Shown one piece after another: positions 1 through 64,000 of a DNA stretch of 64,000 nucleotides. This DNA is from Bacteroidales bacterium (GTDB taxonomy: Bacteria; Bacteroidota; Bacteroidia; Bacteroidales; UBA932). Under the pieces are notes generated by a model. That model did not search any database and was not told the origin of the DNA. It saw nothing but the letters and a program-made list of their open reading frames with translations. Location: contig SUYU01000003.1 of the NCBI GenBank assembly GCA_015060245.1, positions 62,001 to 126,000 on the forward strand. Reading direction: 5' to 3'. The position numbers were made by a program, and so were the translations under genes. Each line of letters starts with the position of its first letter. The first letter of the stretch is position 1.

Positions 1-1
1 G

Positions 2-322
2 GTTGACCTCATTGACAGGCCCAATGCTGCCTACTCGCTTGACAAGGCCATATCAAACATCAGACTCTTCGGCAGCAACTTCATTCTGCAGACAATGTTC
101 CTCAAGGGCAATGTTGAGGGCAAGATTGTAGATTGCACCAATCCGGAGCACTGCGCTGCATGGAGGGAACTTGTTAGGGAACTCAAGCCGAGGGAGATAA
201 TGATGTACACAATAGACCGAGAAACCCCGGCACAGAATCTGCAGAAGGTCACTGTAGAAGAGATGACTGCAATTGCACAGCCGCTTCTTGACGAAGGTTA
301 CAATATACAGATAAAAGGATAA
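2..322 (+). CDS. Radical SAM family protein, C-terminal part (gene enters from the left edge)
   Basis: The reading frame is open from base 2 to a TAA at 320-322, giving about 106 C-terminal residues; the start lies outside the window. The fragment contains IDRPNAAYSL, FILQTMFLKG and REIMMYTIDRETP. I recognise these as typical of the C-terminal half of a radical SAM family common in Bacteroidota, whose CxxxCxxC iron-sulfur site would lie upstream of the window. The methionine codon at 95 is internal. dtd follows after only 4 bases, so the two are probably co-transcribed. The substrate is unknown. Family assignment rests on memory of the C-terminal pattern alone, so it is moderately sure. Confidence 0.6.
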   Translation, partial: VDLIDRPNAAYSLDKAISNIRLFGSNFILQTMFLKGNVEGKIVDCTNPEHCAAWRELVRELKPREIMMYTIDRETPAQNLQKVTVEEMTAIAQPLLDEGYNIQIKG

Positions 323-326
323 AGCG

Positions 327-779
327 ATGAGGGTAGTTATACAGCGTGTTACACAGGCCAATGTTGTGATTGAGGGCAAGACCAACGGAGAGATTGGCAA
401 TGGAATGATGATACTTGTAGGTATTGAAGAGACAGATTCTGATGAAGATATTGCATGGCTTACAAAGAAGATCGTAAACCTCAGGATTTTTGATGACGAG
501 AATGGCGTCATGAACCTCTCCATTCTTGACAAGGGTGGAGAGATACTGCTTATAAGCCAGTTTACACTCCACGCCTCTACGGCTAAAGGGAACAGGCCAT
601 CATATATAAAGGCAGCCAAACCCGATATCTCGGTTCCAATCTATGAGAGATTCATAAAGAGTCTTGAGACAGCCATGGGAAAGAGCATCGCCACCGGCAT
701 ATTTGGAGCGGACATGAAGGTCTCACTTACCAATGACGGTCCTGTAACCATAATCATTGATTCAAAGCGCAAGGAGTAA
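327..779 (+). CDS. dtd: D-aminoacyl-tRNA deacylase
   Basis: Dtd removes D-amino acids (and glycine from tRNA-Ala) mischarged onto tRNA, a cytoplasmic proofreading enzyme that works through the tRNA rather than protein side chains. The 150-residue length equals that of the family. The start MRVVIQRVTQANV, the SQFTLHAS motif near residue 80 (family SQxTL) and NDGPVT near residue 137 (family NxGPVT) are all present; the last two form the cross-subunit active-site pocket of the dimer. It sits 4 bases after the radical SAM gene and 50 bases before the likely deoC start. Confidence is high. Confidence 0.97.
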   Translation: MRVVIQRVTQANVVIEGKTNGEIGNGMMILVGIEETDSDEDIAWLTKKIVNLRIFDDENGVMNLSILDKGGEILLISQFTLHASTAKGNRPSYIKAAKPDISVPIYERFIKSLETAMGKSIATGIFGADMKVSLTNDGPVTIIIDSKRKE

Positions 780-829
780 CCTTGCAGGAATAACACATCT
801 TGAACAAGCGGATAAAGAAGATAGAAGAA

Positions 830-1708
830 ATGGAACATATGAAAGATTTATTGGACAAATACGGCTATACTCCACAAATTGACCAACTTGACAAAAGGCT
901 CTCTGCCATACAGGCCAATCTTGACAATTGGGTTACACCTGAAAATCTTGCAGCCTGCCTTGGCTTTATGGATCTCACTACCCTGAACAGTTCAGATACG
1001 GAGGAGAGGGTTGCCTCATTTGCCAATAAGGTAAACAACTTCAAGAAACACTTTCCCAACTACCCTACTCCGGCTGCAATTTGCGTATATCCGAACCTCG
1101 GCCATAGTGTTAAGGAGAACCTTACTGCCCCTGACGTTAAAGTTGCTGTAGTGGCTGCAGTATTTCCAAATGCCCAGAGTTTTCTTGAGGTAAAAACCCT
1201 TGAGTGCAAAATGGCGGTAGAGGCCGGTGCCGATGAGGTTGACATTGTTCTTGCACTGAACTCTTTCCTTGCAGGCAATCTTGAAAAGGCTGCCGGAGAA
1301 ATAAGAAAAATTAAAGAGACAATCGCAGACAAGCATCTTAAGGTCATTCTTGAGACCGGTGCACTTGCCACTCCTGAGAGAATAGCCGCAGCGTCATTCC
1401 TTGCAATGGAGTCCGGTGCAGATTTCATCAAGACATCAACAGGCAAACAGGAGCCCGCAGCAACACCTATGGCCGCAATAGTCATGTGCGAATGCATCAA
1501 GGCTTACCACGAAAAAACCGGCAAGAAGATTGGATTCAAACCTGCCGGTGGAATGGTTGCTGCAAAAGATGCAATATGCTATTACGCCATTGTAGACACG
1601 ATTCTTGGCAAAGAGTGGCTCAACAAGGAGTATTTCAGGTTGGGAGCCAGCCGTCTTGCCAACAATCTGCTCGGCGAACTTGAGCAGAAGACCGTAAGTT
1701 ACTACTAA
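830..1708 (+). CDS. deoC: Deoxyribose-phosphate aldolase
   Basis: DeoC cleaves 2-deoxyribose-5-phosphate to glyceraldehyde-3-phosphate and acetaldehyde in deoxynucleoside catabolism. Visible class I aldolase motifs are DLTTL, ICVYPNLG, ADEVDIVLAL, KVILETGAL, DFIKTSTGK (its first lysine forms the Schiff base) and GFKPAGGM (second active-site lysine). The frame is open from a TTG at 800, but ATG at 830 or 839 fits the family N terminus better; I give 830 (292 residues). The gene ends 29 bases from the convergent thioredoxin-like gene, with a T-run (1711-1719) as the only terminator-like sequence. Start choice is uncertain; the identity is not. Confidence 0.95.
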   Translation: MEHMKDLLDKYGYTPQIDQLDKRLSAIQANLDNWVTPENLAACLGFMDLTTLNSSDTEERVASFANKVNNFKKHFPNYPTPAAICVYPNLGHSVKENLTAPDVKVAVVAAVFPNAQSFLEVKTLECKMAVEAGADEVDIVLALNSFLAGNLEKAAGEIRKIKETIADKHLKVILETGALATPERIAAASFLAMESGADFIKTSTGKQEPAATPMAAIVMCECIKAYHEKTGKKIGFKPAGGMVAAKDAICYYAIVDTILGKEWLNKEYFRLGASRLANNLLGELEQKTVSYY

Positions 1709-1737
1709 CAGTTTTTTTCAGATACTGCATAGTGCCG

Positions 1738-2268
1738 CTACTGTGCAAGGGCCTTTTCAATGAGTTTTATGACCTCATTGACATCACCTGCCTTATAACC
1801 GACAGATGCATGGACAAGTTTGCCGTCCTTGCCAAACAGATATGCACGCGGAATGCTTTTTTCCGCAAATTGAGAATAGGCTTTGCGTTCCGGATCGGGA
1901 TAGAGAGGGAATGTGAAGCCCTTTTTTTCATTATATTTCGAGAGTTCCTCATCTGTATGCTCCCTTCCAATCACTATGAACTCAAACGCCTTGTTATCCT
2001 TGAATTTTGGCCACAGATGCTCCTGTATCTCCGCCAGTTCAACCTGACAAGGACCGCACCAGGTTGCAAAGAGTGATATGAGTACAACCTTGCCATTCAA
2101 ATCACCTGATTTCAGATTTCCGTGAACCGACGACTGCAATACAAACTCAGGAATAGGGTCTCCGGTCTTCAACTCCTTTGCCACCCCTGCCCCATCCTGC
2201 TGTGCGTAAACTCCTTGTGAAAAAATCACAGCAAAAAGGGCACATAAAATAAAAATGCTCTTTTTCAT
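1738..2268 (-). CDS. Exported TlpA/ResA-like thiol-disulfide oxidoreductase
   Basis: A 176-residue thioredoxin-fold protein with an N-terminal signal peptide (about residues 1-22, ending GVYAQ), so it acts in the periplasm or is membrane-tethered. The redox motif CGPC is at residues 71-74 in an FATWCGPC context and the cis-proline is P140 in SIPRAYL. This is the AhpC-TSA/Redoxin arrangement of TlpA/ResA-type reductases that keep exported or haem-binding cysteines reduced. It lies 78 bases downstream of the choloylglycine-hydrolase-family gene on the same strand and may be read through from it. Physiological partner unknown. Confidence 0.85.
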   Translation of the reverse strand: MKKSIFILCALFAVIFSQGVYAQQDGAGVAKELKTGDPIPEFVLQSSVHGNLKSGDLNGKVVLISLFATWCGPCQVELAEIQEHLWPKFKDNKAFEFIVIGREHTDEELSKYNEKKGFTFPLYPDPERKAYSQFAEKSIPRAYLFGKDGKLVHASVGYKAGDVNEVIKLIEKALAQ

Positions 2269-2346
2269 CTCTAAAAATTTTGATTAATGACCAATAACGG
2301 TCACTAATTTAGCCATTTTTATCAAATATGCCCTCTGCCTATGAAA

Positions 2347-3489
2347 CTATTTTACAATTACCATCTCCACAGGCTCTTCAAGAACGGGATCAAGCGGCTT
2401 GAATTCATATTTAACGGAGTCAAAATCAATGCTCTTCAAATCGATGCACCTGATGGTACTGTTGTATGTTGTCCTGTAATAGAGTTTGAGTTCCTTAAGG
2501 TCAGATGCAGAGGTACATGGTGTGGCACTCGGCACATCAGGAACCTCTCCCAAAGGGTGCTCAATGCCAATAGGAATATCAAAATTGTTCAAAATATGGA
2601 AAGCCTGCAATACAGTCCTGTATGAATTCTCCAATTGCGGGGCAGTAGCCTTGAAATATGCAATTCGTATAAAGCGCGATGGCGAAGTCATATCACCAGG
2701 CAGACCCAATGCACCTGAGCCTCCGCCAATTGAGGTTATCTCAAAATCGCCCCACTTCTGGCTCTTTGCCACTCCCGGATAGAGATTGATGTAGTTGCTC
2801 AAATTTGACAGATGCCAACTGAACTCCGGTCCGTTTGTAAAGACCCCCACAGGATTTTCATGGAATTGTGCTTCCCCGTTTATGAACTCCAGAACGACCT
2901 GGCGCCCACCCGGCTCCCCAATTCTCCAGTGTACGGTAGAGGAATCACCTCCTACAGCAATCGAAACCACATCAATCTCCTGCAGAGCCTCTTTCACCTC
3001 ATCTATTGTTGCAAAGGAACCCAGCACCCAGGTTACGAACTGCATATCGGCCAATGTACCTGCGTTATTCTGCGGATTGTATGGAACATATTTGCCGAAT
3101 TTTGGAAAATAGAAGAGACCAGCCTGGAGTCCCTTTTCGTTCAATCCCTCAATAATGAACTCCTTCTGCTGGGGAGCAATTCCCGCAACACCATATTTTG
3201 CAGTAAACTCAAGCCCATTCTTGCCCTGCGGGGTATAGGAGACTATTCTCTCCCCTCTTGGAATTACGACACGTCCATAAGGCACATAGGGCCCAGCCCA
3301 CTCCATTGTTCTGGCCATGACATACCCTCCATCTTTTGCCATAAGTCCTATTCCGGTACAGGCAGCACCATTGAAGGCCAATTTGACGCCACATTCATTT
3401 GCTGCCTGACCATATGCATCTGCAGTTACAGCCATTCCTGCCGCCATAACTGCACCAAACAATAATATCTTTGCTTTAATCTCTTCCAT
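2347..3489 (-). CDS. Choloylglycine hydrolase / penicillin acylase family linear-amide hydrolase
   Basis: An exported N-terminal-nucleophile amidase (380 residues). An earlier in-frame ATG at 3528 lies inside the hairpin at 3499-3541, so I take ATG 3489, which gives a clear signal peptide. The family nucleophile cysteine is in AACTG (Cys41) and would be exposed by removing signal peptide plus a short propeptide. Other family positions: ARTMEW (active-site Arg; the usual Asp is Glu here), TNGPEFSWHL (Asn) and SPSRF (Arg). Family members hydrolyse conjugated bile salts, penicillin V or N-acyl homoserine lactones; the substrate cannot be read from sequence. It follows pheT but with a hairpin between. 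Confidence 0.87.
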   Translation of the reverse strand: MEEIKAKILLFGAVMAAGMAVTADAYGQAANECGVKLAFNGAACTGIGLMAKDGGYVMARTMEWAGPYVPYGRVVIPRGERIVSYTPQGKNGLEFTAKYGVAGIAPQQKEFIIEGLNEKGLQAGLFYFPKFGKYVPYNPQNNAGTLADMQFVTWVLGSFATIDEVKEALQEIDVVSIAVGGDSSTVHWRIGEPGGRQVVLEFINGEAQFHENPVGVFTNGPEFSWHLSNLSNYINLYPGVAKSQKWGDFEITSIGGGSGALGLPGDMTSPSRFIRIAYFKATAPQLENSYRTVLQAFHILNNFDIPIGIEHPLGEVPDVPSATPCTSASDLKELKLYYRTTYNSTIRCIDLKSIDFDSVKYEFKPLDPVLEEPVEMVIVK

Positions 3490-3498
3490 AATAAAACA

Positions 3499-3541
3499 TT
3501 TATCCCGACAGATGTAACTGAATGTCACCTGTCGGGATAAA
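3499..3541 (-). terminator. Perfect 13-bp hairpin between pheT and the choloylglycine-hydrolase gene
   Basis: TTTATCCCGACAG (3499-3511) pairs exactly with CTGTCGGGATAAA (3529-3541) around a 17-base loop. On the minus strand it lies 38 bases after the pheT stop and 9 bases before the next start codon, followed by a modest U-rich stretch. It could end the ftsY-pheT transcript, or sit in the leader of the downstream gene and mask its ribosome-binding region. The sequence does not separate the two. Confidence 0.65.
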
Positions 3542-3579
3542 AACGTTTATTACAAAGAATAGTTCAGAAGCAGAACGGT

Positions 3580-6090
3580 CTACCTCAAAGTTGCCCCGAA
3601 CTTATCCTGGAATGTCTTGAGCAGTTTTGCCATGATAGCCTCCACCGCCTTGTCAGTAAGGGTCTTCTCAAGATCCTGCAATACAAAATTGATTGCATAC
3701 TGTTTTTTGCCTTCCGGAATCTTGTCTCCTGTATATACATCAAACAGATTTACAGCCTTGAGCAGTTTCTTCTCTGTAGCAAATGCAGCCTTTCTCAACT
3801 CTGCAAAAGAGACCTCCTGATCAAGCAACAGCGCCAAATCTCTCTTTACCTCAGGGTATTTAGGCAACTCCTTATACTGCACTTTATTCTTCTTGATAAG
3901 TTTCAAGAGAACATTCCAACTGATCTCTGCGGCAAATACAGGCTGCTTGATGCCGAACTGTTTCAAGCGTGCAGGAGAAATTGTTCCCAACACGGCCAAC
4001 TGCTTGCCGTTTGCACTGTATGAAAGGCCTTCAGAGAAGAGGTCAGCAGGAGCAAGAGTATACTCAAGATTTGCAATATCTACACCGAACTTCCTCAACA
4101 GAAGTTCAACATAACCCTTGATTGCAAAATAGTTGCCCGCAACAGTCCTGTTTCTCCACGACTGTACACCGTTTCCTGTAATGAAGATTGAGAATCTTGG
4201 CTCTTCCGAGTACTTTTTCAACTCAAAATTCTTGCGCAAAGGCGCTCCATGCACGTTGAATTCAGGCTCTTTATAGTGTTCCGGCTGGGTGTAATCAGCA
4301 TTGTATGAATATACATTGCCGTACTCAAACAATTTAAGGTCAGGCATCTGCCTGTTTATGTTATAGGCAATCACCTCAAGGCCGTTCAAAAGAAGTGTCT
4401 GGCGCATACAGTTCAAGTCCGAACTCAACGGGTTCATTATCATAGCGCAATTAGCCTGCGGATATGTCTTCAGTTGTGCATAGTAATCGCTCTTTGTAAG
4501 CGAATTGTTCATCATCTCCATGAAACCGTTTGAAGCCATGAACTCCGATGCAAGAACCTTTACCCTTTCAGGATCTGGTTTTGGTGTTGTATTGATTGAT
4601 GCCTTGACATTGCCTGGAAGTTCAATGTTGTTGTAGCCGTAAATTCTCAACACATCCTCAACAACATCACACTCTCTGTAGACGTCAACCCTGTAGGCAG
4701 GTACCTTGACCACTGCACCCTCTGCACTCTCCGAGACAAACTCCATATCAAGATACTCAAGTATCCTACGGATGGTCTCCGCTCCAATCTCCTTACCGAT
4801 CAAGCGTTCCATACGCTTATAATCAAGTTCAACCACCTTCTTCTCAATAGGCTGTGACACCACATCGATTATATTGCCTGTAATCTCGCCGCCCGCAATC
4901 TCCTTTACAAGCATTGCAGCCCTCTTTATTGCATACTCGGTAACCATAGGATCACAACCGCGCTCATAACGGAATGAAGCATCTGTCTTGAGTGTATGGC
5001 GTTTAGAGGTTTTCCTTACATATACCGGATTGAAATATGCGCTCTCAAGGAATACATTTACTGTATCCATTGTAACACCGCTCTTCTCTCCACCAAATAC
5101 TCCGGCTATACACATTGGCTCCTGGGCATTGCAAATCATAAGGTCCTTGTCATCAAGTTCCCTCTCAACGCCATCCAATGTAACGAACTTGGTTCCTTTA
5201 GGACAAAAATCAACAACAACTTTATTGCCTGCAATCATATCTGCATCAAATGCATGCATAGGCTGTCCCATCTCCTGCATGATATAGTTTGTGATATCAA
5301 CTATCGAGTTAATGGGTCTTTGTCCCACGGCAACAAGTTTGGCCTTAAGCCAATCAGGAGACTCAGTTACCTTTACACCTCTGATTGTAAGGCCTGTATA
5401 TCTTGGTGCTGCCTCTTTTGCCTTTACCTCTATCTCTATTGCATTGCCATCCGGATTATCTGATTTGAAATCTTCAACTGACGGAAGGGTCATCTCTCCA
5501 CCCATGTTGTTCAATTTCAAATAGGCGCTCAAATCCCTCGCCACTCCAATATGGGAAGCGGCATCAACCCTGTTGGGTGTCAAACCGATTGTAAAGACTA
5601 TATCGCTCTTGAGATTGAGATAATCCTTCGCAGGCGTACCTGGTACAGCGGCAGGATCAAGAACCATAATGCCCTCGTGATTGTGCCCTATTCCCAACTC
5701 ATCCTCTGCACACAACATACCGAAACTCTCGACTCCACGTATCTTCGACTTCTTTATCTTTATCTCCTCACCATTACTGAAGGTAAGTTTTGTATTGAGC
5801 GTAGCCAGCATTACCTTCTGGCCGGCAGCCACATTAGGAGCACCACAAACTATCTGGATCGGATCCCCCTCTCCTGTATTCACTTTTGTAACATGCAAGT
5901 GGTCTGAATCAGGATGCTCATTGCACTCCAAGACCTCCGCCACAATAACACCTGCCAATCCACCGGGAACCTCCTCCCTCACTTCACAACCCTCTACCTC
6001 CAAACCAATGGAATTGAGAATTGTCTCAACTTCAGCCGGAGCAAGGTCAAATCCCACATACTCCTTAAGCCAATTGTACGAAATATCCAT
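3580..6090 (-). CDS. pheT: Phenylalanine-tRNA ligase beta subunit
   Basis: An 836-residue PheRS beta chain, which with PheS (not in this window) charges tRNA-Phe and carries the editing site for misactivated tyrosine. Domains in order: the N-terminal structural segment, an EMAP/OB tRNA-binding domain (about 40-150, with VCGAPNV), the B3/B4 editing domain (about 210-400, with NYIMQEMGQPMHAFDAD), B5 (about 405-480), the catalytic-like core (about 500-700) and the C-terminal FDX-ACB anticodon-binding domain (about 740-836, with KYPEVKRDLALLL). Length is slightly above the roughly 800 usual. It follows ftsY by 23 bases and is probably co-transcribed with it. Confidence 0.98.
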   Translation of the reverse strand: MDISYNWLKEYVGFDLAPAEVETILNSIGLEVEGCEVREEVPGGLAGVIVAEVLECNEHPDSDHLHVTKVNTGEGDPIQIVCGAPNVAAGQKVMLATLNTKLTFSNGEEIKIKKSKIRGVESFGMLCAEDELGIGHNHEGIMVLDPAAVPGTPAKDYLNLKSDIVFTIGLTPNRVDAASHIGVARDLSAYLKLNNMGGEMTLPSVEDFKSDNPDGNAIEIEVKAKEAAPRYTGLTIRGVKVTESPDWLKAKLVAVGQRPINSIVDITNYIMQEMGQPMHAFDADMIAGNKVVVDFCPKGTKFVTLDGVERELDDKDLMICNAQEPMCIAGVFGGEKSGVTMDTVNVFLESAYFNPVYVRKTSKRHTLKTDASFRYERGCDPMVTEYAIKRAAMLVKEIAGGEITGNIIDVVSQPIEKKVVELDYKRMERLIGKEIGAETIRRILEYLDMEFVSESAEGAVVKVPAYRVDVYRECDVVEDVLRIYGYNNIELPGNVKASINTTPKPDPERVKVLASEFMASNGFMEMMNNSLTKSDYYAQLKTYPQANCAMIMNPLSSDLNCMRQTLLLNGLEVIAYNINRQMPDLKLFEYGNVYSYNADYTQPEHYKEPEFNVHGAPLRKNFELKKYSEEPRFSIFITGNGVQSWRNRTVAGNYFAIKGYVELLLRKFGVDIANLEYTLAPADLFSEGLSYSANGKQLAVLGTISPARLKQFGIKQPVFAAEISWNVLLKLIKKNKVQYKELPKYPEVKRDLALLLDQEVSFAELRKAAFATEKKLLKAVNLFDVYTGDKIPEGKKQYAINFVLQDLEKTLTDKAVEAIMAKLLKTFQDKFGATLR

Positions 6091-6113
6091 ATCTGTAAAT
6101 AATTATTTGTTTA

Positions 6114-7079
6114 TCAATTATTGAAGAGTGAAGCAACAAACTCCTTTTTGTCAAACACCTGCAAATCCTCTATCTTCTCACCCACACCAATGAACTTGAC
6201 TGGAATATGGAACTGGTCCGAAATACCAATAACAACTCCACCCTTCGCTGTTCCATCCAATTTTGTTACTGCCAAGGCGGTAACGTCAGTAGCCTTAGTA
6301 AACTCCTTTGCCTGCTGATATGCATTCTGGCCTGTAGAACCGTCAAGAACCAGAAGAACCTCATGAGGCGCATCAGGAACCACCTTGCGCATCACATTCC
6401 TGATTTTGGTAAGTTCGTTCATCAAATTTACCTTGTTGTGCAATCTTCCGGCTGTATCTATAAGAACTACATCAGCATCCTGTGCAACGGCAGATTTAAG
6501 CGTATCATATGCAACAGAGGCCGGATCTGAACCCATACCCTGCTTTACAATAGGTACGCCTGCCCTCTCACTCCAAATTACAAGTTGCTCAACTGCAGCA
6601 GCCCTGAAGGTATCTGCAGCACCAAGGACTACACTCTTTCCTGAGTTTTTCAATCTCAAGGCCAATTTGCCGATAGTTGTAGTCTTTCCTACACCATTCA
6701 CACCTACAACCAATATGACATAGGGTTTCTTGGAAAAATCAAATACAGGTTTTTCCTCTTCGGTCTCCTCATCCTTTATATCAAGCAGTTTCTCAATCTC
6801 CTCCCTCAGGATGGCATATAGTTCCTGGGTATTCATGAACTTGTCCCTGGCCACACGCTCCTCAAGACTCTCTATTATTTTGAGAGTTGTTTCAACTCCA
6901 ATATCAGAAGCAATTAGAGCCTCCTCTATACCATCCAAAACATCATCGTCAACCTTTGATTTTCCAACAATTGCACGTGATATCTTTTCAAAAATACCGG
7001 TTTTTGTCTTCTGAAGACCCTGATCCAAAGATGCTTTTTCCTCTTTGCTCTTTTTGCCGAACAATCCAAAAAATGCCAT
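6114..7079 (-). CDS. ftsY: Signal recognition particle receptor FtsY
   Basis: FtsY is the SRP-GTPase receptor that docks ribosome-SRP complexes at the membrane for co-translational insertion. The 321-residue protein has a short lysine-rich N terminus, the helical N domain (about 20-100), and the G domain with P-loop GVNGVGKT at 126-133, the SRP-GTPase DTFRAAA motif, DTAGRLH, TKLDGTAKGG and GVGEKIEDL. The acidic A domain of the E. coli protein is almost absent, as in most non-proteobacterial FtsY. The gene follows the rpmB-rpmG-DUF4295 cluster but is separated from it by a terminator and has its own -7 box. Confidence 0.98.
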   Translation of the reverse strand: MAFFGLFGKKSKEEKASLDQGLQKTKTGIFEKISRAIVGKSKVDDDVLDGIEEALIASDIGVETTLKIIESLEERVARDKFMNTQELYAILREEIEKLLDIKDEETEEEKPVFDFSKKPYVILVVGVNGVGKTTTIGKLALRLKNSGKSVVLGAADTFRAAAVEQLVIWSERAGVPIVKQGMGSDPASVAYDTLKSAVAQDADVVLIDTAGRLHNKVNLMNELTKIRNVMRKVVPDAPHEVLLVLDGSTGQNAYQQAKEFTKATDVTALAVTKLDGTAKGGVVIGISDQFHIPVKFIGVGEKIEDLQVFDKKEFVASLFNN

Positions 7080-7105
7080 AATATGTAAGTTTGTTTAGTA
7101 ACTTG

Positions 7106-7113
7106 CAAATATA
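7106..7113 (-). promoter_or_regulatory. Putative ftsY promoter, -7 box TATATTTG
   Basis: On the minus strand TATATTTG matches the Bacteroidota -7 consensus TAnnTTTG and lies 26 bases before the ftsY ATG, downstream of the terminator at 7179-7219. No clear TTTG occurs at the -33 position, so the call rests on the -7 box and position. Confidence 0.5.
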
Positions 7114-7178
7114 GGAAATTTCCTCAAAGAAGAGAAATGCATAACCCGTTATGATTGAAAAAGAGGAGACATTGCCAT

Positions 7179-7219
7179 AAAAAGGAGTAGGGTAACCCAA
7201 ATTGGATTACCCTACTCCT
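7179..7219 (-). terminator. Intrinsic terminator after the rpmB-rpmG-DUF4295 cluster
   Basis: A perfect 13-bp stem, AGGAGTAGGGTAA (7183-7195) against TTACCCTACTCCT (7207-7219), with further CC/GG pairing inside the loop. Read on the minus strand it is followed by TTTTT. It begins 19 bases after the DUF4295 stop codon and separates the ribosomal-protein cluster from ftsY. Confidence 0.9.
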
Positions 7220-7237
7220 ATATCATTGGACGCAAAA

Positions 7238-7399
7238 CTATTTCTTTGCGAAGAAGTCTTTTACAAGAGCCGTTGGAACCATCTCTTCGTTAAAAACGTA
7301 CGCACCGGTTTTGTCAGATTTAACCATGCGGATACATTTTACATAATTTCTCAATTGTGATTTATCACCACTAAAGGTAGCTACCGCTTTCTTTGCCAT
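7238..7399 (-). CDS. DUF4295 family small basic protein
   Basis: A 53-residue lysine-rich protein, MAKKAVATFSGD... ending DFFAKK, with the DUF4295 core KCIRMVKSDKTGAYVF-NEEMVP. In Bacteroidota this family is typically found directly after rpmG, as here (19 bases downstream), suggesting a ribosome-associated or translation-linked role; the function is not established. It ends in TAG and is followed by a strong terminator. I read this gene directly from the complementary sequence. Confidence 0.9.
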   Translation of the reverse strand: MAKKAVATFSGDKSQLRNYVKCIRMVKSDKTGAYVFNEEMVPTALVKDFFAKK

Positions 7400-7418
7400 T
7401 TCTGAAAATTTTTAATTG

Positions 7419-7601
7419 TTATTTAATCTCGCGGTGCAAAGTAACCTTCTTCAAATAAGGATTATACTTTTTACGCTCTAATCTTTGTGTTGTGTTCTTT
7501 TTGTTTTTAGTGGTAATATACCTTGACATGCCTGGTACACCACTTTCTCTTTGTTCTGTACACTCAAGAATTACTTGAACTCTATTACCTTTCTTTGCCA
7601 T
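7419..7601 (-). CDS. rpmG: 50S ribosomal protein L33
   Basis: A 60-residue L33 beginning [17 protein letters not shown], with the family-typical [11 protein letters not shown] and final [16 protein letters not shown]. There are no CxxC pairs, so this is the zinc-free form. It lies 11 bases after rpmB and 19 bases before the DUF4295 gene in a tight three-gene unit. L33 sits near the E site of the large subunit. Confidence 0.97.
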
Positions 7602-7612
7602 ATCCTAATATA

Positions 7613-7855
7613 TTACACTAATTTGATTAAACCTTTCTCAGAAGCAGATTTCAATGAAGCAGCCAAACCATTCTTGCTGATGTTTCTGATGCCGGCAGCA
7701 GTAACTCTCAATGTTACGAATCTCTTCTCTTCCTCCAACCAGAACTTTTTAGTTCTTAGGTTAAGGGCAAACTCACGCTTTGTGCGACGCTTTGAATGGG
7801 AAACATTGTTTCCAATCATTCTTCTTTTACCTGTAATTTGACAAATCTTTGCCAT
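7613..7855 (-). CDS. rpmB: 50S ribosomal protein L28
   Basis: An 80-residue L28: [27 protein letters not shown], then [27 protein letters not shown]. Its position ahead of rpmG is the widespread bacterial order. It is first in the unit and has a promoter-like sequence just upstream (7896-7927), which also marks the boundary from the lepB operon. Confidence 0.97.
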
Positions 7856-7895
7856 TTTTATATTGCGATTTTATAATTATTCAAAATTTAGGGTG

Positions 7896-7927
7896 CAAAT
7901 ATCACTCTTTTTTTTCTAATATACAAA
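7896..7927 (-). promoter_or_regulatory. Putative promoter for rpmB-rpmG-DUF4295
   Basis: On the minus strand TTTG (7924-7927) is followed after 20 bases by GATATTTG (7896-7903), one mismatch from TAnnTTTG. The rpmB ATG is 40 bases downstream. Spacing is right for the Bacteroidota promoter, but the -7 box is imperfect. Confidence 0.5.
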
Positions 7928-7934
7928 TGTTTTG

Positions 7935-9284
7935 CTATACAAACTTAAACATTCTGCTCCATCTGATATTGGACGGGAACGACTCATACTTATCTGTAGA
8001 GAACCAGAGCATTACCGGCTTTCCTACTATATGGTCCTCAGGGACAAATCCCCAGTAACGGGAATCAAGCGAATGGTGTCTGTTGTCACCCATCATAAAG
8101 TAGTAATCCTGCTTGAAAGTGTAGGTATCACTCTTCTCTCCATTTATGAAAATCTCACCGTTTCTGACCTCCAGAAGGTTCTTTTCGTAAGTTGAGATTA
8201 TTCTCTCATACAATGGAAGATTATCAAGATTCAATGTTACTGTAGAGCCCTTTGCCGGAATCCAAATCGGCCCATAATTATCTCTGGTCCATTTGAAATT
8301 CTCTGTGAACGGGAACAGCAATATTGGAGAATCGGGATAATCCGGCGGATAAACATCTATATTCTCCCTGATCTCAGCAACTATACCCAACTCCCTTACT
8401 CTTTCAAGTTCACTCTTTGTAAGAGTCATCTCCGGATATCCCGGAAGTGATGAGTCAAAATATACCTCCTGAGGTGTCAATCCAATCTCTTTAAGAACTT
8501 TTGTATTAATGGCAGAACCATTTGTATAAACGGTATAGGTACTCTGTATTCCTTCAAAGGCAAACTGGGCCTCTCCGTTAACAAATACATTACCGTTGAC
8601 TACACTTAAAGTATCACCTGCGACTGCTACGCATCTCTTTACGTAATTGTCTTTTTTGTCATTTGGTCTCACAACTATAGGTCCGTACATCTTTTGAGTA
8701 TACTCCCTATTATTGTTGTTCATCCTTACAATCTGATAATAATCATCTTGTGGCAATGCTTTAAGCACCGTATCTCCGTGAGGAAATCCAAATACTACAA
8801 TATCATCCCTTTTTACTTCAGAAAATCCTTTAAGCCTTCTGTAATCATTCTTGATGATCTCTGAATATGATTCTCCTCCTGTTATAGGCATTACATTATG
8901 CACTAGAGGGAATGATACCGGTGTCTCGGGCACTTTTGGGCCGTAGGCCACTTTACTTACAAACAAATAGTCTCCGACAAGAAGTGTCTTTTCCATTGAT
9001 CCTGTGGGAATAGTGTAGGCCTCTATGAAAAACATCCTTATGAATGTTGCAGCCACCAATGCAAAAATCAACGCATCTACCCACTCCAACAACGGGTTCA
9101 TCTTGCCATCTTTGGATTTTTTTCTCCAGAAGGCCCATTTTACCTTTTTTGTTATGAAGATGTCGAAAATTACCGCCAGGCCTATCAGCCACCAGAAATT
9201 TCCCAACCATATTACCCACAAAAGGTAAAGTACCCCCCAAATGGAAAATTTGAACCACTTATTATGTAAGAAACCCAAGTTCAA
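7935..9284 (-). CDS. lepB: Signal peptidase I
   Basis: A 449-residue S26 serine-lysine signal peptidase that removes Sec/Tat signal peptides at the periplasmic face. Two or three N-terminal membrane segments (about 13-45 and 68-88) precede box B TIPTGSM (catalytic Ser96), box D KRCVAVAGD (catalytic Lys216) and box E GDNRHHSLDSRYWG near residue 413. It is longer than the roughly 320 residues of E. coli LepB because of insertions, common in this phylum. The start is TTG at 9284: upstream in frame only three codons separate it from the rplT stop, and the first internal ATG would remove the membrane anchor. The gap to rplT is 13 bases, suggesting coupling. Confidence 0.96.
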   Translation of the reverse strand: MNLGFLHNKWFKFSIWGVLYLLWVIWLGNFWWLIGLAVIFDIFITKKVKWAFWRKKSKDGKMNPLLEWVDALIFALVAATFIRMFFIEAYTIPTGSMEKTLLVGDYLFVSKVAYGPKVPETPVSFPLVHNVMPITGGESYSEIIKNDYRRLKGFSEVKRDDIVVFGFPHGDTVLKALPQDDYYQIVRMNNNNREYTQKMYGPIVVRPNDKKDNYVKRCVAVAGDTLSVVNGNVFVNGEAQFAFEGIQSTYTVYTNGSAINTKVLKEIGLTPQEVYFDSSLPGYPEMTLTKSELERVRELGIVAEIRENIDVYPPDYPDSPILLFPFTENFKWTRDNYGPIWIPAKGSTVTLNLDNLPLYERIISTYEKNLLEVRNGEIFINGEKSDTYTFKQDYYFMMGDNRHHSLDSRYWGFVPEDHIVGKPVMLWFSTDKYESFPSNIRWSRMFKFV

Positions 9285-9297
9285 TTGAAATCCTTAT

Positions 9298-9642
9298 TTA
9301 CTTTACGGAATTGATAATTGCCTCAAATGCTTGAGGATTATTCAAGGCTAGATCTGCAAGAACTTTACGGTTAAGACCTACATTGCTCTTAGCCAATTTT
9401 CCTATAAATTGAGAATAATTCATACCGTGAGCGCGTGCTGCAGCATTGATTCTCTGAATCCACAACGCACGGAAATATCTTTTTTTGGTCTTACGGTCTC
9501 TGTAAGCGTAAGTTAAACCTTTTTCATAAGTATTTTTGGCAACGGTCCATACGTTTGCTCTTGCCAAAAAGTTACCTTTAGTCTGTTTTAGAATTTTTTT
9601 GCGGCGCGCTCTTGATGCTACCGAATTTACCGATCTTGGCAT
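9298..9642 (-). CDS. rplT: 50S ribosomal protein L20
   Basis: A 114-residue L20, beginning [23 protein letters not shown] with [25 protein letters not shown]. It binds 23S rRNA early in assembly and, in other bacteria, represses its own operon by binding mRNA. It follows rpmI after an unusually long 80-base gap in an otherwise compact operon. Confidence 0.98.
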
Positions 9643-9722
9643 ACTTTTAATTTTTTATGAAAGCCAGCGTTCTTCCCTTTAAGAAACTTTTCTGCTGGAC
9701 ATCCGGTTAATAAATAATAAAT
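9643..9722 (-). promoter_or_regulatory. rpmI-rplT intergenic segment with a possible L20-type control structure
   Basis: Eighty non-coding bases in a compact operon. On the minus strand CCAGC (9694-9690 region) and GCTGG about 30 bases later can pair as TCCAGC...GCTGG, enclosing a purine-rich loop, just before the rplT start. L20 autoregulation through mRNA structures is known in Firmicutes and Proteobacteria; its presence here is inference only. Confidence 0.3.
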
Positions 9723-9917
9723 TTAAGCTAAAATCAAAGCCTTTACTCTTTTTTCATCTGCTTTTGTTACGATAGCAGAGTAAGTAAGATTTCTTTTTTG
9801 CTTAGTTGTTTTTTTAGTCAAAATGTGACTCTTGAAAGCGTGCTTTCTTTTAATTTTACCCGACCCGGTAAGCTCGAAACGCTTTTTAGCACCGGCATTG
9901 GTTTTCATCTTAGGCAT
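9723..9917 (-). CDS. rpmI: 50S ribosomal protein L35
   Basis: A 64-residue L35: [36 protein letters not shown], the family signature. It lies 31 bases after infC in the conserved thrS-infC-rpmI-rplT order. Confidence 0.97.
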
Positions 9918-9948
9918 TGCTTAAATATATTTTATGGTTAGTAAAAAA

Positions 9949-10569
9949 TTATTTCTTTTTATTTGGGGCAATCATCATAATCATCCTCTTGCCCTCAAGA
10001 CGAGGCATCTGCTCCGCTTTACCGCAATCCTCCAACTCAACTGCAAATCTCAACAGAAGTTTTTCTCCCTGCTCCGAGAAAAGAATTGAACGACCCTTGA
10101 AAAAGACATAGGCCTTTACCTTAAAGCCATCGGCCAAAAACTCCTTGGCATGCTTCAATTTGAACTGGAAATCATGCTCATCGGTTTGTGGACCGAATCT
10201 GATCTCCTTGATTACGACCTTGCTGGCATTGGCTTTCATCTCCTTTGCCTTCTTCTTCTGCTGGTATAAAAACTTTTGATAATCAATAATTTTACATACC
10301 GGCGGATCTGCATTAGGAGAAATTTCCACCAAATCCAACTCTTGCTCAACTGCCATCTTAAGAGCATCAGCAAGCGAATATATACCTTGTTCAGGTACAT
10401 TCTCACCAACAACTCTTACTTGAGGTGATCTGATCTCTTCATTGATGCGAGGGCCGTCATCCTTCTTGTTCTGACCGTTTGGTCTTACGCCCTTGTTCAT
10501 AGAAGGGGCAGACGACGTATTAGTTTTCTTTACAAAGCCCCCCGGGCGTGGTTTAAATGGTGTTGCGAT
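9949..10569 (-). CDS. infC: Translation initiation factor IF-3 with probable AUC start
   Basis: IF-3 binds the 30S subunit, prevents premature 50S joining and discriminates against non-standard start codons. The N domain ([18 protein letters not shown]...) and C domain ([25 protein letters not shown]) are complete. The first ATG in frame is at 10500, but the frame continues upstream to an ATC at 10567-10569, exactly 8 bases after a perfect AGGAGG, adding 23 basic residues ([11 protein letters not shown]...). Non-AUG starts are the known autoregulatory feature of infC in other bacteria, so I place the start at 10569 (206 residues). If ATG 10500 is used instead, the protein has 183 residues. 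Confidence 0.93.
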
Positions 10570-10577
10570 AAAAGTAT

Positions 10578-10583
10578 CCTCCT
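10578..10583 (-). promoter_or_regulatory. Perfect Shine-Dalgarno AGGAGG before the AUC start of infC
   Basis: On the minus strand AGGAGG occupies 10583-10578, with an 8-base spacer to ATC at 10569 and 7 bases after the thrS stop codon. Strong Shine-Dalgarno sequences are rare in Bacteroidota, and almost no other gene in this window has one, so it supports the unusual start codon. Confidence 0.8.
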
Positions 10584-10590
10584 AAAATTT

Positions 10591-12531
10591 TTAGTTATTA
10601 CTCAATTGTTTTTCAATCTCCTCCTTAATATAAGCAGCAAAAGCATCTATGGCCATTACGCCAAGATCCTCACCACCCTGTTTTCTCACGGAAACCATGT
10701 CTTGGGAAGCCTCTTTCTCACCTACAATAAGTTGATAAGGCATTCTCTTCAACTCGTTCTCCCTGATTTTCTTGCCGATAGTTTCGTTACGATCGTCAAT
10801 TGAGGCGCGAATATCGCAATTATTCAGCAAATTACAAACTTTTTTTGCAAATTCATTATATTTTTCACTCACTGGCAATACGACAACCTGATCAGGAGCC
10901 AACCACAACGGCAATTTACCGCCTGTATGCTCAAGAAGAACTGCCACAAATCTCTCCATTGAGCCGAACGGAGCCCTATGGATCATAATAGGACGGTATT
11001 TCTTGTCATCTGCACCTGTATACTCAAGGTCAAAACGCTCAGGAAGGTTATAGTCTACCTGAATGGTACCCAACTGCCATTTTCTTCCAATGGCATCCTT
11101 GACCATGAAATCAAGTTTAGGGCCATAGAAAGCAGCCTCACCATACTCGACAACTGTATTCAATCCCTTCTCCTTTGCAGCCTCGATAATTGCGCTCTCC
11201 GCTCTCTCCCAGTTCTCATCTGTACCTATGTATTTCTCCCTGTTGTTAGGATCCCTCAACGATACCTGGGCTGTATACTGGTCAAAATTAAGTGTTTTGA
11301 AAATATAGAGTACAATATCAATAACCTTGCAGAACTCCTCTTTCAACTGGTCTGGCCTTACAAAAAGGTGGGCATCATCCTGAGTAAATCCGCGCACACG
11401 TGTCAAACCGTGCAACTCTCCGCTCTGCTCATATCTGTAGACTGTACCGAACTCTGCAAAACGCAATGGAAGATCTTTGTATGAACGAGGTTTTGTCTTG
11501 TATATCTCACAATGGTGAGGACAGTTCATAGGTTTCAAAAGGAACTCCTCTCCCTCCTGTGGAGTAGTGATAGGTCTGAAAGAGTCTGCACCATATTTTG
11601 CATAGTGGCCTGAAGTTACGTAAAGTTCTTTCTGACCGATATGAGGAGTGATTACAGGAAGATATCCGTGCTGTTTCTGCACGCTCTTGAGGAAGTTCTC
11701 AAGTTTCTCGCGTAAGGCAGCACCTCTTGGCAACCACAATGGAAGGCCCTGACCCACTCTCTGTGAGAATGCAAACAACTCCAACTCCTTGCCCAATTTT
11801 CTATGGTCACGTTTCTTGGCCTCCTCCAACATCTGAAGGTACTCGTCCAACATTGATTTTTTAGGGAAAGTCACACCGTAGATACGTGTAAGCATCTTGT
11901 TCTTCTCATTTCCTCTCCAGTATGCACCGGCAATCGAAGTCAACTTCACAGCCTTGATTACAGAGGTATCAACCAAGTGAGGTCCACGGCACAAATCGGT
12001 AAAGTTTCCGTTGGTATAGAATGTAATTGTACCATCCTCCAAATCCTTGATGAGATCACATTTGTACTCATCGCCCTTCTGGGTATAGGTTGCCATAGCC
12101 TCCTCCTTTGAGATATCTTTTCTTACGAAAGTCTCTTTTGTACGGGCCAACTCAACCATCTTGTCCTCAATCTTCTTGAGGTCCGCTTCAGTAATTGTTT
12201 TGTCTCCAAGGTCAACATCATAGTAGAAACCTGTCTCAATTGCAGGTCCTATACCGAATTTTATGCCTGGGAACAATGCCTCCAAAGCCTCAGCCATAAG
12301 GTGTGATGAGGAGTGCCAGAAGGTTTTCTTTGCCTCAGCATCTTCCCATTTGTGCAATTTGATCGAAGCATCTGCATTGATAGGTCTCAACAAATCATAA
12401 ATCTCATTGTCTACAGAAACAGCCAATACGTCAGAAGCAAGTCTTGGGCTTATGCTTTTGGCTATCTCCAAGCCGTTTACGCCAGCCTCATATTGGCGTA
12501 CACTGCCATCAGGAAATGTAATGTTAATCAT
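10591..12531 (-). CDS. thrS: Threonine-tRNA ligase
   Basis: A 646-residue class II synthetase charging tRNA-Thr. Domains: TGS (1-62), the editing domain with HSSSH (H73, H77) that clears seryl-tRNA-Thr, the catalytic core with zinc ligands in MNCPHHC and IHRAPFG, motif 2 [13 protein letters not shown] and motif 3 GSMERF, and a C-terminal anticodon-binding domain (about 545-646). It heads the operon thrS-infC-rpmI-rplT-lepB, with a promoter-like -7 box at 12567-12574. Confidence 0.98.
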
Positions 12532-12566
12532 ATTATATATATTGTCTTATTTTTCAGATAATCGTG

Positions 12567-12574
12567 CAAAGGTA
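12567..12574 (-). promoter_or_regulatory. Putative thrS operon promoter, -7 box TACCTTTG
   Basis: Minus-strand TACCTTTG matches TAnnTTTG and lies 35 bases before the thrS ATG. The -33 position reads TTTT rather than TTTG. It is back to back with the plus-strand promoter at 12590-12615. Confidence 0.55.
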
Positions 12575-12589
12575 TAAATTTTTAATCAA

Positions 12590-12615
12590 TTTGATAAAAC
12601 TATTTCATATCTTTG
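12590..12615 (+). promoter_or_regulatory. Putative promoter for the DUF4199-glycosyltransferase pair
   Basis: Plus-strand TATCTTTG (12608-12615) matches the -7 consensus, 25 bases before the preferred ATG at 12641. A TTTG occurs at 12590-12593, but its spacing of 14 bases is shorter than the usual 19-21. Confidence 0.5.
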
Positions 12616-12640
12616 TGGCCTATATAAATATATGTATGTT

Positions 12641-13168
12641 ATGGAAACTGTAAACAAATGGCAATCAGCCGCTCTTAACGGACTTTTACTATCAGTGGTA
12701 ACCATAGTCTATTCACTGATAAGCACTATCTTCCATCCTGGTACTTTTGTATCAGTAATTTTATGGACAATCAAATTTGGAGCATGCATATATCTCCTCT
12801 ATTACTTCATGAAACAGTACTCCGGCATGTTTGAGACTATCTCTTACGGAGAGTCATTCAGATATGGTGCAATCTTGTCTGTATTCTCGTCAGTCGTATG
12901 CTCATGCTTTGCTTTCTTGAGCATTACACTGCTTTTTCCTGAGCAGTTGGACCAGTCACTGGCAGCCATGCAGTCTGTAATTGAAGCAGGCAATTACAAT
13001 GATGAGCAGATTGACGCAATAAACCAGGTATCAGGCAAACTTCCTCAGATCATGCTGTTCTGGAGCCTTTTCTATTATTCAGTTTTTGGCGTAATAGTAT
13101 CGGCCATCATTGCCAACTACACAAAAAAGACAAACCCGTTTGCCGGAGAAGAAAATAGTATTCAGTAA
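12641..13168 (+). CDS. DUF4199 family membrane protein
   Basis: A 175-residue integral membrane protein with four predicted hydrophobic segments (about 10-32, 37-55, 72-98 and 138-160). The layout and the YGESFRYGAILSVFSSVVCS region match DUF4199, a Bacteroidota family usually next to a family 2 glycosyltransferase and dihydroorotase genes. Its stop overlaps the glycosyltransferase start by one base (TAATG), so the pair is translationally coupled and probably works together at the membrane. ATG 12632 is also in frame; I prefer 12641. Function unknown. Confidence 0.8.
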   Translation: METVNKWQSAALNGLLLSVVTIVYSLISTIFHPGTFVSVILWTIKFGACIYLLYYFMKQYSGMFETISYGESFRYGAILSVFSSVVCSCFAFLSITLLFPEQLDQSLAAMQSVIEAGNYNDEQIDAINQVSGKLPQIMLFWSLFYYSVFGVIVSAIIANYTKKTNPFAGEENSIQ

Positions 13169-14118
13169 TGGAGATATCGGTAGTAATATCACTCTTTAAC
13201 GAGGAGGAGTCCCTCAAGGAACTTACTGATGGCATACGCTCGGTAATTGAAAAGATGGGCGTTACCTATGAAATAATAATGGTAAATGACGGCAGTACCG
13301 ACTCTTCGTGGAAAAAGATAAAGGAGTTGTCGGGACAAAACAGCAACATCAAGGGAATCTGCTTCAGAAGAAATTATGGAAAATCTGCGGCCCTTTATTG
13401 CGGTTTTGAAGCGGCGCAGGGAGACGTTGTCATTACAATGGACGCAGACCTGCAGGATGACCCCAATGAAATCCCTGAACTCTACAGAATGATAAAGGAG
13501 GAGGGTTATGACCTTGTAAGCGGATGGAAAAAGAAGAGGCTTGACAATAAATTCTCAAAGAACCTGCCTTCAAAAATTTACAATGCAACCGCACGGAAGG
13601 TTACAGGAATAAAACTGCACGACATGAACTGCGGTCTCAAAGCATACAGGAACGAGGTTGTAAAGAGTATCGAAGTATATGGAGAGATGCACCGGTATAT
13701 CCCATACCTCGCAAAAAATGCAGGATTCAGCAATATAGGCGAGAAGGTTGTACAGCACCATGTACGCAAATTCGGAAAGAGCAAATTCGGCCTCGACCGC
13801 TTTGTAAACGGTTACCTTGACCTTATAAGCCTATGGTTCCTCTCAAGGTTCGGCAAAAAGCCGATGCACTTTTTTGGACTTGTTGGCTCCTTTACCTTTC
13901 TCATTGGTTTTGCCATTACAATATGGATCATAATAGAGAAAGTAGTCATCCAGGCCCAAGGACTCAAGTTCAGGGCTGTAACTGACCAGCCATTGTTCTA
14001 TCTTGCACTTGTTGCACTTATAATAGGAGTACAACTCTTCCTTACAGGTTTCCTTGCTGAACTTGTAAGTCGCAATGCAAGCGAGAGGAACACATACAAC
14101 ATAAAGGAGCGCTTATAA
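13168..14118 (+). CDS. Family 2 glycosyltransferase with C-terminal membrane helices (polyprenyl-phosphate type)
   Basis: A 316-residue GT-A enzyme. The catalytic domain (1-230) starts VVISLFNEEESL, has NDGSTDSS and the metal-binding MDADLQDDP (DxD-like), and continues HDMNCGLKAYR; two C-terminal membrane segments (about 233-257 and 275-300) anchor it. This matches dolichyl/undecaprenyl-phosphate sugar transferases such as GtrB and DpmA, which load a sugar onto a lipid carrier at the cytoplasmic face. The donor sugar cannot be told from sequence. It is coupled by a one-base overlap to the DUF4199 gene and followed by a strong terminator. Confidence 0.9.
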   Translation: MEISVVISLFNEEESLKELTDGIRSVIEKMGVTYEIIMVNDGSTDSSWKKIKELSGQNSNIKGICFRRNYGKSAALYCGFEAAQGDVVITMDADLQDDPNEIPELYRMIKEEGYDLVSGWKKKRLDNKFSKNLPSKIYNATARKVTGIKLHDMNCGLKAYRNEVVKSIEVYGEMHRYIPYLAKNAGFSNIGEKVVQHHVRKFGKSKFGLDRFVNGYLDLISLWFLSRFGKKPMHFFGLVGSFTFLIGFAITIWIIIEKVVIQAQGLKFRAVTDQPLFYLALVALIIGVQLFLTGFLAELVSRNASERNTYNIKERL

Positions 14119-14133
14119 TAAACAACAAAAGAT

Positions 14134-14170
14134 AAAAAACGAGGGATCCGAAATGGCTCCCTCGTTTTTT
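14134..14170. terminator. Bidirectional intrinsic terminator between convergent genes
   Basis: AAAAAACGAGGGA (14134-14146) pairs with TCCCTCGTTTTTT (14158-14170), with CC/GG pairing inside the loop. A-run on one side and T-run on the other make it work in both directions, ending both the glycosyltransferase (+) and nrdG (-) transcripts. Confidence 0.92.
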
Positions 14171-14211
14171 GTATCTGCCGGTTTTAACCGAAAAATGAAT
14201 GCTGCATCTTT

Positions 14212-14694
14212 TTAAAATGCCTTCCGTATTGCTGCGGAGTCAAGAATCCGCTGATTGGAACTTCCCCTGAACCGGAGGTCGGAATCTTTCAGGGCCTCAA
14301 TAAAGGGTCCATCAACCAATACATCAACCGACTGCAACAAACGGAGTTTGTCGGGATCGGCCTCCTCAACCAAAGTTTCAAGGGTGTATCCGGTGTAGCA
14401 CCATATGGTTTTGCCGCACTCGCCCTTTATAAGTTCGGCCAAGGCCGCAAACTCTTTAGCCTGAAAAAAGGGGTCGCCTCCTGTAAATGTCACATTCCAC
14501 GGTGACTTGCGGACCTTCTCAAGCAGTTGCTCCACACTCATGGGTTGACCGTTTTCAATACTCCATGACTGCGGATTGTGGCATCCGGGACATCTGTGGC
14601 TGCACCCGGCACTATATATTGACATACGGAAACCGGGGCCATCAACCACGGTGCCGTCTATGATGTCAATGATGCTTATCTTCAGATCTTCCAT
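14212..14694 (-). CDS. nrdG: Anaerobic ribonucleotide reductase activating protein
   Basis: A 160-residue radical SAM activase that places the glycyl radical on NrdD. The cluster motif CSHRCPGC is at Cys31, Cys35 and Cys38, preceded by the GPGFR segment; TFTGGDPFFQ and WCYTGYT are typical of NrdG. The ATG at 14694 is used; the frame extends two codons upstream only to a TTG. It lies 23 bases after nrdD in the same unit, so it shares the cobalamin-riboswitch control. Confidence 0.96.
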   Translation of the reverse strand: MEDLKISIIDIIDGTVVDGPGFRMSIYSAGCSHRCPGCHNPQSWSIENGQPMSVEQLLEKVRKSPWNVTFTGGDPFFQAKEFAALAELIKGECGKTIWCYTGYTLETLVEEADPDKLRLLQSVDVLVDGPFIEALKDSDLRFRGSSNQRILDSAAIRKAF

Positions 14695-14717
14695 ATCCAA
14701 TTGGCATCTTCAATGGC

Positions 14718-16961
14718 CTACTCATGCACAACACGGTCATTCAATTCGGCAAGTTTGGCCCTGTTCCAACGCTCTGTTGTTCCCACAAGATAACCTGTAA
14801 TTCTCTGGAGTTTGTCAATTGCCTCGCTTCCGCATTTCGGACAACACTTCATCTCCTTCTGCGCATTCTCATATCCGCAATCCATACATCTGTTCCTGTT
14901 GTGGTTTACAGAGCCGTAACCTATGTCATACTTGTCCATCAAATCTACAATATTCATGATAGCCTCGGGATTATGGGTTGCATCACCATCAATCTCCACA
15001 TAGAAAATATGGCCACCTCCTGTGAGTTTGTGATACGGTGCCTCAACTTGTGCCTTATGCTGCGGAGAGCATTTGTAGTATACAGGAATATGGTTTGAAT
15101 TTGTATAATAATCCTTGTCAGTCACTCCCGGTATAATGCCAAAATCCTTCTTGTCCCTCCTTGTGAATCTTCCCGACAGGCCTTCGGCCGGAGTAGCCAG
15201 CACACTGTAGTTATGACCGTACCTTGTAGAGAAATCCGTCACTCGGTCCCTCATGTAGCCAACTATCTTGAGTCCGAGTTCCTGGGCCTTTTCATCCTCG
15301 CCATGGTGCTTTCCGACAAGGGCAATAAGAGTCTCTGCCAAACCAATGAAACCGATACCCAAAGTACCTTGGTTTATAACAGACTCAATTGTATCGGTCG
15401 GCTTGAGTTTCTCTGAACCGTTCCATAGCGCAGACATCAGCAGCGGGAACTGCTTGGCCATAGCGGTCTTCTGGAAGCAGAAACGCTCATGCAGTTGCTT
15501 GGCTGCAAGTTCAAGGGTAGAATCCAACTTGCTCATGAAGAGATTTATCCTCTGCTCCTGATTGTCGGTTGCCAACATGCTCTCAATGGCAAGTTTGACG
15601 ATATTGATTGTAGTGAATGAGAGGTTGCCCCTTCCGATTGAGGTCTTTTCGCCAAAGCGGTTCTCAAATACCCTTGTACGGCAACCCATGGTTGCCACCT
15701 CGTACTTGTAACGCTCCGGATCATCTTCCCGCCACTGCTCATGGTAGTTGTAAGATGCATCCAGATTGACAAAGTTGGGAAAGAACCTCTTGGCACTCAC
15801 CATACAAGCGAACTTGTACAAATCGTAGTTCTTATCAGTAGGCAGATAACTTACTCCCCTCTTCTTTTTCCATATCTGAATAGGGAATATTGCAGTAGAA
15901 CCGTTGCCGACGCCATGATATGTTGTATGCAGAAGTTCCCTTATCACGCAACGCCCCTCAGCCGATGTATCGGTACCATAATTTATAGAACTGAAGACAA
16001 CCTGATTGCCGCCCCTTGAGTGAATGGTATTCATGTTGTGTACAAAAGCCTCCATTGCCTGATGTACCCTTTGCGCCGTACGGTTTACCGCATGCTGCTT
16101 GATGCGCGCCAATCCCTGCAACGGTTCCGCAACGCTATTGCCATCCTTGTCCTTTCCATCAAGATCCCTTATGATGTAATCATCAACAGGTGCATCATAG
16201 AGTTCAGAAAAATCCTTGCCATGTAGTGTTTCAAGTATCTTTACCTCCTCAACATAACTGCTCCTCACATAAGGGGCCAAATAGTAGTCAAAAGCGGGTA
16301 TCGCCTGACCTCCATGCATCTCATTCTGGGCAGTCTCCATTGATATGCAGCATAAAATGCTCGCCGTCTCTATCCTTTTTGCGGGACGCGACTCGCAATG
16401 TCCGGTACTCAAGCCCCCTTTGAGAATCTTGTCCATTGGATGCTGGACACATGTAAGGCTCTTGGTTGGATAGTAATCCTTGTCGTGGATATGGATATAA
16501 TTGTGTGCCACAGCATCCTGCACATCATCCGAAAGAAGATAATCATCCACGAATGGCTTTGTTGACTCGCTTGCAAACTTCATCATCATGCCTGCAGGAG
16601 TATCTGCATTCATGTTTGCATTCTCACGTGTAACATCATTTGATTTTGTCTCTATAATCTCAAGGAACATGCTGCGGGTCTTGGCCTTGCGCGCCACAGT
16701 CCTCTTGTTTCTATAAGCAATATAGAGTCTTGCCACCTCCTTGCGTGGGCTCTTCATCAATTCAAACTCAACCAGGTCCTGAATCTCCTCCACATGCATC
16801 TGCTCCTTGCCCCTGCAAGCAATCCTGTCGGTAATTTTTTTGATGAGTTCCTCATCTTCGCCACCATCGCTATGCAACATGGCCTTGCGGATTGCCGCTG
16901 CAATCTTGGCCTCATTGAAACCTACAATACGGCCATCTCTCTTAATAACAGTCTGTATCAT
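14718..16961 (-). CDS. nrdD: Anaerobic (class III) ribonucleoside-triphosphate reductase
   Basis: NrdD reduces ribonucleoside triphosphates to deoxyribonucleotides without oxygen, using a glycyl radical. The 747-residue protein has an N-terminal ATP-cone allosteric domain (about 1-95), a ten-stranded barrel core, a C-terminal four-cysteine zinc site (CMDCG...CCPKCG) and the radical loop RITGYL with Gly723, slightly changed from the commoner RVCGYL. The codon order nrdD-nrdG with a 23-base gap is standard. Expression is probably lowered when adenosylcobalamin is plentiful, through the riboswitch just upstream, which implies a B12-dependent reductase elsewhere in the genome. Confidence 0.97.
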   Translation of the reverse strand: MIQTVIKRDGRIVGFNEAKIAAAIRKAMLHSDGGEDEELIKKITDRIACRGKEQMHVEEIQDLVEFELMKSPRKEVARLYIAYRNKRTVARKAKTRSMFLEIIETKSNDVTRENANMNADTPAGMMMKFASESTKPFVDDYLLSDDVQDAVAHNYIHIHDKDYYPTKSLTCVQHPMDKILKGGLSTGHCESRPAKRIETASILCCISMETAQNEMHGGQAIPAFDYYLAPYVRSSYVEEVKILETLHGKDFSELYDAPVDDYIIRDLDGKDKDGNSVAEPLQGLARIKQHAVNRTAQRVHQAMEAFVHNMNTIHSRGGNQVVFSSINYGTDTSAEGRCVIRELLHTTYHGVGNGSTAIFPIQIWKKKRGVSYLPTDKNYDLYKFACMVSAKRFFPNFVNLDASYNYHEQWREDDPERYKYEVATMGCRTRVFENRFGEKTSIGRGNLSFTTINIVKLAIESMLATDNQEQRINLFMSKLDSTLELAAKQLHERFCFQKTAMAKQFPLLMSALWNGSEKLKPTDTIESVINQGTLGIGFIGLAETLIALVGKHHGEDEKAQELGLKIVGYMRDRVTDFSTRYGHNYSVLATPAEGLSGRFTRRDKKDFGIIPGVTDKDYYTNSNHIPVYYKCSPQHKAQVEAPYHKLTGGGHIFYVEIDGDATHNPEAIMNIVDLMDKYDIGYGSVNHNRNRCMDCGYENAQKEMKCCPKCGSEAIDKLQRITGYLVGTTERWNRAKLAELNDRVVHE

Positions 16962-17054
16962 AAACTCTGAATTATTATAAAACGTTGGAAATCCAGGATC
17001 TCCATTCCATCAAAGATCTGCCAGGCTCTATAACCCGAGAGCCAACTGACATTA

Positions 17055-17232
17055 AGTTCCGGCAGGTCTTCTGGCTTGTTCCTCCCCCTGATGCCTTCTC
17101 GTTCCCAACAGAACAATGGCCATTGAAAATCAACGGGAAAATATGGAACTCACAGCAGCGGTGTCTGCTCAGGATTTGCACCTGATTCCCTATTAATCCA
17201 CCACCACGGATAGCGACGGCAGATACCAAAAC
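17055..17232 (-). ncRNA. Cobalamin riboswitch controlling nrdDG
   Basis: On the minus strand the conserved blocks appear in order: AATAGGGAATCAGGTG (17194-17179) leading to the ...AAATCCTGA stem, GCTGCTGTGA, a variable arm, GGGAACGAGAAGGC, and the B12 box AGCCAGAAGACCTGCC (17076-17061), close to the consensus AGCCAGGAGACCTGCC. Downstream, GGCTCT/AGAGCC (about 17043-17024) can form an expression-platform hairpin before the nrdD ATG at 16961. I can align the core by eye but have not folded it; the exact ends are approximate. Confidence 0.95.
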
Positions 17233-17236
17233 ATGA

Positions 17237-17244
17237 CAAAGTTA
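17237..17244 (-). promoter_or_regulatory. Putative nrdDG promoter, -7 box TAACTTTG
   Basis: Minus-strand TAACTTTG lies directly before the riboswitch, so a transcript would begin at its 5' end. There is no good -33 box. Confidence 0.55.
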
Positions 17245-17278
17245 ATAATTTATCTTATAAAAACGATGGGGCGGTACA

Positions 17279-17331
17279 GAAAAAGAGATGAACCCCAAAA
17301 GTTTTATCTCCAACTTTTGGGGTTCATCTCT
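17279..17331 (-). terminator. Intrinsic terminator of the bactofilin gene
   Basis: A perfect 18-bp stem, AGAGATGAACCCCAAAAG (17284-17301) against CTTTTGGGGTTCATCTCT (17314-17331), loop of 12, followed on the minus strand by a T-run. The 100 bases between it and the bactofilin stop also hold a small AGACC-TTCGG-GGTCT hairpin at about 17368-17382. It insulates the nrdDG promoter. Confidence 0.9.
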
Positions 17332-17433
17332 CGCCCACTTCCGGGATTCTTCTATTTTTATACAGACCCCGAAGGTCTCCTGACATCTGCACTCTATCTA
17401 TTTTTACGGTTACAGGGTTATACACCCGTGCAA

Positions 17434-17820
17434 TTACCCTCCAAAATAACCCGAGGAGATCTTTTCAAACTCTTCTTCGGTTATTATTGTGCAGTTTCCA
17501 CTGAAGCCTGCACCCATCTCAATACAGATCTTGTTGGTTCTGAGGTTTCCTGTAAACTGTGAAGAACTCTTAAGGGTTATGGCCTCCCTTGAGCAGAACT
17601 CACCCTCAACGCTTCCCCATATATCTGCACTTGCACAAATTATATTGCCTCTTACAACAGCACTCTCCCCAACGACAAGTTTGCCGCTGGTAACCATATC
17701 TCCCTCAAAATTGCCGTCGATCCTCATGTCGGATTTTGATACAAGATTACCTTTTACCTCTGTTCCCGCTGATATGCGGCTCACTTCATTGATTGAAGGT
17801 GATACGTCGTGCTTTGCCAT
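17434..17820 (-). CDS. Bactofilin family cytoskeletal protein
   Basis: A 128-residue polymer-forming protein. After a short polar N terminus (MAKHDVSPSINEV) comes the bactofilin beta-helix core with repeats such as GTEVKGNLVSKSDMRIDG, FEGDMVTSGKLVVG and GNIICASADIWG. Bactofilins form nucleotide-independent filaments and scaffold cell-wall enzymes and shape. I use ATG 17820, because the two extra upstream codons begin with TTG and lie in a TATATTTG sequence. It follows lpdA by 51 bases and is closed by a strong terminator. Confidence 0.92.
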   Translation of the reverse strand: MAKHDVSPSINEVSRISAGTEVKGNLVSKSDMRIDGNFEGDMVTSGKLVVGESAVVRGNIICASADIWGSVEGEFCSREAITLKSSSQFTGNLRTNKICIEMGAGFSGNCTIITEEEFEKISSGYFGG

Positions 17821-17871
17821 ATTCAAATATAATTAAAGTTTCAAATAGAGTCTCTTCTGACAGAGTGCATG

Positions 17872-19317
17872 CTACATATGTATAGCCTCACCATGAACGG
17901 CAGCAGCAGCCTCCATTATTCCCTCACTCATGGTAGGGTGCGGATGGATAGCCTTGATTATATCTTTTGCCGTTGCACCAATTCTCCTTGCAAGTACTAT
18001 GCCTGAAAGCATCTCGGTCACATTTGCACCAATAAGATGCGCACCAAGAATCTTGTCGGTCTGCTCATCAATGATAAGTTTTACAAAACCATCCTTCTCT
18101 CCTGCTGTAGTTGCCTTGCCGCTTGCAGTGAAAGGGAACTTGCCCACTTTATATGCAATGCCTGCCTCCTTTACCTTTTTTTCTGTCATTCCAACCGATG
18201 CAATCTCCGGTGATGTATAAGTTGCACCCGGTATATTTGAATAATCCACCGGCTCAACATCAAGACCCGCAATCTTTTCAACAGCAGCAATACCCTCTGC
18301 AGAAGCAACGTGTGCCAGAGCCGGAGTAGGAATTATGTCACCTATAGCATAGATACCCTCAACATTTGTCCTGTAGAACTGGTCAACAACCACTTTTCCC
18401 CTATTCATCTCAACACCAAGTTCCTCAAGACCCAATCCCTGTGTATTAGGAATTACTCCTACTGCAGACAATACCCTGTCAACAAGTATCTCCTCAACTC
18501 CCTTCTTGGTCTCGACAGTAAGTTTGCAGCCCTCACCTGTTGTATCAATGGCCTTCACTCCTGACGATACCATAACTTTGATTCCCATCTTGCGGAAACT
18601 GCGGCTGAGTTGGGCTGCAACATCAGCATCCTCCAACGGCACAATCTGGTCCATATATTCAATAAGGTGAACCTCAACGCCCATTGAACGGTAGAAAAAT
18701 GCCAACTCGCTGCCAATTGCACCCGAACCTATCACTGCCATGCTCTTTGGAAGTGTTTCCGGAACAAGAGCCTGTCTGTAGGAGATGATCTTTTCGCCGT
18801 CAATTGGGGCAAAAGGGAGTGCGTTTGGCCTTGCTCCTGTTGCAAGAATAATATGCTGCGCCTCAAAAATCTCTTTTGTACCCTCTTTTTCACCTTCGGT
18901 GTATGTTACCTCCACCTTGCCTGCAGCAGGAAGGAATGCAGAGCCTTTGATTACTGTAATCTTGTTCTTTTTGAAAAGGAACTCAATTCCTTTGCTCATT
19001 GTGGCTGAAACACCCCTCTCGCGCTCCACAACCCTCTTTATGTCGGGCATAGCCGCTACTGCACCTGCCTCTACCGGGTTGCCCTCCGCATCTTTGAGTT
19101 CAATGCCATAATCGCCAAGATGCTTCGTATAGTTTAGCACCTGTGCACTCTTCAAAAGAGCCTTGGTAGGTATACACCCCCAGTTAAGACAAACTCCGCC
19201 CAACTCCGCACGCTCCACAACGGCAGTGCTGAAGCCCAACTGAGAGGCTCTTATTGCGGCCACATATCCTCCAGGACCGGCACCCACTACAATCACATCA
19301 AATCTATTCTGTTCCAT
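17872..19317 (-). CDS. lpdA: Dihydrolipoyl dehydrogenase
   Basis: The E3 flavoprotein that re-oxidises dihydrolipoamide in 2-oxoacid dehydrogenase or glycine cleavage complexes, producing NADH. The 481 residues contain the FAD fingerprint GAGPGGYVAA, redox disulfide in GGVCLNWGCIPTK (Cys43, Cys48), NAD-binding GSGAIGSELA, FAD-contacting YAIGD and the C-terminal HPHPTMSE with the base histidine. No E1/E2 gene is adjacent, so the complex it serves is not shown here. It lies between secA and the bactofilin gene. Confidence 0.96.
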   Translation of the reverse strand: MEQNRFDVIVVGAGPGGYVAAIRASQLGFSTAVVERAELGGVCLNWGCIPTKALLKSAQVLNYTKHLGDYGIELKDAEGNPVEAGAVAAMPDIKRVVERERGVSATMSKGIEFLFKKNKITVIKGSAFLPAAGKVEVTYTEGEKEGTKEIFEAQHIILATGARPNALPFAPIDGEKIISYRQALVPETLPKSMAVIGSGAIGSELAFFYRSMGVEVHLIEYMDQIVPLEDADVAAQLSRSFRKMGIKVMVSSGVKAIDTTGEGCKLTVETKKGVEEILVDRVLSAVGVIPNTQGLGLEELGVEMNRGKVVVDQFYRTNVEGIYAIGDIIPTPALAHVASAEGIAAVEKIAGLDVEPVDYSNIPGATYTSPEIASVGMTEKKVKEAGIAYKVGKFPFTASGKATTAGEKDGFVKLIIDEQTDKILGAHLIGANVTEMLSGIVLARRIGATAKDIIKAIHPHPTMSEGIMEAAAAVHGEAIHM

Positions 19318-19389
19318 AATTTAAAGTTCAGTTCTTTGTTAAAATATTTGTTTTGTTGTTTTATTCTTCAAGAGATGCGGGAGGGGAGA

Positions 19390-22300
19390 TTAAGCCTCCT
19401 TTCCGTGACAATTCTTATATTTTTTACCGCTTCCGCAAGGACACGGATCATTTCTTCCAACCTTCTTTTCAACATGTACAGGGGCATTTGATTTAGGCTC
19501 CCCTGAATTTGTCGAGAGTTCAGAACGGCTGGTCTGCATATTGCTCATGTCGTTTCTTTTGCGTGCTGCCTGCTCCCTTACATTAATGTTCGGAGTCCTG
19601 CCCTCCTCACTCTGACGGAAAGGAATCTGAGCCCTGACAAGGATAGATATTACATCCCTGCTTATCTTTTCAAGCACACCTTTGAAGAGGTTGAAACTCT
19701 CAAACTTATAGATAAGAAGCGGATCTTTCTGCTCATATGAGGCATTCTGTACCGACTGCTTCAAATCATCCATTTCACGCAAATGCTCCTTCCAGTGCTC
19801 ATCAATCATGGCAAGGGTTACAGATTTTGCCAAAGCACGTGTAATCTCCTTACCCTCGCTTTCGTATGCTCTCTTTATATTTACAACAAGGTTCAAGCCC
19901 TTCGTTCCATCTGTGATTGGCAAAGCCAAATTGATATATTGTGTCTGGTTATTGTGGACATGCTCTACAATAGGCCAGGCCTGTTTTATCATGACCTCGG
20001 TTCTGCGTGAGATCATCTCCCTGATACCTTCAGCAATCTTGTCGGCAAGATCATTGTCTGAAGCGCTCTTGAAAAATGCCTCGTCAAAGTTAGGTTCAAT
20101 AGAGAGTTGACGCATAAGGTCGTATTTGAACTCCTCATAATCAGAGCCTCTGCCTGATGCCACAACATCGGCATAGTCAGTAATCATATTTTTCAAATCC
20201 ACATCTATACGCTCACCATAAAGGGCATTCCTTCTGCGTGTATAGATTACCTCCCTCTGGGAATTCATCACGTCGTCATACTCCAACAATCTCTTACGTA
20301 TGCCGAAGTTGTTCTCCTCAACCTTTTTCTGCGCCCTTTCAATGGCATTTGACAACATTGAATGCTGGAGAACCTCACCCTCCTGCATTCCCATTCTGTC
20401 CACCACTTTTGCAAGACGGTCAGAGCCGAAGAGTCTCATGAGGTCATCCTCCAATGAAACGAAAAATACAGATGATCCCGGATCTCCCTGACGGCCGGAA
20501 CGTCCACGCAACTGGCGGTCAACACGGCGGCTGTCGTGACGCTCAGTACCAATGATTGCAAGACCGCCTGCCTCCTTTACCGATGCAGGAAGTTTGATAT
20601 CGGTACCACGTCCTGCCATATTTGTAGCAATCGTTACAGCGGCTGTCTGTCCTGCTTCAGCCACAATATCAGCCTCTTTTGCATGCTGTTTTGCATTCAA
20701 TACATTATGTTTGATTCCCCTGAGTTTGAGCATACGGCTCAACAACTCCGAAATCTCAACCGATGTTGTACCCACCAATACAGGTCTGCCGGCATCCCTC
20801 AACTCAACAATCTTCTCAATTACCGCATTGTACTTATCCTTTTTAGTCCTGTAGATAAGATCTTCATTATCTTTTCTCACCACCGGACGGTTTGTAGGGA
20901 TTGTAACAACATCCAGTTTGTAGATTGACCAGAACTCTCCTGCCTCTGTCTCTGCAGTACCGGTCATACCGGCCAACTTATGGTACATTCTGAAGTAGTT
21001 CTGAAGGGTAATTGTTGCAAAAGTCTGTGTGGCAGCCTCAACCTTTACATTCTCCTTTGCCTCGATTGCCTGGTGAAGACCATCAGAATAGCGTCTGCCC
21101 TCCAAAATACGTCCGGTCTGCTCATCCACGATCTTGATCTTGTTGTCCATTGTAACATACTCGACATCCTTCTCGAACATGGTGTAGGCCTTCAGCAACT
21201 GGTTGACGGTGTGTACACGCTCCGACTTGAGAGCATAATCTGCAAGCAACTCATCTTTCTTTGCCTGTTTCTCCTCTGGAGAGAGTTCCTGTTTCTCAAG
21301 TTCAGAAATCTCAGCACCCACATCAGGAAGTATGAAGAACTTGCTGTCGCTGATATTCTTTGCAAGAGTCTCATGACCCTTGTCGGTAAGTTCCACAGAT
21401 TTGTGTTTCTCATCAATTACAAAGAAGAGGTCATCTGTAATCAGGTGCATATGCTTGTTGTTCTCCTGCATGTAAAGTGCCTCTGTACTCAAGAGCAACT
21501 GCTTGATACCCGGCTCACTCAAATATTTTATGAGCGGATTGTACCTTGGCAATCCCTTGAATGCCCTGAAGAGAATCTTTCCTCCCTCCTCCTTATTGCC
21601 TTCAGAAATGAGTCTCTTTGCTTCGTTAAGCATTTTTGTCACATCACTGCGCTGAAGGTTATACAATCTCTCCACGTAAGGCTTGTACTCCATGAACTGC
21701 TGGTCATCCCCTTTAGGTACCGGACCGGAGATGATAAGAGGTGTACGGGCATCATCAATAAGCACCGAGTCAACCTCATCAACAATTGCATAGTGGTGCT
21801 TTTTCTGCACGAGTTCGTCAACCTCTATTGCCATATTGTCGCGGAGATAATCAAAGCCGAACTCATTGTTTGTACCAAACGTGATATCAGCCCTGTATGC
21901 GGCCTTGCGCTGCTCTGAACTTGGCTGGTATTTGTCTATACAATCCACTTTAAGGCCATGGAACTGGTAAAGAGGACCCATCCACTCCGAGTCACGTTTT
22001 GAAAGATAGTCATTCACAGTAACCACATGTACGCCCTTTCCGGCCAATGCGTTGAGGAATACAGGCAAGGTAGCCACCAATGTCTTACCCTCACCGGTTG
22101 CCATCTCGGCAATTTTTCCCTGATGAAGTACTATACCGCCAATCAACTGCACATCATAATGGACCATATCCCAGGTTATCATGTTGCCACCGGCCATCCA
22201 TGAGTTTTTCCAGATGGCATAATCGCCCTCAATTGTCACAAAATCCTTTGAAGCGGCCAAATCCCTGTCAAAGTCTGTAGCCAACACCTTGATTGTGGCA

Positions 22301-22680
22301 TTCTCCTTAAATCTGCGCGCTGTTGACTTTACTATGGCAAATGCCTCAGGAAGCACCTCCATAAGAACCTCCTCAATCTGCTCATCAACCCTTTTTGTGA
22401 GTTTGTCAACCTCAGTTGCCAGTTTCTCCTTCTCGTCAGCAGGAATGTTCACATCATCGAGTTGGCCTCTCAACGCCTTCTTCTTGGCCTCATTATCTGC
22501 TATCCTTGCTGAAATTATACCTTTAATTTTTAATGTCTCGGCACGCAAATCATCATCTGACAAAATGTCAATTTTCTTGTACGCCTCCAATATTTTCGAC
22601 AGAATAGGCTGTATTTCTTTCAAATCCCTGTCAGCCTTTGAGCCGAACATCTTCTTCAAAAACCCTGAAAATGATACCAT
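19390..22680 (-). CDS. secA: Preprotein translocase ATPase SecA
   Basis: SecA drives protein export through SecYEG. The 1096-residue chain, about 200 longer than E. coli SecA, has Walker A GEGKT near 196-200, the [20 protein letters not shown]-type box, the helicase [14 protein letters not shown] region, and a C-terminal zinc site [20 protein letters not shown] that binds SecB or ribosomes. Extra length lies mainly at residues 60-100 and about 375-480 (charged, [13 protein letters not shown]), insertions I recognise as usual in Bacteroidota. It has its own -7 box at 22729-22736. Confidence 0.98.
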
Positions 22681-22728
22681 TATATTATTATAACAATTAT
22701 TGTATTAATACACATTTAAAGTAAATTA

Positions 22729-22736
22729 CAAATATA
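22729..22736 (-). promoter_or_regulatory. Putative secA promoter, -7 box TATATTTG
   Basis: Minus-strand TATATTTG lies 48 bases before the secA ATG. A TTTG exists upstream with a 23-base spacer, slightly longer than consensus. Confidence 0.5.
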
Positions 22737-22761
22737 AGCATTACTTTGGAAATAGTAAGCA

Positions 22762-22796
22762 AAAAAAGAGCCAACCCATTGAGGATTGGCTCTTTT
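22762..22796 (-). terminator. Intrinsic terminator of the ferredoxin gene
   Basis: AAAAGAGCCAA (22764-22774) pairs with TTGGCTCTTTT (22786-22796); on the minus strand a run of Ts follows. It starts 18 bases after the ferredoxin stop and makes this a single-gene transcript. Confidence 0.92.
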
Positions 22797-22813
22797 AACT
22801 CTTGAACTGTAGA

Positions 22814-22981
22814 TTACGCCTGAGCAATTGCACCTACTGGGCAAGCAGCAGCACAAGTACCGCAATCAGTACACATATTAGGATCAATTTTGTAGATATC
22901 ACCTGCTGAAATAGCACCTACTGGACACTCATCAATACAAGTTCCGCATGCTGCGCAATCTTCTGAAATTTTGTAAGCCAT
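22814..22981 (-). CDS. 2[4Fe-4S] ferredoxin
   Basis: A 55-residue bacterial-type (clostridial) ferredoxin, read from the complement: MAYKISEDCAACGTCIDECP and, in the second half, CTDCGTCAAACPVGAIAQA. Two CxxCxxCxxxCP motifs are complete, so two [4Fe-4S] clusters are expected. It is a low-potential electron carrier for anaerobic redox enzymes such as pyruvate:ferredoxin oxidoreductase. It has its own excellent promoter (23047-23077) and terminator, so it is expressed alone, probably strongly. Confidence 0.96.
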   Translation of the reverse strand: MAYKISEDCAACGTCIDECPVGAISAGDIYKIDPNMCTDCGTCAAACPVGAIAQA

Positions 22982-23046
22982 AATTGTAAAAATTAATTGT
23001 TAACTAATGTTTATTGATTTTTTTGCATTTTCCACTAAATCGGATG

Positions 23047-23077
23047 CAAATATAATACTTAAATCTTAGTAAGCAAA
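23047..23077 (-). promoter_or_regulatory. Consensus promoter of the ferredoxin gene
   Basis: On the minus strand TTTG (23077-23074), 19 bases, then TATATTTG (23054-23047): both boxes match the Bacteroidota consensus with ideal spacing. The -33 box lies inside the last codons of the upstream M16 peptidase gene. The leader to ATG 22981 is about 60 bases and AT-rich. Confidence 0.8.
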
Positions 23078-25981
23078 AATATCTTTTTGTGACAATCTCA
23101 CAATCTTGCCATAATCTCCGTTGCCAAGACTCTGCATATCCAAATCCTTCTCGTCACCCAAAATGCCTATGTAGTATTTTCTGTCTTTGACAACCTCCTG
23201 CTGGAATTTAACAATATCAGCCAAGGTAAAGTTCTGTACCTTCTCGAACAAAAGTTTGCGGGAATCCTCTGTCAAGCCCATTTTCTGCGCACTGATATAG
23301 TTCCAAAGAATACGGTCACCAAGGATACGGTCGGTTCTGATACTTGCTATGATATTGTCCTTTGCAACAGCGAATGCAGCCTCTGACTGCGGCATGTTGT
23401 TGATGATTTCATCAAAAGCCCTGATTGCATCCATCATCTTGTCATTCTGGGTAGCAATGAACGATGTATAGTTGTAAGGAGCATCCTTATCGGCATATGC
23501 CAATTTGTATTTTGCGTTTGCAGAGTATGCAAGACCCCTTGCCTCACGCATCTCCTGGAAGACGATACTGTTCATTCCACCACCAAAATAGTTGCCGTAC
23601 ATGTTGATTATAGGAGCCTTTTCCGGATCATACTTCTCTCCTGTGTTGGAGTATGAAATCATGTAGATCTGTTTTGCATCGTAAGGTGCAATGAAGACTT
23701 TGTCCTCATTGGTCTGCAACTGTACAAATTGTCTGCTCTGTGGCATATCTTTCGGAGTCTCAGAAATATAGTGAACCTTGTTGATATCTGCCACAAACTC
23801 CTCTGCACCCATAGGACCATAATAAAGGATAGTATGCTCATAATCCATCAGATCCTTGATTTCAGAGATAAGTTGCTCTGATGTCAAAGCCTGGATCTGC
23901 TGGTTAGAGAAGATATCTGTAAATGGATTCTCAGGGCCATACTGCACATATGCTGTCATACGTATATAATTCTGGCGCTGATCCAATTTGTTGTTGATGC
24001 GAGCCTGGAAAATGTTCTGTTTCATTGCTGCCAATGCAATCTCGTCAGCCTTGCAGTTAGAAATGAACTCCTCAAAGAGTGCCAAAGCCTGATCCATATT
24101 TTCTGAGAGTCCCGACAAATTGAAGAATGTCTGGTTGTCGTTTACAGTAATCCTGTAATCGCAAGCCAAATTGTAGAACTGCTGTTTCAACTCCTCTGCC
24201 GAGTATTTGTCAGTACCCAAAAGATCGATGTAATCTGCAGCCAAAGAGAGCATCTTGCTGTCGTTTGCACCCTTGTCAAACAGATATGTAAGGGAGAATA
24301 GAGAGTTTGTAGTATTCTGTTTGTACAATACCTCAATATCAGATTTTGCCTTGGTCTTTGTAAGATCCTTCTCATAGTCTACAAATACAGGCTCGATTGG
24401 GGCAACCTCACTTGCCTGCACCTGTGCAAGGAATGCGCTCACCTTATCCCTGTTTGTATGGATAGGGGTAATTTTTGGTTTTGAAATCTTCTGCACTGAA
24501 TCATCCTTACCCTCCAACTTGTTTACCTGAACATAGTTGTTGCCGAAATGTGCATTTGCAAACTTCACGACATCCTCTTTTGTAATTTTTGACAATCTGT
24601 CAAGTTCACCCACATATTGTGCCCAAGGAATGTTGTTGATGAACGCAGTAACAAACATGTCGGCTCTTGGTGCATTCTCCTCGAGTTTCTGCATTCTCTC
24701 CCTCTTTGCATTGTTGATTGCGGCTGTAAGAAGCGCCTCGTCAAAATCACCCTTCTTAACCTTTTCAAGTGACTCGAGCATGATCTCCTTTACCTGCTCA
24801 AGAGTCTGGCCCTGTTTAGGGAAACCCTGCATGATATATGCTGTATAATCTGCCTGTGAATATGGGAATGCGTATGCGCCCAATGTTCTCTGAGCCTGAT
24901 TTATATCAAGATCCACAACACCTGCCCTTCCGTTGAAAAGCACATTGCCCAAAACATTCAGGGTATCATTCTGCATGTCAGCCATGCCGTTGAAGCGCCA
25001 GGCAAGGATTACATTTGGTGACTCCAGACCATAAACCTCCTTGACAACAGGCTCCTTGATAGGCTCCTCTTTCTTGAATTCCAATCTCTTCAACTCTTTA
25101 TTTGGAACCATGTCGCCAAAATATTTGTCAATTGTGGCAATCATCATATCAGGGTCAAAATCACCCGAAATACAGATAGCCATGTTGTTTGGAACATACC
25201 AGTTCTTGTAGTAGTTCTTGATATTTGTGATTGACGGATTCTTCAAATGCTCCTGAGTTCCAAGAATTGTCTGAGTACCGTATGGGTGGTTAGGGAACAA
25301 GGTTGCGAACATTACCTCAAGTGATTTTCTTGAATCATCAGTCAATGACATGTTCTTCTCCTCATAAACGGTCTCCAACTCAGTATGGAATCCTCTTATC
25401 ACATTATGTTTGAAACGGTCTGCCTGAACTTTCGCCCAATTCTCAATCTGGTTTGAAGGAATATCTTCAACATAAACAGTCATGTCATAACCTGTGTATG
25501 CATTGGTTCCCTGCGCACCTATTGCAGCCATAAGTTTGTCATACTCATTAGGAATGAAGTATTTTGAAGCCTCAAGGGAAAGGCTGTCAATCTGTGCATA
25601 CATTGCCTCACGCTCTGCTGGATCGGTAAGTGTCCTGTATTTCTCGAACTTTGCCTCAATCTCATCAAGCAACGGCTTTTCAGCGGCATAGTCTGATGTT
25701 CCGAACTGCTCCGAACCCTTGAACATAAGATGCTCAAAATAGTGAGCAAGACCTGTTGTTTCGCTTGGGTCATTCTTTCCGCCCACTCTAACTGCAATAT
25801 AAGTCTGGATACGCGGTTCAGCCTTGTTTACAGTCATATATACCTTAAGGCCATTGTCCAATGTGTAGATTCTTGAATTCATTGGATCACCGGCAACACT
25901 CTCATATTTGTATTTGCTGCCGCATGCTGCAATAAAAGGTATCATTATTGCAAGCATCAATAAATGTTTGAATGATTTCAT
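23066..25981 (-). CDS. M16 family zinc metallopeptidase, lipoprotein
   Basis: A 971-residue pitrilysin/insulinase-type protease with two M16 halves. The start at 25981 gives a lipoprotein signal ending FIAAC (Cys20). The first half has the inverted zinc motif HYFEH (His80, Glu83, His84) in GLAHYFEHLMFKGS and the distal glutamate in ELETVYEEKN (near Glu207). The second half (about 520-971) lacks HxxEH, as expected for the structural partner domain. It probably degrades peptides in the periplasm. It is divergent from the DUF1573 gene, with overlapping promoter regions. Confidence 0.93.
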   Translation of the reverse strand: MKSFKHLLMLAIMIPFIAACGSKYKYESVAGDPMNSRIYTLDNGLKVYMTVNKAEPRIQTYIAVRVGGKNDPSETTGLAHYFEHLMFKGSEQFGTSDYAAEKPLLDEIEAKFEKYRTLTDPAEREAMYAQIDSLSLEASKYFIPNEYDKLMAAIGAQGTNAYTGYDMTVYVEDIPSNQIENWAKVQADRFKHNVIRGFHTELETVYEEKNMSLTDDSRKSLEVMFATLFPNHPYGTQTILGTQEHLKNPSITNIKNYYKNWYVPNNMAICISGDFDPDMMIATIDKYFGDMVPNKELKRLEFKKEEPIKEPVVKEVYGLESPNVILAWRFNGMADMQNDTLNVLGNVLFNGRAGVVDLDINQAQRTLGAYAFPYSQADYTAYIMQGFPKQGQTLEQVKEIMLESLEKVKKGDFDEALLTAAINNAKRERMQKLEENAPRADMFVTAFINNIPWAQYVGELDRLSKITKEDVVKFANAHFGNNYVQVNKLEGKDDSVQKISKPKITPIHTNRDKVSAFLAQVQASEVAPIEPVFVDYEKDLTKTKAKSDIEVLYKQNTTNSLFSLTYLFDKGANDSKMLSLAADYIDLLGTDKYSAEELKQQFYNLACDYRITVNDNQTFFNLSGLSENMDQALALFEEFISNCKADEIALAAMKQNIFQARINNKLDQRQNYIRMTAYVQYGPENPFTDIFSNQQIQALTSEQLISEIKDLMDYEHTILYYGPMGAEEFVADINKVHYISETPKDMPQSRQFVQLQTNEDKVFIAPYDAKQIYMISYSNTGEKYDPEKAPIINMYGNYFGGGMNSIVFQEMREARGLAYSANAKYKLAYADKDAPYNYTSFIATQNDKMMDAIRAFDEIINNMPQSEAAFAVAKDNIIASIRTDRILGDRILWNYISAQKMGLTEDSRKLLFEKVQNFTLADIVKFQQEVVKDRKYYIGILGDEKDLDMQSLGNGDYGKIVRLSQKDIFAY

Positions 25982-26005
25982 AAGTTTGTTTGTTTTTTGA
26001 AGAAA

Positions 26006-26013
26006 CAAATTTA
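26006..26013 (-). promoter_or_regulatory. Putative promoter of the M16 peptidase gene, -7 box TAAATTTG
   Basis: Minus-strand TAAATTTG is 24 bases before ATG 25981. No TTTG at -33. It sits 13 bases from the divergent plus-strand -7 box, so the two promoters must share or compete for polymerase. Confidence 0.45.
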
Positions 26014-26026
26014 ATAAGTATTGTTG

Positions 26027-26034
26027 TATCTTTG
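26027..26034 (+). promoter_or_regulatory. Putative promoter of the DUF1573 gene, -7 box TATCTTTG
   Basis: Plus-strand TATCTTTG lies 18 bases before ATG 26053, giving a very short leader. The -33 position is not conserved. Confidence 0.5.
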
Positions 26035-26052
26035 TAAAAAATTAGGGTATTT

Positions 26053-27144
26053 ATGAGGGATTTATTTAAAATATTGCGTACACTTACAATTATATTGGCC
26101 ACCTGCAGTTTCTGCACAGCAGTCTTTGCACAAGGCTTCGACAGTGGGCTCCAGTTCAACAAGACTTCCCACAATTTTGGCAAAATATCTGTCAAGGCAG
26201 GCAAACAGGAGTGTTCATTTGAATTTACAAACAACAGCAGCCAGCCTGTTGTCATATACAATGTAATCTCCTCATGCGGTTGCGCGGAACCATCATGGCC
26301 AAAGGAGCCGATAATGCCCGGCAAGGGGGGCAAGATTTCTGTAACATACCTCAATGACCAGGGGCCATATCCGTTTGACAAAGTAATTACAGTATATACA
26401 TCGGCGGGCAAAAAGCCTGTTCTGCTGCGTATCAGCGGTATTGTTTATGAGAATGAGAAGTCAATCAAGGATATGTTTCCCATAGCGTACGGGCCGTTGG
26501 GCTTTACTAAAAAGGAGATAAGGCTCGGACAGATTGAGCAGGGATTTGTAAAGAGTTCCTCAATATCTGTTGCCAACACCTCAAACAAGCCCCAGCAGAT
26601 AACCTTTGCCAATCCTTCTGCTGGCCTTTTTGTAAAAATTTCGCCGGCAAAACTTGCACCGGGAGAGATAGCGGAGATATCCTATACGGTAAACACCAAC
26701 GAAAAGGAGAATTGGGGAAACACCATCTACTCGGCAGATATTTTATGCAATGGCGTCAAGGTGCCCAAGAGACTTGAAATCTCAACATTGATAATTGACA
26801 GATTCTCTACCCTCTCAAAAGAGGAGAAGAACAGAAGTTCTATGGTACTGGCAAAAAACAGTACTGTAAGCGTTGGCTACATAAAGAGAGGCACACCGGT
26901 AAATGCCACATTCAGTTTGAGGAATACCGGTGCCAGCGATCTCATTATAAGAAAGGCCGAAACCAATGGCAGGGAGTTTGAGATTGAATCTCCGCAAAGG
27001 GTTGCTCCGGGTGCCGAATTTACAGTAACTGCAAAAATTGACACTTCAAAATATGCCGGAGAGGAGGTCTTTACCATCACTCTTGTGACAAACTCTGCAA
27101 GCAGGCCACTGGTAAATCTCTTTGTGTCTGCAAATATCAACTGA
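26053..27144 (+). CDS. DUF1573 domain exported protein
   Basis: A 363-residue protein with signal peptide (about 1-26, ending VFAQ). The region FNKTSHNFGKISVKAGKQ...FTNNSSQPVVIYNV-SSCGCAEPSWP matches DUF1573, an Ig-like fold common in exported Bacteroidota proteins; a second copy begins near residue 245 (NSTVSVGYIKRGTPVNATFSLRNTG). Such domains are thought to mediate binding, but no specific role is known. Its stop is 8 bases from the convergent FAD oxidoreductase stop, with no terminator between. Confidence 0.85.
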   Translation: MRDLFKILRTLTIILATCSFCTAVFAQGFDSGLQFNKTSHNFGKISVKAGKQECSFEFTNNSSQPVVIYNVISSCGCAEPSWPKEPIMPGKGGKISVTYLNDQGPYPFDKVITVYTSAGKKPVLLRISGIVYENEKSIKDMFPIAYGPLGFTKKEIRLGQIEQGFVKSSSISVANTSNKPQQITFANPSAGLFVKISPAKLAPGEIAEISYTVNTNEKENWGNTIYSADILCNGVKVPKRLEISTLIIDRFSTLSKEEKNRSSMVLAKNSTVSVGYIKRGTPVNATFSLRNTGASDLIIRKAETNGREFEIESPQRVAPGAEFTVTAKIDTSKYAGEEVFTITLVTNSASRPLVNLFVSANIN

Positions 27145-27152
27145 TGGTGGCA

Positions 27153-30100
27153 TCAAAGCACATCAAATGTGCAGTATGCCGCTCCTGAAAAGAGGAACTT
27201 GCACGAGACTGCAGATTCAGGCAGGCCGGAGAAGAGGATATGGTCAACATAGGCATCATGAAGGTTGTTGGGGAACTCTTCTGTAGACCCTTCGGAATGC
27301 TTTTTATAGTTGACGCCATCTTCGGACAGATACAGTTCAAATCTCTCCGGAGGTGTGATTCTTCTTCTGTTATGATTAAGCACACTTACCAGAATCTCTG
27401 ATGCACTCTTTTTCAGATCAATGACATACTCGTTCTCACCCTCTTCAAAACGTATCCACCGCACATCTGCTGAATTCTCTTCTGCTCCATCCGCTATTGA
27501 TTGCTCCACGACTCTCCAGAAATGGTCTCCACCGAGCCATGCCATATAATCTTCATAAACCTTGGCAGAATGGAGAGGTTGTCCCAGCGGATAAGGAGAA
27601 CCGGGTTTGTCCCACAATCCGCAAATGATGAATGAGATAATTCTGTCGGCACCGGCTGAAGATGCTGCATACATTTGTGAAAGGAATCTTGAAAATGCAG
27701 CAGGTATCAGTGCCGATGAACGGTCATTGGTACCATTCTCCCATGTAAACGACTCACAATTGGCCCACATCTCCACATTGAGGCTGTCATGTATGGCACG
27801 CAACTTTTTCCAATTCTCCTTAAGACGGGTCAAAGGATACTCCTCACGAAGACATCCCACCTCATCCTGATATGCTATTATATCTACCTTAAGCCTTGAA
27901 ATCTGTTCCGCATAGGCAGGATCATCAAAATCAGACTTGAAAATGCCGTAGGGAGAAATGAGGATCTTCTTGCCAGGAGCAAGTTCCCGGGCCCTTTCTG
28001 TAAGGGCATTGACCGCTTCAACAGCATAATCTGTAAGAACCGGGCCAAGGCAATCCTCCACAGGGAGATACCATCCGTAGAATGCTTCATGCCTGCCATA
28101 AATGCCTGCAAGTTCCTCCATCATATCCATCTGCCTGCGCTTTATTGACGGATCCCTGAGATTGTCATCCTGATCCTTTGCCCATCCGGTACTCATAAAT
28201 ACCTTCATTCCACGCTCTCCCGCAGCATCCATTATGGCGCATACAGGGCTCTTGCGGCCTTGAGGGTAACACCTTGGCATAAGGTCCGACGGATAGAACG
28301 CTTTGCCCTCATTGGCAACTGCCATAAATACAAGATACTCCATTCCCATCTGATGGAGTTCCTCTATTTTCTGCTCCCAAAGGGCCGGATCGGTACAATC
28401 CATGCTTTGGGGATTGGTATACTTGTTTCTTGTATCCTGATATGCGAGATTTATAAAAGTTCCAGTAACCGGCAAAACGCTCCTTTGCTCCCTGCGTGGT
28501 TTCAGATTACCGTCGTAATCCACTCCAAAAGCATTGAAAGGATCAAGCAGCGAATCCATTACCACAGCGGCCTCTCTCCTTGTAACAGGTCTGCCGGAAG
28601 AGTAATCATTGAGTCCAAGATCTTTCCAAAGGAGCATATCAACTTTTGCAGGATTTCCATACTGTGAAGAGATCTTTTCTACAATCGCAGAGAACTCATC
28701 CACTGTAACCTTGCCTTTACGGGCAGGCACAATACCAGGAGCATACTCTTCCAAAAAGAGTTCCTCATACTCAAGTGGCTCTTCCGCCCTGAACCATGTC
28801 TGGTTTGACCACCCCACATTGCGTCCCTCTCCTCTCAGTATGCCTGTTGCTCCTATCCTTTGAAGTGCGGCAAAATGGTAATGGTCAAGTGGCAGATCCA
28901 AATATGGCATTATATATCCTCCGCTGCGGAGAATTGCACTCTGGACCGAACGTATATCAACACTCCTTACAGGCTTGTCCTCCTTGACTGCAATAGCCGC
29001 CATTGCACCGGCAGCCTGGCCCAACTGCATCACAACCGGCTGCAACCGGGTTGTTCCATTTACAAGATTTGATACCGACACCGATTTTTCTGCCACAAGC
29101 AGATCCTCCACACTCTTGGGCACCATAACCCCTGCGGGCACATTGAATGAAGGAATTGGATAAAAATGGAGATCAGGAAGGCTCTTCCAGTCGGGATGCC
29201 TGAAATGGTGATGATCCACAGCATAATCGCCTACCGCTATGCCTGTCCTGTAGTAGGGTTTGCTGTAGGCATAGGGTTTCTGCGCGGCATCCATAGTAAA
29301 GAAGGCCTCGCCCTCGATACGCCTTGATTCCCTGTGATACGGGAAAAAAGGCAACCTGTCGGGTGTAGGAAACTCATCGTCGGCCAGACCCAAATGTTTC
29401 ATTCCCAATTCGGTCTGTATAAAATAAATAAAACAGCGGGTGAACTCCTTTGCTTTTGAATAGGCCTCTTCCCTCTCCTGTGGAGACATTTCAATTGAGT
29501 TAACGTAATGGTCATTGCCGTAAATTGGCCAGTTGATCATATATTTCCCATTTGGAAGGGCTCCATAAGTTATCATGTTTTCTGGTGGCCAGAGAGTCTG
29601 TCCGGTTTCAGGAAATGTATTCAACGGATTTACCGCACAATTGGCAAACACAGACTTGTCGTACCCCTCCGGTTCAGGAAGAGTCATATCGGCATCTGCG
29701 CCATAATCCTTAAGCACTGCAACATACGTCAGATCCTGTATAATATCATTTGGCGATTCAGGTGCTATTGACTCCCCTGTAGTTGATTTTGAATCCATTC
29801 CCACCTTGTACTTAACGCCGCACATCTTTGCAATGTCACCAAGTTCAGTACAATCTATAAGCACAGAGGCACATATCTCAACCCTTCTGCCATCTGCAGA
29901 CTCTGCAACAACCCTCCAGCCGCCCTCTTCAAGTTTGCAGAGCGAGAGCACCTGTGTTTCACGCATTATCTCCAGATTGCCCGCACACGCTTCCGCCATA
30001 TTTGAGAAGATCTCCTGACCAACATGAGGTTCAAAATTTATGTGGCTTACCCAGCCTGTCTTGAGTGCCTCCCAACTGCCGTAGCGCGCAGAGAGAGAAT

Positions 30101-30362
30101 CTGCAAACTCCCCGAATATTCCGCCACGGAGGTTGTAGTTGCCGTCTACACAACTTACACCGGCAGAGGTCAACATTCCTCCCAACCACGGTGTCTGCTC
30201 AATTATGAGGGTATTCACACCCATTCTTGCGCTCTGCACGCCAGCCGCAACACCACTTGCTCCGCCTCCAACTATCAGCACATCTACATTTGCCTTATGG
30301 GAACAGGAGTGCATGAAAAGGGTCAGCAATATTGTATAGAAATAAAAAAATCTTCTCTTCAT
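27153..30362 (-). CDS. Exported FAD-dependent oxidoreductase fused to DUF4434 TIM-barrel
   Basis: A 1069-residue lipoprotein (start 30362; lipobox ending MHSC, Cys20). An N-terminal FAD_oxidored domain (about 26-480) has the dinucleotide motif GGGASG (32-37), the typical PWLGGMLTSAG and DCTELGDIA. After a helical linker with VTRREAAVVMDSL, residues of about 620-950 form a DUF4434 domain (putative (beta/alpha)8 glycosidase, with GWYLPVEDCLG and MWANCESFTWENG); the last 120 residues look like a discoidin-type beta-sandwich. Last gene of the DUF5009 unit, behind a hairpin. Substrate unknown; oxidation of a sugar before cleavage is a guess. Confidence 0.85.
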   Translation of the reverse strand: MKRRFFYFYTILLTLFMHSCSHKANVDVLIVGGGASGVAAGVQSARMGVNTLIIEQTPWLGGMLTSAGVSCVDGNYNLRGGIFGEFADSLSARYGSWEALKTGWVSHINFEPHVGQEIFSNMAEACAGNLEIMRETQVLSLCKLEEGGWRVVAESADGRRVEICASVLIDCTELGDIAKMCGVKYKVGMDSKSTTGESIAPESPNDIIQDLTYVAVLKDYGADADMTLPEPEGYDKSVFANCAVNPLNTFPETGQTLWPPENMITYGALPNGKYMINWPIYGNDHYVNSIEMSPQEREEAYSKAKEFTRCFIYFIQTELGMKHLGLADDEFPTPDRLPFFPYHRESRRIEGEAFFTMDAAQKPYAYSKPYYRTGIAVGDYAVDHHHFRHPDWKSLPDLHFYPIPSFNVPAGVMVPKSVEDLLVAEKSVSVSNLVNGTTRLQPVVMQLGQAAGAMAAIAVKEDKPVRSVDIRSVQSAILRSGGYIMPYLDLPLDHYHFAALQRIGATGILRGEGRNVGWSNQTWFRAEEPLEYEELFLEEYAPGIVPARKGKVTVDEFSAIVEKISSQYGNPAKVDMLLWKDLGLNDYSSGRPVTRREAAVVMDSLLDPFNAFGVDYDGNLKPRREQRSVLPVTGTFINLAYQDTRNKYTNPQSMDCTDPALWEQKIEELHQMGMEYLVFMAVANEGKAFYPSDLMPRCYPQGRKSPVCAIMDAAGERGMKVFMSTGWAKDQDDNLRDPSIKRRQMDMMEELAGIYGRHEAFYGWYLPVEDCLGPVLTDYAVEAVNALTERARELAPGKKILISPYGIFKSDFDDPAYAEQISRLKVDIIAYQDEVGCLREEYPLTRLKENWKKLRAIHDSLNVEMWANCESFTWENGTNDRSSALIPAAFSRFLSQMYAASSAGADRIISFIICGLWDKPGSPYPLGQPLHSAKVYEDYMAWLGGDHFWRVVEQSIADGAEENSADVRWIRFEEGENEYVIDLKKSASEILVSVLNHNRRRITPPERFELYLSEDGVNYKKHSEGSTEEFPNNLHDAYVDHILFSGLPESAVSCKFLFSGAAYCTFDVL

Positions 30363-30401
30363 AAAACGGTATATCTCTTTGCCGGTCATAATATTGAATT
30401 C

Positions 30402-30439
30402 AAAAAAAGGATTATAAAGATAGTCAGTCTATCCTTTTT
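30402..30439 (-). terminator. Hairpin between phosphatase and FAD oxidoreductase genes
   Basis: AAAAAGGAT (30404-30412) pairs with ATCCTTTTT (30431-30439), with an inner GATAG/CTATC alternative; on the minus strand seven Ts follow. It overlaps the stop codon of the phosphatase gene and lies 40 bases before the next start. No promoter follows it, so it may be a partial terminator lowering expression of the last gene. Confidence 0.6.
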
Positions 30440-31856
30440 AAGGATGCTCTACAGACTTGACATATACCCTGCCAAAACGGTCGGTAACCCTCACTTCCAG
30501 TTTTTTTGCATCCTTGGATATGTTTGCCTTGAACATATTCTGTGTAGGAACTGCCCATACCCATTGGCGTTTGAGGGATGAGGGATCCTTGTAGAGTTCC
30601 AGAGCCTGCGGATCCTGTGCCTTGAAACGCTCCATATCACACACCTTTACACCATCTTCGTAATACTCTACCCTCCACAAATCATCGTAATCCCAGACAT
30701 TTGCCACAATCTGACCGGGGTATGCCTCATGGTCTGCATAGAGTTTTAACTGGTAATCAAGGGGATGACCGCAACCTTTGTAAATCCACTCCATTTTGTC
30801 GCCCCTTACCTTTATTACCTTGTAGCCGGCAGGTGAGCCGTCAACACATACAGGGCCGCACCACCATGCTCCGCTCAATCCGGTAACATTTATCTCTGTA
30901 AGGTTCCTGCTGATATTCTGTGTATTTGCCGTGTGCATGTGGCCCGACAAAATAAGGGCATCATACGGCTTGAGCAAATTGTAGATAGCCTTCTTGTTGC
31001 TTACAAGTTCACTTATCATCTCATAATTGAAACTCTTCCGGTCCTCTTCGGCCAATGTGGTAGGAATGTGCAGCGACAATACCACCTTATGGTTCCTTGG
31101 TACGTATGACAAATCCTTTTCAAGCCATTGCAACTGTCTTTCATCAACGTAACCGATGTAATACCAGTCTGTTCCAATAAAGAAGTTGTCATTGAGTACC
31201 ACATAGTGGACCTTTCCAACGTTGAACGAGTACCACGCAGGACCATACATCTCCTCATATTTTTCAAGGGAAGTCTCATACGAGCGTCCGTAATTGGTCA
31301 TATCATGGTTGCCTATGACATTCCTGAACTCAAGGCCAGTCTTTTCCATGATTTTATTGTACTCCGGATATATAGAGTGGTCCCATCCGACAATATCACC
31401 GAGACAGATACCAAATGTCTCAACCTTGCCCATTCCTTTGACATATTCCGCAATGTCATCTGCATGCTTTTCAAGTTCCGGAAGTTCATCCCTTTCGCTT
31501 ATCTGCGGATCGGCAATGACTATAATGTTGTGGTTGGAATCATCTGAACTCTTCTTTTCCAATATAAAATCGTACGACTCCACGTCTTTGCGCAATTTTT
31601 TATAATACTCCAGTTCACCGGGGGTCACAGAAGATCTGTATCCCGACGGTGTAGAGATGAATACCCATCTGCTATCCCCGTCTGCGTCAAGGGTGAATGC
31701 ACCGTTTTTGTCGGTCTGCACACTATTCAATCCATCAGAGACAACAACTCCCGCCACTGCCTTGCCGTCGGTGCTGCGTACACTTCCTTTTACTATTTCT
31801 GCCCTTGCTGCCACGCATGCCAAAAGGGCTGTACACAATAAAAATATTCTCTTCAT
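30438..31856 (-). CDS. Exported calcineurin-like metallophosphoesterase
   Basis: A 472-residue periplasmic enzyme with signal peptide (1-19), an N-terminal carboxypeptidase-regulatory-like beta domain (about 21-100), the metallophosphoesterase domain (about 108-340) and a C-terminal beta domain. Metal-site motifs are ADPQ (Asp116), GDIV (Asp154), GNHD (Asn183, His184), LHIP and GHMHTANT. The three-domain layout is frequent in Bacteroidota polysaccharide-use loci. Within this locus, beside a phosphodiester glycosidase, release of phosphate from a sugar phosphate or phosphodiester is plausible but unproved. The CE2-like gene lies 15 bases upstream. Confidence 0.88.
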   Translation of the reverse strand: MKRIFLLCTALLACVAARAEIVKGSVRSTDGKAVAGVVVSDGLNSVQTDKNGAFTLDADGDSRWVFISTPSGYRSSVTPGELEYYKKLRKDVESYDFILEKKSSDDSNHNIIVIADPQISERDELPELEKHADDIAEYVKGMGKVETFGICLGDIVGWDHSIYPEYNKIMEKTGLEFRNVIGNHDMTNYGRSYETSLEKYEEMYGPAWYSFNVGKVHYVVLNDNFFIGTDWYYIGYVDERQLQWLEKDLSYVPRNHKVVLSLHIPTTLAEEDRKSFNYEMISELVSNKKAIYNLLKPYDALILSGHMHTANTQNISRNLTEINVTGLSGAWWCGPVCVDGSPAGYKVIKVRGDKMEWIYKGCGHPLDYQLKLYADHEAYPGQIVANVWDYDDLWRVEYYEDGVKVCDMERFKAQDPQALELYKDPSSLKRQWVWAVPTQNMFKANISKDAKKLEVRVTDRFGRVYVKSVEHP

Positions 31857-31871
31857 TCTATTGGATATTAA

Positions 31872-32987
31872 CTATTTATAAGCCTTCTCCTCCATTTCCC
31901 ATCCGGTTATGGAAGAGATGTAGGGTATTATGTTGCTGGCCACTTTTATCTGCCCTCTGTAATTTGGATGGGCACTGGCTCCAAGATCTGTGGTATGATT
32001 GTGGACATTTGTCGTCATACCCATATATGAAACATTCTCAAGTCCGCTCATGATGCAGGCATTGCGTATGTGGTCAAAACTGAACGGAGTTACATTTGAT
32101 GCCATGCACAGAATTGGAATATCCTCTCCATAATTGGCCTTCACGCTCTTCAAGAGTTCTATATAGCGTTCTGCAAAGATCAGTTCATGAGGCTGGCGTG
32201 CTGTGGAGAAATCATTTGTACACAAATAAATGACAACAATATCCGGCTTGCCGTGAGGGGCCATATCGGGGCTCCATGCCGGTTCGGCAGACTCATCAAA
32301 GGCCTGTTTATAGCGGTCAGGCATATTGTAACCCGGACGGTAATCGTCATAATTGCGGCATACGCCCTGTCCGGAGTGGCTTACAAGGTTAAAGTCGGCA
32401 TTGAAATAACGTGCTGCAATTGCGGCATATGTAAGGTTGCAATTCTCTGTTTCGGGAAGAAACGGATCATTGCCCGATGCACTCTCGGTACCATATCCGC
32501 AAGTGTATGAATCACCAATGAATTCAATATGTCTCTCCTTACGGCCATTAGCCTGGAGAATCTCACCCTCGCTCACAAAAGAGTGGAGTGTAAACCTTCC
32601 CTGCTCACCTTCGGTCCTTTTTTGAAGTATAACTTCATGCTCGCCCTTTCCAAGTCCCTCGGCAAGCACAATGAGGGTATCTTTTGCTGCAACAATGAAT
32701 TTCCGGTCCTCCTTTGGAGAGATCTCCTTGTCAATCCACAGGTTGAACCAACTGTTTTTGCTGTCGGAACACTTCATTGCAAGATAAGGGCCGTTGAATC
32801 TTACCCTAAAATAGACTCCGCTCCAGTCATAGGCAACATCATTGCCATTTACAACCACCCTGCCGGTATACTCTATGCGACTGTCCGAAGCAGGTGTCTG
32901 TTGGGTCTGCTTCTCCTTTTTTGCAAAAATTTCAGGGCACGACAAAAGTGCCGCCACAGTCATGATTACAAATAACTTCCTGTACAT
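31872..32987 (-). CDS. CE2-like SGNH carbohydrate esterase
   Basis: A 371-residue exported esterase with signal peptide (about 1-22). An N-terminal beta-sandwich (37-145; WSGVYFRVRF, MKCSDSKNSWFNLWID) is followed by an SGNH domain with the nucleophile in FIGDSYTCGYG (Ser160), LCTNDFS (Asn block) and AHPNYRGQIK (His). This two-domain order is that of carbohydrate esterase family 2, which removes acetyl groups, often from O-6 of sugars. It is 14 bases after the DUF5009 gene. Deacetylation of the locus's target glycan is the natural inference. Confidence 0.87.
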   Translation of the reverse strand: MYRKLFVIMTVAALLSCPEIFAKKEKQTQQTPASDSRIEYTGRVVVNGNDVAYDWSGVYFRVRFNGPYLAMKCSDSKNSWFNLWIDKEISPKEDRKFIVAAKDTLIVLAEGLGKGEHEVILQKRTEGEQGRFTLHSFVSEGEILQANGRKERHIEFIGDSYTCGYGTESASGNDPFLPETENCNLTYAAIAARYFNADFNLVSHSGQGVCRNYDDYRPGYNMPDRYKQAFDESAEPAWSPDMAPHGKPDIVVIYLCTNDFSTARQPHELIFAERYIELLKSVKANYGEDIPILCMASNVTPFSFDHIRNACIMSGLENVSYMGMTTNVHNHTTDLGASAHPNYRGQIKVASNIIPYISSITGWEMEEKAYK

Positions 32988-33001
32988 ATCAAATTAATTT
33001 T

Positions 33002-34369
33002 TTAAGATTTCCAAAACAACTTGTACCTTGTTGAGAGCCATGTTGCCCCCATCATCAACAGTGTCATGATTATACCCATTGCCACTCCCCAGAACTGCGA
33101 TCCCTCTGCCAGTGAAGAGATGAAAGGATATATTGCACACATGCTCAATACCGGACCTATTAAAAACGATGTTACCGTATAAGCCAACATGGGATTCTGT
33201 CCCACACCGGCCACAAAGCCCCATTTGATTCCAAACCTCATTTCAAGCATAAGAAGAAAACTTATGAAGAGCGTTGCCATACCTGAGGTTGTGATGAGAT
33301 ATGAAAGATTGGCATAATCCTTTGTTATGCCACCATCAATAGGGTCAAATGCAATTCCCACAAGCAGAAGCAGAAAACCCATTTTTGCCATCTTTACTGT
33401 AACACTCCTGCTCTTGAATGTAAGGGCAAAATATACAACTGCAGCAAAGAGACTTATAATGAAATCAGCAGTCACCTCCCTTGCAAAAAGTCCCCACAAT
33501 TGTAAAACGACTGCTGCCAAAGCAATGAAACCGGCATATACCTCCTTATCGGCAACAGGCTCCTTCTTGTCGCTGCGACTATGCGCCAAAACCATATCAC
33601 CTACTACAGAACCCGTAATTGCTATCAGCAGATACTGCATGAAACTCCATTGGAAGAGCCAACCCACAGAAGCAGTTGAGGGAATGAATGAAAGCATATC
33701 AGGCCAGTATGAAGAGACTCCCTTTGCTGCTGCAATGAAAAGAAAAACCATCCACCTTGCCAAAATATTGTTCCTCGTAAAAATCCATATCAGGCCGCCC
33801 CAAAGTGCTATGTTGGCAAGAATCAGAATAATAATGTCACTGTTTGACTTGTCTGGAACAAATCCGGCCCATTTGACCATTGCCACCCCTATAAGCAATA
33901 TAAGGGCGACTCCGGAGATATTTATCAACGGATATTTTGTTCTCACAAGCGAGAGGAACATTCCTGCCCACACCATAATTTTAAATATTCCCGACAGCCA
34001 TGGCTGCGACAACACCCCTGGGGCAGAGTAGGCATTGCCAAGTACAATGGCAAAAAGAGCAAGTATGAGCCAACGTTTCAACAAAACCGGTATAAGGGCA
34101 TGTGGACGCTCCCCTTTCTCCAACCTTTTCCTCAATGACAACGGAATGGCTGCTCCCATTGCAAAGAGGAAGAACGGGAAGACAAGATCCACCCAGGTAA
34201 TACCCGGAACATCGGGATTGAACGCATATGTAGGTGGAGGCGTCTGCGCATGAAACATCCAGGCAGGAAGGTTTGAATTGAAACCTATATTTGCGCAGAG
34301 TATCATTGCGGCAATGGTTATTCCACGCATTATGTCAATGGAGGCTATACGTTGGTTTGTAATTTTCAT
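33002..34369 (-). CDS. DUF5009 / HGSNAT-like membrane protein
   Basis: A 455-residue polytopic membrane protein with about eleven hydrophobic segments. The N terminus IASIDIMRGITIAAMIL and the block ITWVDLVFPFFLFAMGAAIPLSLRKR match the DUF5009/COG4299 family, related to lysosomal heparan-alpha-glucosaminide N-acetyltransferase and bacterial NagX. HGSNAT moves an acetyl group across the membrane onto a terminal glucosamine; whether this homologue does is unknown. It is first in a four-gene unit with a -7 box at 34394-34401 and a terminator behind it. Confidence 0.85.
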   Translation of the reverse strand: MKITNQRIASIDIMRGITIAAMILCANIGFNSNLPAWMFHAQTPPPTYAFNPDVPGITWVDLVFPFFLFAMGAAIPLSLRKRLEKGERPHALIPVLLKRWLILALFAIVLGNAYSAPGVLSQPWLSGIFKIMVWAGMFLSLVRTKYPLINISGVALILLIGVAMVKWAGFVPDKSNSDIIILILANIALWGGLIWIFTRNNILARWMVFLFIAAAKGVSSYWPDMLSFIPSTASVGWLFQWSFMQYLLIAITGSVVGDMVLAHSRSDKKEPVADKEVYAGFIALAAVVLQLWGLFAREVTADFIISLFAAVVYFALTFKSRSVTVKMAKMGFLLLLVGIAFDPIDGGITKDYANLSYLITTSGMATLFISFLLMLEMRFGIKWGFVAGVGQNPMLAYTVTSFLIGPVLSMCAIYPFISSLAEGSQFWGVAMGIIMTLLMMGATWLSTRYKLFWKS

Positions 34370-34393
34370 TCTATATCGGGCGTATTATAACTT

Positions 34394-34401
34394 CAAAGTT
34401 A
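34394..34401 (-). promoter_or_regulatory. Putative promoter of the DUF5009 four-gene unit, -7 box TAACTTTG
   Basis: Minus-strand TAACTTTG is 24 bases before ATG 34369 and just downstream of the terminator at 34427-34454, so this unit can be transcribed apart from the SusC/SusD unit. The nearest upstream TTTG has a 24-base spacer. Confidence 0.55.
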
Positions 34402-34426
34402 ATGATTTTAGGAAACATTTCTTATC

Positions 34427-34454
34427 AAAAAGGGGATGACGCATGGCCATCCCC
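34427..34454 (-). terminator. Intrinsic terminator ending the SusC/SusD unit
   Basis: GGGGATG (34432-34438) pairs with CATCCCC (34448-34454); the minus strand continues with TTTTT. It lies 25 bases past the stop of the BACON lipoprotein gene. Confidence 0.88.
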
Positions 34455-34478
34455 CGTCCAACTTGATCTAATGATCAA

Positions 34479-36098
34479 TTATTTGTATTGTGAGCAACCG
34501 ATGATGTTGAAGTTCACATCCACAAAGAATACCAATAGGGCATTATCTGTAGGAACAAGTAGAACATCACTTGAAGCACCTGCGCCTGTCCAGTCAAGGT
34601 TAGCCCAGTCAGAATCTCTGTCAACAAGACCATCGCAGTCAACTGCAAATACCTTCTCAGCAGCAGTTTTGTTTGTTACATCAAGAACAAATACATCAGT
34701 AGCATCATAGTTGAAGTGGCAACTTGCTGTGATTGCAGCATACTCTTTACCTTTCCATGTTGCTCTTGAGATACAGTTGAAGTTCTCCATCCAACCTGAC
34801 ATACCGGTAGCATATGATGTCTCCCAAGCATTTTGAGAAGGATCAGCACAATATTTAAGGTTATAATCGCCACCATATGCGATGAACCATAGACCATCTG
34901 AAAGATCATCACCCTCTGGAAGAACACAACCATAACGAGCCTCAGTACCTATATAAGGAGTTGTATTGCATTTGAATACAGACCAACCGTTTGCATCAAC
35001 TGCAACCTCACCGTTAGCAGCCTCCCATGCTACCCAGTAACCGCTGTTTGCAGCATATGCTGTGATTACTGCTTTGGTATCAATGTTACCTTTAACACGG
35101 ATGTTACCTGTATTTGAACACCAGATGTTTGCAGTGCTGTATTTTACAAGTTCTTTAGGAGTTGATGACAAATCTTTCAAAGTGAAGATTGTAAGGATCT
35201 CACAGAACTCAGCGCCTGACCAACTGTAGTCTGCATGAGCAGCGATTAGGATATTGCCACCCTCATCTACACAAAGGTTATCACAAGTGAAGCCCTCAGG
35301 AAGTGCAACTGTAGACTCTACAGCACCAGTAGAAGGATTAAGAACCAATACTTTAGTTAGGTTAGAAACAAGAAGTTTGTCACCGTAGGCAGCAATCTTG
35401 GTCTCACCGCCAACTGTATAACCGTCAAGTTCAGTTACGTTCTTTGACCAGATAAGTGATTTAGGACCACTCTGTGAAATAGTATAAGTAACATCCTCAA
35501 AGCCCTCAGCAGAAACTGTAACCTCAGCAGAACGTGAAGCGTCAAGTTCGTTGAAAGCATCTACTTTAATCTCATAAACTTTCTCACCATATGCTTTTGT
35601 ACCAACAGCAGTAAGCCATTTTGCATCAGCAGGGATAGTTACTTTGAAATCAACGTTGGTCATAACTTTGATTGAAGCAGTACCACCCTCTTCACCAAAT
35701 GTTGCAAGGGTATCAACTAGTTCAAAAGCGTCTACCTGATACTGAACCAATGTAGCCTCAGCAACAGCAACTTGAGCGGCAGTAGCAGACTCTGCTGCAG
35801 TAATTACAAGTTTTGCTGAACGGTTCTCTTTAGTCTTGTTCTCATCAGCAATGATACGGATTACAGCATCACCTGCAAGACCTGATTTAGGTGAAACAAC
35901 TACCCAGTCAGCACCCTGAACTGCTGCAGTCCAATTTACGTTTGAATTGAATGAAAGTTCCATTCCATCTGTACCTTCAGTCTCAATGAAGATCTCCTGG
36001 CCTGCTTTGTCAAATACGATAGCAGGAACGATTGGATCCTCTTTTTCACATGCAATAGCCGCAATTGCGACCATCAACATAACAAAAAATTTTTTCAT
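34479..36098 (-). CDS. BACON-domain surface lipoprotein with beta-propeller-like C-terminal half
   Basis: A 539-residue lipoprotein (lipobox ending IAIAC, Cys17). Two BACON-type domains (about 28-120 and 122-212; FNSNVNWTAA...GADWVVVSPKSG and TNVDFKVTIPADAKWL) precede a C-terminal half (about 215-539) with blocks LNPSTGAVES, DEGGNILIAAHA and NIRVKGNID. That half resembles the C-terminal half of the DUF5018 lipoprotein encoded in the same unit. BACON domains are usually carbohydrate- or mucin-contact or spacer modules. As last gene of the SusC/SusD unit it probably serves as a surface glycan-binding protein. Confidence 0.82.
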   Translation of the reverse strand: MKKFFVMLMVAIAAIACEKEDPIVPAIVFDKAGQEIFIETEGTDGMELSFNSNVNWTAAVQGADWVVVSPKSGLAGDAVIRIIADENKTKENRSAKLVITAAESATAAQVAVAEATLVQYQVDAFELVDTLATFGEEGGTASIKVMTNVDFKVTIPADAKWLTAVGTKAYGEKVYEIKVDAFNELDASRSAEVTVSAEGFEDVTYTISQSGPKSLIWSKNVTELDGYTVGGETKIAAYGDKLLVSNLTKVLVLNPSTGAVESTVALPEGFTCDNLCVDEGGNILIAAHADYSWSGAEFCEILTIFTLKDLSSTPKELVKYSTANIWCSNTGNIRVKGNIDTKAVITAYAANSGYWVAWEAANGEVAVDANGWSVFKCNTTPYIGTEARYGCVLPEGDDLSDGLWFIAYGGDYNLKYCADPSQNAWETSYATGMSGWMENFNCISRATWKGKEYAAITASCHFNYDATDVFVLDVTNKTAAEKVFAVDCDGLVDRDSDWANLDWTGAGASSDVLLVPTDNALLVFFVDVNFNIIGCSQYK

Positions 36099-36134
36099 AA
36101 TTAATTTGAATTAGTGATAAGTAATAGTGTTCAA

Positions 36135-37310
36135 TTATTTTATTTCCGAAAGAATTTGCCAGATCTGATAAAGTCCTCTTGGTACATGGAAGCAGCCCTT
36201 CCACTTTCCGCCCTTCAATGGAAGCAGTACCTCTCCCCTGCGGTTGAGATAACCGTACCATTCAGGATATTCATGATCCTTGAAATTCTTCCACATGTAG
36301 TCATGAAGTTTCATGAACCAGTCAAGGCATTTTTCATTGCCTGTAAGTTGATAACCCTTGATCATTGCAATTGCAGACTCAAGATGAACCCACCACAATT
36401 TCTGGTCCCATTCCAACTGCTGTTGAGGATAGCCCTTGCAATCAAGGAAGTAGAAGATTCCGCCATACTCCTTGTCCCATCCATACTCAATTACGTCAAG
36501 GGCAATCTTTACGCACTTCTCAATAAGGGCATTGTCATTGCGGCGAATTCCAAGGTTCATCATGAACCACAGTGCCTCAAGATCGTGGCCAGGATTGATC
36601 ACGCGGCCCTCGAAACAATCTACAGGTGTTCCGTCAGGAGCAACATTTTCAAGCATTACGCCCAAATCAGGCTGATAGAAAACATTAAGGATCTCAGCAA
36701 GACACTCATCAATTGTTGTATCAAGAAGAGACTTGTCTTCAATGATGTTCTCAACCTCAAGAGCCATATTGCAGATGATCATAGGAAGTGCAAAGCCTTT
36801 CATAGGTCTTGTTCCAGGATATGATTTTTCCCAACGTCCCTTTGGATCGTTGCGGCGGTCAAGTATCCTTTGGAAAGTCTTGAGCGCAATCTCCTTGTAC
36901 TCCTCGCTTCCTGTAGCCTGTGCCAATTGTGCAAATGCCATACAGGCAAATGTATTTGAGAATATATTGTATGGCTGGATGATTGGTTTACCCTCCCTTG
37001 TTACAGAGAAATAGAAATCGTAGTTACCGTCGTGACCATATTTTTTCAGGAATTCTCCGCCCTGCACCGCACAGTCAAGCCACTGCTGATTGCGTTCTAC
37101 CTTATTGTAAAGCATGGCGAACATCCACACCTCACGTCCCTGCAACCAAATGAACTTGTCGGTATCAAATATGCTTCCGTCGCGGTTAAGACAGGAAAAA
37201 TATCCACCGAACTCCTTGTCCTGACTCTTTTCAAGCCAAAAAGGGAGACAATTCTCTCTCAGTTCCTTTTCATACTGAGAAGCCAATTCTTTAAAGTCAA
37301 TCTTTGTCAT
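36135..37310 (-). CDS. AGE family sugar epimerase/isomerase
   Basis: A 391-residue cytoplasmic (alpha/alpha)6-barrel enzyme without signal peptide. QGREVWMFAMLYN (Arg59), NPGHDLEALWFMM (His242) and WWVHLESAI (His309) match the active-site residues of the N-acylglucosamine 2-epimerase superfamily. Members interconvert GlcNAc/ManNAc, glucose/mannose or the reducing end of cellobiose/mannobiose, so the substrate is not decided by sequence. Being the only clearly cytoplasmic enzyme of the eight-gene unit, it probably handles the imported sugar. Confidence 0.9.
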   Translation of the reverse strand: MTKIDFKELASQYEKELRENCLPFWLEKSQDKEFGGYFSCLNRDGSIFDTDKFIWLQGREVWMFAMLYNKVERNQQWLDCAVQGGEFLKKYGHDGNYDFYFSVTREGKPIIQPYNIFSNTFACMAFAQLAQATGSEEYKEIALKTFQRILDRRNDPKGRWEKSYPGTRPMKGFALPMIICNMALEVENIIEDKSLLDTTIDECLAEILNVFYQPDLGVMLENVAPDGTPVDCFEGRVINPGHDLEALWFMMNLGIRRNDNALIEKCVKIALDVIEYGWDKEYGGIFYFLDCKGYPQQQLEWDQKLWWVHLESAIAMIKGYQLTGNEKCLDWFMKLHDYMWKNFKDHEYPEWYGYLNRRGEVLLPLKGGKWKGCFHVPRGLYQIWQILSEIK

Positions 37311-37334
37311 TTATATAATAACTTAAATTACCAA

Positions 37335-38831
37335 TTATAGTGTTTCCAAATACTTGTCTATTGCCCTTTCAAAATCATCCCAATAGTCATGCATCCTCAC
37401 ATGGCACAAATCAAAGATAAAGAGACCGTCGGATGAGTTTATACATGCGTTGACGATATCGGGCATCAGACTGCCCTGACCGCCATTTTCAAATCCGGAA
37501 CCATTTCCTATATCAGGTCCTCCTGCATATGGTACATTTGCAAGTTTTACACCTGCCTGCTTGCAGAAACCCTGCATTGTCCACTCGCTGCTGCCCCAAA
37601 TTGATCTGGTACCGGCATATGCTCCAATGAACATGAAGTCGCAGTGGTCGGCATAACCGTAGTTGCTGTAATCATCCAATGCCCAGTTGTAGTTGCTGCG
37701 TGCATTATATGTAGGATGTGCCCAGTTTACACCTGACGGATAATATGAGTTGTACCAGCCGCCCACATAGCATCCGAACCTTATCTTCGAATTTACGGAG
37801 TGTACCTTATTAGAGGCCTTCTCAACAAAATCATGAATCATTTTGGCTCTGAAAGACATCCATTTTTTCTGCATATCCGTAACCGGATTCGAGAGAGCGT
37901 TCTGACCCGGCGCAAATATGTCACCTGGCCAATTCTCAACCTTTGAGCCGAGATATTTTTCAAACTTCTCCCTGGACTCTGCTGAAAAATCGCCGAGCAT
38001 ATCATCATCGGAATATCGGCATCTGTCGAGCACAATACCGTCAAGGTCCTTGTATGAAGCCAAATCTTCAAGAAGATCAAGCAAATAATTGACCACAGCA
38101 TCATTGGCAGGATTAAGGAAACGGGTAGCGGCTCTGTCGGTCTGGTCCATGGTATTGACCAAACCCTTGTCGGTATTTATAACCACAGCCCAATCCTTCT
38201 TTGACGCATCGTTGAAAAGGAATCCGTCATATCCAAGGCCATACGGACACATGCATCCTCCAACCATTGTATTGATTGACGCATTTACCCTCAATCCCAC
38301 TTTATGGCCCTCCTCTATGAAAGTCTGCAAATAATCGAATGTGGCTGTTCTCTCCACCCATACATATCCTTTTGAAGTCCATGCATCCACTCTTTTAAGG
38401 GCAGCCTCCGTATCAGAATTGAAAAGCACACCCGAATTCGTAGGACGTACATCAACAATCACATCAGTGAAGCCCATTTTAGCCACTCTTGCAAGATCTG
38501 CAGCAATATACTCCTTGTCATTGGCATAGTACTGGAAGTTTGCCGCAGCATCAATCCAGATATATCTTGGTTTGCCTTTGAAGACTCCAGGAGTTGGAAT
38601 TTCCGGCTCTGGATCCGGTTCTGGCTCTGGCTCTGGCTCTGGCTCAGGTTCCGGTTCGGGTTCCGGCTCCGGATCCTGTCCAGGCTCCTCTTTAGGATCC
38701 TCTTCAGGATTCTTTTCCTGTTCATTCCATTCAGGATTCCAGAGATGTTCAGGCTCTTTCTCTATGCATGAAGCCATAAGAACAACCATCAAGAGTGTTA
38801 CAAACAGATATTTAATAAATCTCATATTCAT
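37335..38831 (-). CDS. GHL10-like putative glycosidase lipoprotein with Pro-Glu linker
   Basis: A 498-residue lipoprotein: lipobox ending LMASC (Cys22), an acidic tether with repeated Pro-Glu (about 48-76), then a (beta/alpha)8-type domain (about 88-498). Features shared with the paralogue at 46492-47823: IWIDAAAN at the start, DVIVDVRPTNSG, LNPAN, DGIVLDRCRYSDD, IHDFVEKAS, GGWYNSYYPSGVNWA. This resembles the glycosyl-hydrolase-like 10 (GHL10, formerly DUF187) group; the Asp-Arg-x-Arg-Tyr strand probably carries an active-site carboxylate. The first ATG overlaps the upstream stop by one base; ATG 38825 is an alternative. Confidence 0.82.
   Translation of the reverse strand: MNMRFIKYLFVTLLMVVLMASCIEKEPEHLWNPEWNEQEKNPEEDPKEEPGQDPEPEPEPEPEPEPEPEPEPDPEPEIPTPGVFKGKPRYIWIDAAANFQYYANDKEYIAADLARVAKMGFTDVIVDVRPTNSGVLFNSDTEAALKRVDAWTSKGYVWVERTATFDYLQTFIEEGHKVGLRVNASINTMVGGCMCPYGLGYDGFLFNDASKKDWAVVINTDKGLVNTMDQTDRAATRFLNPANDAVVNYLLDLLEDLASYKDLDGIVLDRCRYSDDDMLGDFSAESREKFEKYLGSKVENWPGDIFAPGQNALSNPVTDMQKKWMSFRAKMIHDFVEKASNKVHSVNSKIRFGCYVGGWYNSYYPSGVNWAHPTYNARSNYNWALDDYSNYGYADHCDFMFIGAYAGTRSIWGSSEWTMQGFCKQAGVKLANVPYAGGPDIGNGSGFENGGQGSLMPDIVNACINSSDGLFIFDLCHVRMHDYWDDFERAIDKYLETL
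38601..38685 (-). repeat. In-frame hexamer repeat encoding a Pro-Glu linker
   Basis: Tandem six-base units (GAGCCA/GAACCG variants on the coding strand) encode roughly a dozen Pro-Glu/Pro-Asp pairs between the lipid anchor and the catalytic domain of the GHL10-like enzyme. Because units are six bases, copy-number change would alter linker length, not reading frame. Confidence 0.85.
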
Positions 38832-39928
38832 TACTTAAGCATTAAAGTACTCGCAACAGCCCTCTGTGAGCCATCCGATACTTTTATAGTTTCTTTTCCA
38901 TTAACAAGCATGCAACTTGATCCGCCACCGTCAAGGTTAATGGCCTCAACACAACCAAGAGCAATCATAATATTTGCAACATCCGCTGTAGTAAGTCCAT
39001 ATACACCCTCTGTCTTTTGACGTCCCTCACAGACAAAAAATATCATCTTGTTGTCTGCAGTAACACCAATGGCTGTACGTGGAGCATCAATATCCGGGCC
39101 AATACCTGATGTGCCGTTGAAAAGTTCATATTCGTAACTGTTTACAAACTTTCCTCCGCGGACAAGCAGCGGGCCGCCGCCTATACCGATTGTTGCAGAT
39201 AGTCTCTCTGCTCCTTGTGGATATGTCGATGAAGGGACTGCCATTGGAGATGCCCCCCATTTGTTCTCAGCAGGCTGTGGATATACATAATCAACAGCAT
39301 CATTGTTGTTGTAGTAAGTCCATACAGCCTCAAAAGTACCGTTTCCATATCCAAGAAGGGCAGCACGTGTAGGATAGTATATCTTCTTCCAATCCTCCGA
39401 TGCATAGTTTATGTTGTGCGCAAGCACCACACTGTCCCTTACGGCAAGGCTTGATGTATAATTTTTGCTTCCCGATGAGTAGAAGAAACCTCCATTGATC
39501 ACAACCGGCCACTTGCTCTCTGAATAGACTTTTGATGGAGTCTTGAATGACTCGGTTGTACCGTCAATTTCAGGATCTGAAATGCTCCACAAATCAAAAG
39601 TTACAGAAGAGAGGTCTGCTACTGCTATATAGGCAATAATCATCTTGTCAAGCGACTTTGCAGGAGATTTGTACACCTTTATGCCAGAAGGCAATGTGCC
39701 GTAATCGGAGGTTACCTCCTTCCAATTTGCAAGTACAGGCTCAACATTCACCACCTCTTCAACAATAGTGGTATCCTGTGGCTGATCCTGCGGTTGGTCT
39801 TGTGGCTGGTCTTGCGGTGTATCCTGCGGATCATCCCACTCCCACTCAGGTCCGGAATCCTTTCCGTCGCATCCTATTGCAAAGGATGCAACGATTAAAG
39901 AAAGGAATATCAGTTTAAGCAATTTCAT
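38831..39928 (-). CDS. Phosphodiester glycosidase (NAGPA domain) lipoprotein
   Basis: A 365-residue lipoprotein (start 39928; lipobox ending FAIGC, Cys20). A Gln-Pro-Gln-Asp linker (about 30-54) leads to a NAGPA-type domain (about 70-365): PVVINGGFF, GIGGGPLLV, PRTAIGVTADNKMIFFVCEGRQ and AINLDGGGSSCMLVNG. The domain is named after the mammalian 'uncovering enzyme' that removes GlcNAc from GlcNAc-1-P-6-mannose, i.e. cuts a sugar-phosphodiester. Presence in a SusC/SusD unit argues for a phosphodiester-linked glycan as substrate. It starts 2 bases after the DUF5018 gene. Confidence 0.9.
   Translation of the reverse strand: MKLLKLIFLSLIVASFAIGCDGKDSGPEWEWDDPQDTPQDQPQDQPQDQPQDTTIVEEVVNVEPVLANWKEVTSDYGTLPSGIKVYKSPAKSLDKMIIAYIAVADLSSVTFDLWSISDPEIDGTTESFKTPSKVYSESKWPVVINGGFFYSSGSKNYTSSLAVRDSVVLAHNINYASEDWKKIYYPTRAALLGYGNGTFEAVWTYYNNNDAVDYVYPQPAENKWGASPMAVPSSTYPQGAERLSATIGIGGGPLLVRGGKFVNSYEYELFNGTSGIGPDIDAPRTAIGVTADNKMIFFVCEGRQKTEGVYGLTTADVANIMIALGCVEAINLDGGGSSCMLVNGKETIKVSDGSQRAVASTLMLK
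39774..39836 (-). repeat. Tandem repeat encoding a Gln-Pro-Gln-Asp linker
   Basis: Twelve-base units on the coding strand encode repeated (D)QPQ near residues 30-54 of the phosphodiester glycosidase, forming a flexible tether from the outer membrane. Confidence 0.8.
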
Positions 39929-39930
39929 GA

Positions 39931-41607
39931 CTATAGTTGAACGCAATCTGCAGAGAATCCTCCAATTACACCACAGTTGTGGTCAAAATAGTAGATGAAC
40001 ATCTTGAAGCCGTCTGGAGCAACACCTATTACAACATCAGCCGCTGCAACACCTGCTGCTGCCTGCTGGTACCACTCTATTGAACTTCCGGTAGTCATGA
40101 CAGGTTTCAAATCTGCGATTGTTGCAGGAGATGCAATGTCATATACTGAAAGGATAGGACCGACACCCCACATTGGGAAGTGGCTTGTGACAAGGTGTGC
40201 ACAATATGTGGCATTATTGAAATGCTTGGTATCCAAACAGTTGCTATTATAGTTACCATTAGCAACCATTGCTGATTGTGCAGCGAGTTTGTTACCCTTG
40301 AAGTAGTTGAGTGTATTCTGTGAGTAGTGTGTTTCAATAACACCGTCAGCAGGGTTTGTTGAAACAGGAACCACTTTGGCAGCATTTGTTGGAGCAGCAG
40401 CCCATGAAATGCCTGCGCCCGACATGTCAACAACCTCTGAAGATACAACAGTACCGCCTGATACTGTCAAATATGAGAAGCGGCTTGCCTCTGTAACACC
40501 AACAATACCCTCATGTGTAAGAACAATTGAAGCGCTTGAATTAACATCTCCAATCACCCTGATATTGTGACCTGCAGGAACATCAGTAGTATTAGTGTAT
40601 GAGTACAACAAAACAGGAGCCTCAGTTACTGAAGCAGTCTTGTAGATGTTTATAACTCCACCACCTTCTGCATAGTTTGAAATGAGAATATTTCCGGCAT
40701 CATCACTTGTTATACCGTCAGCAACTGCTGAACCAAGGTTGATCTGACCCAACTTCTCACCAGTCTGGCCATTCAAATAAACAGGAGCAGTACCGTTTCC
40801 AAGTGAAACTACAAGATTACCGTCACTGAATGCCATAGAAGGATAAACCATCTCTGTGTAAGCAGGGAAACCAAGACGTGATACAGGCTCAAAGTTGAAC
40901 AACTGCTTGATTGATTTGTCATTGAAACCGTAAGGTATCTTGCTTGGAGTTCTCTTGGTAATTGTATATTTGGCCTCTGTTACACCATCATGCGCAACAA
41001 CGGTAACAACCTGAGGCTCATTATAATTACGTGGAATGCTCAAATCCTCCTTGATTGTAGCATGCGCACAAGGAACCGCTTTGGCAGAATAGTTGCTCAA
41101 ATCATCAACTGAGAAGAGATAAATCTCCCTCTTTTCATTATTTACGAAACCCTCCAAAAGATAAGGCTCTGTAAGTTTGAATGACTGCAAATCACATTTT
41201 GAAGATTTTTTTCTCTTGCCTGTAATGATGATCTGCCTTGACTCACCATTTGCATTGGTGTAGACAAACTTGTTCTCCTGAGTAAGGTCAAGTACCGAAA
41301 GTGGAGGATAAATGCTGCAATCGTATGCAAGTTCAGCCCTTACACGCACTGCAGTCATATAGATCAAAGTGGCATCCTCTGACTCTTCAGGGTAATACCA
41401 TGGAATAGGAATCTCGTAATAGTCTGTATTCTCATCCTCTACGACATATCTTGCCAAAACCTGATCAGCAAACTTTCCGAAAGTAAAATATGCCTCAAGG
41501 CTTGTGATTCCTTGGCGCTCTGTAGTCGGCTCCACAAAATCAGGTTTCTGACATGCAGAGAAACATACAAGAACAGCAAAAACTACTAAATAATATATCT
41601 TTTTCAT
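39931..41607 (-). CDS. DUF5018-domain surface lipoprotein
   Basis: A 558-residue lipoprotein from ATG 41607 (lipobox ending CFSAC, Cys19). The N-terminal half (about 30-215) shows the DUF5018 pattern (ITSLEAYFTFG, FVYTNANGESRQIIITGKRK, GVTEAKYTITKRTPS). The C-terminal half (about 225-558), with YLNGQTGEKLGQINLG, DDAGNILISNYAEG and NIRVIGDVN, matches the end half of the BACON lipoprotein at 34479-36098. Placed right after SusD, it is likely a cell-surface glycan-binding protein of the SusE/F type. Confidence 0.85.
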   Translation of the reverse strand: MKKIYYLVVFAVLVCFSACQKPDFVEPTTERQGITSLEAYFTFGKFADQVLARYVVEDENTDYYEIPIPWYYPEESEDATLIYMTAVRVRAELAYDCSIYPPLSVLDLTQENKFVYTNANGESRQIIITGKRKKSSKCDLQSFKLTEPYLLEGFVNNEKREIYLFSVDDLSNYSAKAVPCAHATIKEDLSIPRNYNEPQVVTVVAHDGVTEAKYTITKRTPSKIPYGFNDKSIKQLFNFEPVSRLGFPAYTEMVYPSMAFSDGNLVVSLGNGTAPVYLNGQTGEKLGQINLGSAVADGITSDDAGNILISNYAEGGGVINIYKTASVTEAPVLLYSYTNTTDVPAGHNIRVIGDVNSSASIVLTHEGIVGVTEASRFSYLTVSGGTVVSSEVVDMSGAGISWAAAPTNAAKVVPVSTNPADGVIETHYSQNTLNYFKGNKLAAQSAMVANGNYNSNCLDTKHFNNATYCAHLVTSHFPMWGVGPILSVYDIASPATIADLKPVMTTGSSIEWYQQAAAGVAAADVVIGVAPDGFKMFIYYFDHNCGVIGGFSADCVQL

Positions 41608-41624
41608 GTTCACTCAATTAATGA

Positions 41625-43280
41625 TTATTTCCACTCTGGATACTGATCCACGAGTTTGTTACTTGTAAGTTCAGAAGTTGGCATAGGGAATCTGTACAAT
41701 TTCTCAGGGAAGTTTCTGTCCTTATCATCTACAGAAACATACTCATAAGTAAATGTATTGCCATCTTTTGTAATCTTCAGGCCATGAAGTTGGTAACCTG
41801 ACAATCCTTCTGGGTATGCCTTGTGTGCAACCTCCCATCTGCGTAGATCCCAGTACCAGTGACCCTCGTAAGCAAGTTCAATCTTACGCTCCTGACGGAT
41901 TGCGTTCCAAAGATTCTCACCGCTCTTTGAAGTGTATGGAAGACCAACTCTGTCACGCACTGCCTTAACAGCATCGTTTGCAGGACCCTCCTGACCCAAG
42001 CGGTAGCAAGCCTCAGCCTTGTTCAATAGAACCTCTGCATATCTGATAATAGGAATTGGCTGTACACTACCCTTCTCAGTGATTACATTGTGACCTTCAT
42101 CAACAAGTTTTCTCAAATAGTAACCGGTTGTAGAACGGCCCATAGGTTCACGCTCAATATTCCACTGGCACCAGCCATCTTTACCACCTACAAAAGACTC
42201 AATCTTGCGGCCTTTCCAACTTGCCTGGTTATAAAGTATTGAAGCATGGAATCTTGGCTCAAGCAACTCGTATGGAGGAGTGTTTGTTGTTGTTCCGTGC
42301 CACTCAGTCCAATCAGGGAAACCACCTGTTGCAAGTTCATATGACTCAACCATCTCCTGTGTTGGAGTACCGTAACCGCCACCTGCTTCACCATTTGCAT
42401 AGTAGTCAGCACCAGGTGTGTAGTAGAAATCGAAATCATGGGTAACATTCTGGGTACGATCAAAAAGATACTCAAGAATAATCTCGTTGTTGCCCTCGGC
42501 TGCTGTAACCTGATATGAGTCCTGATAGTTTTTCATCAGGCCATATCCAAGTTTCTGAACCTCGTCTGCAGCATTCTTGGCAACCTCCCAACGCTCTGCA
42601 TACAACATTGTCCTTGAAAGCATTGCCCAAGCAGCACCACGGCTCAAACGTCCCTTTGCAGCAGATCTGTCGGGAAGATTTGCAGCAGCATACTCAAGAT
42701 CTGACTGGATGAAGTTCCATCCCTCCTCTTCTGTGCTGACAGCCTTGTCCTTCACGATGTTCTCCATATTCTCATCGTAGATGATGACATCCTTGTATCT
42801 CTTGACCATGTCAAAATAGAGGAATGCACGCATAAAACGCAACTCTGCAGAGAGACGCACCTTATCCTCTTCAGACATCTGGCCATATTTGTAAAGTTCA
42901 TAGATTGCCTGGTTTGTCTTACGGATGGCGCTATAATTTGAACTCCAGTAACCCATGTATGAATCTACATAACTTGCTGTAATTGTAGTAGCATCTCCGT
43001 ATGAGAACTCACTTGGAAGGTAACACATTGAGTTATAGTTGTAAGAACCATACTTCAACTGGTCTGTCAATGCCTCGGTCAAGCCCATTTGGCTCTGGCT
43101 TACTGTGAGGTCATAAATATAACTGTATATAAAATTCACCGCATACTCAGCATTCTGGGTATTCTCCCAGATCACCTTGTCAGAGACTCTGTCAGGAGGT
43201 GTCAGATCAAGAAAACTGCTGCACGATGCAATATTGAATGAGATTGCTGCAATCAATATTCCTTTGATTATATTTTTCAT
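41625..43280 (-). CDS. SusD/RagB family outer-membrane glycan-binding lipoprotein
   Basis: A 551-residue SusD-like lipoprotein (ATG 43280; lipobox ending NIASC, Cys20). It has the N-terminal FLDLTPPDRVSDKVIW segment, helical TPR-like region with AELRFMRAFLYFDMVKRY, and the C-terminal block RYAEVLLNKAEACYRLG...IRQERKIELAYEGHWYWDLRRW. SusD forms the lid over SusC and delivers glycan to the pore. It lies 7-14 bases after susC. Ligand not predictable. Confidence 0.97.
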   Translation of the reverse strand: MKNIIKGILIAAISFNIASCSSFLDLTPPDRVSDKVIWENTQNAEYAVNFIYSYIYDLTVSQSQMGLTEALTDQLKYGSYNYNSMCYLPSEFSYGDATTITASYVDSYMGYWSSNYSAIRKTNQAIYELYKYGQMSEEDKVRLSAELRFMRAFLYFDMVKRYKDVIIYDENMENIVKDKAVSTEEEGWNFIQSDLEYAAANLPDRSAAKGRLSRGAAWAMLSRTMLYAERWEVAKNAADEVQKLGYGLMKNYQDSYQVTAAEGNNEIILEYLFDRTQNVTHDFDFYYTPGADYYANGEAGGGYGTPTQEMVESYELATGGFPDWTEWHGTTTNTPPYELLEPRFHASILYNQASWKGRKIESFVGGKDGWCQWNIEREPMGRSTTGYYLRKLVDEGHNVITEKGSVQPIPIIRYAEVLLNKAEACYRLGQEGPANDAVKAVRDRVGLPYTSKSGENLWNAIRQERKIELAYEGHWYWDLRRWEVAHKAYPEGLSGYQLHGLKITKDGNTFTYEYVSVDDKDRNFPEKLYRFPMPTSELTSNKLVDQYPEWK

Positions 43281-43293
43281 TTTCAAAATTGTT

Positions 43294-46200
43294 TTAGAAT
43301 GTTAATGTAATACCTCCCATAAGAAGACGCTGTTGTGGATAATAACCGTTGTTTACACCTGGAGACTCAGGGTCAATACCCTCTGGAAGTCCGTCAATTG
43401 TAAAGATGTTCTGTCCCTCAACAAAGAATCTTAAGGTCTTGACACCTATCCTTGATGTTATATTTGTAGGAATTGTATAACCGAGTTGTGCTGTTTTAAG
43501 ACGTACATACTTACCATCTTTCAACCAGAATGTCGATGCAAGACCATTGTCTCCACCATGACCTGGAGCACCAAGTGTTATACGAGGGAATGTTCCGTCT
43601 GGGTTGTAGATGCTGTATGCATTCTCAACAAGGAACAATGGTGAGTTTGCACCCTCTTTGAATGTCTGTGTCCACACTGTATTGTCATCGTTACCATTAT
43701 AATATGTACCGGTCAATGATACGTCAAACAACGCACCACCTGTGAACTGGGCATTGAAATCAAATCCGTTCCAAGTGAAATCAAGGTTCAAACCATAAGT
43801 AAGTTGCGGACGGTTAGGGCGTCCTACAAGACCCTTGTCATCATAACCGATCTTGCCGTCACCATTCAAGTCAACATATTTGATATCACCCACACATGGA
43901 CGTGTTCCGAACCATGCTGAGTTGTCAATCTCCTCCTCACTTCTGAAAAGGCCATCTGCTTTCCACGCAAGGAATGATCCTACAGGTTTGCCTGTAAGTT
44001 TCCAGATTTCAGGAGAGTTAGGCTCGTCAGAGTAGATTAGCCAACGTGTTTTGGCATATGTAACACTGGCACTGATTCCATAATAGAATGGTTTTCCTCC
44101 AACCATAACTGTGTTACGGTGTGACACCATTACATCAATACCTTTAGTATCAAGTGATTCCTTGTTCACAACTGTAGCATAGTATCCACCCATTGATGAT
44201 GGGAATCCGGAACCCTGTGCTGTCAACATATCGTATGTCCAGTTGTAGAATCCGTCAACCTCAAAGCCCAATTTTTCATTCCACAAAGTTGCGTCAAAAC
44301 CGGCATTCCAAGAGAGTGTCTTCTCCCAAGTAAGGTCAGGATTTGGTACCAACGCAGCCTGATATGCAGGGTTGCTTGTAAATGAGCCGCCATTATATCC
44401 GCCAAAAACGACCTTGTTGCCCCATTGTGTATATGAACTCAAGAATGTGTATGGAGCAGCATTGTCATTACCAAGAAGACCTACTGAAGCCCTGATCTTC
44501 AAATTGTCAAGGAATGATGCATTTTGCATCCAAGGCTCTTTTGACATAATCCAACCCAAAGATGCAGAAGGGAAGAATCCCCAACGTGTATCTGCCATAC
44601 CTGCAAACTTGTATGAACCGTCATAACGGCCTGTAAATTCTGCCAAATATTTGGAATCATAATCATATCTTGCCCTGAATACGTAACCGGCAGAACGTGA
44701 AATTGAACTCCAGCCATCTATAGGTGATTTTGTAGGTTTACCATTTGAAAGTTCCGGAAGAGAAGCAAACGGAAGTTCCTGTGCATATGCGCTCAAGCCA
44801 TTGCCTTTATAATCACGTACCTCCAACAATGCAAGAAGATCAATATTATGTTTGCCGAATGAGTTTGTATAAGCGATGCTTCCCTGACCAATCAAATTGA
44901 ATGAGTATACAGTTCCTTCGCCAAGTTCCACACCATTACCTACACCACGTGGATCAGCCATTTCAACCCATTGTCCTGCGCTGTAGCACATCAAATAATA
45001 TGGAGTGTTCAAATTCTTGTTGTATGAGTTTGAATAGTCGAACGAACCTGAAACCTTAAGTTGAAGGCCCTCTACCCATGGAACATCATAAGAGAGTGTA
45101 ACATTTGTTGAAACATCCACAGCCTTTGTCTTTTTATATCCCGACTCATAGATTGCAGCAAGCGGGCTCTGAGGATGAGATGTATTCTTCTTTTGTGATG
45201 CAGTGTAAAGGCCATTGTATTTTACTGGCAAGTAAGGGTGCATCATGATTGTCTGGTTTGCAATTGAAAGCCAACCTGTTTCAGAACCCATATCAGAACC
45301 TCCTGTTGAGAATGCAGGTGTACTACGGTCTGAAATCACACCTGAAATACCCAACTTGAAGTGGAAATTCTCTGCAAAGTCAGACTCAATGTTTGCACGG
45401 AGGTTGTATCTGTTGTAATCATAGTTGTCTATATTACCTTTTTGTCCAAGATAACCGAATGATGTAAAGTAACGGGTCTTCTCATTACCGCCCTGTACAG
45501 TTACGTTATGTTTCTGGGTAAAACCTGTACCGAATACTTTATCAATATAGTTGACGTTGTCCCAACCGTCTGTAGGGTCACCGTTTGTCATCATTGCTAC
45601 CTGATCCTGTGTGAAGTATGGAACATAATCCTGCTCACTTGCAATGGCACCTGATGCCAACTGGTCCATCATCTGCGCTACATTATAATAGTATGCGAAC
45701 TGCGGACCATCCATGAATTTAGGGAAGTTTGCATTGAGTGATGCTCCCAAAGATGCATTGTAGGTAATCTTTGTGCTTCCCTTCTCACCTTTCTTTGTTG
45801 TAATGATGATCACACCACCTGAAGCCTGAAGACCGTAAACAGCAGCCGAAGCACCATCTTTAAGTACTGAAACGCTCTCAATATCGTTAGGATCCAAATC
45901 GTTGATGTTTGCAACAGGGAATCCGTCAACAACATAAGATACGGCGTTTACCGAACCTCTGATTCGGAGGGCTGCCTGGTCAAGGCCCGGCTCACCTGAC
46001 TCCTGAACTGAAGAGATACCTGGAAGACGTCCTGCAAGAAGTTGGGATACGTTTGTAGAAGGAGCCTTCATGAGTTCCTCACCCTTCATTACAGAGACTG
46101 CACTTGTAAGTGATGATTTCTTCTGGGTACCGTAACCTACCACCACAATATCCTGAAGAGTTTCAATGTCATCCTGCATAGATACGTTATAAACGGCTCT

Positions 46201-46473
46201 CTTTCCGTCATAAACGTAATTTACAGTGACCATTCCAATAAAGGAGAATTCTACATTTTCTCCAGTTTTGATGTTTTTAAGTTCATAGTAACCATTATGG
46301 TCGGTTGCTATTCCATTGCTTGTTCCTGTTACAAGAACAAAAACTCCAGCCAACGGCTCACCATTGGCATCTGTGACTGTACCGCTCAAAGAGCCCTGGG
46401 ACTGTGCAAAAACTGTCCCGCAGCCCATAAAGAGCAACAGTGCAACCAATAGATTTCTAAAAATAGATTTCAT
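43294..46473 (-). CDS. SusC/RagA family TonB-dependent outer-membrane transporter
   Basis: A 1059-residue TonB-dependent receptor. Signal peptide (1-23), carboxypeptidase-regulatory-like domain (about 27-105, GTVTDANGEPLAGVFV), TonB-box region DIVVVGYGTQKKSSLTSAVS, plug domain with LLAGRLPGISSVQ and VYGLQASGGVIIITTKKG, then a 22-strand barrel ending with an aromatic residue (GGITLTF). With SusD it imports oligosaccharides. There is no N-terminal anti-sigma-interacting extension, which fits control by a regulator other than an ECF sigma/anti-sigma pair. Confidence 0.98.
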   Translation of the reverse strand: MKSIFRNLLVALLLFMGCGTVFAQSQGSLSGTVTDANGEPLAGVFVLVTGTSNGIATDHNGYYELKNIKTGENVEFSFIGMVTVNYVYDGKRAVYNVSMQDDIETLQDIVVVGYGTQKKSSLTSAVSVMKGEELMKAPSTNVSQLLAGRLPGISSVQESGEPGLDQAALRIRGSVNAVSYVVDGFPVANINDLDPNDIESVSVLKDGASAAVYGLQASGGVIIITTKKGEKGSTKITYNASLGASLNANFPKFMDGPQFAYYYNVAQMMDQLASGAIASEQDYVPYFTQDQVAMMTNGDPTDGWDNVNYIDKVFGTGFTQKHNVTVQGGNEKTRYFTSFGYLGQKGNIDNYDYNRYNLRANIESDFAENFHFKLGISGVISDRSTPAFSTGGSDMGSETGWLSIANQTIMMHPYLPVKYNGLYTASQKKNTSHPQSPLAAIYESGYKKTKAVDVSTNVTLSYDVPWVEGLQLKVSGSFDYSNSYNKNLNTPYYLMCYSAGQWVEMADPRGVGNGVELGEGTVYSFNLIGQGSIAYTNSFGKHNIDLLALLEVRDYKGNGLSAYAQELPFASLPELSNGKPTKSPIDGWSSISRSAGYVFRARYDYDSKYLAEFTGRYDGSYKFAGMADTRWGFFPSASLGWIMSKEPWMQNASFLDNLKIRASVGLLGNDNAAPYTFLSSYTQWGNKVVFGGYNGGSFTSNPAYQAALVPNPDLTWEKTLSWNAGFDATLWNEKLGFEVDGFYNWTYDMLTAQGSGFPSSMGGYYATVVNKESLDTKGIDVMVSHRNTVMVGGKPFYYGISASVTYAKTRWLIYSDEPNSPEIWKLTGKPVGSFLAWKADGLFRSEEEIDNSAWFGTRPCVGDIKYVDLNGDGKIGYDDKGLVGRPNRPQLTYGLNLDFTWNGFDFNAQFTGGALFDVSLTGTYYNGNDDNTVWTQTFKEGANSPLFLVENAYSIYNPDGTFPRITLGAPGHGGDNGLASTFWLKDGKYVRLKTAQLGYTIPTNITSRIGVKTLRFFVEGQNIFTIDGLPEGIDPESPGVNNGYYPQQRLLMGGITLTF

Positions 46474-46491
46474 AAGTTATAGTATTATAAA

Positions 46492-47823
46492 TTATTTTCC
46501 GGATTTCATTGCATTTTCCAATACATCCCAAAGTTTGTGCTTGTTGAGATGCACGATATCAAAGACCATTACACCCTCTGTACTCTTCAGAGCCTGCTCC
46601 ACTGCAGGACCGAATGGTGTAAAATCGCCTATATACTGCTCTACATATATTGAACCGATAACCGGTACCACACCTTTTGTTATACTTTTGGCCAACTCTG
46701 CGCCACCCTCCACAGAGTAGCAATATGTAAGGCTGTTGTCCATGCCTGCCTCGCTGCGCTGTCCTACCACACCTGTTGCCTTGTCGACGTCAGCCTTGGT
46801 AATCATTGAGTAATAGAGTCCGGTCATGTAGATGTCCAACTCCTCAGCATAACCAGTCTTATAGTAATCTTCTGTAGCCCATACCTTATACTCATCTACC
46901 TGATATGGATCAAAAGTACGGCTTGCCCAGTTTACACCCAATTGCCAGTATGTAGGATACCATGCACCTGTGTAATCACCTATAATAAGATCAGGATTGA
47001 TTGCTTTGAGTTCCTTGTGCGCCTTTGACACAAAATCATGAATTACGCTTGCTCTCCACTCTATCCATTTTTTACCATGTTTTCCCGGAGCCCAAGTCTC
47101 ACGCAATTTGCCCTCTTCATCATACCAACTGAGTATATCTTCAGGGAAGTTCTCAACCTCAACACCGGCATACTCCTCAAACATCTCTTTTGAAAGTTCA
47201 CTGAAATCAGATGTTACGCCATCATAACGTACCCTGTCAAAGATAAGGCCGTCACAATCCGGATATTTTGCAACAAATTCCTTGAGAATCTCCAACTGAT
47301 ACTCCTGAACCTCCGGATTTGCAGGGTTAAGCATACCATTATAATTTGTCTTGATGGATGATATCGGAACAAGTTCACCCTTCTCATAGCAGATGGACTG
47401 CCATTGAGCCTTGTCGCCATAAATGATACCTCTGTCAAAGAAATTGTGGCCACCGGCAAAAACATTGAGAGAAGCAAAGACCCTCACTCCTATCTGGTGA
47501 CCGTAATCAATGAAATAACGCATCATGTCGTAGTCACGACTCCTCTCCACGCCTTCCCAATCACCCATGTATGGGGCGATTTTACTGTCATACAATACCT
47601 CACCCATTATTGACTTCATGTCAACAACAACATTGTCAAAGCCTATATCCTTGGATTTCTGAATATAGTATCTTATTGAATCAGGTGTTGACAAGGTCCT
47701 GTAATTCGCCTCACAGTCAAACCACATATAGTTGTGGTTATACTCTTTGCTGTTAGCCGAACAAGACCCCAAAAGTGCTGATATTGAAAGCACTAACAAA
47801 AAAGATCTGATAAGTTTTAACAT
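46492..47823 (-). CDS. GHL10-like putative glycosidase lipoprotein, first gene of the SusC/SusD unit
   Basis: A 443-residue lipoprotein (lipobox ending LLGSC, Cys21) with a (beta/alpha)8-type domain from about residue 30. Shared blocks with the paralogue at 37335-38831: MWFDCEAN, FDNVVVDMKSIMGEVLYDS, LNPANPEVQEYQL, DGLIFDRVRYDG, DFSELSKEMFEEYAG, IHDFVSKAH, GAWYPTYWQLGVNWA. No linker repeat here. Such proteins are GHL10-like putative glycoside hydrolases with no activity I can assign. It is transcribed first, from a good promoter at 47854-47885, 18 bases before susC. Confidence 0.82.
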   Translation of the reverse strand: MLKLIRSFLLVLSISALLGSCSANSKEYNHNYMWFDCEANYRTLSTPDSIRYYIQKSKDIGFDNVVVDMKSIMGEVLYDSKIAPYMGDWEGVERSRDYDMMRYFIDYGHQIGVRVFASLNVFAGGHNFFDRGIIYGDKAQWQSICYEKGELVPISSIKTNYNGMLNPANPEVQEYQLEILKEFVAKYPDCDGLIFDRVRYDGVTSDFSELSKEMFEEYAGVEVENFPEDILSWYDEEGKLRETWAPGKHGKKWIEWRASVIHDFVSKAHKELKAINPDLIIGDYTGAWYPTYWQLGVNWASRTFDPYQVDEYKVWATEDYYKTGYAEELDIYMTGLYYSMITKADVDKATGVVGQRSEAGMDNSLTYCYSVEGGAELAKSITKGVVPVIGSIYVEQYIGDFTPFGPAVEQALKSTEGVMVFDIVHLNKHKLWDVLENAMKSGK

Positions 47824-47853
47824 AAGATGCCACTAATTGTAAATTAATGAGTG

Positions 47854-47885
47854 CAAATCTACAATATTTTTTATAATATTTACAA
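47854..47885 (-). promoter_or_regulatory. Promoter of the eight-gene SusC/SusD unit
   Basis: On the minus strand TTG (47885-47883), 21 bases, TAGATTTG (47861-47854): a good match to the Bacteroidota consensus, 30 bases before ATG 47823. The intergenic region shared with the divergent unit is extremely AT-rich. Confidence 0.7.
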
Positions 47886-47929
47886 TAGTTGCGTATAATT
47901 ATTAAAATTATTTAAAAACAATCTATTAG

Positions 47930-47960
47930 TTGTTTTTTTTTTTAATATTACATATATTCG
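47930..47960 (+). promoter_or_regulatory. Putative promoter of the DUF4434-MFS-ROK unit
   Basis: On the plus strand TTG (47930-47932), 20 bases, TATATTCG (47953-47960, one mismatch in TTTG), 20 bases before ATG 47981. Confidence 0.5.
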
Positions 47961-47980
47961 CAAAAATATTTTTTTAAGTT

Positions 47981-49066
47981 ATGACCGACAGAAGATCTTT
48001 TATAAAAACAGCTGGCCTCGCAGCCGCTGGCGCTGTGGCAGCACCATCATTGATAGGTTCACTTACCGGCTGCAGCAAGAATGAAGAGAATTTGATTGTT
48101 GCACCTGAGAGCAACCTGATTGTACCAAAGGCAAACGGATTGCAGATTACAGGTACGTTCCTTGATGAAATATCACATGACATACCTCATCAGAACTGGG
48201 GTGAAAAGGAATGGGACCAGGATTTTGCATATATGAAATCCATAGGTATCGATACCGTTATAGATATAAGGTGCGGATACAGGAAATTTATAACATATCC
48301 GTCGCCATACCTATTAAAAAAGGGATGCTACATGCCTTCAGTAGACCTCATAGACATGTTCTGCCGTTTGGCACAGAAATATGACATGACATTTTACCTC
48401 GGCCTTTATGATTCGGGAAAATATTGGGACACAAAGGACATGAGTTACGAAATTGAAGACAACAAGTTCGTGATTGACGAGGTGTGGAACATGTATGGCA
48501 AAAAGTACAAGAGTTTTGGAGGATGGTACATAAGCACCGAAATCAGCCGCCAGACCAAAGGCGCAATCAAAGGCTTCCATACAATGGGCAAACAGTGCAA
48601 GGATGTGTCAGGAGGACTTCCAGTATTCATATCTCCTTGGATTGACGGTAAAAAGGCCATTATGGGAACAAACAAACTTGTCAATGACAATGCTGTAACA
48701 GTTGAAGAGCATGAGAAGGACTGGAACGAGATCTTTGAGGGAATCCACGACGTGGTTGATGCAGTTGCATTCCAGGACGGACATATCGACTATGATGAAC
48801 TTGACATCTTCTTTGAGGTAAACAAGAAGATGGCCGACAGATGGGGCATGAAGTGCTGGACCAATGCAGAGACATTTGACCGCGACATGCCTATCAACTT
48901 CCTGCCTATCAAATTTGACAAATTGAGAATGAAACTCGAGGCTGCCAAGAGAGCCGGCTATGACAAGGCCATTACATTTGAGTTCCCTCACTTCATGAGT
49001 CCTCAGTCGGTATATGGCGCTGCCGGCAACTTGTACAACAGATATAGGGAGTATTTCAACATTTAA
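47981..49066 (+). CDS. Tat-exported DUF4434 putative glycosidase-like lipoprotein
   Basis: A 361-residue protein with twin-arginine signal DRRSFIKTAG and a lipobox-like LTGC (Cys31). The mature part matches DUF4434, a TIM-barrel family near glycoside hydrolases: GTFLDEISHD, FAYMKSIGIDTVIDIR, GWYISTEIS (likely active-site glutamate), VDAVAFQDGHID, KCWTNAETFDRD. It is a stand-alone relative of the DUF4434 domain in the FAD-oxidoreductase fusion of the same locus. Tat export suggests folding, perhaps with a cofactor, before export. First gene of the divergent unit, 15 bases before the sugar porter. Confidence 0.85.
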   Translation: MTDRRSFIKTAGLAAAGAVAAPSLIGSLTGCSKNEENLIVAPESNLIVPKANGLQITGTFLDEISHDIPHQNWGEKEWDQDFAYMKSIGIDTVIDIRCGYRKFITYPSPYLLKKGCYMPSVDLIDMFCRLAQKYDMTFYLGLYDSGKYWDTKDMSYEIEDNKFVIDEVWNMYGKKYKSFGGWYISTEISRQTKGAIKGFHTMGKQCKDVSGGLPVFISPWIDGKKAIMGTNKLVNDNAVTVEEHEKDWNEIFEGIHDVVDAVAFQDGHIDYDELDIFFEVNKKMADRWGMKCWTNAETFDRDMPINFLPIKFDKLRMKLEAAKRAGYDKAITFEFPHFMSPQSVYGAAGNLYNRYREYFNI

Positions 49067-49080
49067 GGAGAGGTTAAGAT

Positions 49081-50505
49081 ATGAAAAAGAGCATGAACAT
49101 GGGATATGTCATCTTTATGGCAGTCGTTGCTGCCATAGGTGGAATATTGTTCGGATATGATACTGCCGTAATCTCAGGCACAACAGAGATTGTAAAGAAT
49201 CAGTTCTCGCTTTCAGACTTGAAAGAGGGATGGTATGTAGGATGTGCGCTCATAGGTTCAATCGCAGGAGTGCTTGTTGCAGGAACACTCAGTGACTACT
49301 TGGGAAGGAAAGTTACAATGCTTATCTCTGCGGCTCTGTTCAGCATATCGGCAATAGGTTGTACCGTATGCGGAACATTTGACCAACTTGTTGCCTACAG
49401 AATCATTGGCGGCGTAGGTATCGGTATTGTATCTATAGTGTCACCTATATATATATCGGAGGTTTCACCTGCAAAGGTAAGAGGAACGCTTGTATCTCTC
49501 TACCAATTGGCTGTTACAGTGGGCTTCCTGCTTGCATACCTTGCCAATTGGGTTATAGATTCAAACATTGACGGCGGTATTGTTGCCTCTGCATTGGCCG
49601 GAGAAGAGGTATCTCTAATGGATAAGATCATGCACAGTGAGGCATGGAGAGGAATGCTTGGCAGCGAAACCCTTCCTGCACTTTTGTTCTTCTTCATAAT
49701 CTTCTTCATTCCGGAGAGTCCCAAATGGTTGGTAATCAAAGGCAAACTCAATAAAGCATCCAGAATTTTCTCACGTATATACACAAATGAGGATGAGGCG
49801 AGAAATGAAATTGCCGTAACCAGGGAATCTGTAAACGGCGGATCAAACGGCGAGTGGAAAGACCTCTTGAAGCCGGGAATCCTCATTGCTGTAATTGCCG
49901 GCAGTGCAATAGCAATTCTTGGACAGTTCATGGGTGTGAATGCAGTTCTGTACTATGGTCCAAAGATCTTCTCGGAAGCAGGTTTTGACAATCCTATGTT
50001 TTCAACCGTACTTGTAGGAGTTGTAAACATGGTCACTACCATATTGGCAGTCTTCATCATCGACAGAGTTGGAAGAAAACAACTTATCTACTGGGGAGTA
50101 AGCGGAATGATAATATGCCTTCTTTGCATAGCGGTATACTTCCAGTGGGGAGCAACTCTTGGACTCGGCAACTCGTTCATGCTTGTATTCTTCCTTGCGT
50201 ACGTATTCTGTTGCGCCATTTCCATCAGTGCCATTGTGTTTGTACTGTTGTCTGAAATGTACCCTAACAGCGTAAGGGGAAGGGCCATGTCAATTGCCGG
50301 TTTTGCACTTTGGATAGGAACATATCTTATTGGCCAGTTGACACCTGTACTTTTGGGTTGGAGCCAATCGGGAACTTTTGCTATATTTGCAGTGTGCTGC
50401 ATCCCATATATGCTTATAATGTGGAAAGTGGTACCTGAAACAACAGGAAAGACACTTGAAGAGATTGAAGCCCATTGGAATAGCATCTCTAAAACAGGCA
50501 AATAA
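49081..50505 (+). CDS. MFS sugar porter (XylE/GLUT-like)
   Basis: A 474-residue transporter with twelve membrane segments. Sugar-porter signatures: GYDTAVISGT (segment 1), YLGRKVTML, RIIGGVGIGIVSIVSPIYISEVSP with AKVRGT, PESPKWLVIKG (centre), DRVGRKQLI, YPNSVRGRAMS and PETTGKTLEEIE at the C-terminal end. It most likely brings a monosaccharide released by the locus across the inner membrane with protons. An AAGGAG sequence overlaps the preceding stop about 10 bases before the ATG, unusual for this phylum. Its stop overlaps the ROK start by one base. Confidence 0.94.
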   Translation: MKKSMNMGYVIFMAVVAAIGGILFGYDTAVISGTTEIVKNQFSLSDLKEGWYVGCALIGSIAGVLVAGTLSDYLGRKVTMLISAALFSISAIGCTVCGTFDQLVAYRIIGGVGIGIVSIVSPIYISEVSPAKVRGTLVSLYQLAVTVGFLLAYLANWVIDSNIDGGIVASALAGEEVSLMDKIMHSEAWRGMLGSETLPALLFFFIIFFIPESPKWLVIKGKLNKASRIFSRIYTNEDEARNEIAVTRESVNGGSNGEWKDLLKPGILIAVIAGSAIAILGQFMGVNAVLYYGPKIFSEAGFDNPMFSTVLVGVVNMVTTILAVFIIDRVGRKQLIYWGVSGMIICLLCIAVYFQWGATLGLGNSFMLVFFLAYVFCCAISISAIVFVLLSEMYPNSVRGRAMSIAGFALWIGTYLIGQLTPVLLGWSQSGTFAIFAVCCIPYMLIMWKVVPETTGKTLEEIEAHWNSISKTGK

Positions 50506-51707
50506 TGACTACTTCATTTCTATACCAGACCCAAGGGAAAAACGACTTGCTCAAGAGACAAATCATTACCCAATGCATCAATGAGGGTAATATAAGCATT
50601 GCAGACATAAGCAAGAGACTTACAACAAGCATCCCGACAGCAACCAAACTCGTCAGCGAACTGATTGATGAGGGATTCTTGAAAGACATGGGCAAACTGG
50701 GAACAAATGGAGGCAGAAGACCTAACATATATGGATTGAACTCTGCTGCAGGCTACTTTGTGGGGGTTGACATCAGAAGACACCATATAAATATGGCAAT
50801 CGTAGATTTCAAAGGAGAACTGGTTGATTTTATTGAGGATGTGAACTTTACCCTTGTGAACTCCATTGAGTCATTTGATGAGTTCTGCAAAGTCATCATG
50901 GAGAGTCTCACCAGTTATGGTATTGAACATCACGACGTTCTTGCGTACGGCATTAACTTTACCGGTAGAGTGAACAACTCTACCGGGTATTGTTTTTCCT
51001 ATTACATAGGAGAGAATACGCCAATTGCCGAGATACTGGAACAGAACCTTGGCTGTCCTGTATTTACAGAGAATGATTCAAGGGCCATGACCTATGGAGA
51101 GTACATGTGCGGCGCAGGCCAGGGAGAGAAGGACCTTCTCTTCATCAATGTAACATGGGGCTTGGGCATGGGTATGATTATTGACGGACAGTTGTCATAC
51201 GGAAAATCGGGCTATTCAGGTGAAATCGGGCACTTCCCTCTCTTGAGCAACAACCAGATCTGCCAGTGCGGAAAAGTAGGTTGCCTTGAGACAGGTGCGT
51301 CGGGATCAGCCTTGCACAGGATATTCCTTGAAAAACTCAAGAACGGACAGTCCTCCATTCTTTCAGGCAAATACAGCAACAATGAAGAGATTACTCTTGA
51401 AGATATTCTTGGAGCCGTATTTGAAGAGGATATGCTTGCCATTGAGTGTGTTGAGGAAATTGGCGCCACTCTTGGAAGGGCAATTGCAGGTCTTATCAAT
51501 CTTTTCAACCCCGAAACTATAGTAATCGGCGGCATTCTTGCAGATGCCAAGGATTACCTTCTCATTCCAATCAAAGGGGCCATCAACAAACATTCATTGA
51601 ATATAGTGAGCAAGGATACCCATATAAAGATATCAAAACTAGGGAAGCGATGCGGAGCAATAGGAGCCTGCATGCTGTCGAGAAGCAAATTGCTCAATCT
51701 TATATAG
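50505..51707 (+). CDS. ROK family transcriptional regulator
   Basis: A 400-residue NagC/XylR-type repressor: N-terminal winged helix-turn-helix (about 12-78, ISIADISKRLTTSIPTATKLVSELIDEG) followed by a ROK sugar-sensing domain with the zinc motif GHFPLLSNNQICQCGKVGCLE (His243, Cys253, Cys255, Cys260) and GLGMGMIIDG. The HTH and loss of strict kinase motifs favour regulator over kinase. No HTCS or ECF sigma gene is present in the locus, so it is the best candidate for its local controller, responding to an imported sugar. Translationally coupled to the porter. Confidence 0.92.
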   Translation: MTTSFLYQTQGKNDLLKRQIITQCINEGNISIADISKRLTTSIPTATKLVSELIDEGFLKDMGKLGTNGGRRPNIYGLNSAAGYFVGVDIRRHHINMAIVDFKGELVDFIEDVNFTLVNSIESFDEFCKVIMESLTSYGIEHHDVLAYGINFTGRVNNSTGYCFSYYIGENTPIAEILEQNLGCPVFTENDSRAMTYGEYMCGAGQGEKDLLFINVTWGLGMGMIIDGQLSYGKSGYSGEIGHFPLLSNNQICQCGKVGCLETGASGSALHRIFLEKLKNGQSSILSGKYSNNEEITLEDILGAVFEEDMLAIECVEEIGATLGRAIAGLINLFNPETIVIGGILADAKDYLLIPIKGAINKHSLNIVSKDTHIKISKLGKRCGAIGACMLSRSKLLNLI

Positions 51708-51801
51708 AATTGCCCCAAAAAACCCCTACAGCACCATGCTGTCCATCAATCTGCAATGAAAGATTGAAGGCCTTATATTCCTTTAATAGAAAAGATTTTT
51801 A

Positions 51802-51809
51802 TAACTTTG
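51802..51809 (+). promoter_or_regulatory. Putative meaB promoter, -7 box TAACTTTG
   Basis: Plus-strand TAACTTTG lies 24 bases before ATG 51834, which rules against longer starts overlapping it. No -33 TTTG. The preceding 94 bases contain only a small ACAGCA/TGCTGT hairpin at 51728-51742. Confidence 0.55.
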
Positions 51810-51833
51810 CGCAAACGCAGAGTTTATATAATC

Positions 51834-53000
51834 ATGGAAAATAAGGAGACAAATTATAATTTGGATTATAACAACAACGGGGCCACTACCGAAGATTGGC
51901 CGCCAAAGTGCCAGCAGAACCCCGATACAGCCCTTGTTGTAAATGAAGGTGTTGAGGAAAAACCCATCATAAACCCATACATAAAGAGATTCTTCAAGAA
52001 GAAACCTTCGCTCCTGAGCGTAGAGGAGTATATGAAGGGCATTACCGAGGGCAACACCACCATTCTCAGTCAAGCCATAACACTGGTTGAGAGTTATCTC
52101 CCTGCACATAGGGAAATTGCACAGAAGATAATTGCCCAGTGCCAATTGATATCTTCACAGAAGAAATCTATGCGCATTGGCATTACAGGAGTGCCCGGTG
52201 CCGGTAAAAGTACATTCATTGAGGCATTTGGCAGTTATATCACAGGCAAAGGACATAAACTTGCCGTTCTTGCCATTGACCCGAGCAGCGAAAAGACCAA
52301 AGGCAGCATACTTGGTGACAAGACCCGTATGGAGACACTTTGCAATGATCCCAATGCATTCATCCGTCCCAGTCCAAGTGCAGGTTCCCTTGGCGGTGTA
52401 GCCCGCAAGACACGCGAAACTGTCCTTTTATGCGAGGCGGCAGGCTATGATGTGATATTCATTGAAACAGTGGGCGTAGGACAATCAGAGACTGCTGTAC
52501 ACTCAATGAGTGATTTCTTTCTACTTTTGATGCTGTCGGGAGCAGGAGATGACCTGCAGGGTATAAAGAGGGGAATTATGGAGATGAGTGACCTTATTGC
52601 CATAACCAAGGCCGACGGAACCAATGTAGAGAAGGCCAATATGGCCAGAGCATTGTATGCCAATGCATTGCACCTCTTCCCTCCTACCGAGTCAACATGG
52701 GTTCCAACAGCCCTTACCTCATCGGCCGTAACCAAAGCGGGACTTCCCGAGATTCTTGCAAAGATTGAGGAGTACTTCGAACTCGTCAAAGGCAACGGAT
52801 ATTATGAACGAAAACGCCGTCAACAGGCCGAATATTGGATGTATGAGAGCATTAATGAAGCGCTCAAGAACAATTTCTATGAAAATACAACCATTGCGGC
52901 CAGACTCGAAGACTACAAAGATGCGGTTCTTGAGGGAAAAATGGACTCTTTCATGGCCGCAGGCGAACTTATGGATTTATACAACAGGCTCAAGGCATAA
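51834..53000 (+). CDS. meaB: Methylmalonyl-CoA mutase-associated GTPase MeaB
   Basis: A 388-residue G3E-type GTPase chaperone that loads and protects adenosylcobalamin in methylmalonyl-CoA mutase, the enzyme of the succinate-propionate route. Motifs: Walker A GVPGAGKS (119-126), LAIDPSSEKTKGSILGDKTRM, switch FIETVGVGQSE, and ITKADG. The acidic N-terminal 55 residues are extra and low in complexity. The mutase genes are not next to it. Start 51834 lies after the -7 box. With the nrdDG riboswitch it is a second B12-linked element here. Confidence 0.96.
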   Translation: MENKETNYNLDYNNNGATTEDWPPKCQQNPDTALVVNEGVEEKPIINPYIKRFFKKKPSLLSVEEYMKGITEGNTTILSQAITLVESYLPAHREIAQKIIAQCQLISSQKKSMRIGITGVPGAGKSTFIEAFGSYITGKGHKLAVLAIDPSSEKTKGSILGDKTRMETLCNDPNAFIRPSPSAGSLGGVARKTRETVLLCEAAGYDVIFIETVGVGQSETAVHSMSDFFLLLMLSGAGDDLQGIKRGIMEMSDLIAITKADGTNVEKANMARALYANALHLFPPTESTWVPTALTSSAVTKAGLPEILAKIEEYFELVKGNGYYERKRRQQAEYWMYESINEALKNNFYENTTIAARLEDYKDAVLEGKMDSFMAAGELMDLYNRLKA

Positions 53001-53028
53001 GGCCTCGAGTATACATTACAGCATGATT

Positions 53029-53056
53029 ATGGGATAGGTAACACTATCCCATTTTG
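53029..53056 (+). terminator. Hairpin between meaB and the putative manganese exporter
   Basis: ATGGGATAG (53029-53037) pairs with CTATCCCAT (53044-53052), followed by TTTTG. It looks like the meaB terminator, yet only 15 bases separate it from the next start codon, leaving no room for a promoter, so read-through or attenuation is implied. Confidence 0.7.
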
Positions 53057-53067
53057 TTCCTTAAACT

Positions 53068-54174
53068 ATGAATGCAGAACTTATAACAGACGTACTTAGA
53101 AACAGCATCCTGATTACAGGGCTTGTACTTGTCATGATGCTGATGATTGAGTATTTCAATATACAATCACAAGGCAGGTGGTTTTCAAAACTTAAAGGGT
53201 CAGGTTTCAGGCAGGTCATACTTGGAGCGGTTCTCGGACTCATTCCCGGCTGCCTTGGCGGATTTGCAGTGGTTTCACTCTTTACCCACAAGATGATAAG
53301 TTTCGGAGCCCTCGTGGCCATGATGATATGTTCATCGGGCGATGAAGCCTTTGTAATTCTTGCAATGCTGCCCCAAAAGGCTCCGCTGCTCTTTCTTCTC
53401 CAATTTGTACTTGGTGTTGCCGCAGGTCTTCTTATAGACAAATTCTTCAAGAAGCCCCAAGTCAACTTTTGTCCCGACGGCTATGAAATCCACCACCAGT
53501 CAGAGAGTACTCTGCCCTCCATTTTCAAGGCTCAATCATATAGGGATGCACTCAAACGTCCCTCTACCGAAAGGTTGCTGATTCTTGCCGGAATAATACT
53601 TTTCATTGGAGCCGTTGCCGGAGGATACCTTGAACATGACCACTCAAGTCACATACATCTTGATGGAGACTGCACGCACCACAGCCATACACATGTGGGA
53701 TTCAGCCTGTTAAGTGAAAGATGGATCCACTTCATCTTTGCAATCTTCAGCATTGTAACTGTACTCTTTACAGCCACTGCCAAAGAGCACTTCATAAAGG
53801 AGCACATTTGGGAACATGTAATAAAGCGACATATGCTCTCTATCTTCCTGTGGACATTTGGAGCCCTGCTTGTTTGTCAGATAGGTATAGCCTACCTCAA
53901 CATCCAGGAGTGGGTAAACAACAATCTCTTTTGGGTAATGATACTGGCCATACTCATTGGAATCATCCCCGAATCAGGACCTCATCTGGTATTTGTAACC
54001 CTTTGCGCCCAGGGAATAGTGCCGTTCTACATACTCCTTGTAAGTTCAATTGTTCAGGATGGGCATGCCGCCCTTCCGCTGCTTGCCGAGAGCAAAAGTG
54101 CCTTCATAAAGGCAAAACTCATAAACATGGCAGTTGGCCTCGCTGTTGGCCTTGTATGCTGGGCTCTCTGCTGA
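53068..54174 (+). CDS. Putative manganese exporter (ArsP_2/DUF2899 family membrane protein)
   Basis: A 368-residue membrane protein with two hydrophobic halves (about 10-135 and 170-368, around ten segments), each with a glycine/proline-rich re-entrant motif: LGLIPGCLGGFAVVSLF with MICSSGDEAF in the first and GIIPESGPHLVFVTLCAQG with VQDGHAALP in the second. This internal symmetry matches the putative manganese transporter family (PF11449). A His-rich loop (EHDHSSHIHLDGDCTHHSHTH, about 190-210) would face metal. Substrate is inferred from the family name. Confidence 0.8.
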   Translation: MNAELITDVLRNSILITGLVLVMMLMIEYFNIQSQGRWFSKLKGSGFRQVILGAVLGLIPGCLGGFAVVSLFTHKMISFGALVAMMICSSGDEAFVILAMLPQKAPLLFLLQFVLGVAAGLLIDKFFKKPQVNFCPDGYEIHHQSESTLPSIFKAQSYRDALKRPSTERLLILAGIILFIGAVAGGYLEHDHSSHIHLDGDCTHHSHTHVGFSLLSERWIHFIFAIFSIVTVLFTATAKEHFIKEHIWEHVIKRHMLSIFLWTFGALLVCQIGIAYLNIQEWVNNNLFWVMILAILIGIIPESGPHLVFVTLCAQGIVPFYILLVSSIVQDGHAALPLLAESKSAFIKAKLINMAVGLAVGLVCWALC

Positions 54175-54250
54175 TTCATTGACAAATTGCCGTAGCCCAG
54201 ATTCGTGTTATTTTGGTACAGAGGCTGCAGAGAATGCTGCATCCGAAATA

Positions 54251-54292
54251 AAGAAGGTGTATTTTCCGGAAAATCCTGAAATACACCTTCTT
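54251..54292. terminator. Hairpin terminator between convergent genes
   Basis: AAGAAGGTGTATTT (54251-54264) pairs perfectly with AAATACACCTTCTT (54279-54292) between the exporter (+) and the LRR lipoprotein (-). T-rich flanks occur on the minus side. Confidence 0.8.
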
Positions 54293-54319
54293 CAAGTATT
54301 TTACAATCTCTTTGCTCCG

Positions 54320-57010
54320 CTACAAATCTCCTGCTATATAGTTTTCGAAAGAACTCCAGACTGTTGCACCTTCATAAAGGCTCTCTGAGGCTTTTGGCAC
54401 GTGAATCAATCTGTTCTCCGCATTGTTCCTGAACGCAGAAGTACTCTCCAATGCCGGCGGATTTAGAGGATAACAGTATACATTCTCAAGACTTGTACAA
54501 TTATAGAACGCATTGCTTTTTATTTGGGTTACACTGCTTGGTATTGTAACGGATTTCAAATTGGTACACCCCTGGAATGCACCTGATAAAATTGATGTTA
54601 CCCCTTCCGGGATTACCAAAGAAGAAATTTGTGTACACTTTGTAAATGCATAACTTGCAATTGATTTCACACCACTTGGAATGGTATACTCTATACCGCT
54701 TGCCGTTGATGAACCTGGAGAATATGCCACCAAAACACTATTTGCAATAAGACATCTTCCATCATCACTTGCAAATTTGCCTGAAAATTTCACGTTGAAA
54801 CACTCTTTGAAAGCCTCCGTAATTGTTGTCACACTTTCAGGAATTTTTATACTTGCCAAATTTGAACACTTGTTAAATGCGCCACTATTTATGGCTGTAA
54901 CACCTTCAGGTATGACAACAGTGGTCAAATTGGTACATTTATTAAAAAGATTAGCGTCAATAATATTGACTTTACTTGGAATGGTTATTGAATTCAAACC
55001 AGAGCAATTTTGAAATGCTGCCGATTCCAAAGTTGTTATACTTTCAGGCAAAATTACAGTTGACAGACTTGTACACTTATTAAATGCCAACATTCCTATC
55101 TGTTCACATCCTTCAGATATTTTCACACTTGACAAGTTTGTACAACTATCGAATGCCCCGGCCTGAATATAAGTCACACCCTCAGGAATCTCAATTGAAG
55201 CGAGATTAGAACAGCCTTTGAACGCATAAAAACCAATACTGGTTACCATTGAATCAAATACAATTACGCCTTTTCCGTCGGTATAGGTATTGGAAAGTAT
55301 ATTGGCACCAAAAACGTCACTGCTGCTTGGAACAACAACAGAACCATCTACCGATGTATACCAGATTTGGTTTGCAGGTACTTTATCTGCGTCTCCAATA
55401 ATTGACTCTTCATAACTTGCCCAATTGTCTGCAATCTTGTAATCTGCAACAGAGGCCTCCGGAACATGTATCTCTATATTTTCAGCATTTGAATCAAATA
55501 CCGCCATGCCAGATGTTGGCGGTGTTACAGGAAGATAATAGACATCAGTCAAATTTGAACATCCTGTAAAGGCATACTCTCCTATAGATTCAACCTCCTC
55601 AGGGATGGTTATTGACTTCAAACTTGAACAGCCCGAAAAGGCCCTGTGGCCAATTGTTGCCAATTGCTGGGGGAGAATTATACCGGTCAAACTTGAACAA
55701 CCGGAGAATGCTTCACCCATAATTGATGTTACCCCGTTGGATATGTCAACCGAAGACAATGCGCTGCAACCATAAAATGCGCCACTGCCTATATGACCGC
55801 CGACGCTTGCAGAATTTGAAACAGCCATATCTGCTACGGCGCTCTCCTGGCCATCTTTAAATATGGCATACTGCCTAATTGATTTTTTACCTTCGGGATA
55901 CTCCATAGAAATCAATGATGTACACATATAAAATGCATCGTTTCCAATAGAAACCACCTCTTCAGGAATTATCACAGTACGAAGGTTGCTGCATCCCTTG
56001 AATGCGTTATTTCCCACTGAAGTCACAGCATTGTCAAATTTTATTACTCCCTTTCCGTTGGAATAGTTGTTTGAAACAAATGATGCTCCAAAACCGTCTG
56101 TGCTTGACATTTCAACAATATTTCCATCGGATGTAGTGTACCAGATCTCATCTGTAGGCTGTATCTGGGATATGTTCAGAGCAGCCATTGTATTGAGTTG
56201 GTTACGTACAACATCATATCTTTGTCGGGTTGATTTTGTAATTTCAGACCCATCTGAGGTTGTGACAGTAATTGTAAATCCATCGGTAAAAGTCACTGGA
56301 GGAATCACAAACCAGAATGTGGTTTGGGTATCTTCTGTTTTCCCGAGTTCAACACCACTTGCACCACAATCAACTGTTATGGCTGTTACAGCATCATCTG
56401 ACATTTCTACAGACGGTACAGATTCATACGCTGCAGTTACAACTGCGTTACCGGCAATCTTTTCATTGTTGTTTCCCTTAAGTTCTATACTTTTAACAGA
56501 CGCATTACCATACAAATTCAATCTCATATAGCCACAGATATGCCTGAACGACAATTTTCTGTCATCAATACTTGAGGTAACCGCTACCATGCTGTTTGCA
56601 CCGGTGGCAAAAGAGTTGGGAACATATTTCTGTACCGCGGGAAGTGTTATGTTCAATTTTCCGTCTGCAAATGAATTTGAAGAGGAATAGGGATAAACTG
56701 CATAATTTGCACCGAGTGCAGTCTGTTCGTCCACCATAACTGCAGCCGGCTCAAATGATGCACTCGTACTGCCGCTTTGCCCCTTGAATACATACTCCTG
56801 ATTGAATGTTGACGAGAACAGGGAGATGTTGTCGCCATTCTCCCAATACTGTTTTAGATTTGCGTCTACATATGTCTTTGTATCAACATCACCAAAGTTT
56901 GCGTAATAAACAATATTCGGGTCAATATCCGGCAATTGTATCTGACTCTCCTCCTTTGCACATCCGAACAAAAGAAGGGTTATAAAAAATATAAGGTTTA
57001 TGTGCTTCAT
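54320..57010 (-). CDS. Surface lipoprotein: fimbrillin-like N-terminal domain plus BspA-type leucine-rich repeats
   Basis: An 896-residue lipoprotein (lipobox ending LLFGC, Cys17). Residues of about 35-280 look like a fimbrillin-family domain (TKTYVDANLKQYWENGDNISLFSS; FRHICGYMRLNLYG; VRNQLNTMAALNI). From about 300 to the end are many 23-residue LRR_5/BspA repeats (SIGxxAFxxCxxLxSVxIPExV), broken by two spacer segments with YLPVTPPTSG-type and VPEAS-type sequences. BspA-like proteins mediate adhesion and surface recognition. It is co-oriented 27 bases behind a small ORF from a consensus promoter. Ligand unknown. Confidence 0.85.
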   Translation of the reverse strand: MKHINLIFFITLLLFGCAKEESQIQLPDIDPNIVYYANFGDVDTKTYVDANLKQYWENGDNISLFSSTFNQEYVFKGQSGSTSASFEPAAVMVDEQTALGANYAVYPYSSSNSFADGKLNITLPAVQKYVPNSFATGANSMVAVTSSIDDRKLSFRHICGYMRLNLYGNASVKSIELKGNNNEKIAGNAVVTAAYESVPSVEMSDDAVTAITVDCGASGVELGKTEDTQTTFWFVIPPVTFTDGFTITVTTSDGSEITKSTRQRYDVVRNQLNTMAALNISQIQPTDEIWYTTSDGNIVEMSSTDGFGASFVSNNYSNGKGVIKFDNAVTSVGNNAFKGCSNLRTVIIPEEVVSIGNDAFYMCTSLISMEYPEGKKSIRQYAIFKDGQESAVADMAVSNSASVGGHIGSGAFYGCSALSSVDISNGVTSIMGEAFSGCSSLTGIILPQQLATIGHRAFSGCSSLKSITIPEEVESIGEYAFTGCSNLTDVYYLPVTPPTSGMAVFDSNAENIEIHVPEASVADYKIADNWASYEESIIGDADKVPANQIWYTSVDGSVVVPSSSDVFGANILSNTYTDGKGVIVFDSMVTSIGFYAFKGCSNLASIEIPEGVTYIQAGAFDSCTNLSSVKISEGCEQIGMLAFNKCTSLSTVILPESITTLESAAFQNCSGLNSITIPSKVNIIDANLFNKCTNLTTVVIPEGVTAINSGAFNKCSNLASIKIPESVTTITEAFKECFNVKFSGKFASDDGRCLIANSVLVAYSPGSSTASGIEYTIPSGVKSIASYAFTKCTQISSLVIPEGVTSILSGAFQGCTNLKSVTIPSSVTQIKSNAFYNCTSLENVYCYPLNPPALESTSAFRNNAENRLIHVPKASESLYEGATVWSSFENYIAGDL

Positions 57011-57037
57011 ATTTCAAAAAAAGAGTTTATACAATTA

Positions 57038-57172
57038 TTACCACTCCTTAAAACCACCATCTTGAATATCCTCATAAAAATCCGAAACCGGTGATTGTGC
57101 GAATCCCTTTTCAACAACAATTTCAATTACCTCCACCGAAGGTTTTTCATACAAAAATTCTGTTTTATCCAT
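57038..57172 (-). CDS. Small 44-residue protein upstream of the LRR lipoprotein
   Basis: Begins MDKTEFLYEKPSVEVIEIVV and ends DIQDGGFKEW. Not assignable to a named family, but short acidic peptides with a Y-x-KPSVEV(I/V)E(I/L) core are often seen near surface-protein genes in Bacteroidales. I use ATG 57172 rather than 57244, because the consensus promoter (57242-57274) places the transcript start after 57244. It is followed by the LRR lipoprotein after 27 bases, so they are probably co-transcribed. It could be a precursor peptide or simply a small conserved protein. Confidence 0.6.
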   Translation of the reverse strand: MDKTEFLYEKPSVEVIEIVVEKGFAQSPVSDFYEDIQDGGFKEW

Positions 57173-57241
57173 AGATATTAAATTAATAATGTTATCAACT
57201 TCTTCAGATATTATCTCCTGGTTAGAGATTAAAATATCAAG

Positions 57242-57274
57242 CAAAGGTACTAAAAATTACAAAAACTCTTCAAA
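57242..57274 (-). promoter_or_regulatory. Consensus promoter of the small ORF-LRR lipoprotein unit
   Basis: On the minus strand TTTG (57274-57271), 21 bases, TACCTTTG (57249-57242): both boxes match. The leader to ATG 57172 is about 60 bases. Confidence 0.75.
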
Positions 57275-57380
57275 TATGTATCATGGGCCGACAAAAAAAA
57301 CTGACCTTTTGGGTCAGTTTCTTTATAATTTGGTTATCTGTCGGGAAGCGTACCGTACAGACACTTTATTGGAATGAGGA

Positions 57381-59300
57381 CTATCCGTTCATCGAGATAA
57401 GGAACTCTTCATTGTTTACGGTCTTTTCAAGACGTGATTTCATGAACTCCATTGCCTCAACACTCGTCATGTCTGAAAGATGGTTGCGCAAAATCCAGAT
57501 ACGGTTCACATCCTCCGCCCTGTACAAAAGGTCGTCTCTACGTGTAGAACTCAAAGTAACATCCACTGCCGGGAAGAGACGTTTGTTGGCAAGTTTTCTG
57601 TCGAGTTGAAGTTCCATGTTGCCTGTACCCTTGAACTCCTCAAAGATGACCTCATCCATTTTGGAACCGGTATCGGTAAGGGCTGTTGCAAGAATTGTAA
57701 GTGAACCACCGTTCTCCACATTACGTGCCGCTCCAAAGAAACGTTTTGGCTTATGCAAGGCATTAGCATCAACACCGCCGCTCAACACTTTACCTGATGC
57801 CGGCTGTACAGTATTGAAGGCACGTGCAAGACGGGTAATTGAATCAAGAAGAATAACCACATCGTGGCCACATTCTACAAGACGCTTTGCCTTTTCCAGA
57901 ACAATATTTGCAACCTTTACATGGCGTTCAGCAGGCTCATCAAATGTAGAGGCAATAACCTCGGCCTTGACGCTGCGGGCCATATCTGTAACCTCCTCAG
58001 GGCGCTCATCTATCAAAAGTACAATCATGTATACTTCCGGATGGTTGTCGGCAATTGCGTTGGCAATCTCCTTCAGAAGCATGGTCTTACCGGTTTTTGG
58101 CTGCGCCACAATAAGTCCTCGCTGACCTTTTCCAATAGGAGTGAACATGTCAACTATCCTGCATGAAAGATTGTTGTGCCCTTTTGAAGTGATATCAAAT
58201 TTCTCATCCGGAAATAGAGGTGTAAGGAAATCAAAAGGTACCCTGTCCCTGATATACTCCGGACTTCTGCCGTTGATCTGGTTAACTTTAACGAGCGGGA
58301 AATATTTGTCGCCCTCACGTGGAGGCCTTATCTCTCCAAACAGAGTATCACCTGTCTTGAGGCCAAACAACTTTATCTGCGATTGTGATACATATATGTC
58401 ATCCGGTGAGTTAAGGTAGTTGTAATCTGATGAACGGAGGAATCCATATCCGTCGGGCATAATTTCAAGAACACCACTCGCCTCCACAATTCCTTCGAAC
58501 TCCAATTTTGGTGCCTGGTGCTTCTTCTCCCCTTTCTGGTGCTTTTCATCAGGCTCTGCCTGCTCCTGTTGGCCACTTTCTCCCTCTGCAACAGGCACAT
58601 CCGGCAACTCATTTTGCTGGGCACTCTGCATTTGCTCACTCTCGGGCTGCTCCGCGGTCACTTTTGCAGGTTCCTCACTGCTTTGGGATGCCTCCTGAAC
58701 CTTTTCTGAAGCAGATTTTCTTCCTCTTTTCTTTTTGTTTTTCTGTGATTGCTGCTGATGTTGCGGGCCTGACTGCTGCTGAATTTGCTGCTCTGCCCCC
58801 GCCTGAACATCGGTAACACCAGTATCTTTGGCTACATCTTCTGCATTTACCGCATCCTGAGGATTTGCCTGCTCCCTTTTTGGAGCGGCATCTGCCTCTG
58901 GGGCAACATTTTCATTTCTCTTGTCATTCTGCTTTTTGGCAGGTCTGCCCCTCTTTGACTGGCTCTTCTTGCCCTCTTCTTCAGAAGCCCTGGCCTCTGC
59001 CTTCACACTCTCTGTCACACTCTTTGCCTGTTCGCTTTCAGGAGCCTTCTGCTCCATTTCAGGCATACTTTTCAACTCGGCAGATTTTGCCTCAGCCACC
59101 TTCTCAACTTTACGTTGCTGCTGAATTCTGGCCCTTGGCTTTCTCATTGGACGTCCAACACCTTGAATAGCCTGCTCATCCAGAATTTTGTACACCAAAT
59201 CCTCTTTAGTGTAAGATTTCACTTTAGGAATACTGAGGGTTTCAGCGATAGCATAAAGTTCTTCCAAACTTTTATTGCTCAATTCAATAATATCGTACAT
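57381..59300 (-). CDS. rho: Transcription termination factor Rho with long disordered insert
   Basis: The hexameric RNA helicase that ends transcription. The 639 residues consist of a SAP-like Rho_N segment (1-47), a low-complexity Glu/Gln/Lys/Ala-rich insert (about 48-265), the cold-shock RNA-binding domain (about 267-345, [16 protein letters not shown]), and the RecA-type ATPase with Walker A AQPKTGKT (399-406), [25 protein letters not shown], and [22 protein letters not shown]. The E. coli protein has 419 residues; the insert accounts for the difference. Rho of Bacteroides thetaiotaomicron has a comparable disordered region reported to drive condensates. Its leader contains the upstream terminator hairpin. 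Confidence 0.98.
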
Positions 59301-59322
59301 TAGAATATTTATGGAGATATTT

Positions 59323-59358
59323 AAAAAAAGAACCGCTCTTCAAGAACCCGAAGAGCGG
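59323..59358 (-). terminator. Terminator of ridA that also forms the start of the rho leader
   Basis: CCGCTCTTC (59333-59341) pairs with GAAGAGCGG (59350-59358); the minus strand then runs TTCTTTTTTT. It ends the ridA transcript, but the rho promoter lies between it and the ridA stop, so rho mRNA would begin with this hairpin. Confidence 0.88.
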
Positions 59359-59360
59359 AA

Positions 59361-59391
59361 CAAAGGTATAATTAACTATTGAATAAACAAA
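59361..59391 (-). promoter_or_regulatory. Consensus promoter of rho
   Basis: On the minus strand TTTG (59391-59388), 19 bases, TACCTTTG (59368-59361): perfect boxes with ideal spacing, starting 27 bases after the ridA stop codon. The expected start site, near 59355, falls within the first arm of the hairpin. Confidence 0.78.
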
Positions 59392-59418
59392 ATAAAATCA
59401 GGTTTGTTCAAAAGAAAA

Positions 59419-59799
59419 TTATTTCACAGCAATAACATCAATCTCTACTCTGGCTGCTTTTGGAAGTGCGGCAACCTGATATGCCACCCTTGCAGGATAT
59501 GGCTCTGAGAAGTACATTGCATAAACCTCATTCAAAGTTGCAAAATCGCCCATATCAGCCAAATAAACTGTAGTCTTTACAACATCTTTGAAAGAGTAGC
59601 CGGCCTCTTCAAGAATGTAACCCAAGTTCTTGAATACCTGATGCAACTGCTCCTTTACGCCACCAGGTACAAACTCACCTGTATTTGCATCAATAGGAAG
59701 TTGGCCCGAAACGTAAATTGTACCATTTGCTACAACAGCCTGGCTGTAAGTTCCAACAGCCTTTGGAGCCAAAGGGCTCGAAATTATTCTTTTCTCCAT
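59419..59799 (-). CDS. ridA: RidA family enamine/imine deaminase
   Basis: A 126-residue trimeric YjgF/YER057c/UK114 protein that hydrolyses reactive enamines and imines such as 2-aminoacrylate. Family blocks: APKAVGTYSQAV near the start, YVSGQLPIDANTGE, VKTTVYLADMGDFATLNEVYAMYF, and the C-terminal PARVAYQVAALPKAARVEIDVIA with the substrate-binding Arg of the RidA subgroup. It lies 68 bases after the LptD-like gene and may share its transcript. Confidence 0.95.
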   Translation of the reverse strand: MEKRIISSPLAPKAVGTYSQAVVANGTIYVSGQLPIDANTGEFVPGGVKEQLHQVFKNLGYILEEAGYSFKDVVKTTVYLADMGDFATLNEVYAMYFSEPYPARVAYQVAALPKAARVEIDVIAVK

Positions 59800-59867
59800 A
59801 ATCTTGTATTTTAAATATTTTCTATATCATTTTCCCGACAAATCATGCCGGCTCAATAATCAGGTCA

Positions 59868-62666
59868 CTAACGGTCCCAGTAACTTGCATTCTTCTTGTA
59901 CTGGAGCAGATCGGCCAATGCGGAGGCCTTGGCATTGATTCTGAAACTCCAACTCTCCCACTGTCCGTTTGGAATCCATGAAATGGAAATTGTAAAACAG
60001 TGCAAATCAAAAGTACCGCTCAACTGGGTGGTGGTCATCTTCATTTTGGTAAGGTCAAAACCTGTGTTGAGGTTAAAGTTGAGTTGCTTTGTCAACCTCA
60101 ACTGTGCAGAGACACCAAGCGTCATATTATGGTTATGCTTTGTCATAAGACGCTCATTAGCATATTGGTACTGCCTGTTGTACGAATAACTGAAATTCAT
60201 ATTTACAGACCATGGCACCTCCGGTGCAAGATAATATACCCATCCTCCAGGAATATACTCACCTGTAACAGGATGGAAGTAGATCCTCTGGTACATGTCA
60301 TTCTTGCCCATACGCGCGGCACCCTCCATGCTTGCAGGGTCATAATCTGCACCTAACCTGCTCTTTCCTTCACCCGAGAACTGATATGAGGTTGAGAAAC
60401 TTGCATTGGTAAGGCGGGCCAGTTTGAATCCACCCTCCTGCACAATATTGAAAGTCTTTATCCTGTTTCCGTATTGGTTGACAGCGTAAGGGTCCAATGT
60501 TGCATTTGCAGAGATTCCCATCTTTCCAAATATGGTTGTAGAGAGATTGACGCTTATGTTTGACAATTTCATTGAATCCGCAAGGAAGTTGTACGAACCT
60601 CCTATTGACAACTGGTCAATTAGTTTTACCTTCTTGACACCGGTACCTGTGGTATCCTTCTTGTCCCTTATCTTTGCCTCAAAGTTATTTCCCAGCGAGA
60701 AGTTCATGCTTGCAGATTTTCCCCTGCCCGGAGCAGAGTACATCTGGCCCTCGTATCTGTTGTAATCAACGACATGCTGAATACCGTTGGCATCCACATA
60801 ACTCATTGAAGTGTACCCGTTGGCAGCAGTTCCCATCTCAGGTCTTGCACTGAAACTCAAGGATGGTGTAACCATATGGCGTATGGCCTCTATCCTCTTG
60901 CCCTTTCCGAACATGAACATACCGTACAGACGTGTATCAAGAGAGACTCCAAAAGAGAAGTTCTGGGTAATTCCGAAAGTGCTGAATGGATCAGAATAGA
61001 CGTTTTCAAGTTTTTGTGTCTCCTGGTTGAATACCTTCTCCATATCTGAGAAATACCAGTTCATGCCATAACTTACCGATGGCGAACCGTTGATGAACTT
61101 GAAGAGCCTGAATGTAGGCAGACCTATACTGAAGTTGTGCCTCATTCCATTCTTCATTTTCTTGAAGAAATCGGGTTTGTCCACATCGCTTGCCTTGAAA
61201 TTGATCTTGTTGTCAAAAGTGGTGCTGTAGTTGAATGCAAATGACTCGTACCATTTCTCCGGACCGCTCCTCTCCTTGCGTCTGAACGGATAAATCCTGT
61301 TTACCGTAAATGTAAGGTTAGGGAATGTTATTGCATATGAACTGTCCCTTGAACTCTGGCTATGGAGGGCATTTACACTCAAACTGAATGGAGATCCTGC
61401 CCAGGTCTTGCCATATGAAATGGATGACGAAATCTGGTTCTGCAAGGCCTCATTTATTGACTGCGAGTTATATTTGTTGTTCGACGGGCTCGAGAAATTC
61501 ACCGAAGCCCTGAATGTTGTACCGGGACGCGCTTTCGAGTCCTGCGCATGGCTCCACTGGACTGAAAAGTTTGAGGTCTCAAAATAGTCTGGAGAGCCCT
61601 TCTCTCCTGTTTTGTCCTTGGAGTAGTTCAATGCAAAATTACCGTTGAACTTATATCTTTTGCTGTAACGTGAGTTGAGTTGCATACCCCACGATCCCTT
61701 TGAATAGATATCTCCCGTAGCGGAGAGGTCAAGATGCTCACCAAATACAAAGTAGTATCCCAATCCCCTGAGGAAGAATCCGCGGGCATTCTCCTCACCG
61801 TATGTAGGCATAAGCAATCCGCTGCTGCGTCCGCTCAACTGGGGAACAAAACCGAATGGAATGGCCAGAGGCGTAGGCACATCCTCAATCACTGCAAAAG
61901 CAGGTCCGAATACAGTTCTCTTCTTGCCATTGTCATTTACCACCTTTGCTGCTGTCATTTTCAAATAGAAGTGCGGATGTTCATGATCACAAGTGGTATA
62001 TTTGCCTTTGGAAATGTTTATGGAGTTGTCGGGCATTTTCTTCAGATACTGTCCGTGGAGATAGCCTTCACCCTCCTGGGTAATCATGTTTTTTATCTTT
62101 GCCTTCTCCGTATCAAAATTATAGTATACACTCTCCATCTCATAGGTACTCTGCCCCTGCGTCATCACAGGCCGGCCTATAATCTGGCCAGTAGTATCGG
62201 GCATACCTTTTGCAAATACAGTATTGGACTCAACGTCAAATGCCATGTATTCGGCCTTTATCTCAAGATTGTTGTATTTTACGGATACATCGCCATAGAA
62301 GTATATCATCTTCCTGCCTGTTGAGAAATCCTCAACTATGGAGTCCCTGGCCGTTGAAAAGATGGGAGCATCTATGCTGGCCTTGTTCTCTACTGTATCG
62401 GCAGCAGCCAGAGAATCGGCTACCGCGGCACTGTCTGCCCTTGCTCCGGCAAAAGCCACTGAATCCGAAAGTTTCAGCAAGGTATCAGGAGCCGCAGCAC
62501 CACGTTGGGCCACTGTATCCTCCGCAGACAACATCAGGGCAGATGTTTCTATCTGTAAAAGGCCGTCTGCCCGCTTGCCCGGAACAGGTCCTGCCTGCAG
62601 TGTATCAAATACAAGCAGCGCAAGCAGTGCGGTCACCATTATATGCAATGTTTTGTTTACAGACAT
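59868..62666 (-). CDS. LptD-like outer-membrane LPS-assembly protein
   Basis: A 932-residue protein with signal peptide (about 1-25), an Ala/Asp-rich variable segment (about 30-95), an OstA-type beta-jellyroll (about 105-215: KMIYFYGDVSVKYNNLEIKAEYMAFDV) and a large barrel domain with PLAIPFGFVPQLSGRSSGLLMPTYGE typical of LptD. LptD with LptE inserts lipopolysaccharide into the outer leaflet. Sequence divergence from proteobacterial LptD is expected in this phylum. It is divergent from an amidase gene, 73 bases away. Confidence 0.9.
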   Translation of the reverse strand: MSVNKTLHIMVTALLALLVFDTLQAGPVPGKRADGLLQIETSALMLSAEDTVAQRGAAAPDTLLKLSDSVAFAGARADSAAVADSLAAADTVENKASIDAPIFSTARDSIVEDFSTGRKMIYFYGDVSVKYNNLEIKAEYMAFDVESNTVFAKGMPDTTGQIIGRPVMTQGQSTYEMESVYYNFDTEKAKIKNMITQEGEGYLHGQYLKKMPDNSINISKGKYTTCDHEHPHFYLKMTAAKVVNDNGKKRTVFGPAFAVIEDVPTPLAIPFGFVPQLSGRSSGLLMPTYGEENARGFFLRGLGYYFVFGEHLDLSATGDIYSKGSWGMQLNSRYSKRYKFNGNFALNYSKDKTGEKGSPDYFETSNFSVQWSHAQDSKARPGTTFRASVNFSSPSNNKYNSQSINEALQNQISSSISYGKTWAGSPFSLSVNALHSQSSRDSSYAITFPNLTFTVNRIYPFRRKERSGPEKWYESFAFNYSTTFDNKINFKASDVDKPDFFKKMKNGMRHNFSIGLPTFRLFKFINGSPSVSYGMNWYFSDMEKVFNQETQKLENVYSDPFSTFGITQNFSFGVSLDTRLYGMFMFGKGKRIEAIRHMVTPSLSFSARPEMGTAANGYTSMSYVDANGIQHVVDYNRYEGQMYSAPGRGKSASMNFSLGNNFEAKIRDKKDTTGTGVKKVKLIDQLSIGGSYNFLADSMKLSNISVNLSTTIFGKMGISANATLDPYAVNQYGNRIKTFNIVQEGGFKLARLTNASFSTSYQFSGEGKSRLGADYDPASMEGAARMGKNDMYQRIYFHPVTGEYIPGGWVYYLAPEVPWSVNMNFSYSYNRQYQYANERLMTKHNHNMTLGVSAQLRLTKQLNFNLNTGFDLTKMKMTTTQLSGTFDLHCFTISISWIPNGQWESWSFRINAKASALADLLQYKKNASYWDR

Positions 62667-62697
62667 TAAAAGAATAGGCTTTTAAACTAAATTTTAT

Positions 62698-62705
62698 TAT
62701 TTTTG
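62698..62705 (+). promoter_or_regulatory. Putative amidase promoter, -7 box TATTTTTG
   Basis: Plus-strand TATTTTTG is 34 bases before ATG 62740; no clear -33 box. It nearly abuts the divergent minus-strand box at 62713-62720. Confidence 0.45.
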
Positions 62706-62712
62706 CAAACTG

Positions 62713-62720
62713 CAAAGTTA
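62713..62720 (-). promoter_or_regulatory. Putative promoter of the LptD-like gene, -7 box TAACTTTG
   Basis: Minus-strand TAACTTTG lies 46 bases before ATG 62666. A TTG occurs upstream at a 23-base spacing. The two divergent boxes are 7 bases apart, facing across each other, so simultaneous use seems unlikely. Confidence 0.45.
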
Positions 62721-62739
62721 AATATTTTTTGCAACTTAT

Positions 62740-63930
62740 ATGCCAATTAACACCAATAAATATAGAACTTGTCTCCTTTTGCTGCTTTTGGCCATTGGCC
62801 TGCACACTGTTGCATACGCCCAAAACAACTATGCCACACGCATAAAATGCGTTGTAATTGACCCCGGGCACGGAGGTCATGACCCGGGAACCGTAAGTAC
62901 AGGAGCAAAATATAAGGAGAAGGATATTGTGCTCTCTGTAGGATTGAAACTTGGCAGCATGATCAAGAGCAGATATCCGCACATCAAAATCATCTATACC
63001 AGGAGCAGCGACAAATTTGTTCCCCTTGCAGAGAGATCAGACATTGCCAACCGCAACAATGCGGACCTGTTCATCTCCATTCACGTAAATGCCACAAAAT
63101 CCACCGGAGTAAGCGGAACCGAGACCTTTGTTATGGGTATGCACAAGAGTGAATCCAATTTTGAATTGTGTAAGGCAGAGAACTCGGTAATTGCACTTGA
63201 GGACAACTACGAAACAAAATATGAGGGCTTCAACCCCAACTCGCCCGAATCTTACATCATATTTTCCCTTCTGCAGAACACGCACCTTGAACAGAGCATA
63301 AAACTTGCCGAAATAGTACAGAACAACTTCAAAAAGGGGCCGATATATAGCAACAGGGGCGTAAAGCAGGGTGGACTTATTGTCCTGTGGCGCAGCACCA
63401 TGCCGGCAATCCTTACAGAAATAGGATTTCTCTCCAACTCCAAGGACAGGGCTGCCATGATTACAAAAGATGGACAGACCGCCATAGCGAAAAGGCTCTT
63501 CAACGCATTTTGCCAATACAAGGACCTGTATGAGGGGAATACTGCAGATAACCCCGAACCCGCCACCACAACAGTCAAGCCTGCTGAGCCTGCAAACAAG
63601 CCGGCCGCAGGAAAGCCTGCCACAGGGAAGCCTTCTGCCGGAAAGTCTGCTTCAGGCAATCCGTCGGCAACAAAAAATGAGTCTGCAGATGCCAATGCCC
63701 AGGAGTACTACAGCATACAGATATTCTCTGTAGGAAAGGTTCTTGCCAAGAATTCTCCCGAATTCAAGGGCAGAAAAGATGTATCATATATAAAGGCATC
63801 GGGCATGTACAAATACATGGTTGGCAAATACTCTACCAGAGAGAAAGCAGCCCTCAGTCTGCCTTCTGTAAGAAAGGCATTTCCAGGCGCTTTCATAGTT
63901 CATATAAAGGAGAAGCAAATAGTAAAATAG
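62740..63930 (+). CDS. N-acetylmuramoyl-L-alanine amidase with C-terminal SPOR-like domain
   Basis: A 396-residue exported zinc amidase that cuts peptide stems from peptidoglycan glycan strands. Signal peptide (1-27), Amidase_3 domain with zinc ligands His44 (DPGHGGHDPG), Glu60 and His115 (SIHVNA), and catalytic Glu227 (ILTEIGFLSN). A Pro/Ala/Gly/Lys-rich linker with GKPATGKPSAGKSASG-type repeats (about 270-315) leads to a SPOR-like domain (about 322-396, YYSIQIFSVGK), which binds denuded glycan at the septum. A role in daughter-cell separation is likely. Confidence 0.95.
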   Translation: MPINTNKYRTCLLLLLLAIGLHTVAYAQNNYATRIKCVVIDPGHGGHDPGTVSTGAKYKEKDIVLSVGLKLGSMIKSRYPHIKIIYTRSSDKFVPLAERSDIANRNNADLFISIHVNATKSTGVSGTETFVMGMHKSESNFELCKAENSVIALEDNYETKYEGFNPNSPESYIIFSLLQNTHLEQSIKLAEIVQNNFKKGPIYSNRGVKQGGLIVLWRSTMPAILTEIGFLSNSKDRAAMITKDGQTAIAKRLFNAFCQYKDLYEGNTADNPEPATTTVKPAEPANKPAAGKPATGKPSAGKSASGNPSATKNESADANAQEYYSIQIFSVGKVLAKNSPEFKGRKDVSYIKASGMYKYMVGKYSTREKAALSLPSVRKAFPGAFIVHIKEKQIVK

Positions 63931-63940
63931 AATCAAAAAG

Positions 63941-63971
63941 TTGCAAATCTGAAGCAGGAGGCGTAAGTTTG
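63941..63971 (+). promoter_or_regulatory. Putative promoter of the next gene
   Basis: TTG (63941-63943), 20 bases, TAAGTTTG (63964-63971), followed 15 bases later by an ATG. Both boxes fit the Bacteroidota consensus. Confidence 0.6.
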
Positions 63972-63986
63972 CACAATAATTACCTA

Positions 63987-64000
63987 ATGTACAGAGAAGA
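63987..64000 (+). CDS. First codons of a gene running off the right edge
   Basis: ATG followed by codons for Tyr, Arg and Glu (MYRE...), open to the window end and preceded by a promoter-like sequence. Too short to identify. In several Bacteroidales an MCE/MlaD-type protein follows the amidase gene, so that is one possibility, not a call. Confidence 0.4.

Follow-up and report, generated by a model that had tools for sequence, protein, structure and literature searches.

Which glycan does the 15-gene locus at 27153-51707 take apart, and with which enzymes? We addressed this question in the window, by which we mean the whole stretch of 64,000 nucleotides analysed here. All 15 ORFs and their domain calls were confirmed over an island of ~24.6 kb in this gut-type bacterium, so that the glycan-use locus with SusC/SusD, a sugar porter and a ROK regulator announced in a preliminary description was borne out. 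The features are as follows:

27145-51806, unstranded: island limits, an insertion between a DUF1573 gene (26053-27144) and meaB (51807-53000)
27153-30389, minus: FAD-dependent oxidoreductase-DUF4434 fusion, lipoprotein-type signal (FAD_oxidored PF12831, 301 bits; PF14488, 138 bits)
30438-31856, minus: calcineurin-like metallophosphoesterase, signal-peptide-like start (Metallophos N/C, PF16370/PF16371)
31872-32987, minus: CE2-type SGNH esterase, signal-peptide-like start (CE2_N PF17996, 70.9 bits; SGNH PF13472)
33002-34369, minus: DUF5009 multi-pass membrane protein (PF16401, 156.8 bits)
34479-36098, minus: BACON-domain lipoprotein (PF13004)
36135-37310, minus: cytosolic N-acylglucosamine 2-epimerase, AGE (GlcNAc_2-epim; NF052547, 669.7 bits, equivalog cut-off 600)
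37335-38831, minus: GHL10a, lipoprotein with GHL10 and DUF4985 (PF02638, PF16373)
38831-39928, minus: predicted NAGPA-family phosphodiester glycosidase lipoprotein (fold and motifs)
39931-41613, minus: DUF5018 lipoprotein (PF16410, 327.8 bits)
41625-43286, minus: SusD (PF07980, 197.8 bits)
43294-46473, minus: SusC TonB-dependent transporter (PF07715, PF13715, PF00593)
46492-47823, minus: GHL10b, lipoprotein with GHL10 and DUF4985
47981-49066, plus: DUF4434 TIM-barrel, Tat-type lipoprotein (PF14488, 273.7 bits; solved relative 4h41)
49081-50505, plus: sugar-porter MFS importer (PF00083, 384 bits)
50505-51707, plus: ROK-family transcriptional regulator (PF00480, 180 bits, and winged-helix matches)

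The genes are arranged in two closely packed, divergent runs, 12 on the minus and 3 on the plus strand, with gaps of -1 to 109 bp within the runs and 157 bp between them. The same set, its neighbours conserved, is also found elsewhere among the genomes; by both measures the grouping exceeds chance. Adjacent SusC and SusD, carbohydrate-active and binding proteins and a sugar-sensing regulator, the ROK protein, which its locus context suggests is NanR-like, together make the island a polysaccharide-utilisation locus (PUL). The DUF1573 gene and meaB are adjacent in all five informative same-genus genomes without the island. This sample came from 8 island-free same-genus genomes with a meaB match, of which 6 were inspected (G074 and G097 were left out) and one, G027, was uninformative, its contig ending at meaB. 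A foreign base composition was rejected, the GC content of the island (0.4391) being the same as that of its flanks (0.4345 and 0.4375), and a scan of short edge stretches found no exact direct repeat of 9-20 bp common to both island edges.

The amino sugar that had been suggested in the substrate is supported by the epimerase. The protein passes the equivalog cut-off, matches the Nostoc AGE 6f04 at E 3.8e-154 and conserves the N-acetyl pocket (F117/A174/I178), given as Phe, Ala and Ile for nAGE10 in the accessible part of PMC6333288; ManNAc/GlcNAc interconversion is its predicted reaction. All 26 genomes carrying the locus or its DUF4434 gene had AGE, versus none of 20 same-genus genomes without the locus, these controls being a single genus and defined by the lack of a NAGPA match. 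The window subtype accounted for 18 of the 26, and the other 8 had only a divergent subtype (36-40% identity), as if AGE activity itself were needed. NagB was found regardless of the locus (21/21), which suggests that the locus adds an entry for ManNAc rather than the use of GlcNAc; since AGE is reversible, this does not prove ManNAc as the product.

The phosphodiester postulated earlier is supported in turn by the NAGPA-family protein and by a GHL10-metallophosphoesterase fusion in Bacteroides pyogenes. Both the predicted fold and the conserved motifs of the family are present in the 38831-39928 protein, and they are the same as in the vertebrate uncovering enzyme NAGPA and in BACOVA_00430 (3ohg), at 19-25% identity over the structural alignment. 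The vertebrate enzyme uncovers mannose-6-phosphate. We found no assayed bacterial member of the family in the accessible literature. The same genome holds two more NAGPA genes, one of them outside any SusC/SusD locus. Among the family genomes, 22 gave a strong match of the window type, and 21 were used, G215 (a 5.7-kb contig) being left out; a further 11 genomes matched more weakly (E 1e-16 to 1e-31; among them G003 is same-genus) and were not counted as locus carriers. NAGPA was counted in 24 of 25 loci, a circular figure, since it was by NAGPA that 24 of them had been chosen. A separate set was drawn from the best 80 of 590 related places, in which the DUF4434 protein of 47981-49066 is 71-97% identical; 75 of the 80 had a DUF4434 ORF of >65% identity and are referred to here as DUF4434 loci. 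A sugar-porter MFS occurs in 63 of these 75, and NAGPA in 14 of the 29 that have a DUF5018 gene, the flanks, no longer than 10 kb, hiding some. In L076 and L109, DUF5018 adjoins GHL10a with no NAGPA between, and in H. oralis NAGPA is absent altogether.

The preliminary description recognised no known polysaccharide-cleaving family and treated GHL10 as uncharacterised; the first statement is not supported and the second is out of date: Cwp19 (PMC6016235) and DigH (PMC12288456) are characterised peptidoglycan-cleaving members. The predicted structure of GHL10b is closest to Cwp19, a peptidoglycan lytic transglycosylase, and to PgaB, and BLASTP gave 23% identity to DigH, in agreement with the structure; phmmer of GHL10b against PDB sequences found no match up to E 1, so the link to Cwp19 comes from structure. 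Thus fold and sequence homology are present in the GHL10 proteins, and strand cleavage is predicted. Cwp19 of Clostridioides difficile and DigH of E. coli differ from them in being cell-wall enzymes of their own hosts rather than PUL enzymes, with 16-23% identity. GHL10a, found in 23 of 25 loci, is probably a surface endo-acting glycan cleaver and GHL10b probably a periplasmic one, both by putative localisation, while the DUF4434 protein of 47981-49066 probably performs an exo-acting step releasing the sugar imported next. The two GHL10-like and two DUF4434 genes had been correctly named, but the oxidoreductase half of 27153-30389 had been overlooked: residues 36-485 form the FAD-dependent oxidoreductase, and the DUF4434 TIM-barrel domain occupies residues 641-931. 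Among 18 matching loci, a full-length match to this fusion was found in the window and G255, and only the N-terminal part in the other 16.

The metallophosphoesterase retains the motifs DPQ, GD, GNHD, H and GHMH, and its B. pyogenes homologue is fused to a GHL10 domain; the CE2 esterase retains GDS, ND and HP and, from these sequence features, is probably an O-deacetylase. Both genes are present as first described, but each occurs in only 5 of 25 loci, so they look accessory. The DUF5018 and BACON lipoproteins are probable surface glycan-binding proteins to judge from their sequences, and the two are partly related (24% over 168 aa, E 1e-05). For the DUF5009 protein, the domain itself is no evidence for the suggested HGSNAT-like acetyltransferase; it was the only one matched at E 0.01, PF07786 giving no match. 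A distant relative in T. forsythia matches PF07786 and DUF5009, both under the cut-off, and stands where the MurNAc transporter MurT is in the cluster described in the accessible part of PMC7670621, against which we assigned the MurT/MurK/MurQ labels from the gene positions and, for the last gene, its SIS domain. An inner-membrane amino-sugar transporter appears at least as likely as an acetyltransferase.

Gut Bacteroides carry related gene sets. In the literature consulted, no exact match to a gene set with a known non-phosphorylated substrate was found; the best match is BT0446-BT0454 of B. thetaiotaomicron, for which the accessible part of the published account gives no substrate. According to that part, BT0433-BT0454 includes a NanR regulator, the GH89 alpha-GlcNAcase BT0438 and the SusC/SusD pair BT0439/BT0440, followed by DUF5009/GHL10/calcineurin/GHL10 (BT0446-BT0449) and SusD/SusC/sugar porter (BT0451-BT0454), and the locus is reported to be induced in the gut by unknown substrates. 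The likeness to the island, judged by published gene names only, covers ROK, a sugar porter, SusC/SusD, two family-10 glycosylhydrolases, a calcineurin-C-domain phosphoesterase and DUF5009; there, the module is paired with GH89, and NAGPA is not named in the part available. The B. finegoldii locus L093 has the order ROK-DUF4434-MFS-AGE-SusC-SusD. We take BT0435 to be DUF4434 (4h41) and BT0437 to be AGE. The B. pyogenes nan-linked PUL (L166-L167) shares SusC, SusD, DUF5018, two GHL10, DUF5009, NAGPA, DUF4434, MFS, AGE, FAD oxidoreductase and ROK, its phosphoesterase being the GHL10 fusion; it differs in its additional NanA, sialidase, NanM, GH20 and SASA genes and in its AGE, which is only 38% identical and adjoins NanA.

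We tentatively propose that the island is a PUL for a phosphodiester-linked, ManNAc-bearing bacterial-envelope glycan, either a wall-teichoic-acid-type polymer or a glycosyl-1-phosphate capsule, a reading that is possible rather than probable but the best of those weighed here. The wall-teichoic-acid linkage unit, ManNAc-GlcNAc-1-P-6-MurNAc, has both features. The gene content, the two predicted enzyme folds, the active-site motifs, the island limits and the co-occurrence of AGE are observed, whereas where the proteins reside, that ManNAc is the product, that a phosphodiester is cut and which polymer is the source are inferred. At the surface, NAGPA would cut HexNAc-alpha-1-phosphodiesters and GHL10a a backbone of HexNAc; the glycan would be bound by SusD, DUF5018 and the BACON protein and imported through SusC. 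Periplasmic trimming would fall to GHL10b, the esterase, the phosphoesterase and the DUF4434/FAD enzymes, with the final cleavage by DUF4434. ManNAc would then enter through the MFS porter and be turned by AGE into GlcNAc for the ordinary route through NagB and its partners, and the ROK protein may sense the amino sugar.

A host sialoglycan or mucin locus is a doubtful alternative, in which ROK, MFS and AGE would be NanR, NanT and NanE, GHL10 and DUF4434 would trim the glycan beneath sialic acid, and NAGPA would remove a rarer phospho-substituent. The B. pyogenes locus is contiguous with its NanA, sialidase, NanM, GH20 and SASA genes, and 8 of 24 locus-bearing genomes have sialidase-type matches versus 0 of 6 locus-free ones, all six being same-genus and the three same-genus locus-bearing genomes also having none. 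The accessible parts of the literature name BT0433 NanR for sialic acid/GlcNAc (PMC3878776) and connect the SusC BT_0439, which was seen on GOS and hMOS, with host glycans. Against this, the B. pyogenes NanA query found no match at E 1e-10 in the window genome (G000, 92% complete, so that a gene may have been missed), and, of the 24 locus-bearing genomes, only 6 have true NanA (at least 75%); ManNAc thus seems not to be sialate-derived here. Sialate as its source in the window genome was rejected, a sialidase match at E 1e-10 being absent as well, and NanA and sialidase each appear in 1 of the 75 DUF4434 loci from the best 80 of 590 places, in flanks reaching no further than 10 kb.

It is unlikely that GHL10 cuts a plain polymer of beta-linked amino sugars (poly-N-acetylglucosamine, or peptidoglycan strands free of peptide), with NAGPA and AGE acting on minor parts. 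The resemblance of GHL10b to Cwp19, PgaB and DigH, the distant relative of DUF5009 at the MurT position and the homologous loci without NAGPA speak for it, yet GlcNAc alone needs no epimerase, and AGE tracks the locus perfectly in the tested genomes. Of 20 family genomes that carry the locus, moreover, 13 lack MurQ, and it is found in all 6 locus-free genomes of the same genus; on this distribution MurNAc from peptidoglycan was dropped as the main food, despite the relative at the MurT position. Yeast phosphomannan, an earlier suggestion, or host mannose-6-phosphate-type glycans are very improbable substrates: the role of vertebrate NAGPA would fit, and the species that carries BT0446-BT0454 is known to eat yeast mannan, but none of the 15 genes has a mannosidase-family match, and the cytosolic enzyme that is conserved, an epimerase of N-acylhexosamines, has an N-acetyl pocket. 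As a whole, the earlier interpretation is partly supported. Several observations count against the bacterial-envelope reading itself: NAGPA is not universal in related loci, and one of the two further NAGPA genes of the genome stands outside any SusC/SusD locus; MurQ is often absent; the B. pyogenes locus lies in a sialate operon, and sialidase-type matches are found only on the locus-bearing side (8 of 24 versus 0 of 6); AGE is reversible, and its 0/20 control covers one genus.

Among the matches listed for open-licence literature we found neither a PUL with NAGPA nor a teichoic-acid PUL, which does not imply absence from print. It is rather unlikely, taken as a whole, that a common Bacteroidales PUL family (a DUF4434-MFS-AGE core with GHL10 and often NAGPA) is a gut route for eating the wall teichoic acids or phosphorylated capsules of neighbours, with DUF4434 a ManNAc-releasing glycosidase family and the periplasmic FAD oxidoreductase a redox step in glycan cleavage. 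If the bacterial-envelope reading is true, its specific and cheap prediction (ManNAc, a phosphodiester, a bacterial-envelope glycan) would make the substrate question of the B. thetaiotaomicron relative testable and would give a function to DUF4434 and PUL-type GHL10 proteins, and Bacteroidales would be shown to feed on the walls or capsules of other bacteria.

Every one of the 15 open reading frames with the domains named in the preliminary description was found in the window by an ORF check and domain profile matches. Twelve genes on the minus strand (27153-47823) and three on the plus strand (47981-51707) diverge across a 157-bp gap, and the intergenic gaps inside the two runs measure -1 to 109 bp. 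In the 401 bp around the divergent gap, five sigma-70-like matches were found against 1.8 expected; because Bacteroidales promoters differ in type from the sigma-70 consensus used, this excess is weak evidence. The window comprises positions 62001-126000 of its contig in a 2.2 Mb, 92% complete genome, and the nearest named relatives by DUF4434 identity (best 80 of 590 places) are MAGs of Bacteroidales, most of which come from the guts of ruminants. The genes discussed below are the following.

27153-30389, minus strand: FAD-dependent oxidoreductase fused to DUF4434 (domain profile match)
33002-34369, minus strand: DUF5009 protein
36135-37310, minus strand: AGE protein
37335-38831, minus strand: GHL10a
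38831-39928, minus strand: NAGPA
46492-47823, minus strand: GHL10b

The locus occupies exactly the interval between a DUF1573 gene and meaB. These two genes adjoin in the locus-free same-genus sites L191, L192, L194, L195 and L196, with match ends 13 to 57 bp apart; in the sixth genome inspected, G027, the contig stops at meaB, and G074 and G097 gave further meaB matches. Both locus junctions are also present in G255, on two contigs. No GC difference was found between island and flanks in the window. Immediately to the right (54320-57010) lies a BspA-type leucine-rich-repeat protein of 896 aa with five LRR_5 stretches, and a choloylglycine-hydrolase family protein, possibly a bile-salt or penicillin-V acylase, is encoded at 2347-3528.

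The DUF4434 part of the 27153 gene had been recognized previously, while its FAD-dependent oxidoreductase part had been overlooked. Among 18 loci with a match, only those of the window and G255 matched the fusion over its full length; in the remaining 16 a gene matched the N-terminal part alone, and in G233 a separate gene matched the DUF4434 part. The oxidoreductase would bring a redox step into the PUL.

The AGE protein scored 669.7 against the N-acylglucosamine 2-epimerase equivalog cut-off of 600, matched the Nostoc AGE structure 6f04, and retains all three residues to which the available text of PMC6333288 assigns a putative role in binding the N-acetyl group. At E 1e-25 or better, genome-wide, AGE matches occurred in 26/26 carriers (24 with window-type NAGPA, G308 with a NAGPA-less locus version and G310 with the DUF4434-MFS pair only) versus 0/20 same-genus genomes without the locus. 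Eight of the 26 had only a divergent AGE (36-40% identity), in some cases outside the locus, and two subtypes therefore meet one need. NagB was found in all 21 genomes tested, locus present or absent. Since GlcNAc catabolism requires no epimerase, pathway knowledge makes ManNAc the simplest candidate for the imported sugar. Neither NanA nor a sialidase was matched at E 1e-10 in the 92% complete window genome, and true NanA (at least 75% identity) occurred in 6 of 24 locus-bearing genomes; thus, the ManNAc source here is most likely not sialic acid.

GHL10, previously described as uncharacterised, has reported activities: the parts available describe lytic transglycosylase activity for the GHL10-domain protein Cwp19 (PMC6016235) and degradation of peptide-free peptidoglycan strands for DigH (PMC12288456). 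MurNAc as food is at odds with the absence of MurQ from 13 of 20 locus-bearing family genomes. The HGSNAT-like label for DUF5009 was an overreading. The Tannerella forsythia cluster L176:4642-10333 reads MFS-NamZ-(DUF5009/HGSNAT-like)-kinase-like-SIS, and its distant DUF5009 relative, after NamZ and before the last two genes, occupies the place reported for the MurNAc transporter MurT (PMC7670621, in part); by position only, it may be MurT. Because of this relative, a transporter role would be at least as likely for the DUF5009 protein as an acetyltransferase role, and the cluster suggests that the DUF5009/HGSNAT group may include amino-sugar transporters. In B. pyogenes, a GHL10-DUF4985 enzyme is fused to a metallophosphoesterase (L166:12968-15643, minus strand), a fusion that would tie both activities to one substrate.

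The likeness to Bacteroides thetaiotaomicron rests on gene names in the available parts of publications, on B. finegoldii locus L093 and on 4h41, which we take to be BT_0435, and not on sequence comparison. BT0438 is reported to be a GH89 alpha-N-acetylglucosaminidase (PMC8225759, in part). BT0446-BT0449 are listed as a DUF5009 protein followed by a calcineurin-like protein between two family 10 glycosylhydrolases, and BT0451-BT0454 comprise SusD, a TonB receptor and a sugar porter (PMC10434189, in part).

Conservation was assessed in 25 loci, taken from 21 family genomes (the window's among them), three named NAGPA genomes and Hoylesella oralis, where the threshold drops weak matches and several loci end at a contig edge: NAGPA 24, GHL10a 23, DUF5018 23, SusC 22, SusD 22, DUF4434 20, MFS 18, FAD oxidoreductase 18, AGE 15, ROK 15, BACON 11, GHL10b 10, DUF5009 7, metallophosphoesterase 5 and CE2 5. 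The NAGPA count is uninformative because 24 of these loci were chosen via NAGPA. A less circular view is given by 75 loci chosen via DUF4434 (from the best 80 of the 590 places matched across 84,980 species genomes; flanks up to 10 kb): MFS 63, SusC 52, ROK 49, AGE 40, DUF5018 29, GHL10b 22, GHL10a 18, NAGPA 16, NanA 1 and sialidase 1. NAGPA accompanied DUF5018 in 14 of those 29, and some of the NAGPA-less ones end before it, B. pyogenes and B. reticulotermitis carrying NAGPA further out. No NAGPA was found between the adjoining DUF5018 and GHL10a of loci L076 and L109, or genome-wide in H. oralis; NAGPA is therefore common in these loci but not universal.

DUF4434 and AGE are the best-conserved proteins (72-80% and 72-79% identity in most family loci having them; DUF4434 48-51% in G032, G112 and G233). 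DUF4434 carriers among the best 80 of 590 places include Bacteroides pyogenes, B. finegoldii, B. faecalis, B. oleiciplenus, Phocaeicola coprocola, Hoylesella oralis, Alistipes montrealensis and Tannerella forsythia. In B. reticulotermitis, AGE is fragmented across three reading frames and ROK is likewise in pieces (L098:200-1300, L168:6278-7442), through either decay or sequencing error. The window genome also encodes a second NAGPA-domain protein (L072:13464-15215; 583 aa, domain 53% identical), around which no SusC/SusD match was found.

Taken jointly, the predicted phosphodiester, ManNAc and amino-sugar backbone would suggest a glycan of bacterial envelopes. One candidate is the linkage unit of wall teichoic acid, which combines a phosphodiester, ManNAc and an amino sugar, and ManNAc-1-phosphate or ManNAc-containing phosphorylated capsules also fit. 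A PUL for a phosphodiester-linked, ManNAc-bearing glycan of this kind is the best, though tentative, explanation. The strongest contrary case, rather unlikely in our estimate, is a locus for host sialoglycans: the homologous B. pyogenes locus runs on into a sialate operon, and sialidase-type matches occurred in 8/24 locus-bearing versus 0/6 locus-free genomes, although all six are same-genus genomes and the three locus-bearing genomes of that genus also have none. BT0433 is labelled NanR in the available part of PMC3878776, and detection of the SusC BT_0439 on GOS and hMOS (PMC5238430, in part) favours host glycans for that neighbouring operon. A plain amino-sugar polymer as target is slightly less likely still. 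The NAGPA and sialidase counts slightly strengthen both of these alternatives and slightly weaken the envelope-glycan explanation together with its extension to the family. That extension, in which the DUF4434-MFS-AGE PUL family would feed on teichoic acids or phosphorylated capsules, with DUF4434 releasing ManNAc and an FAD redox step, is unlikely but conceivable.
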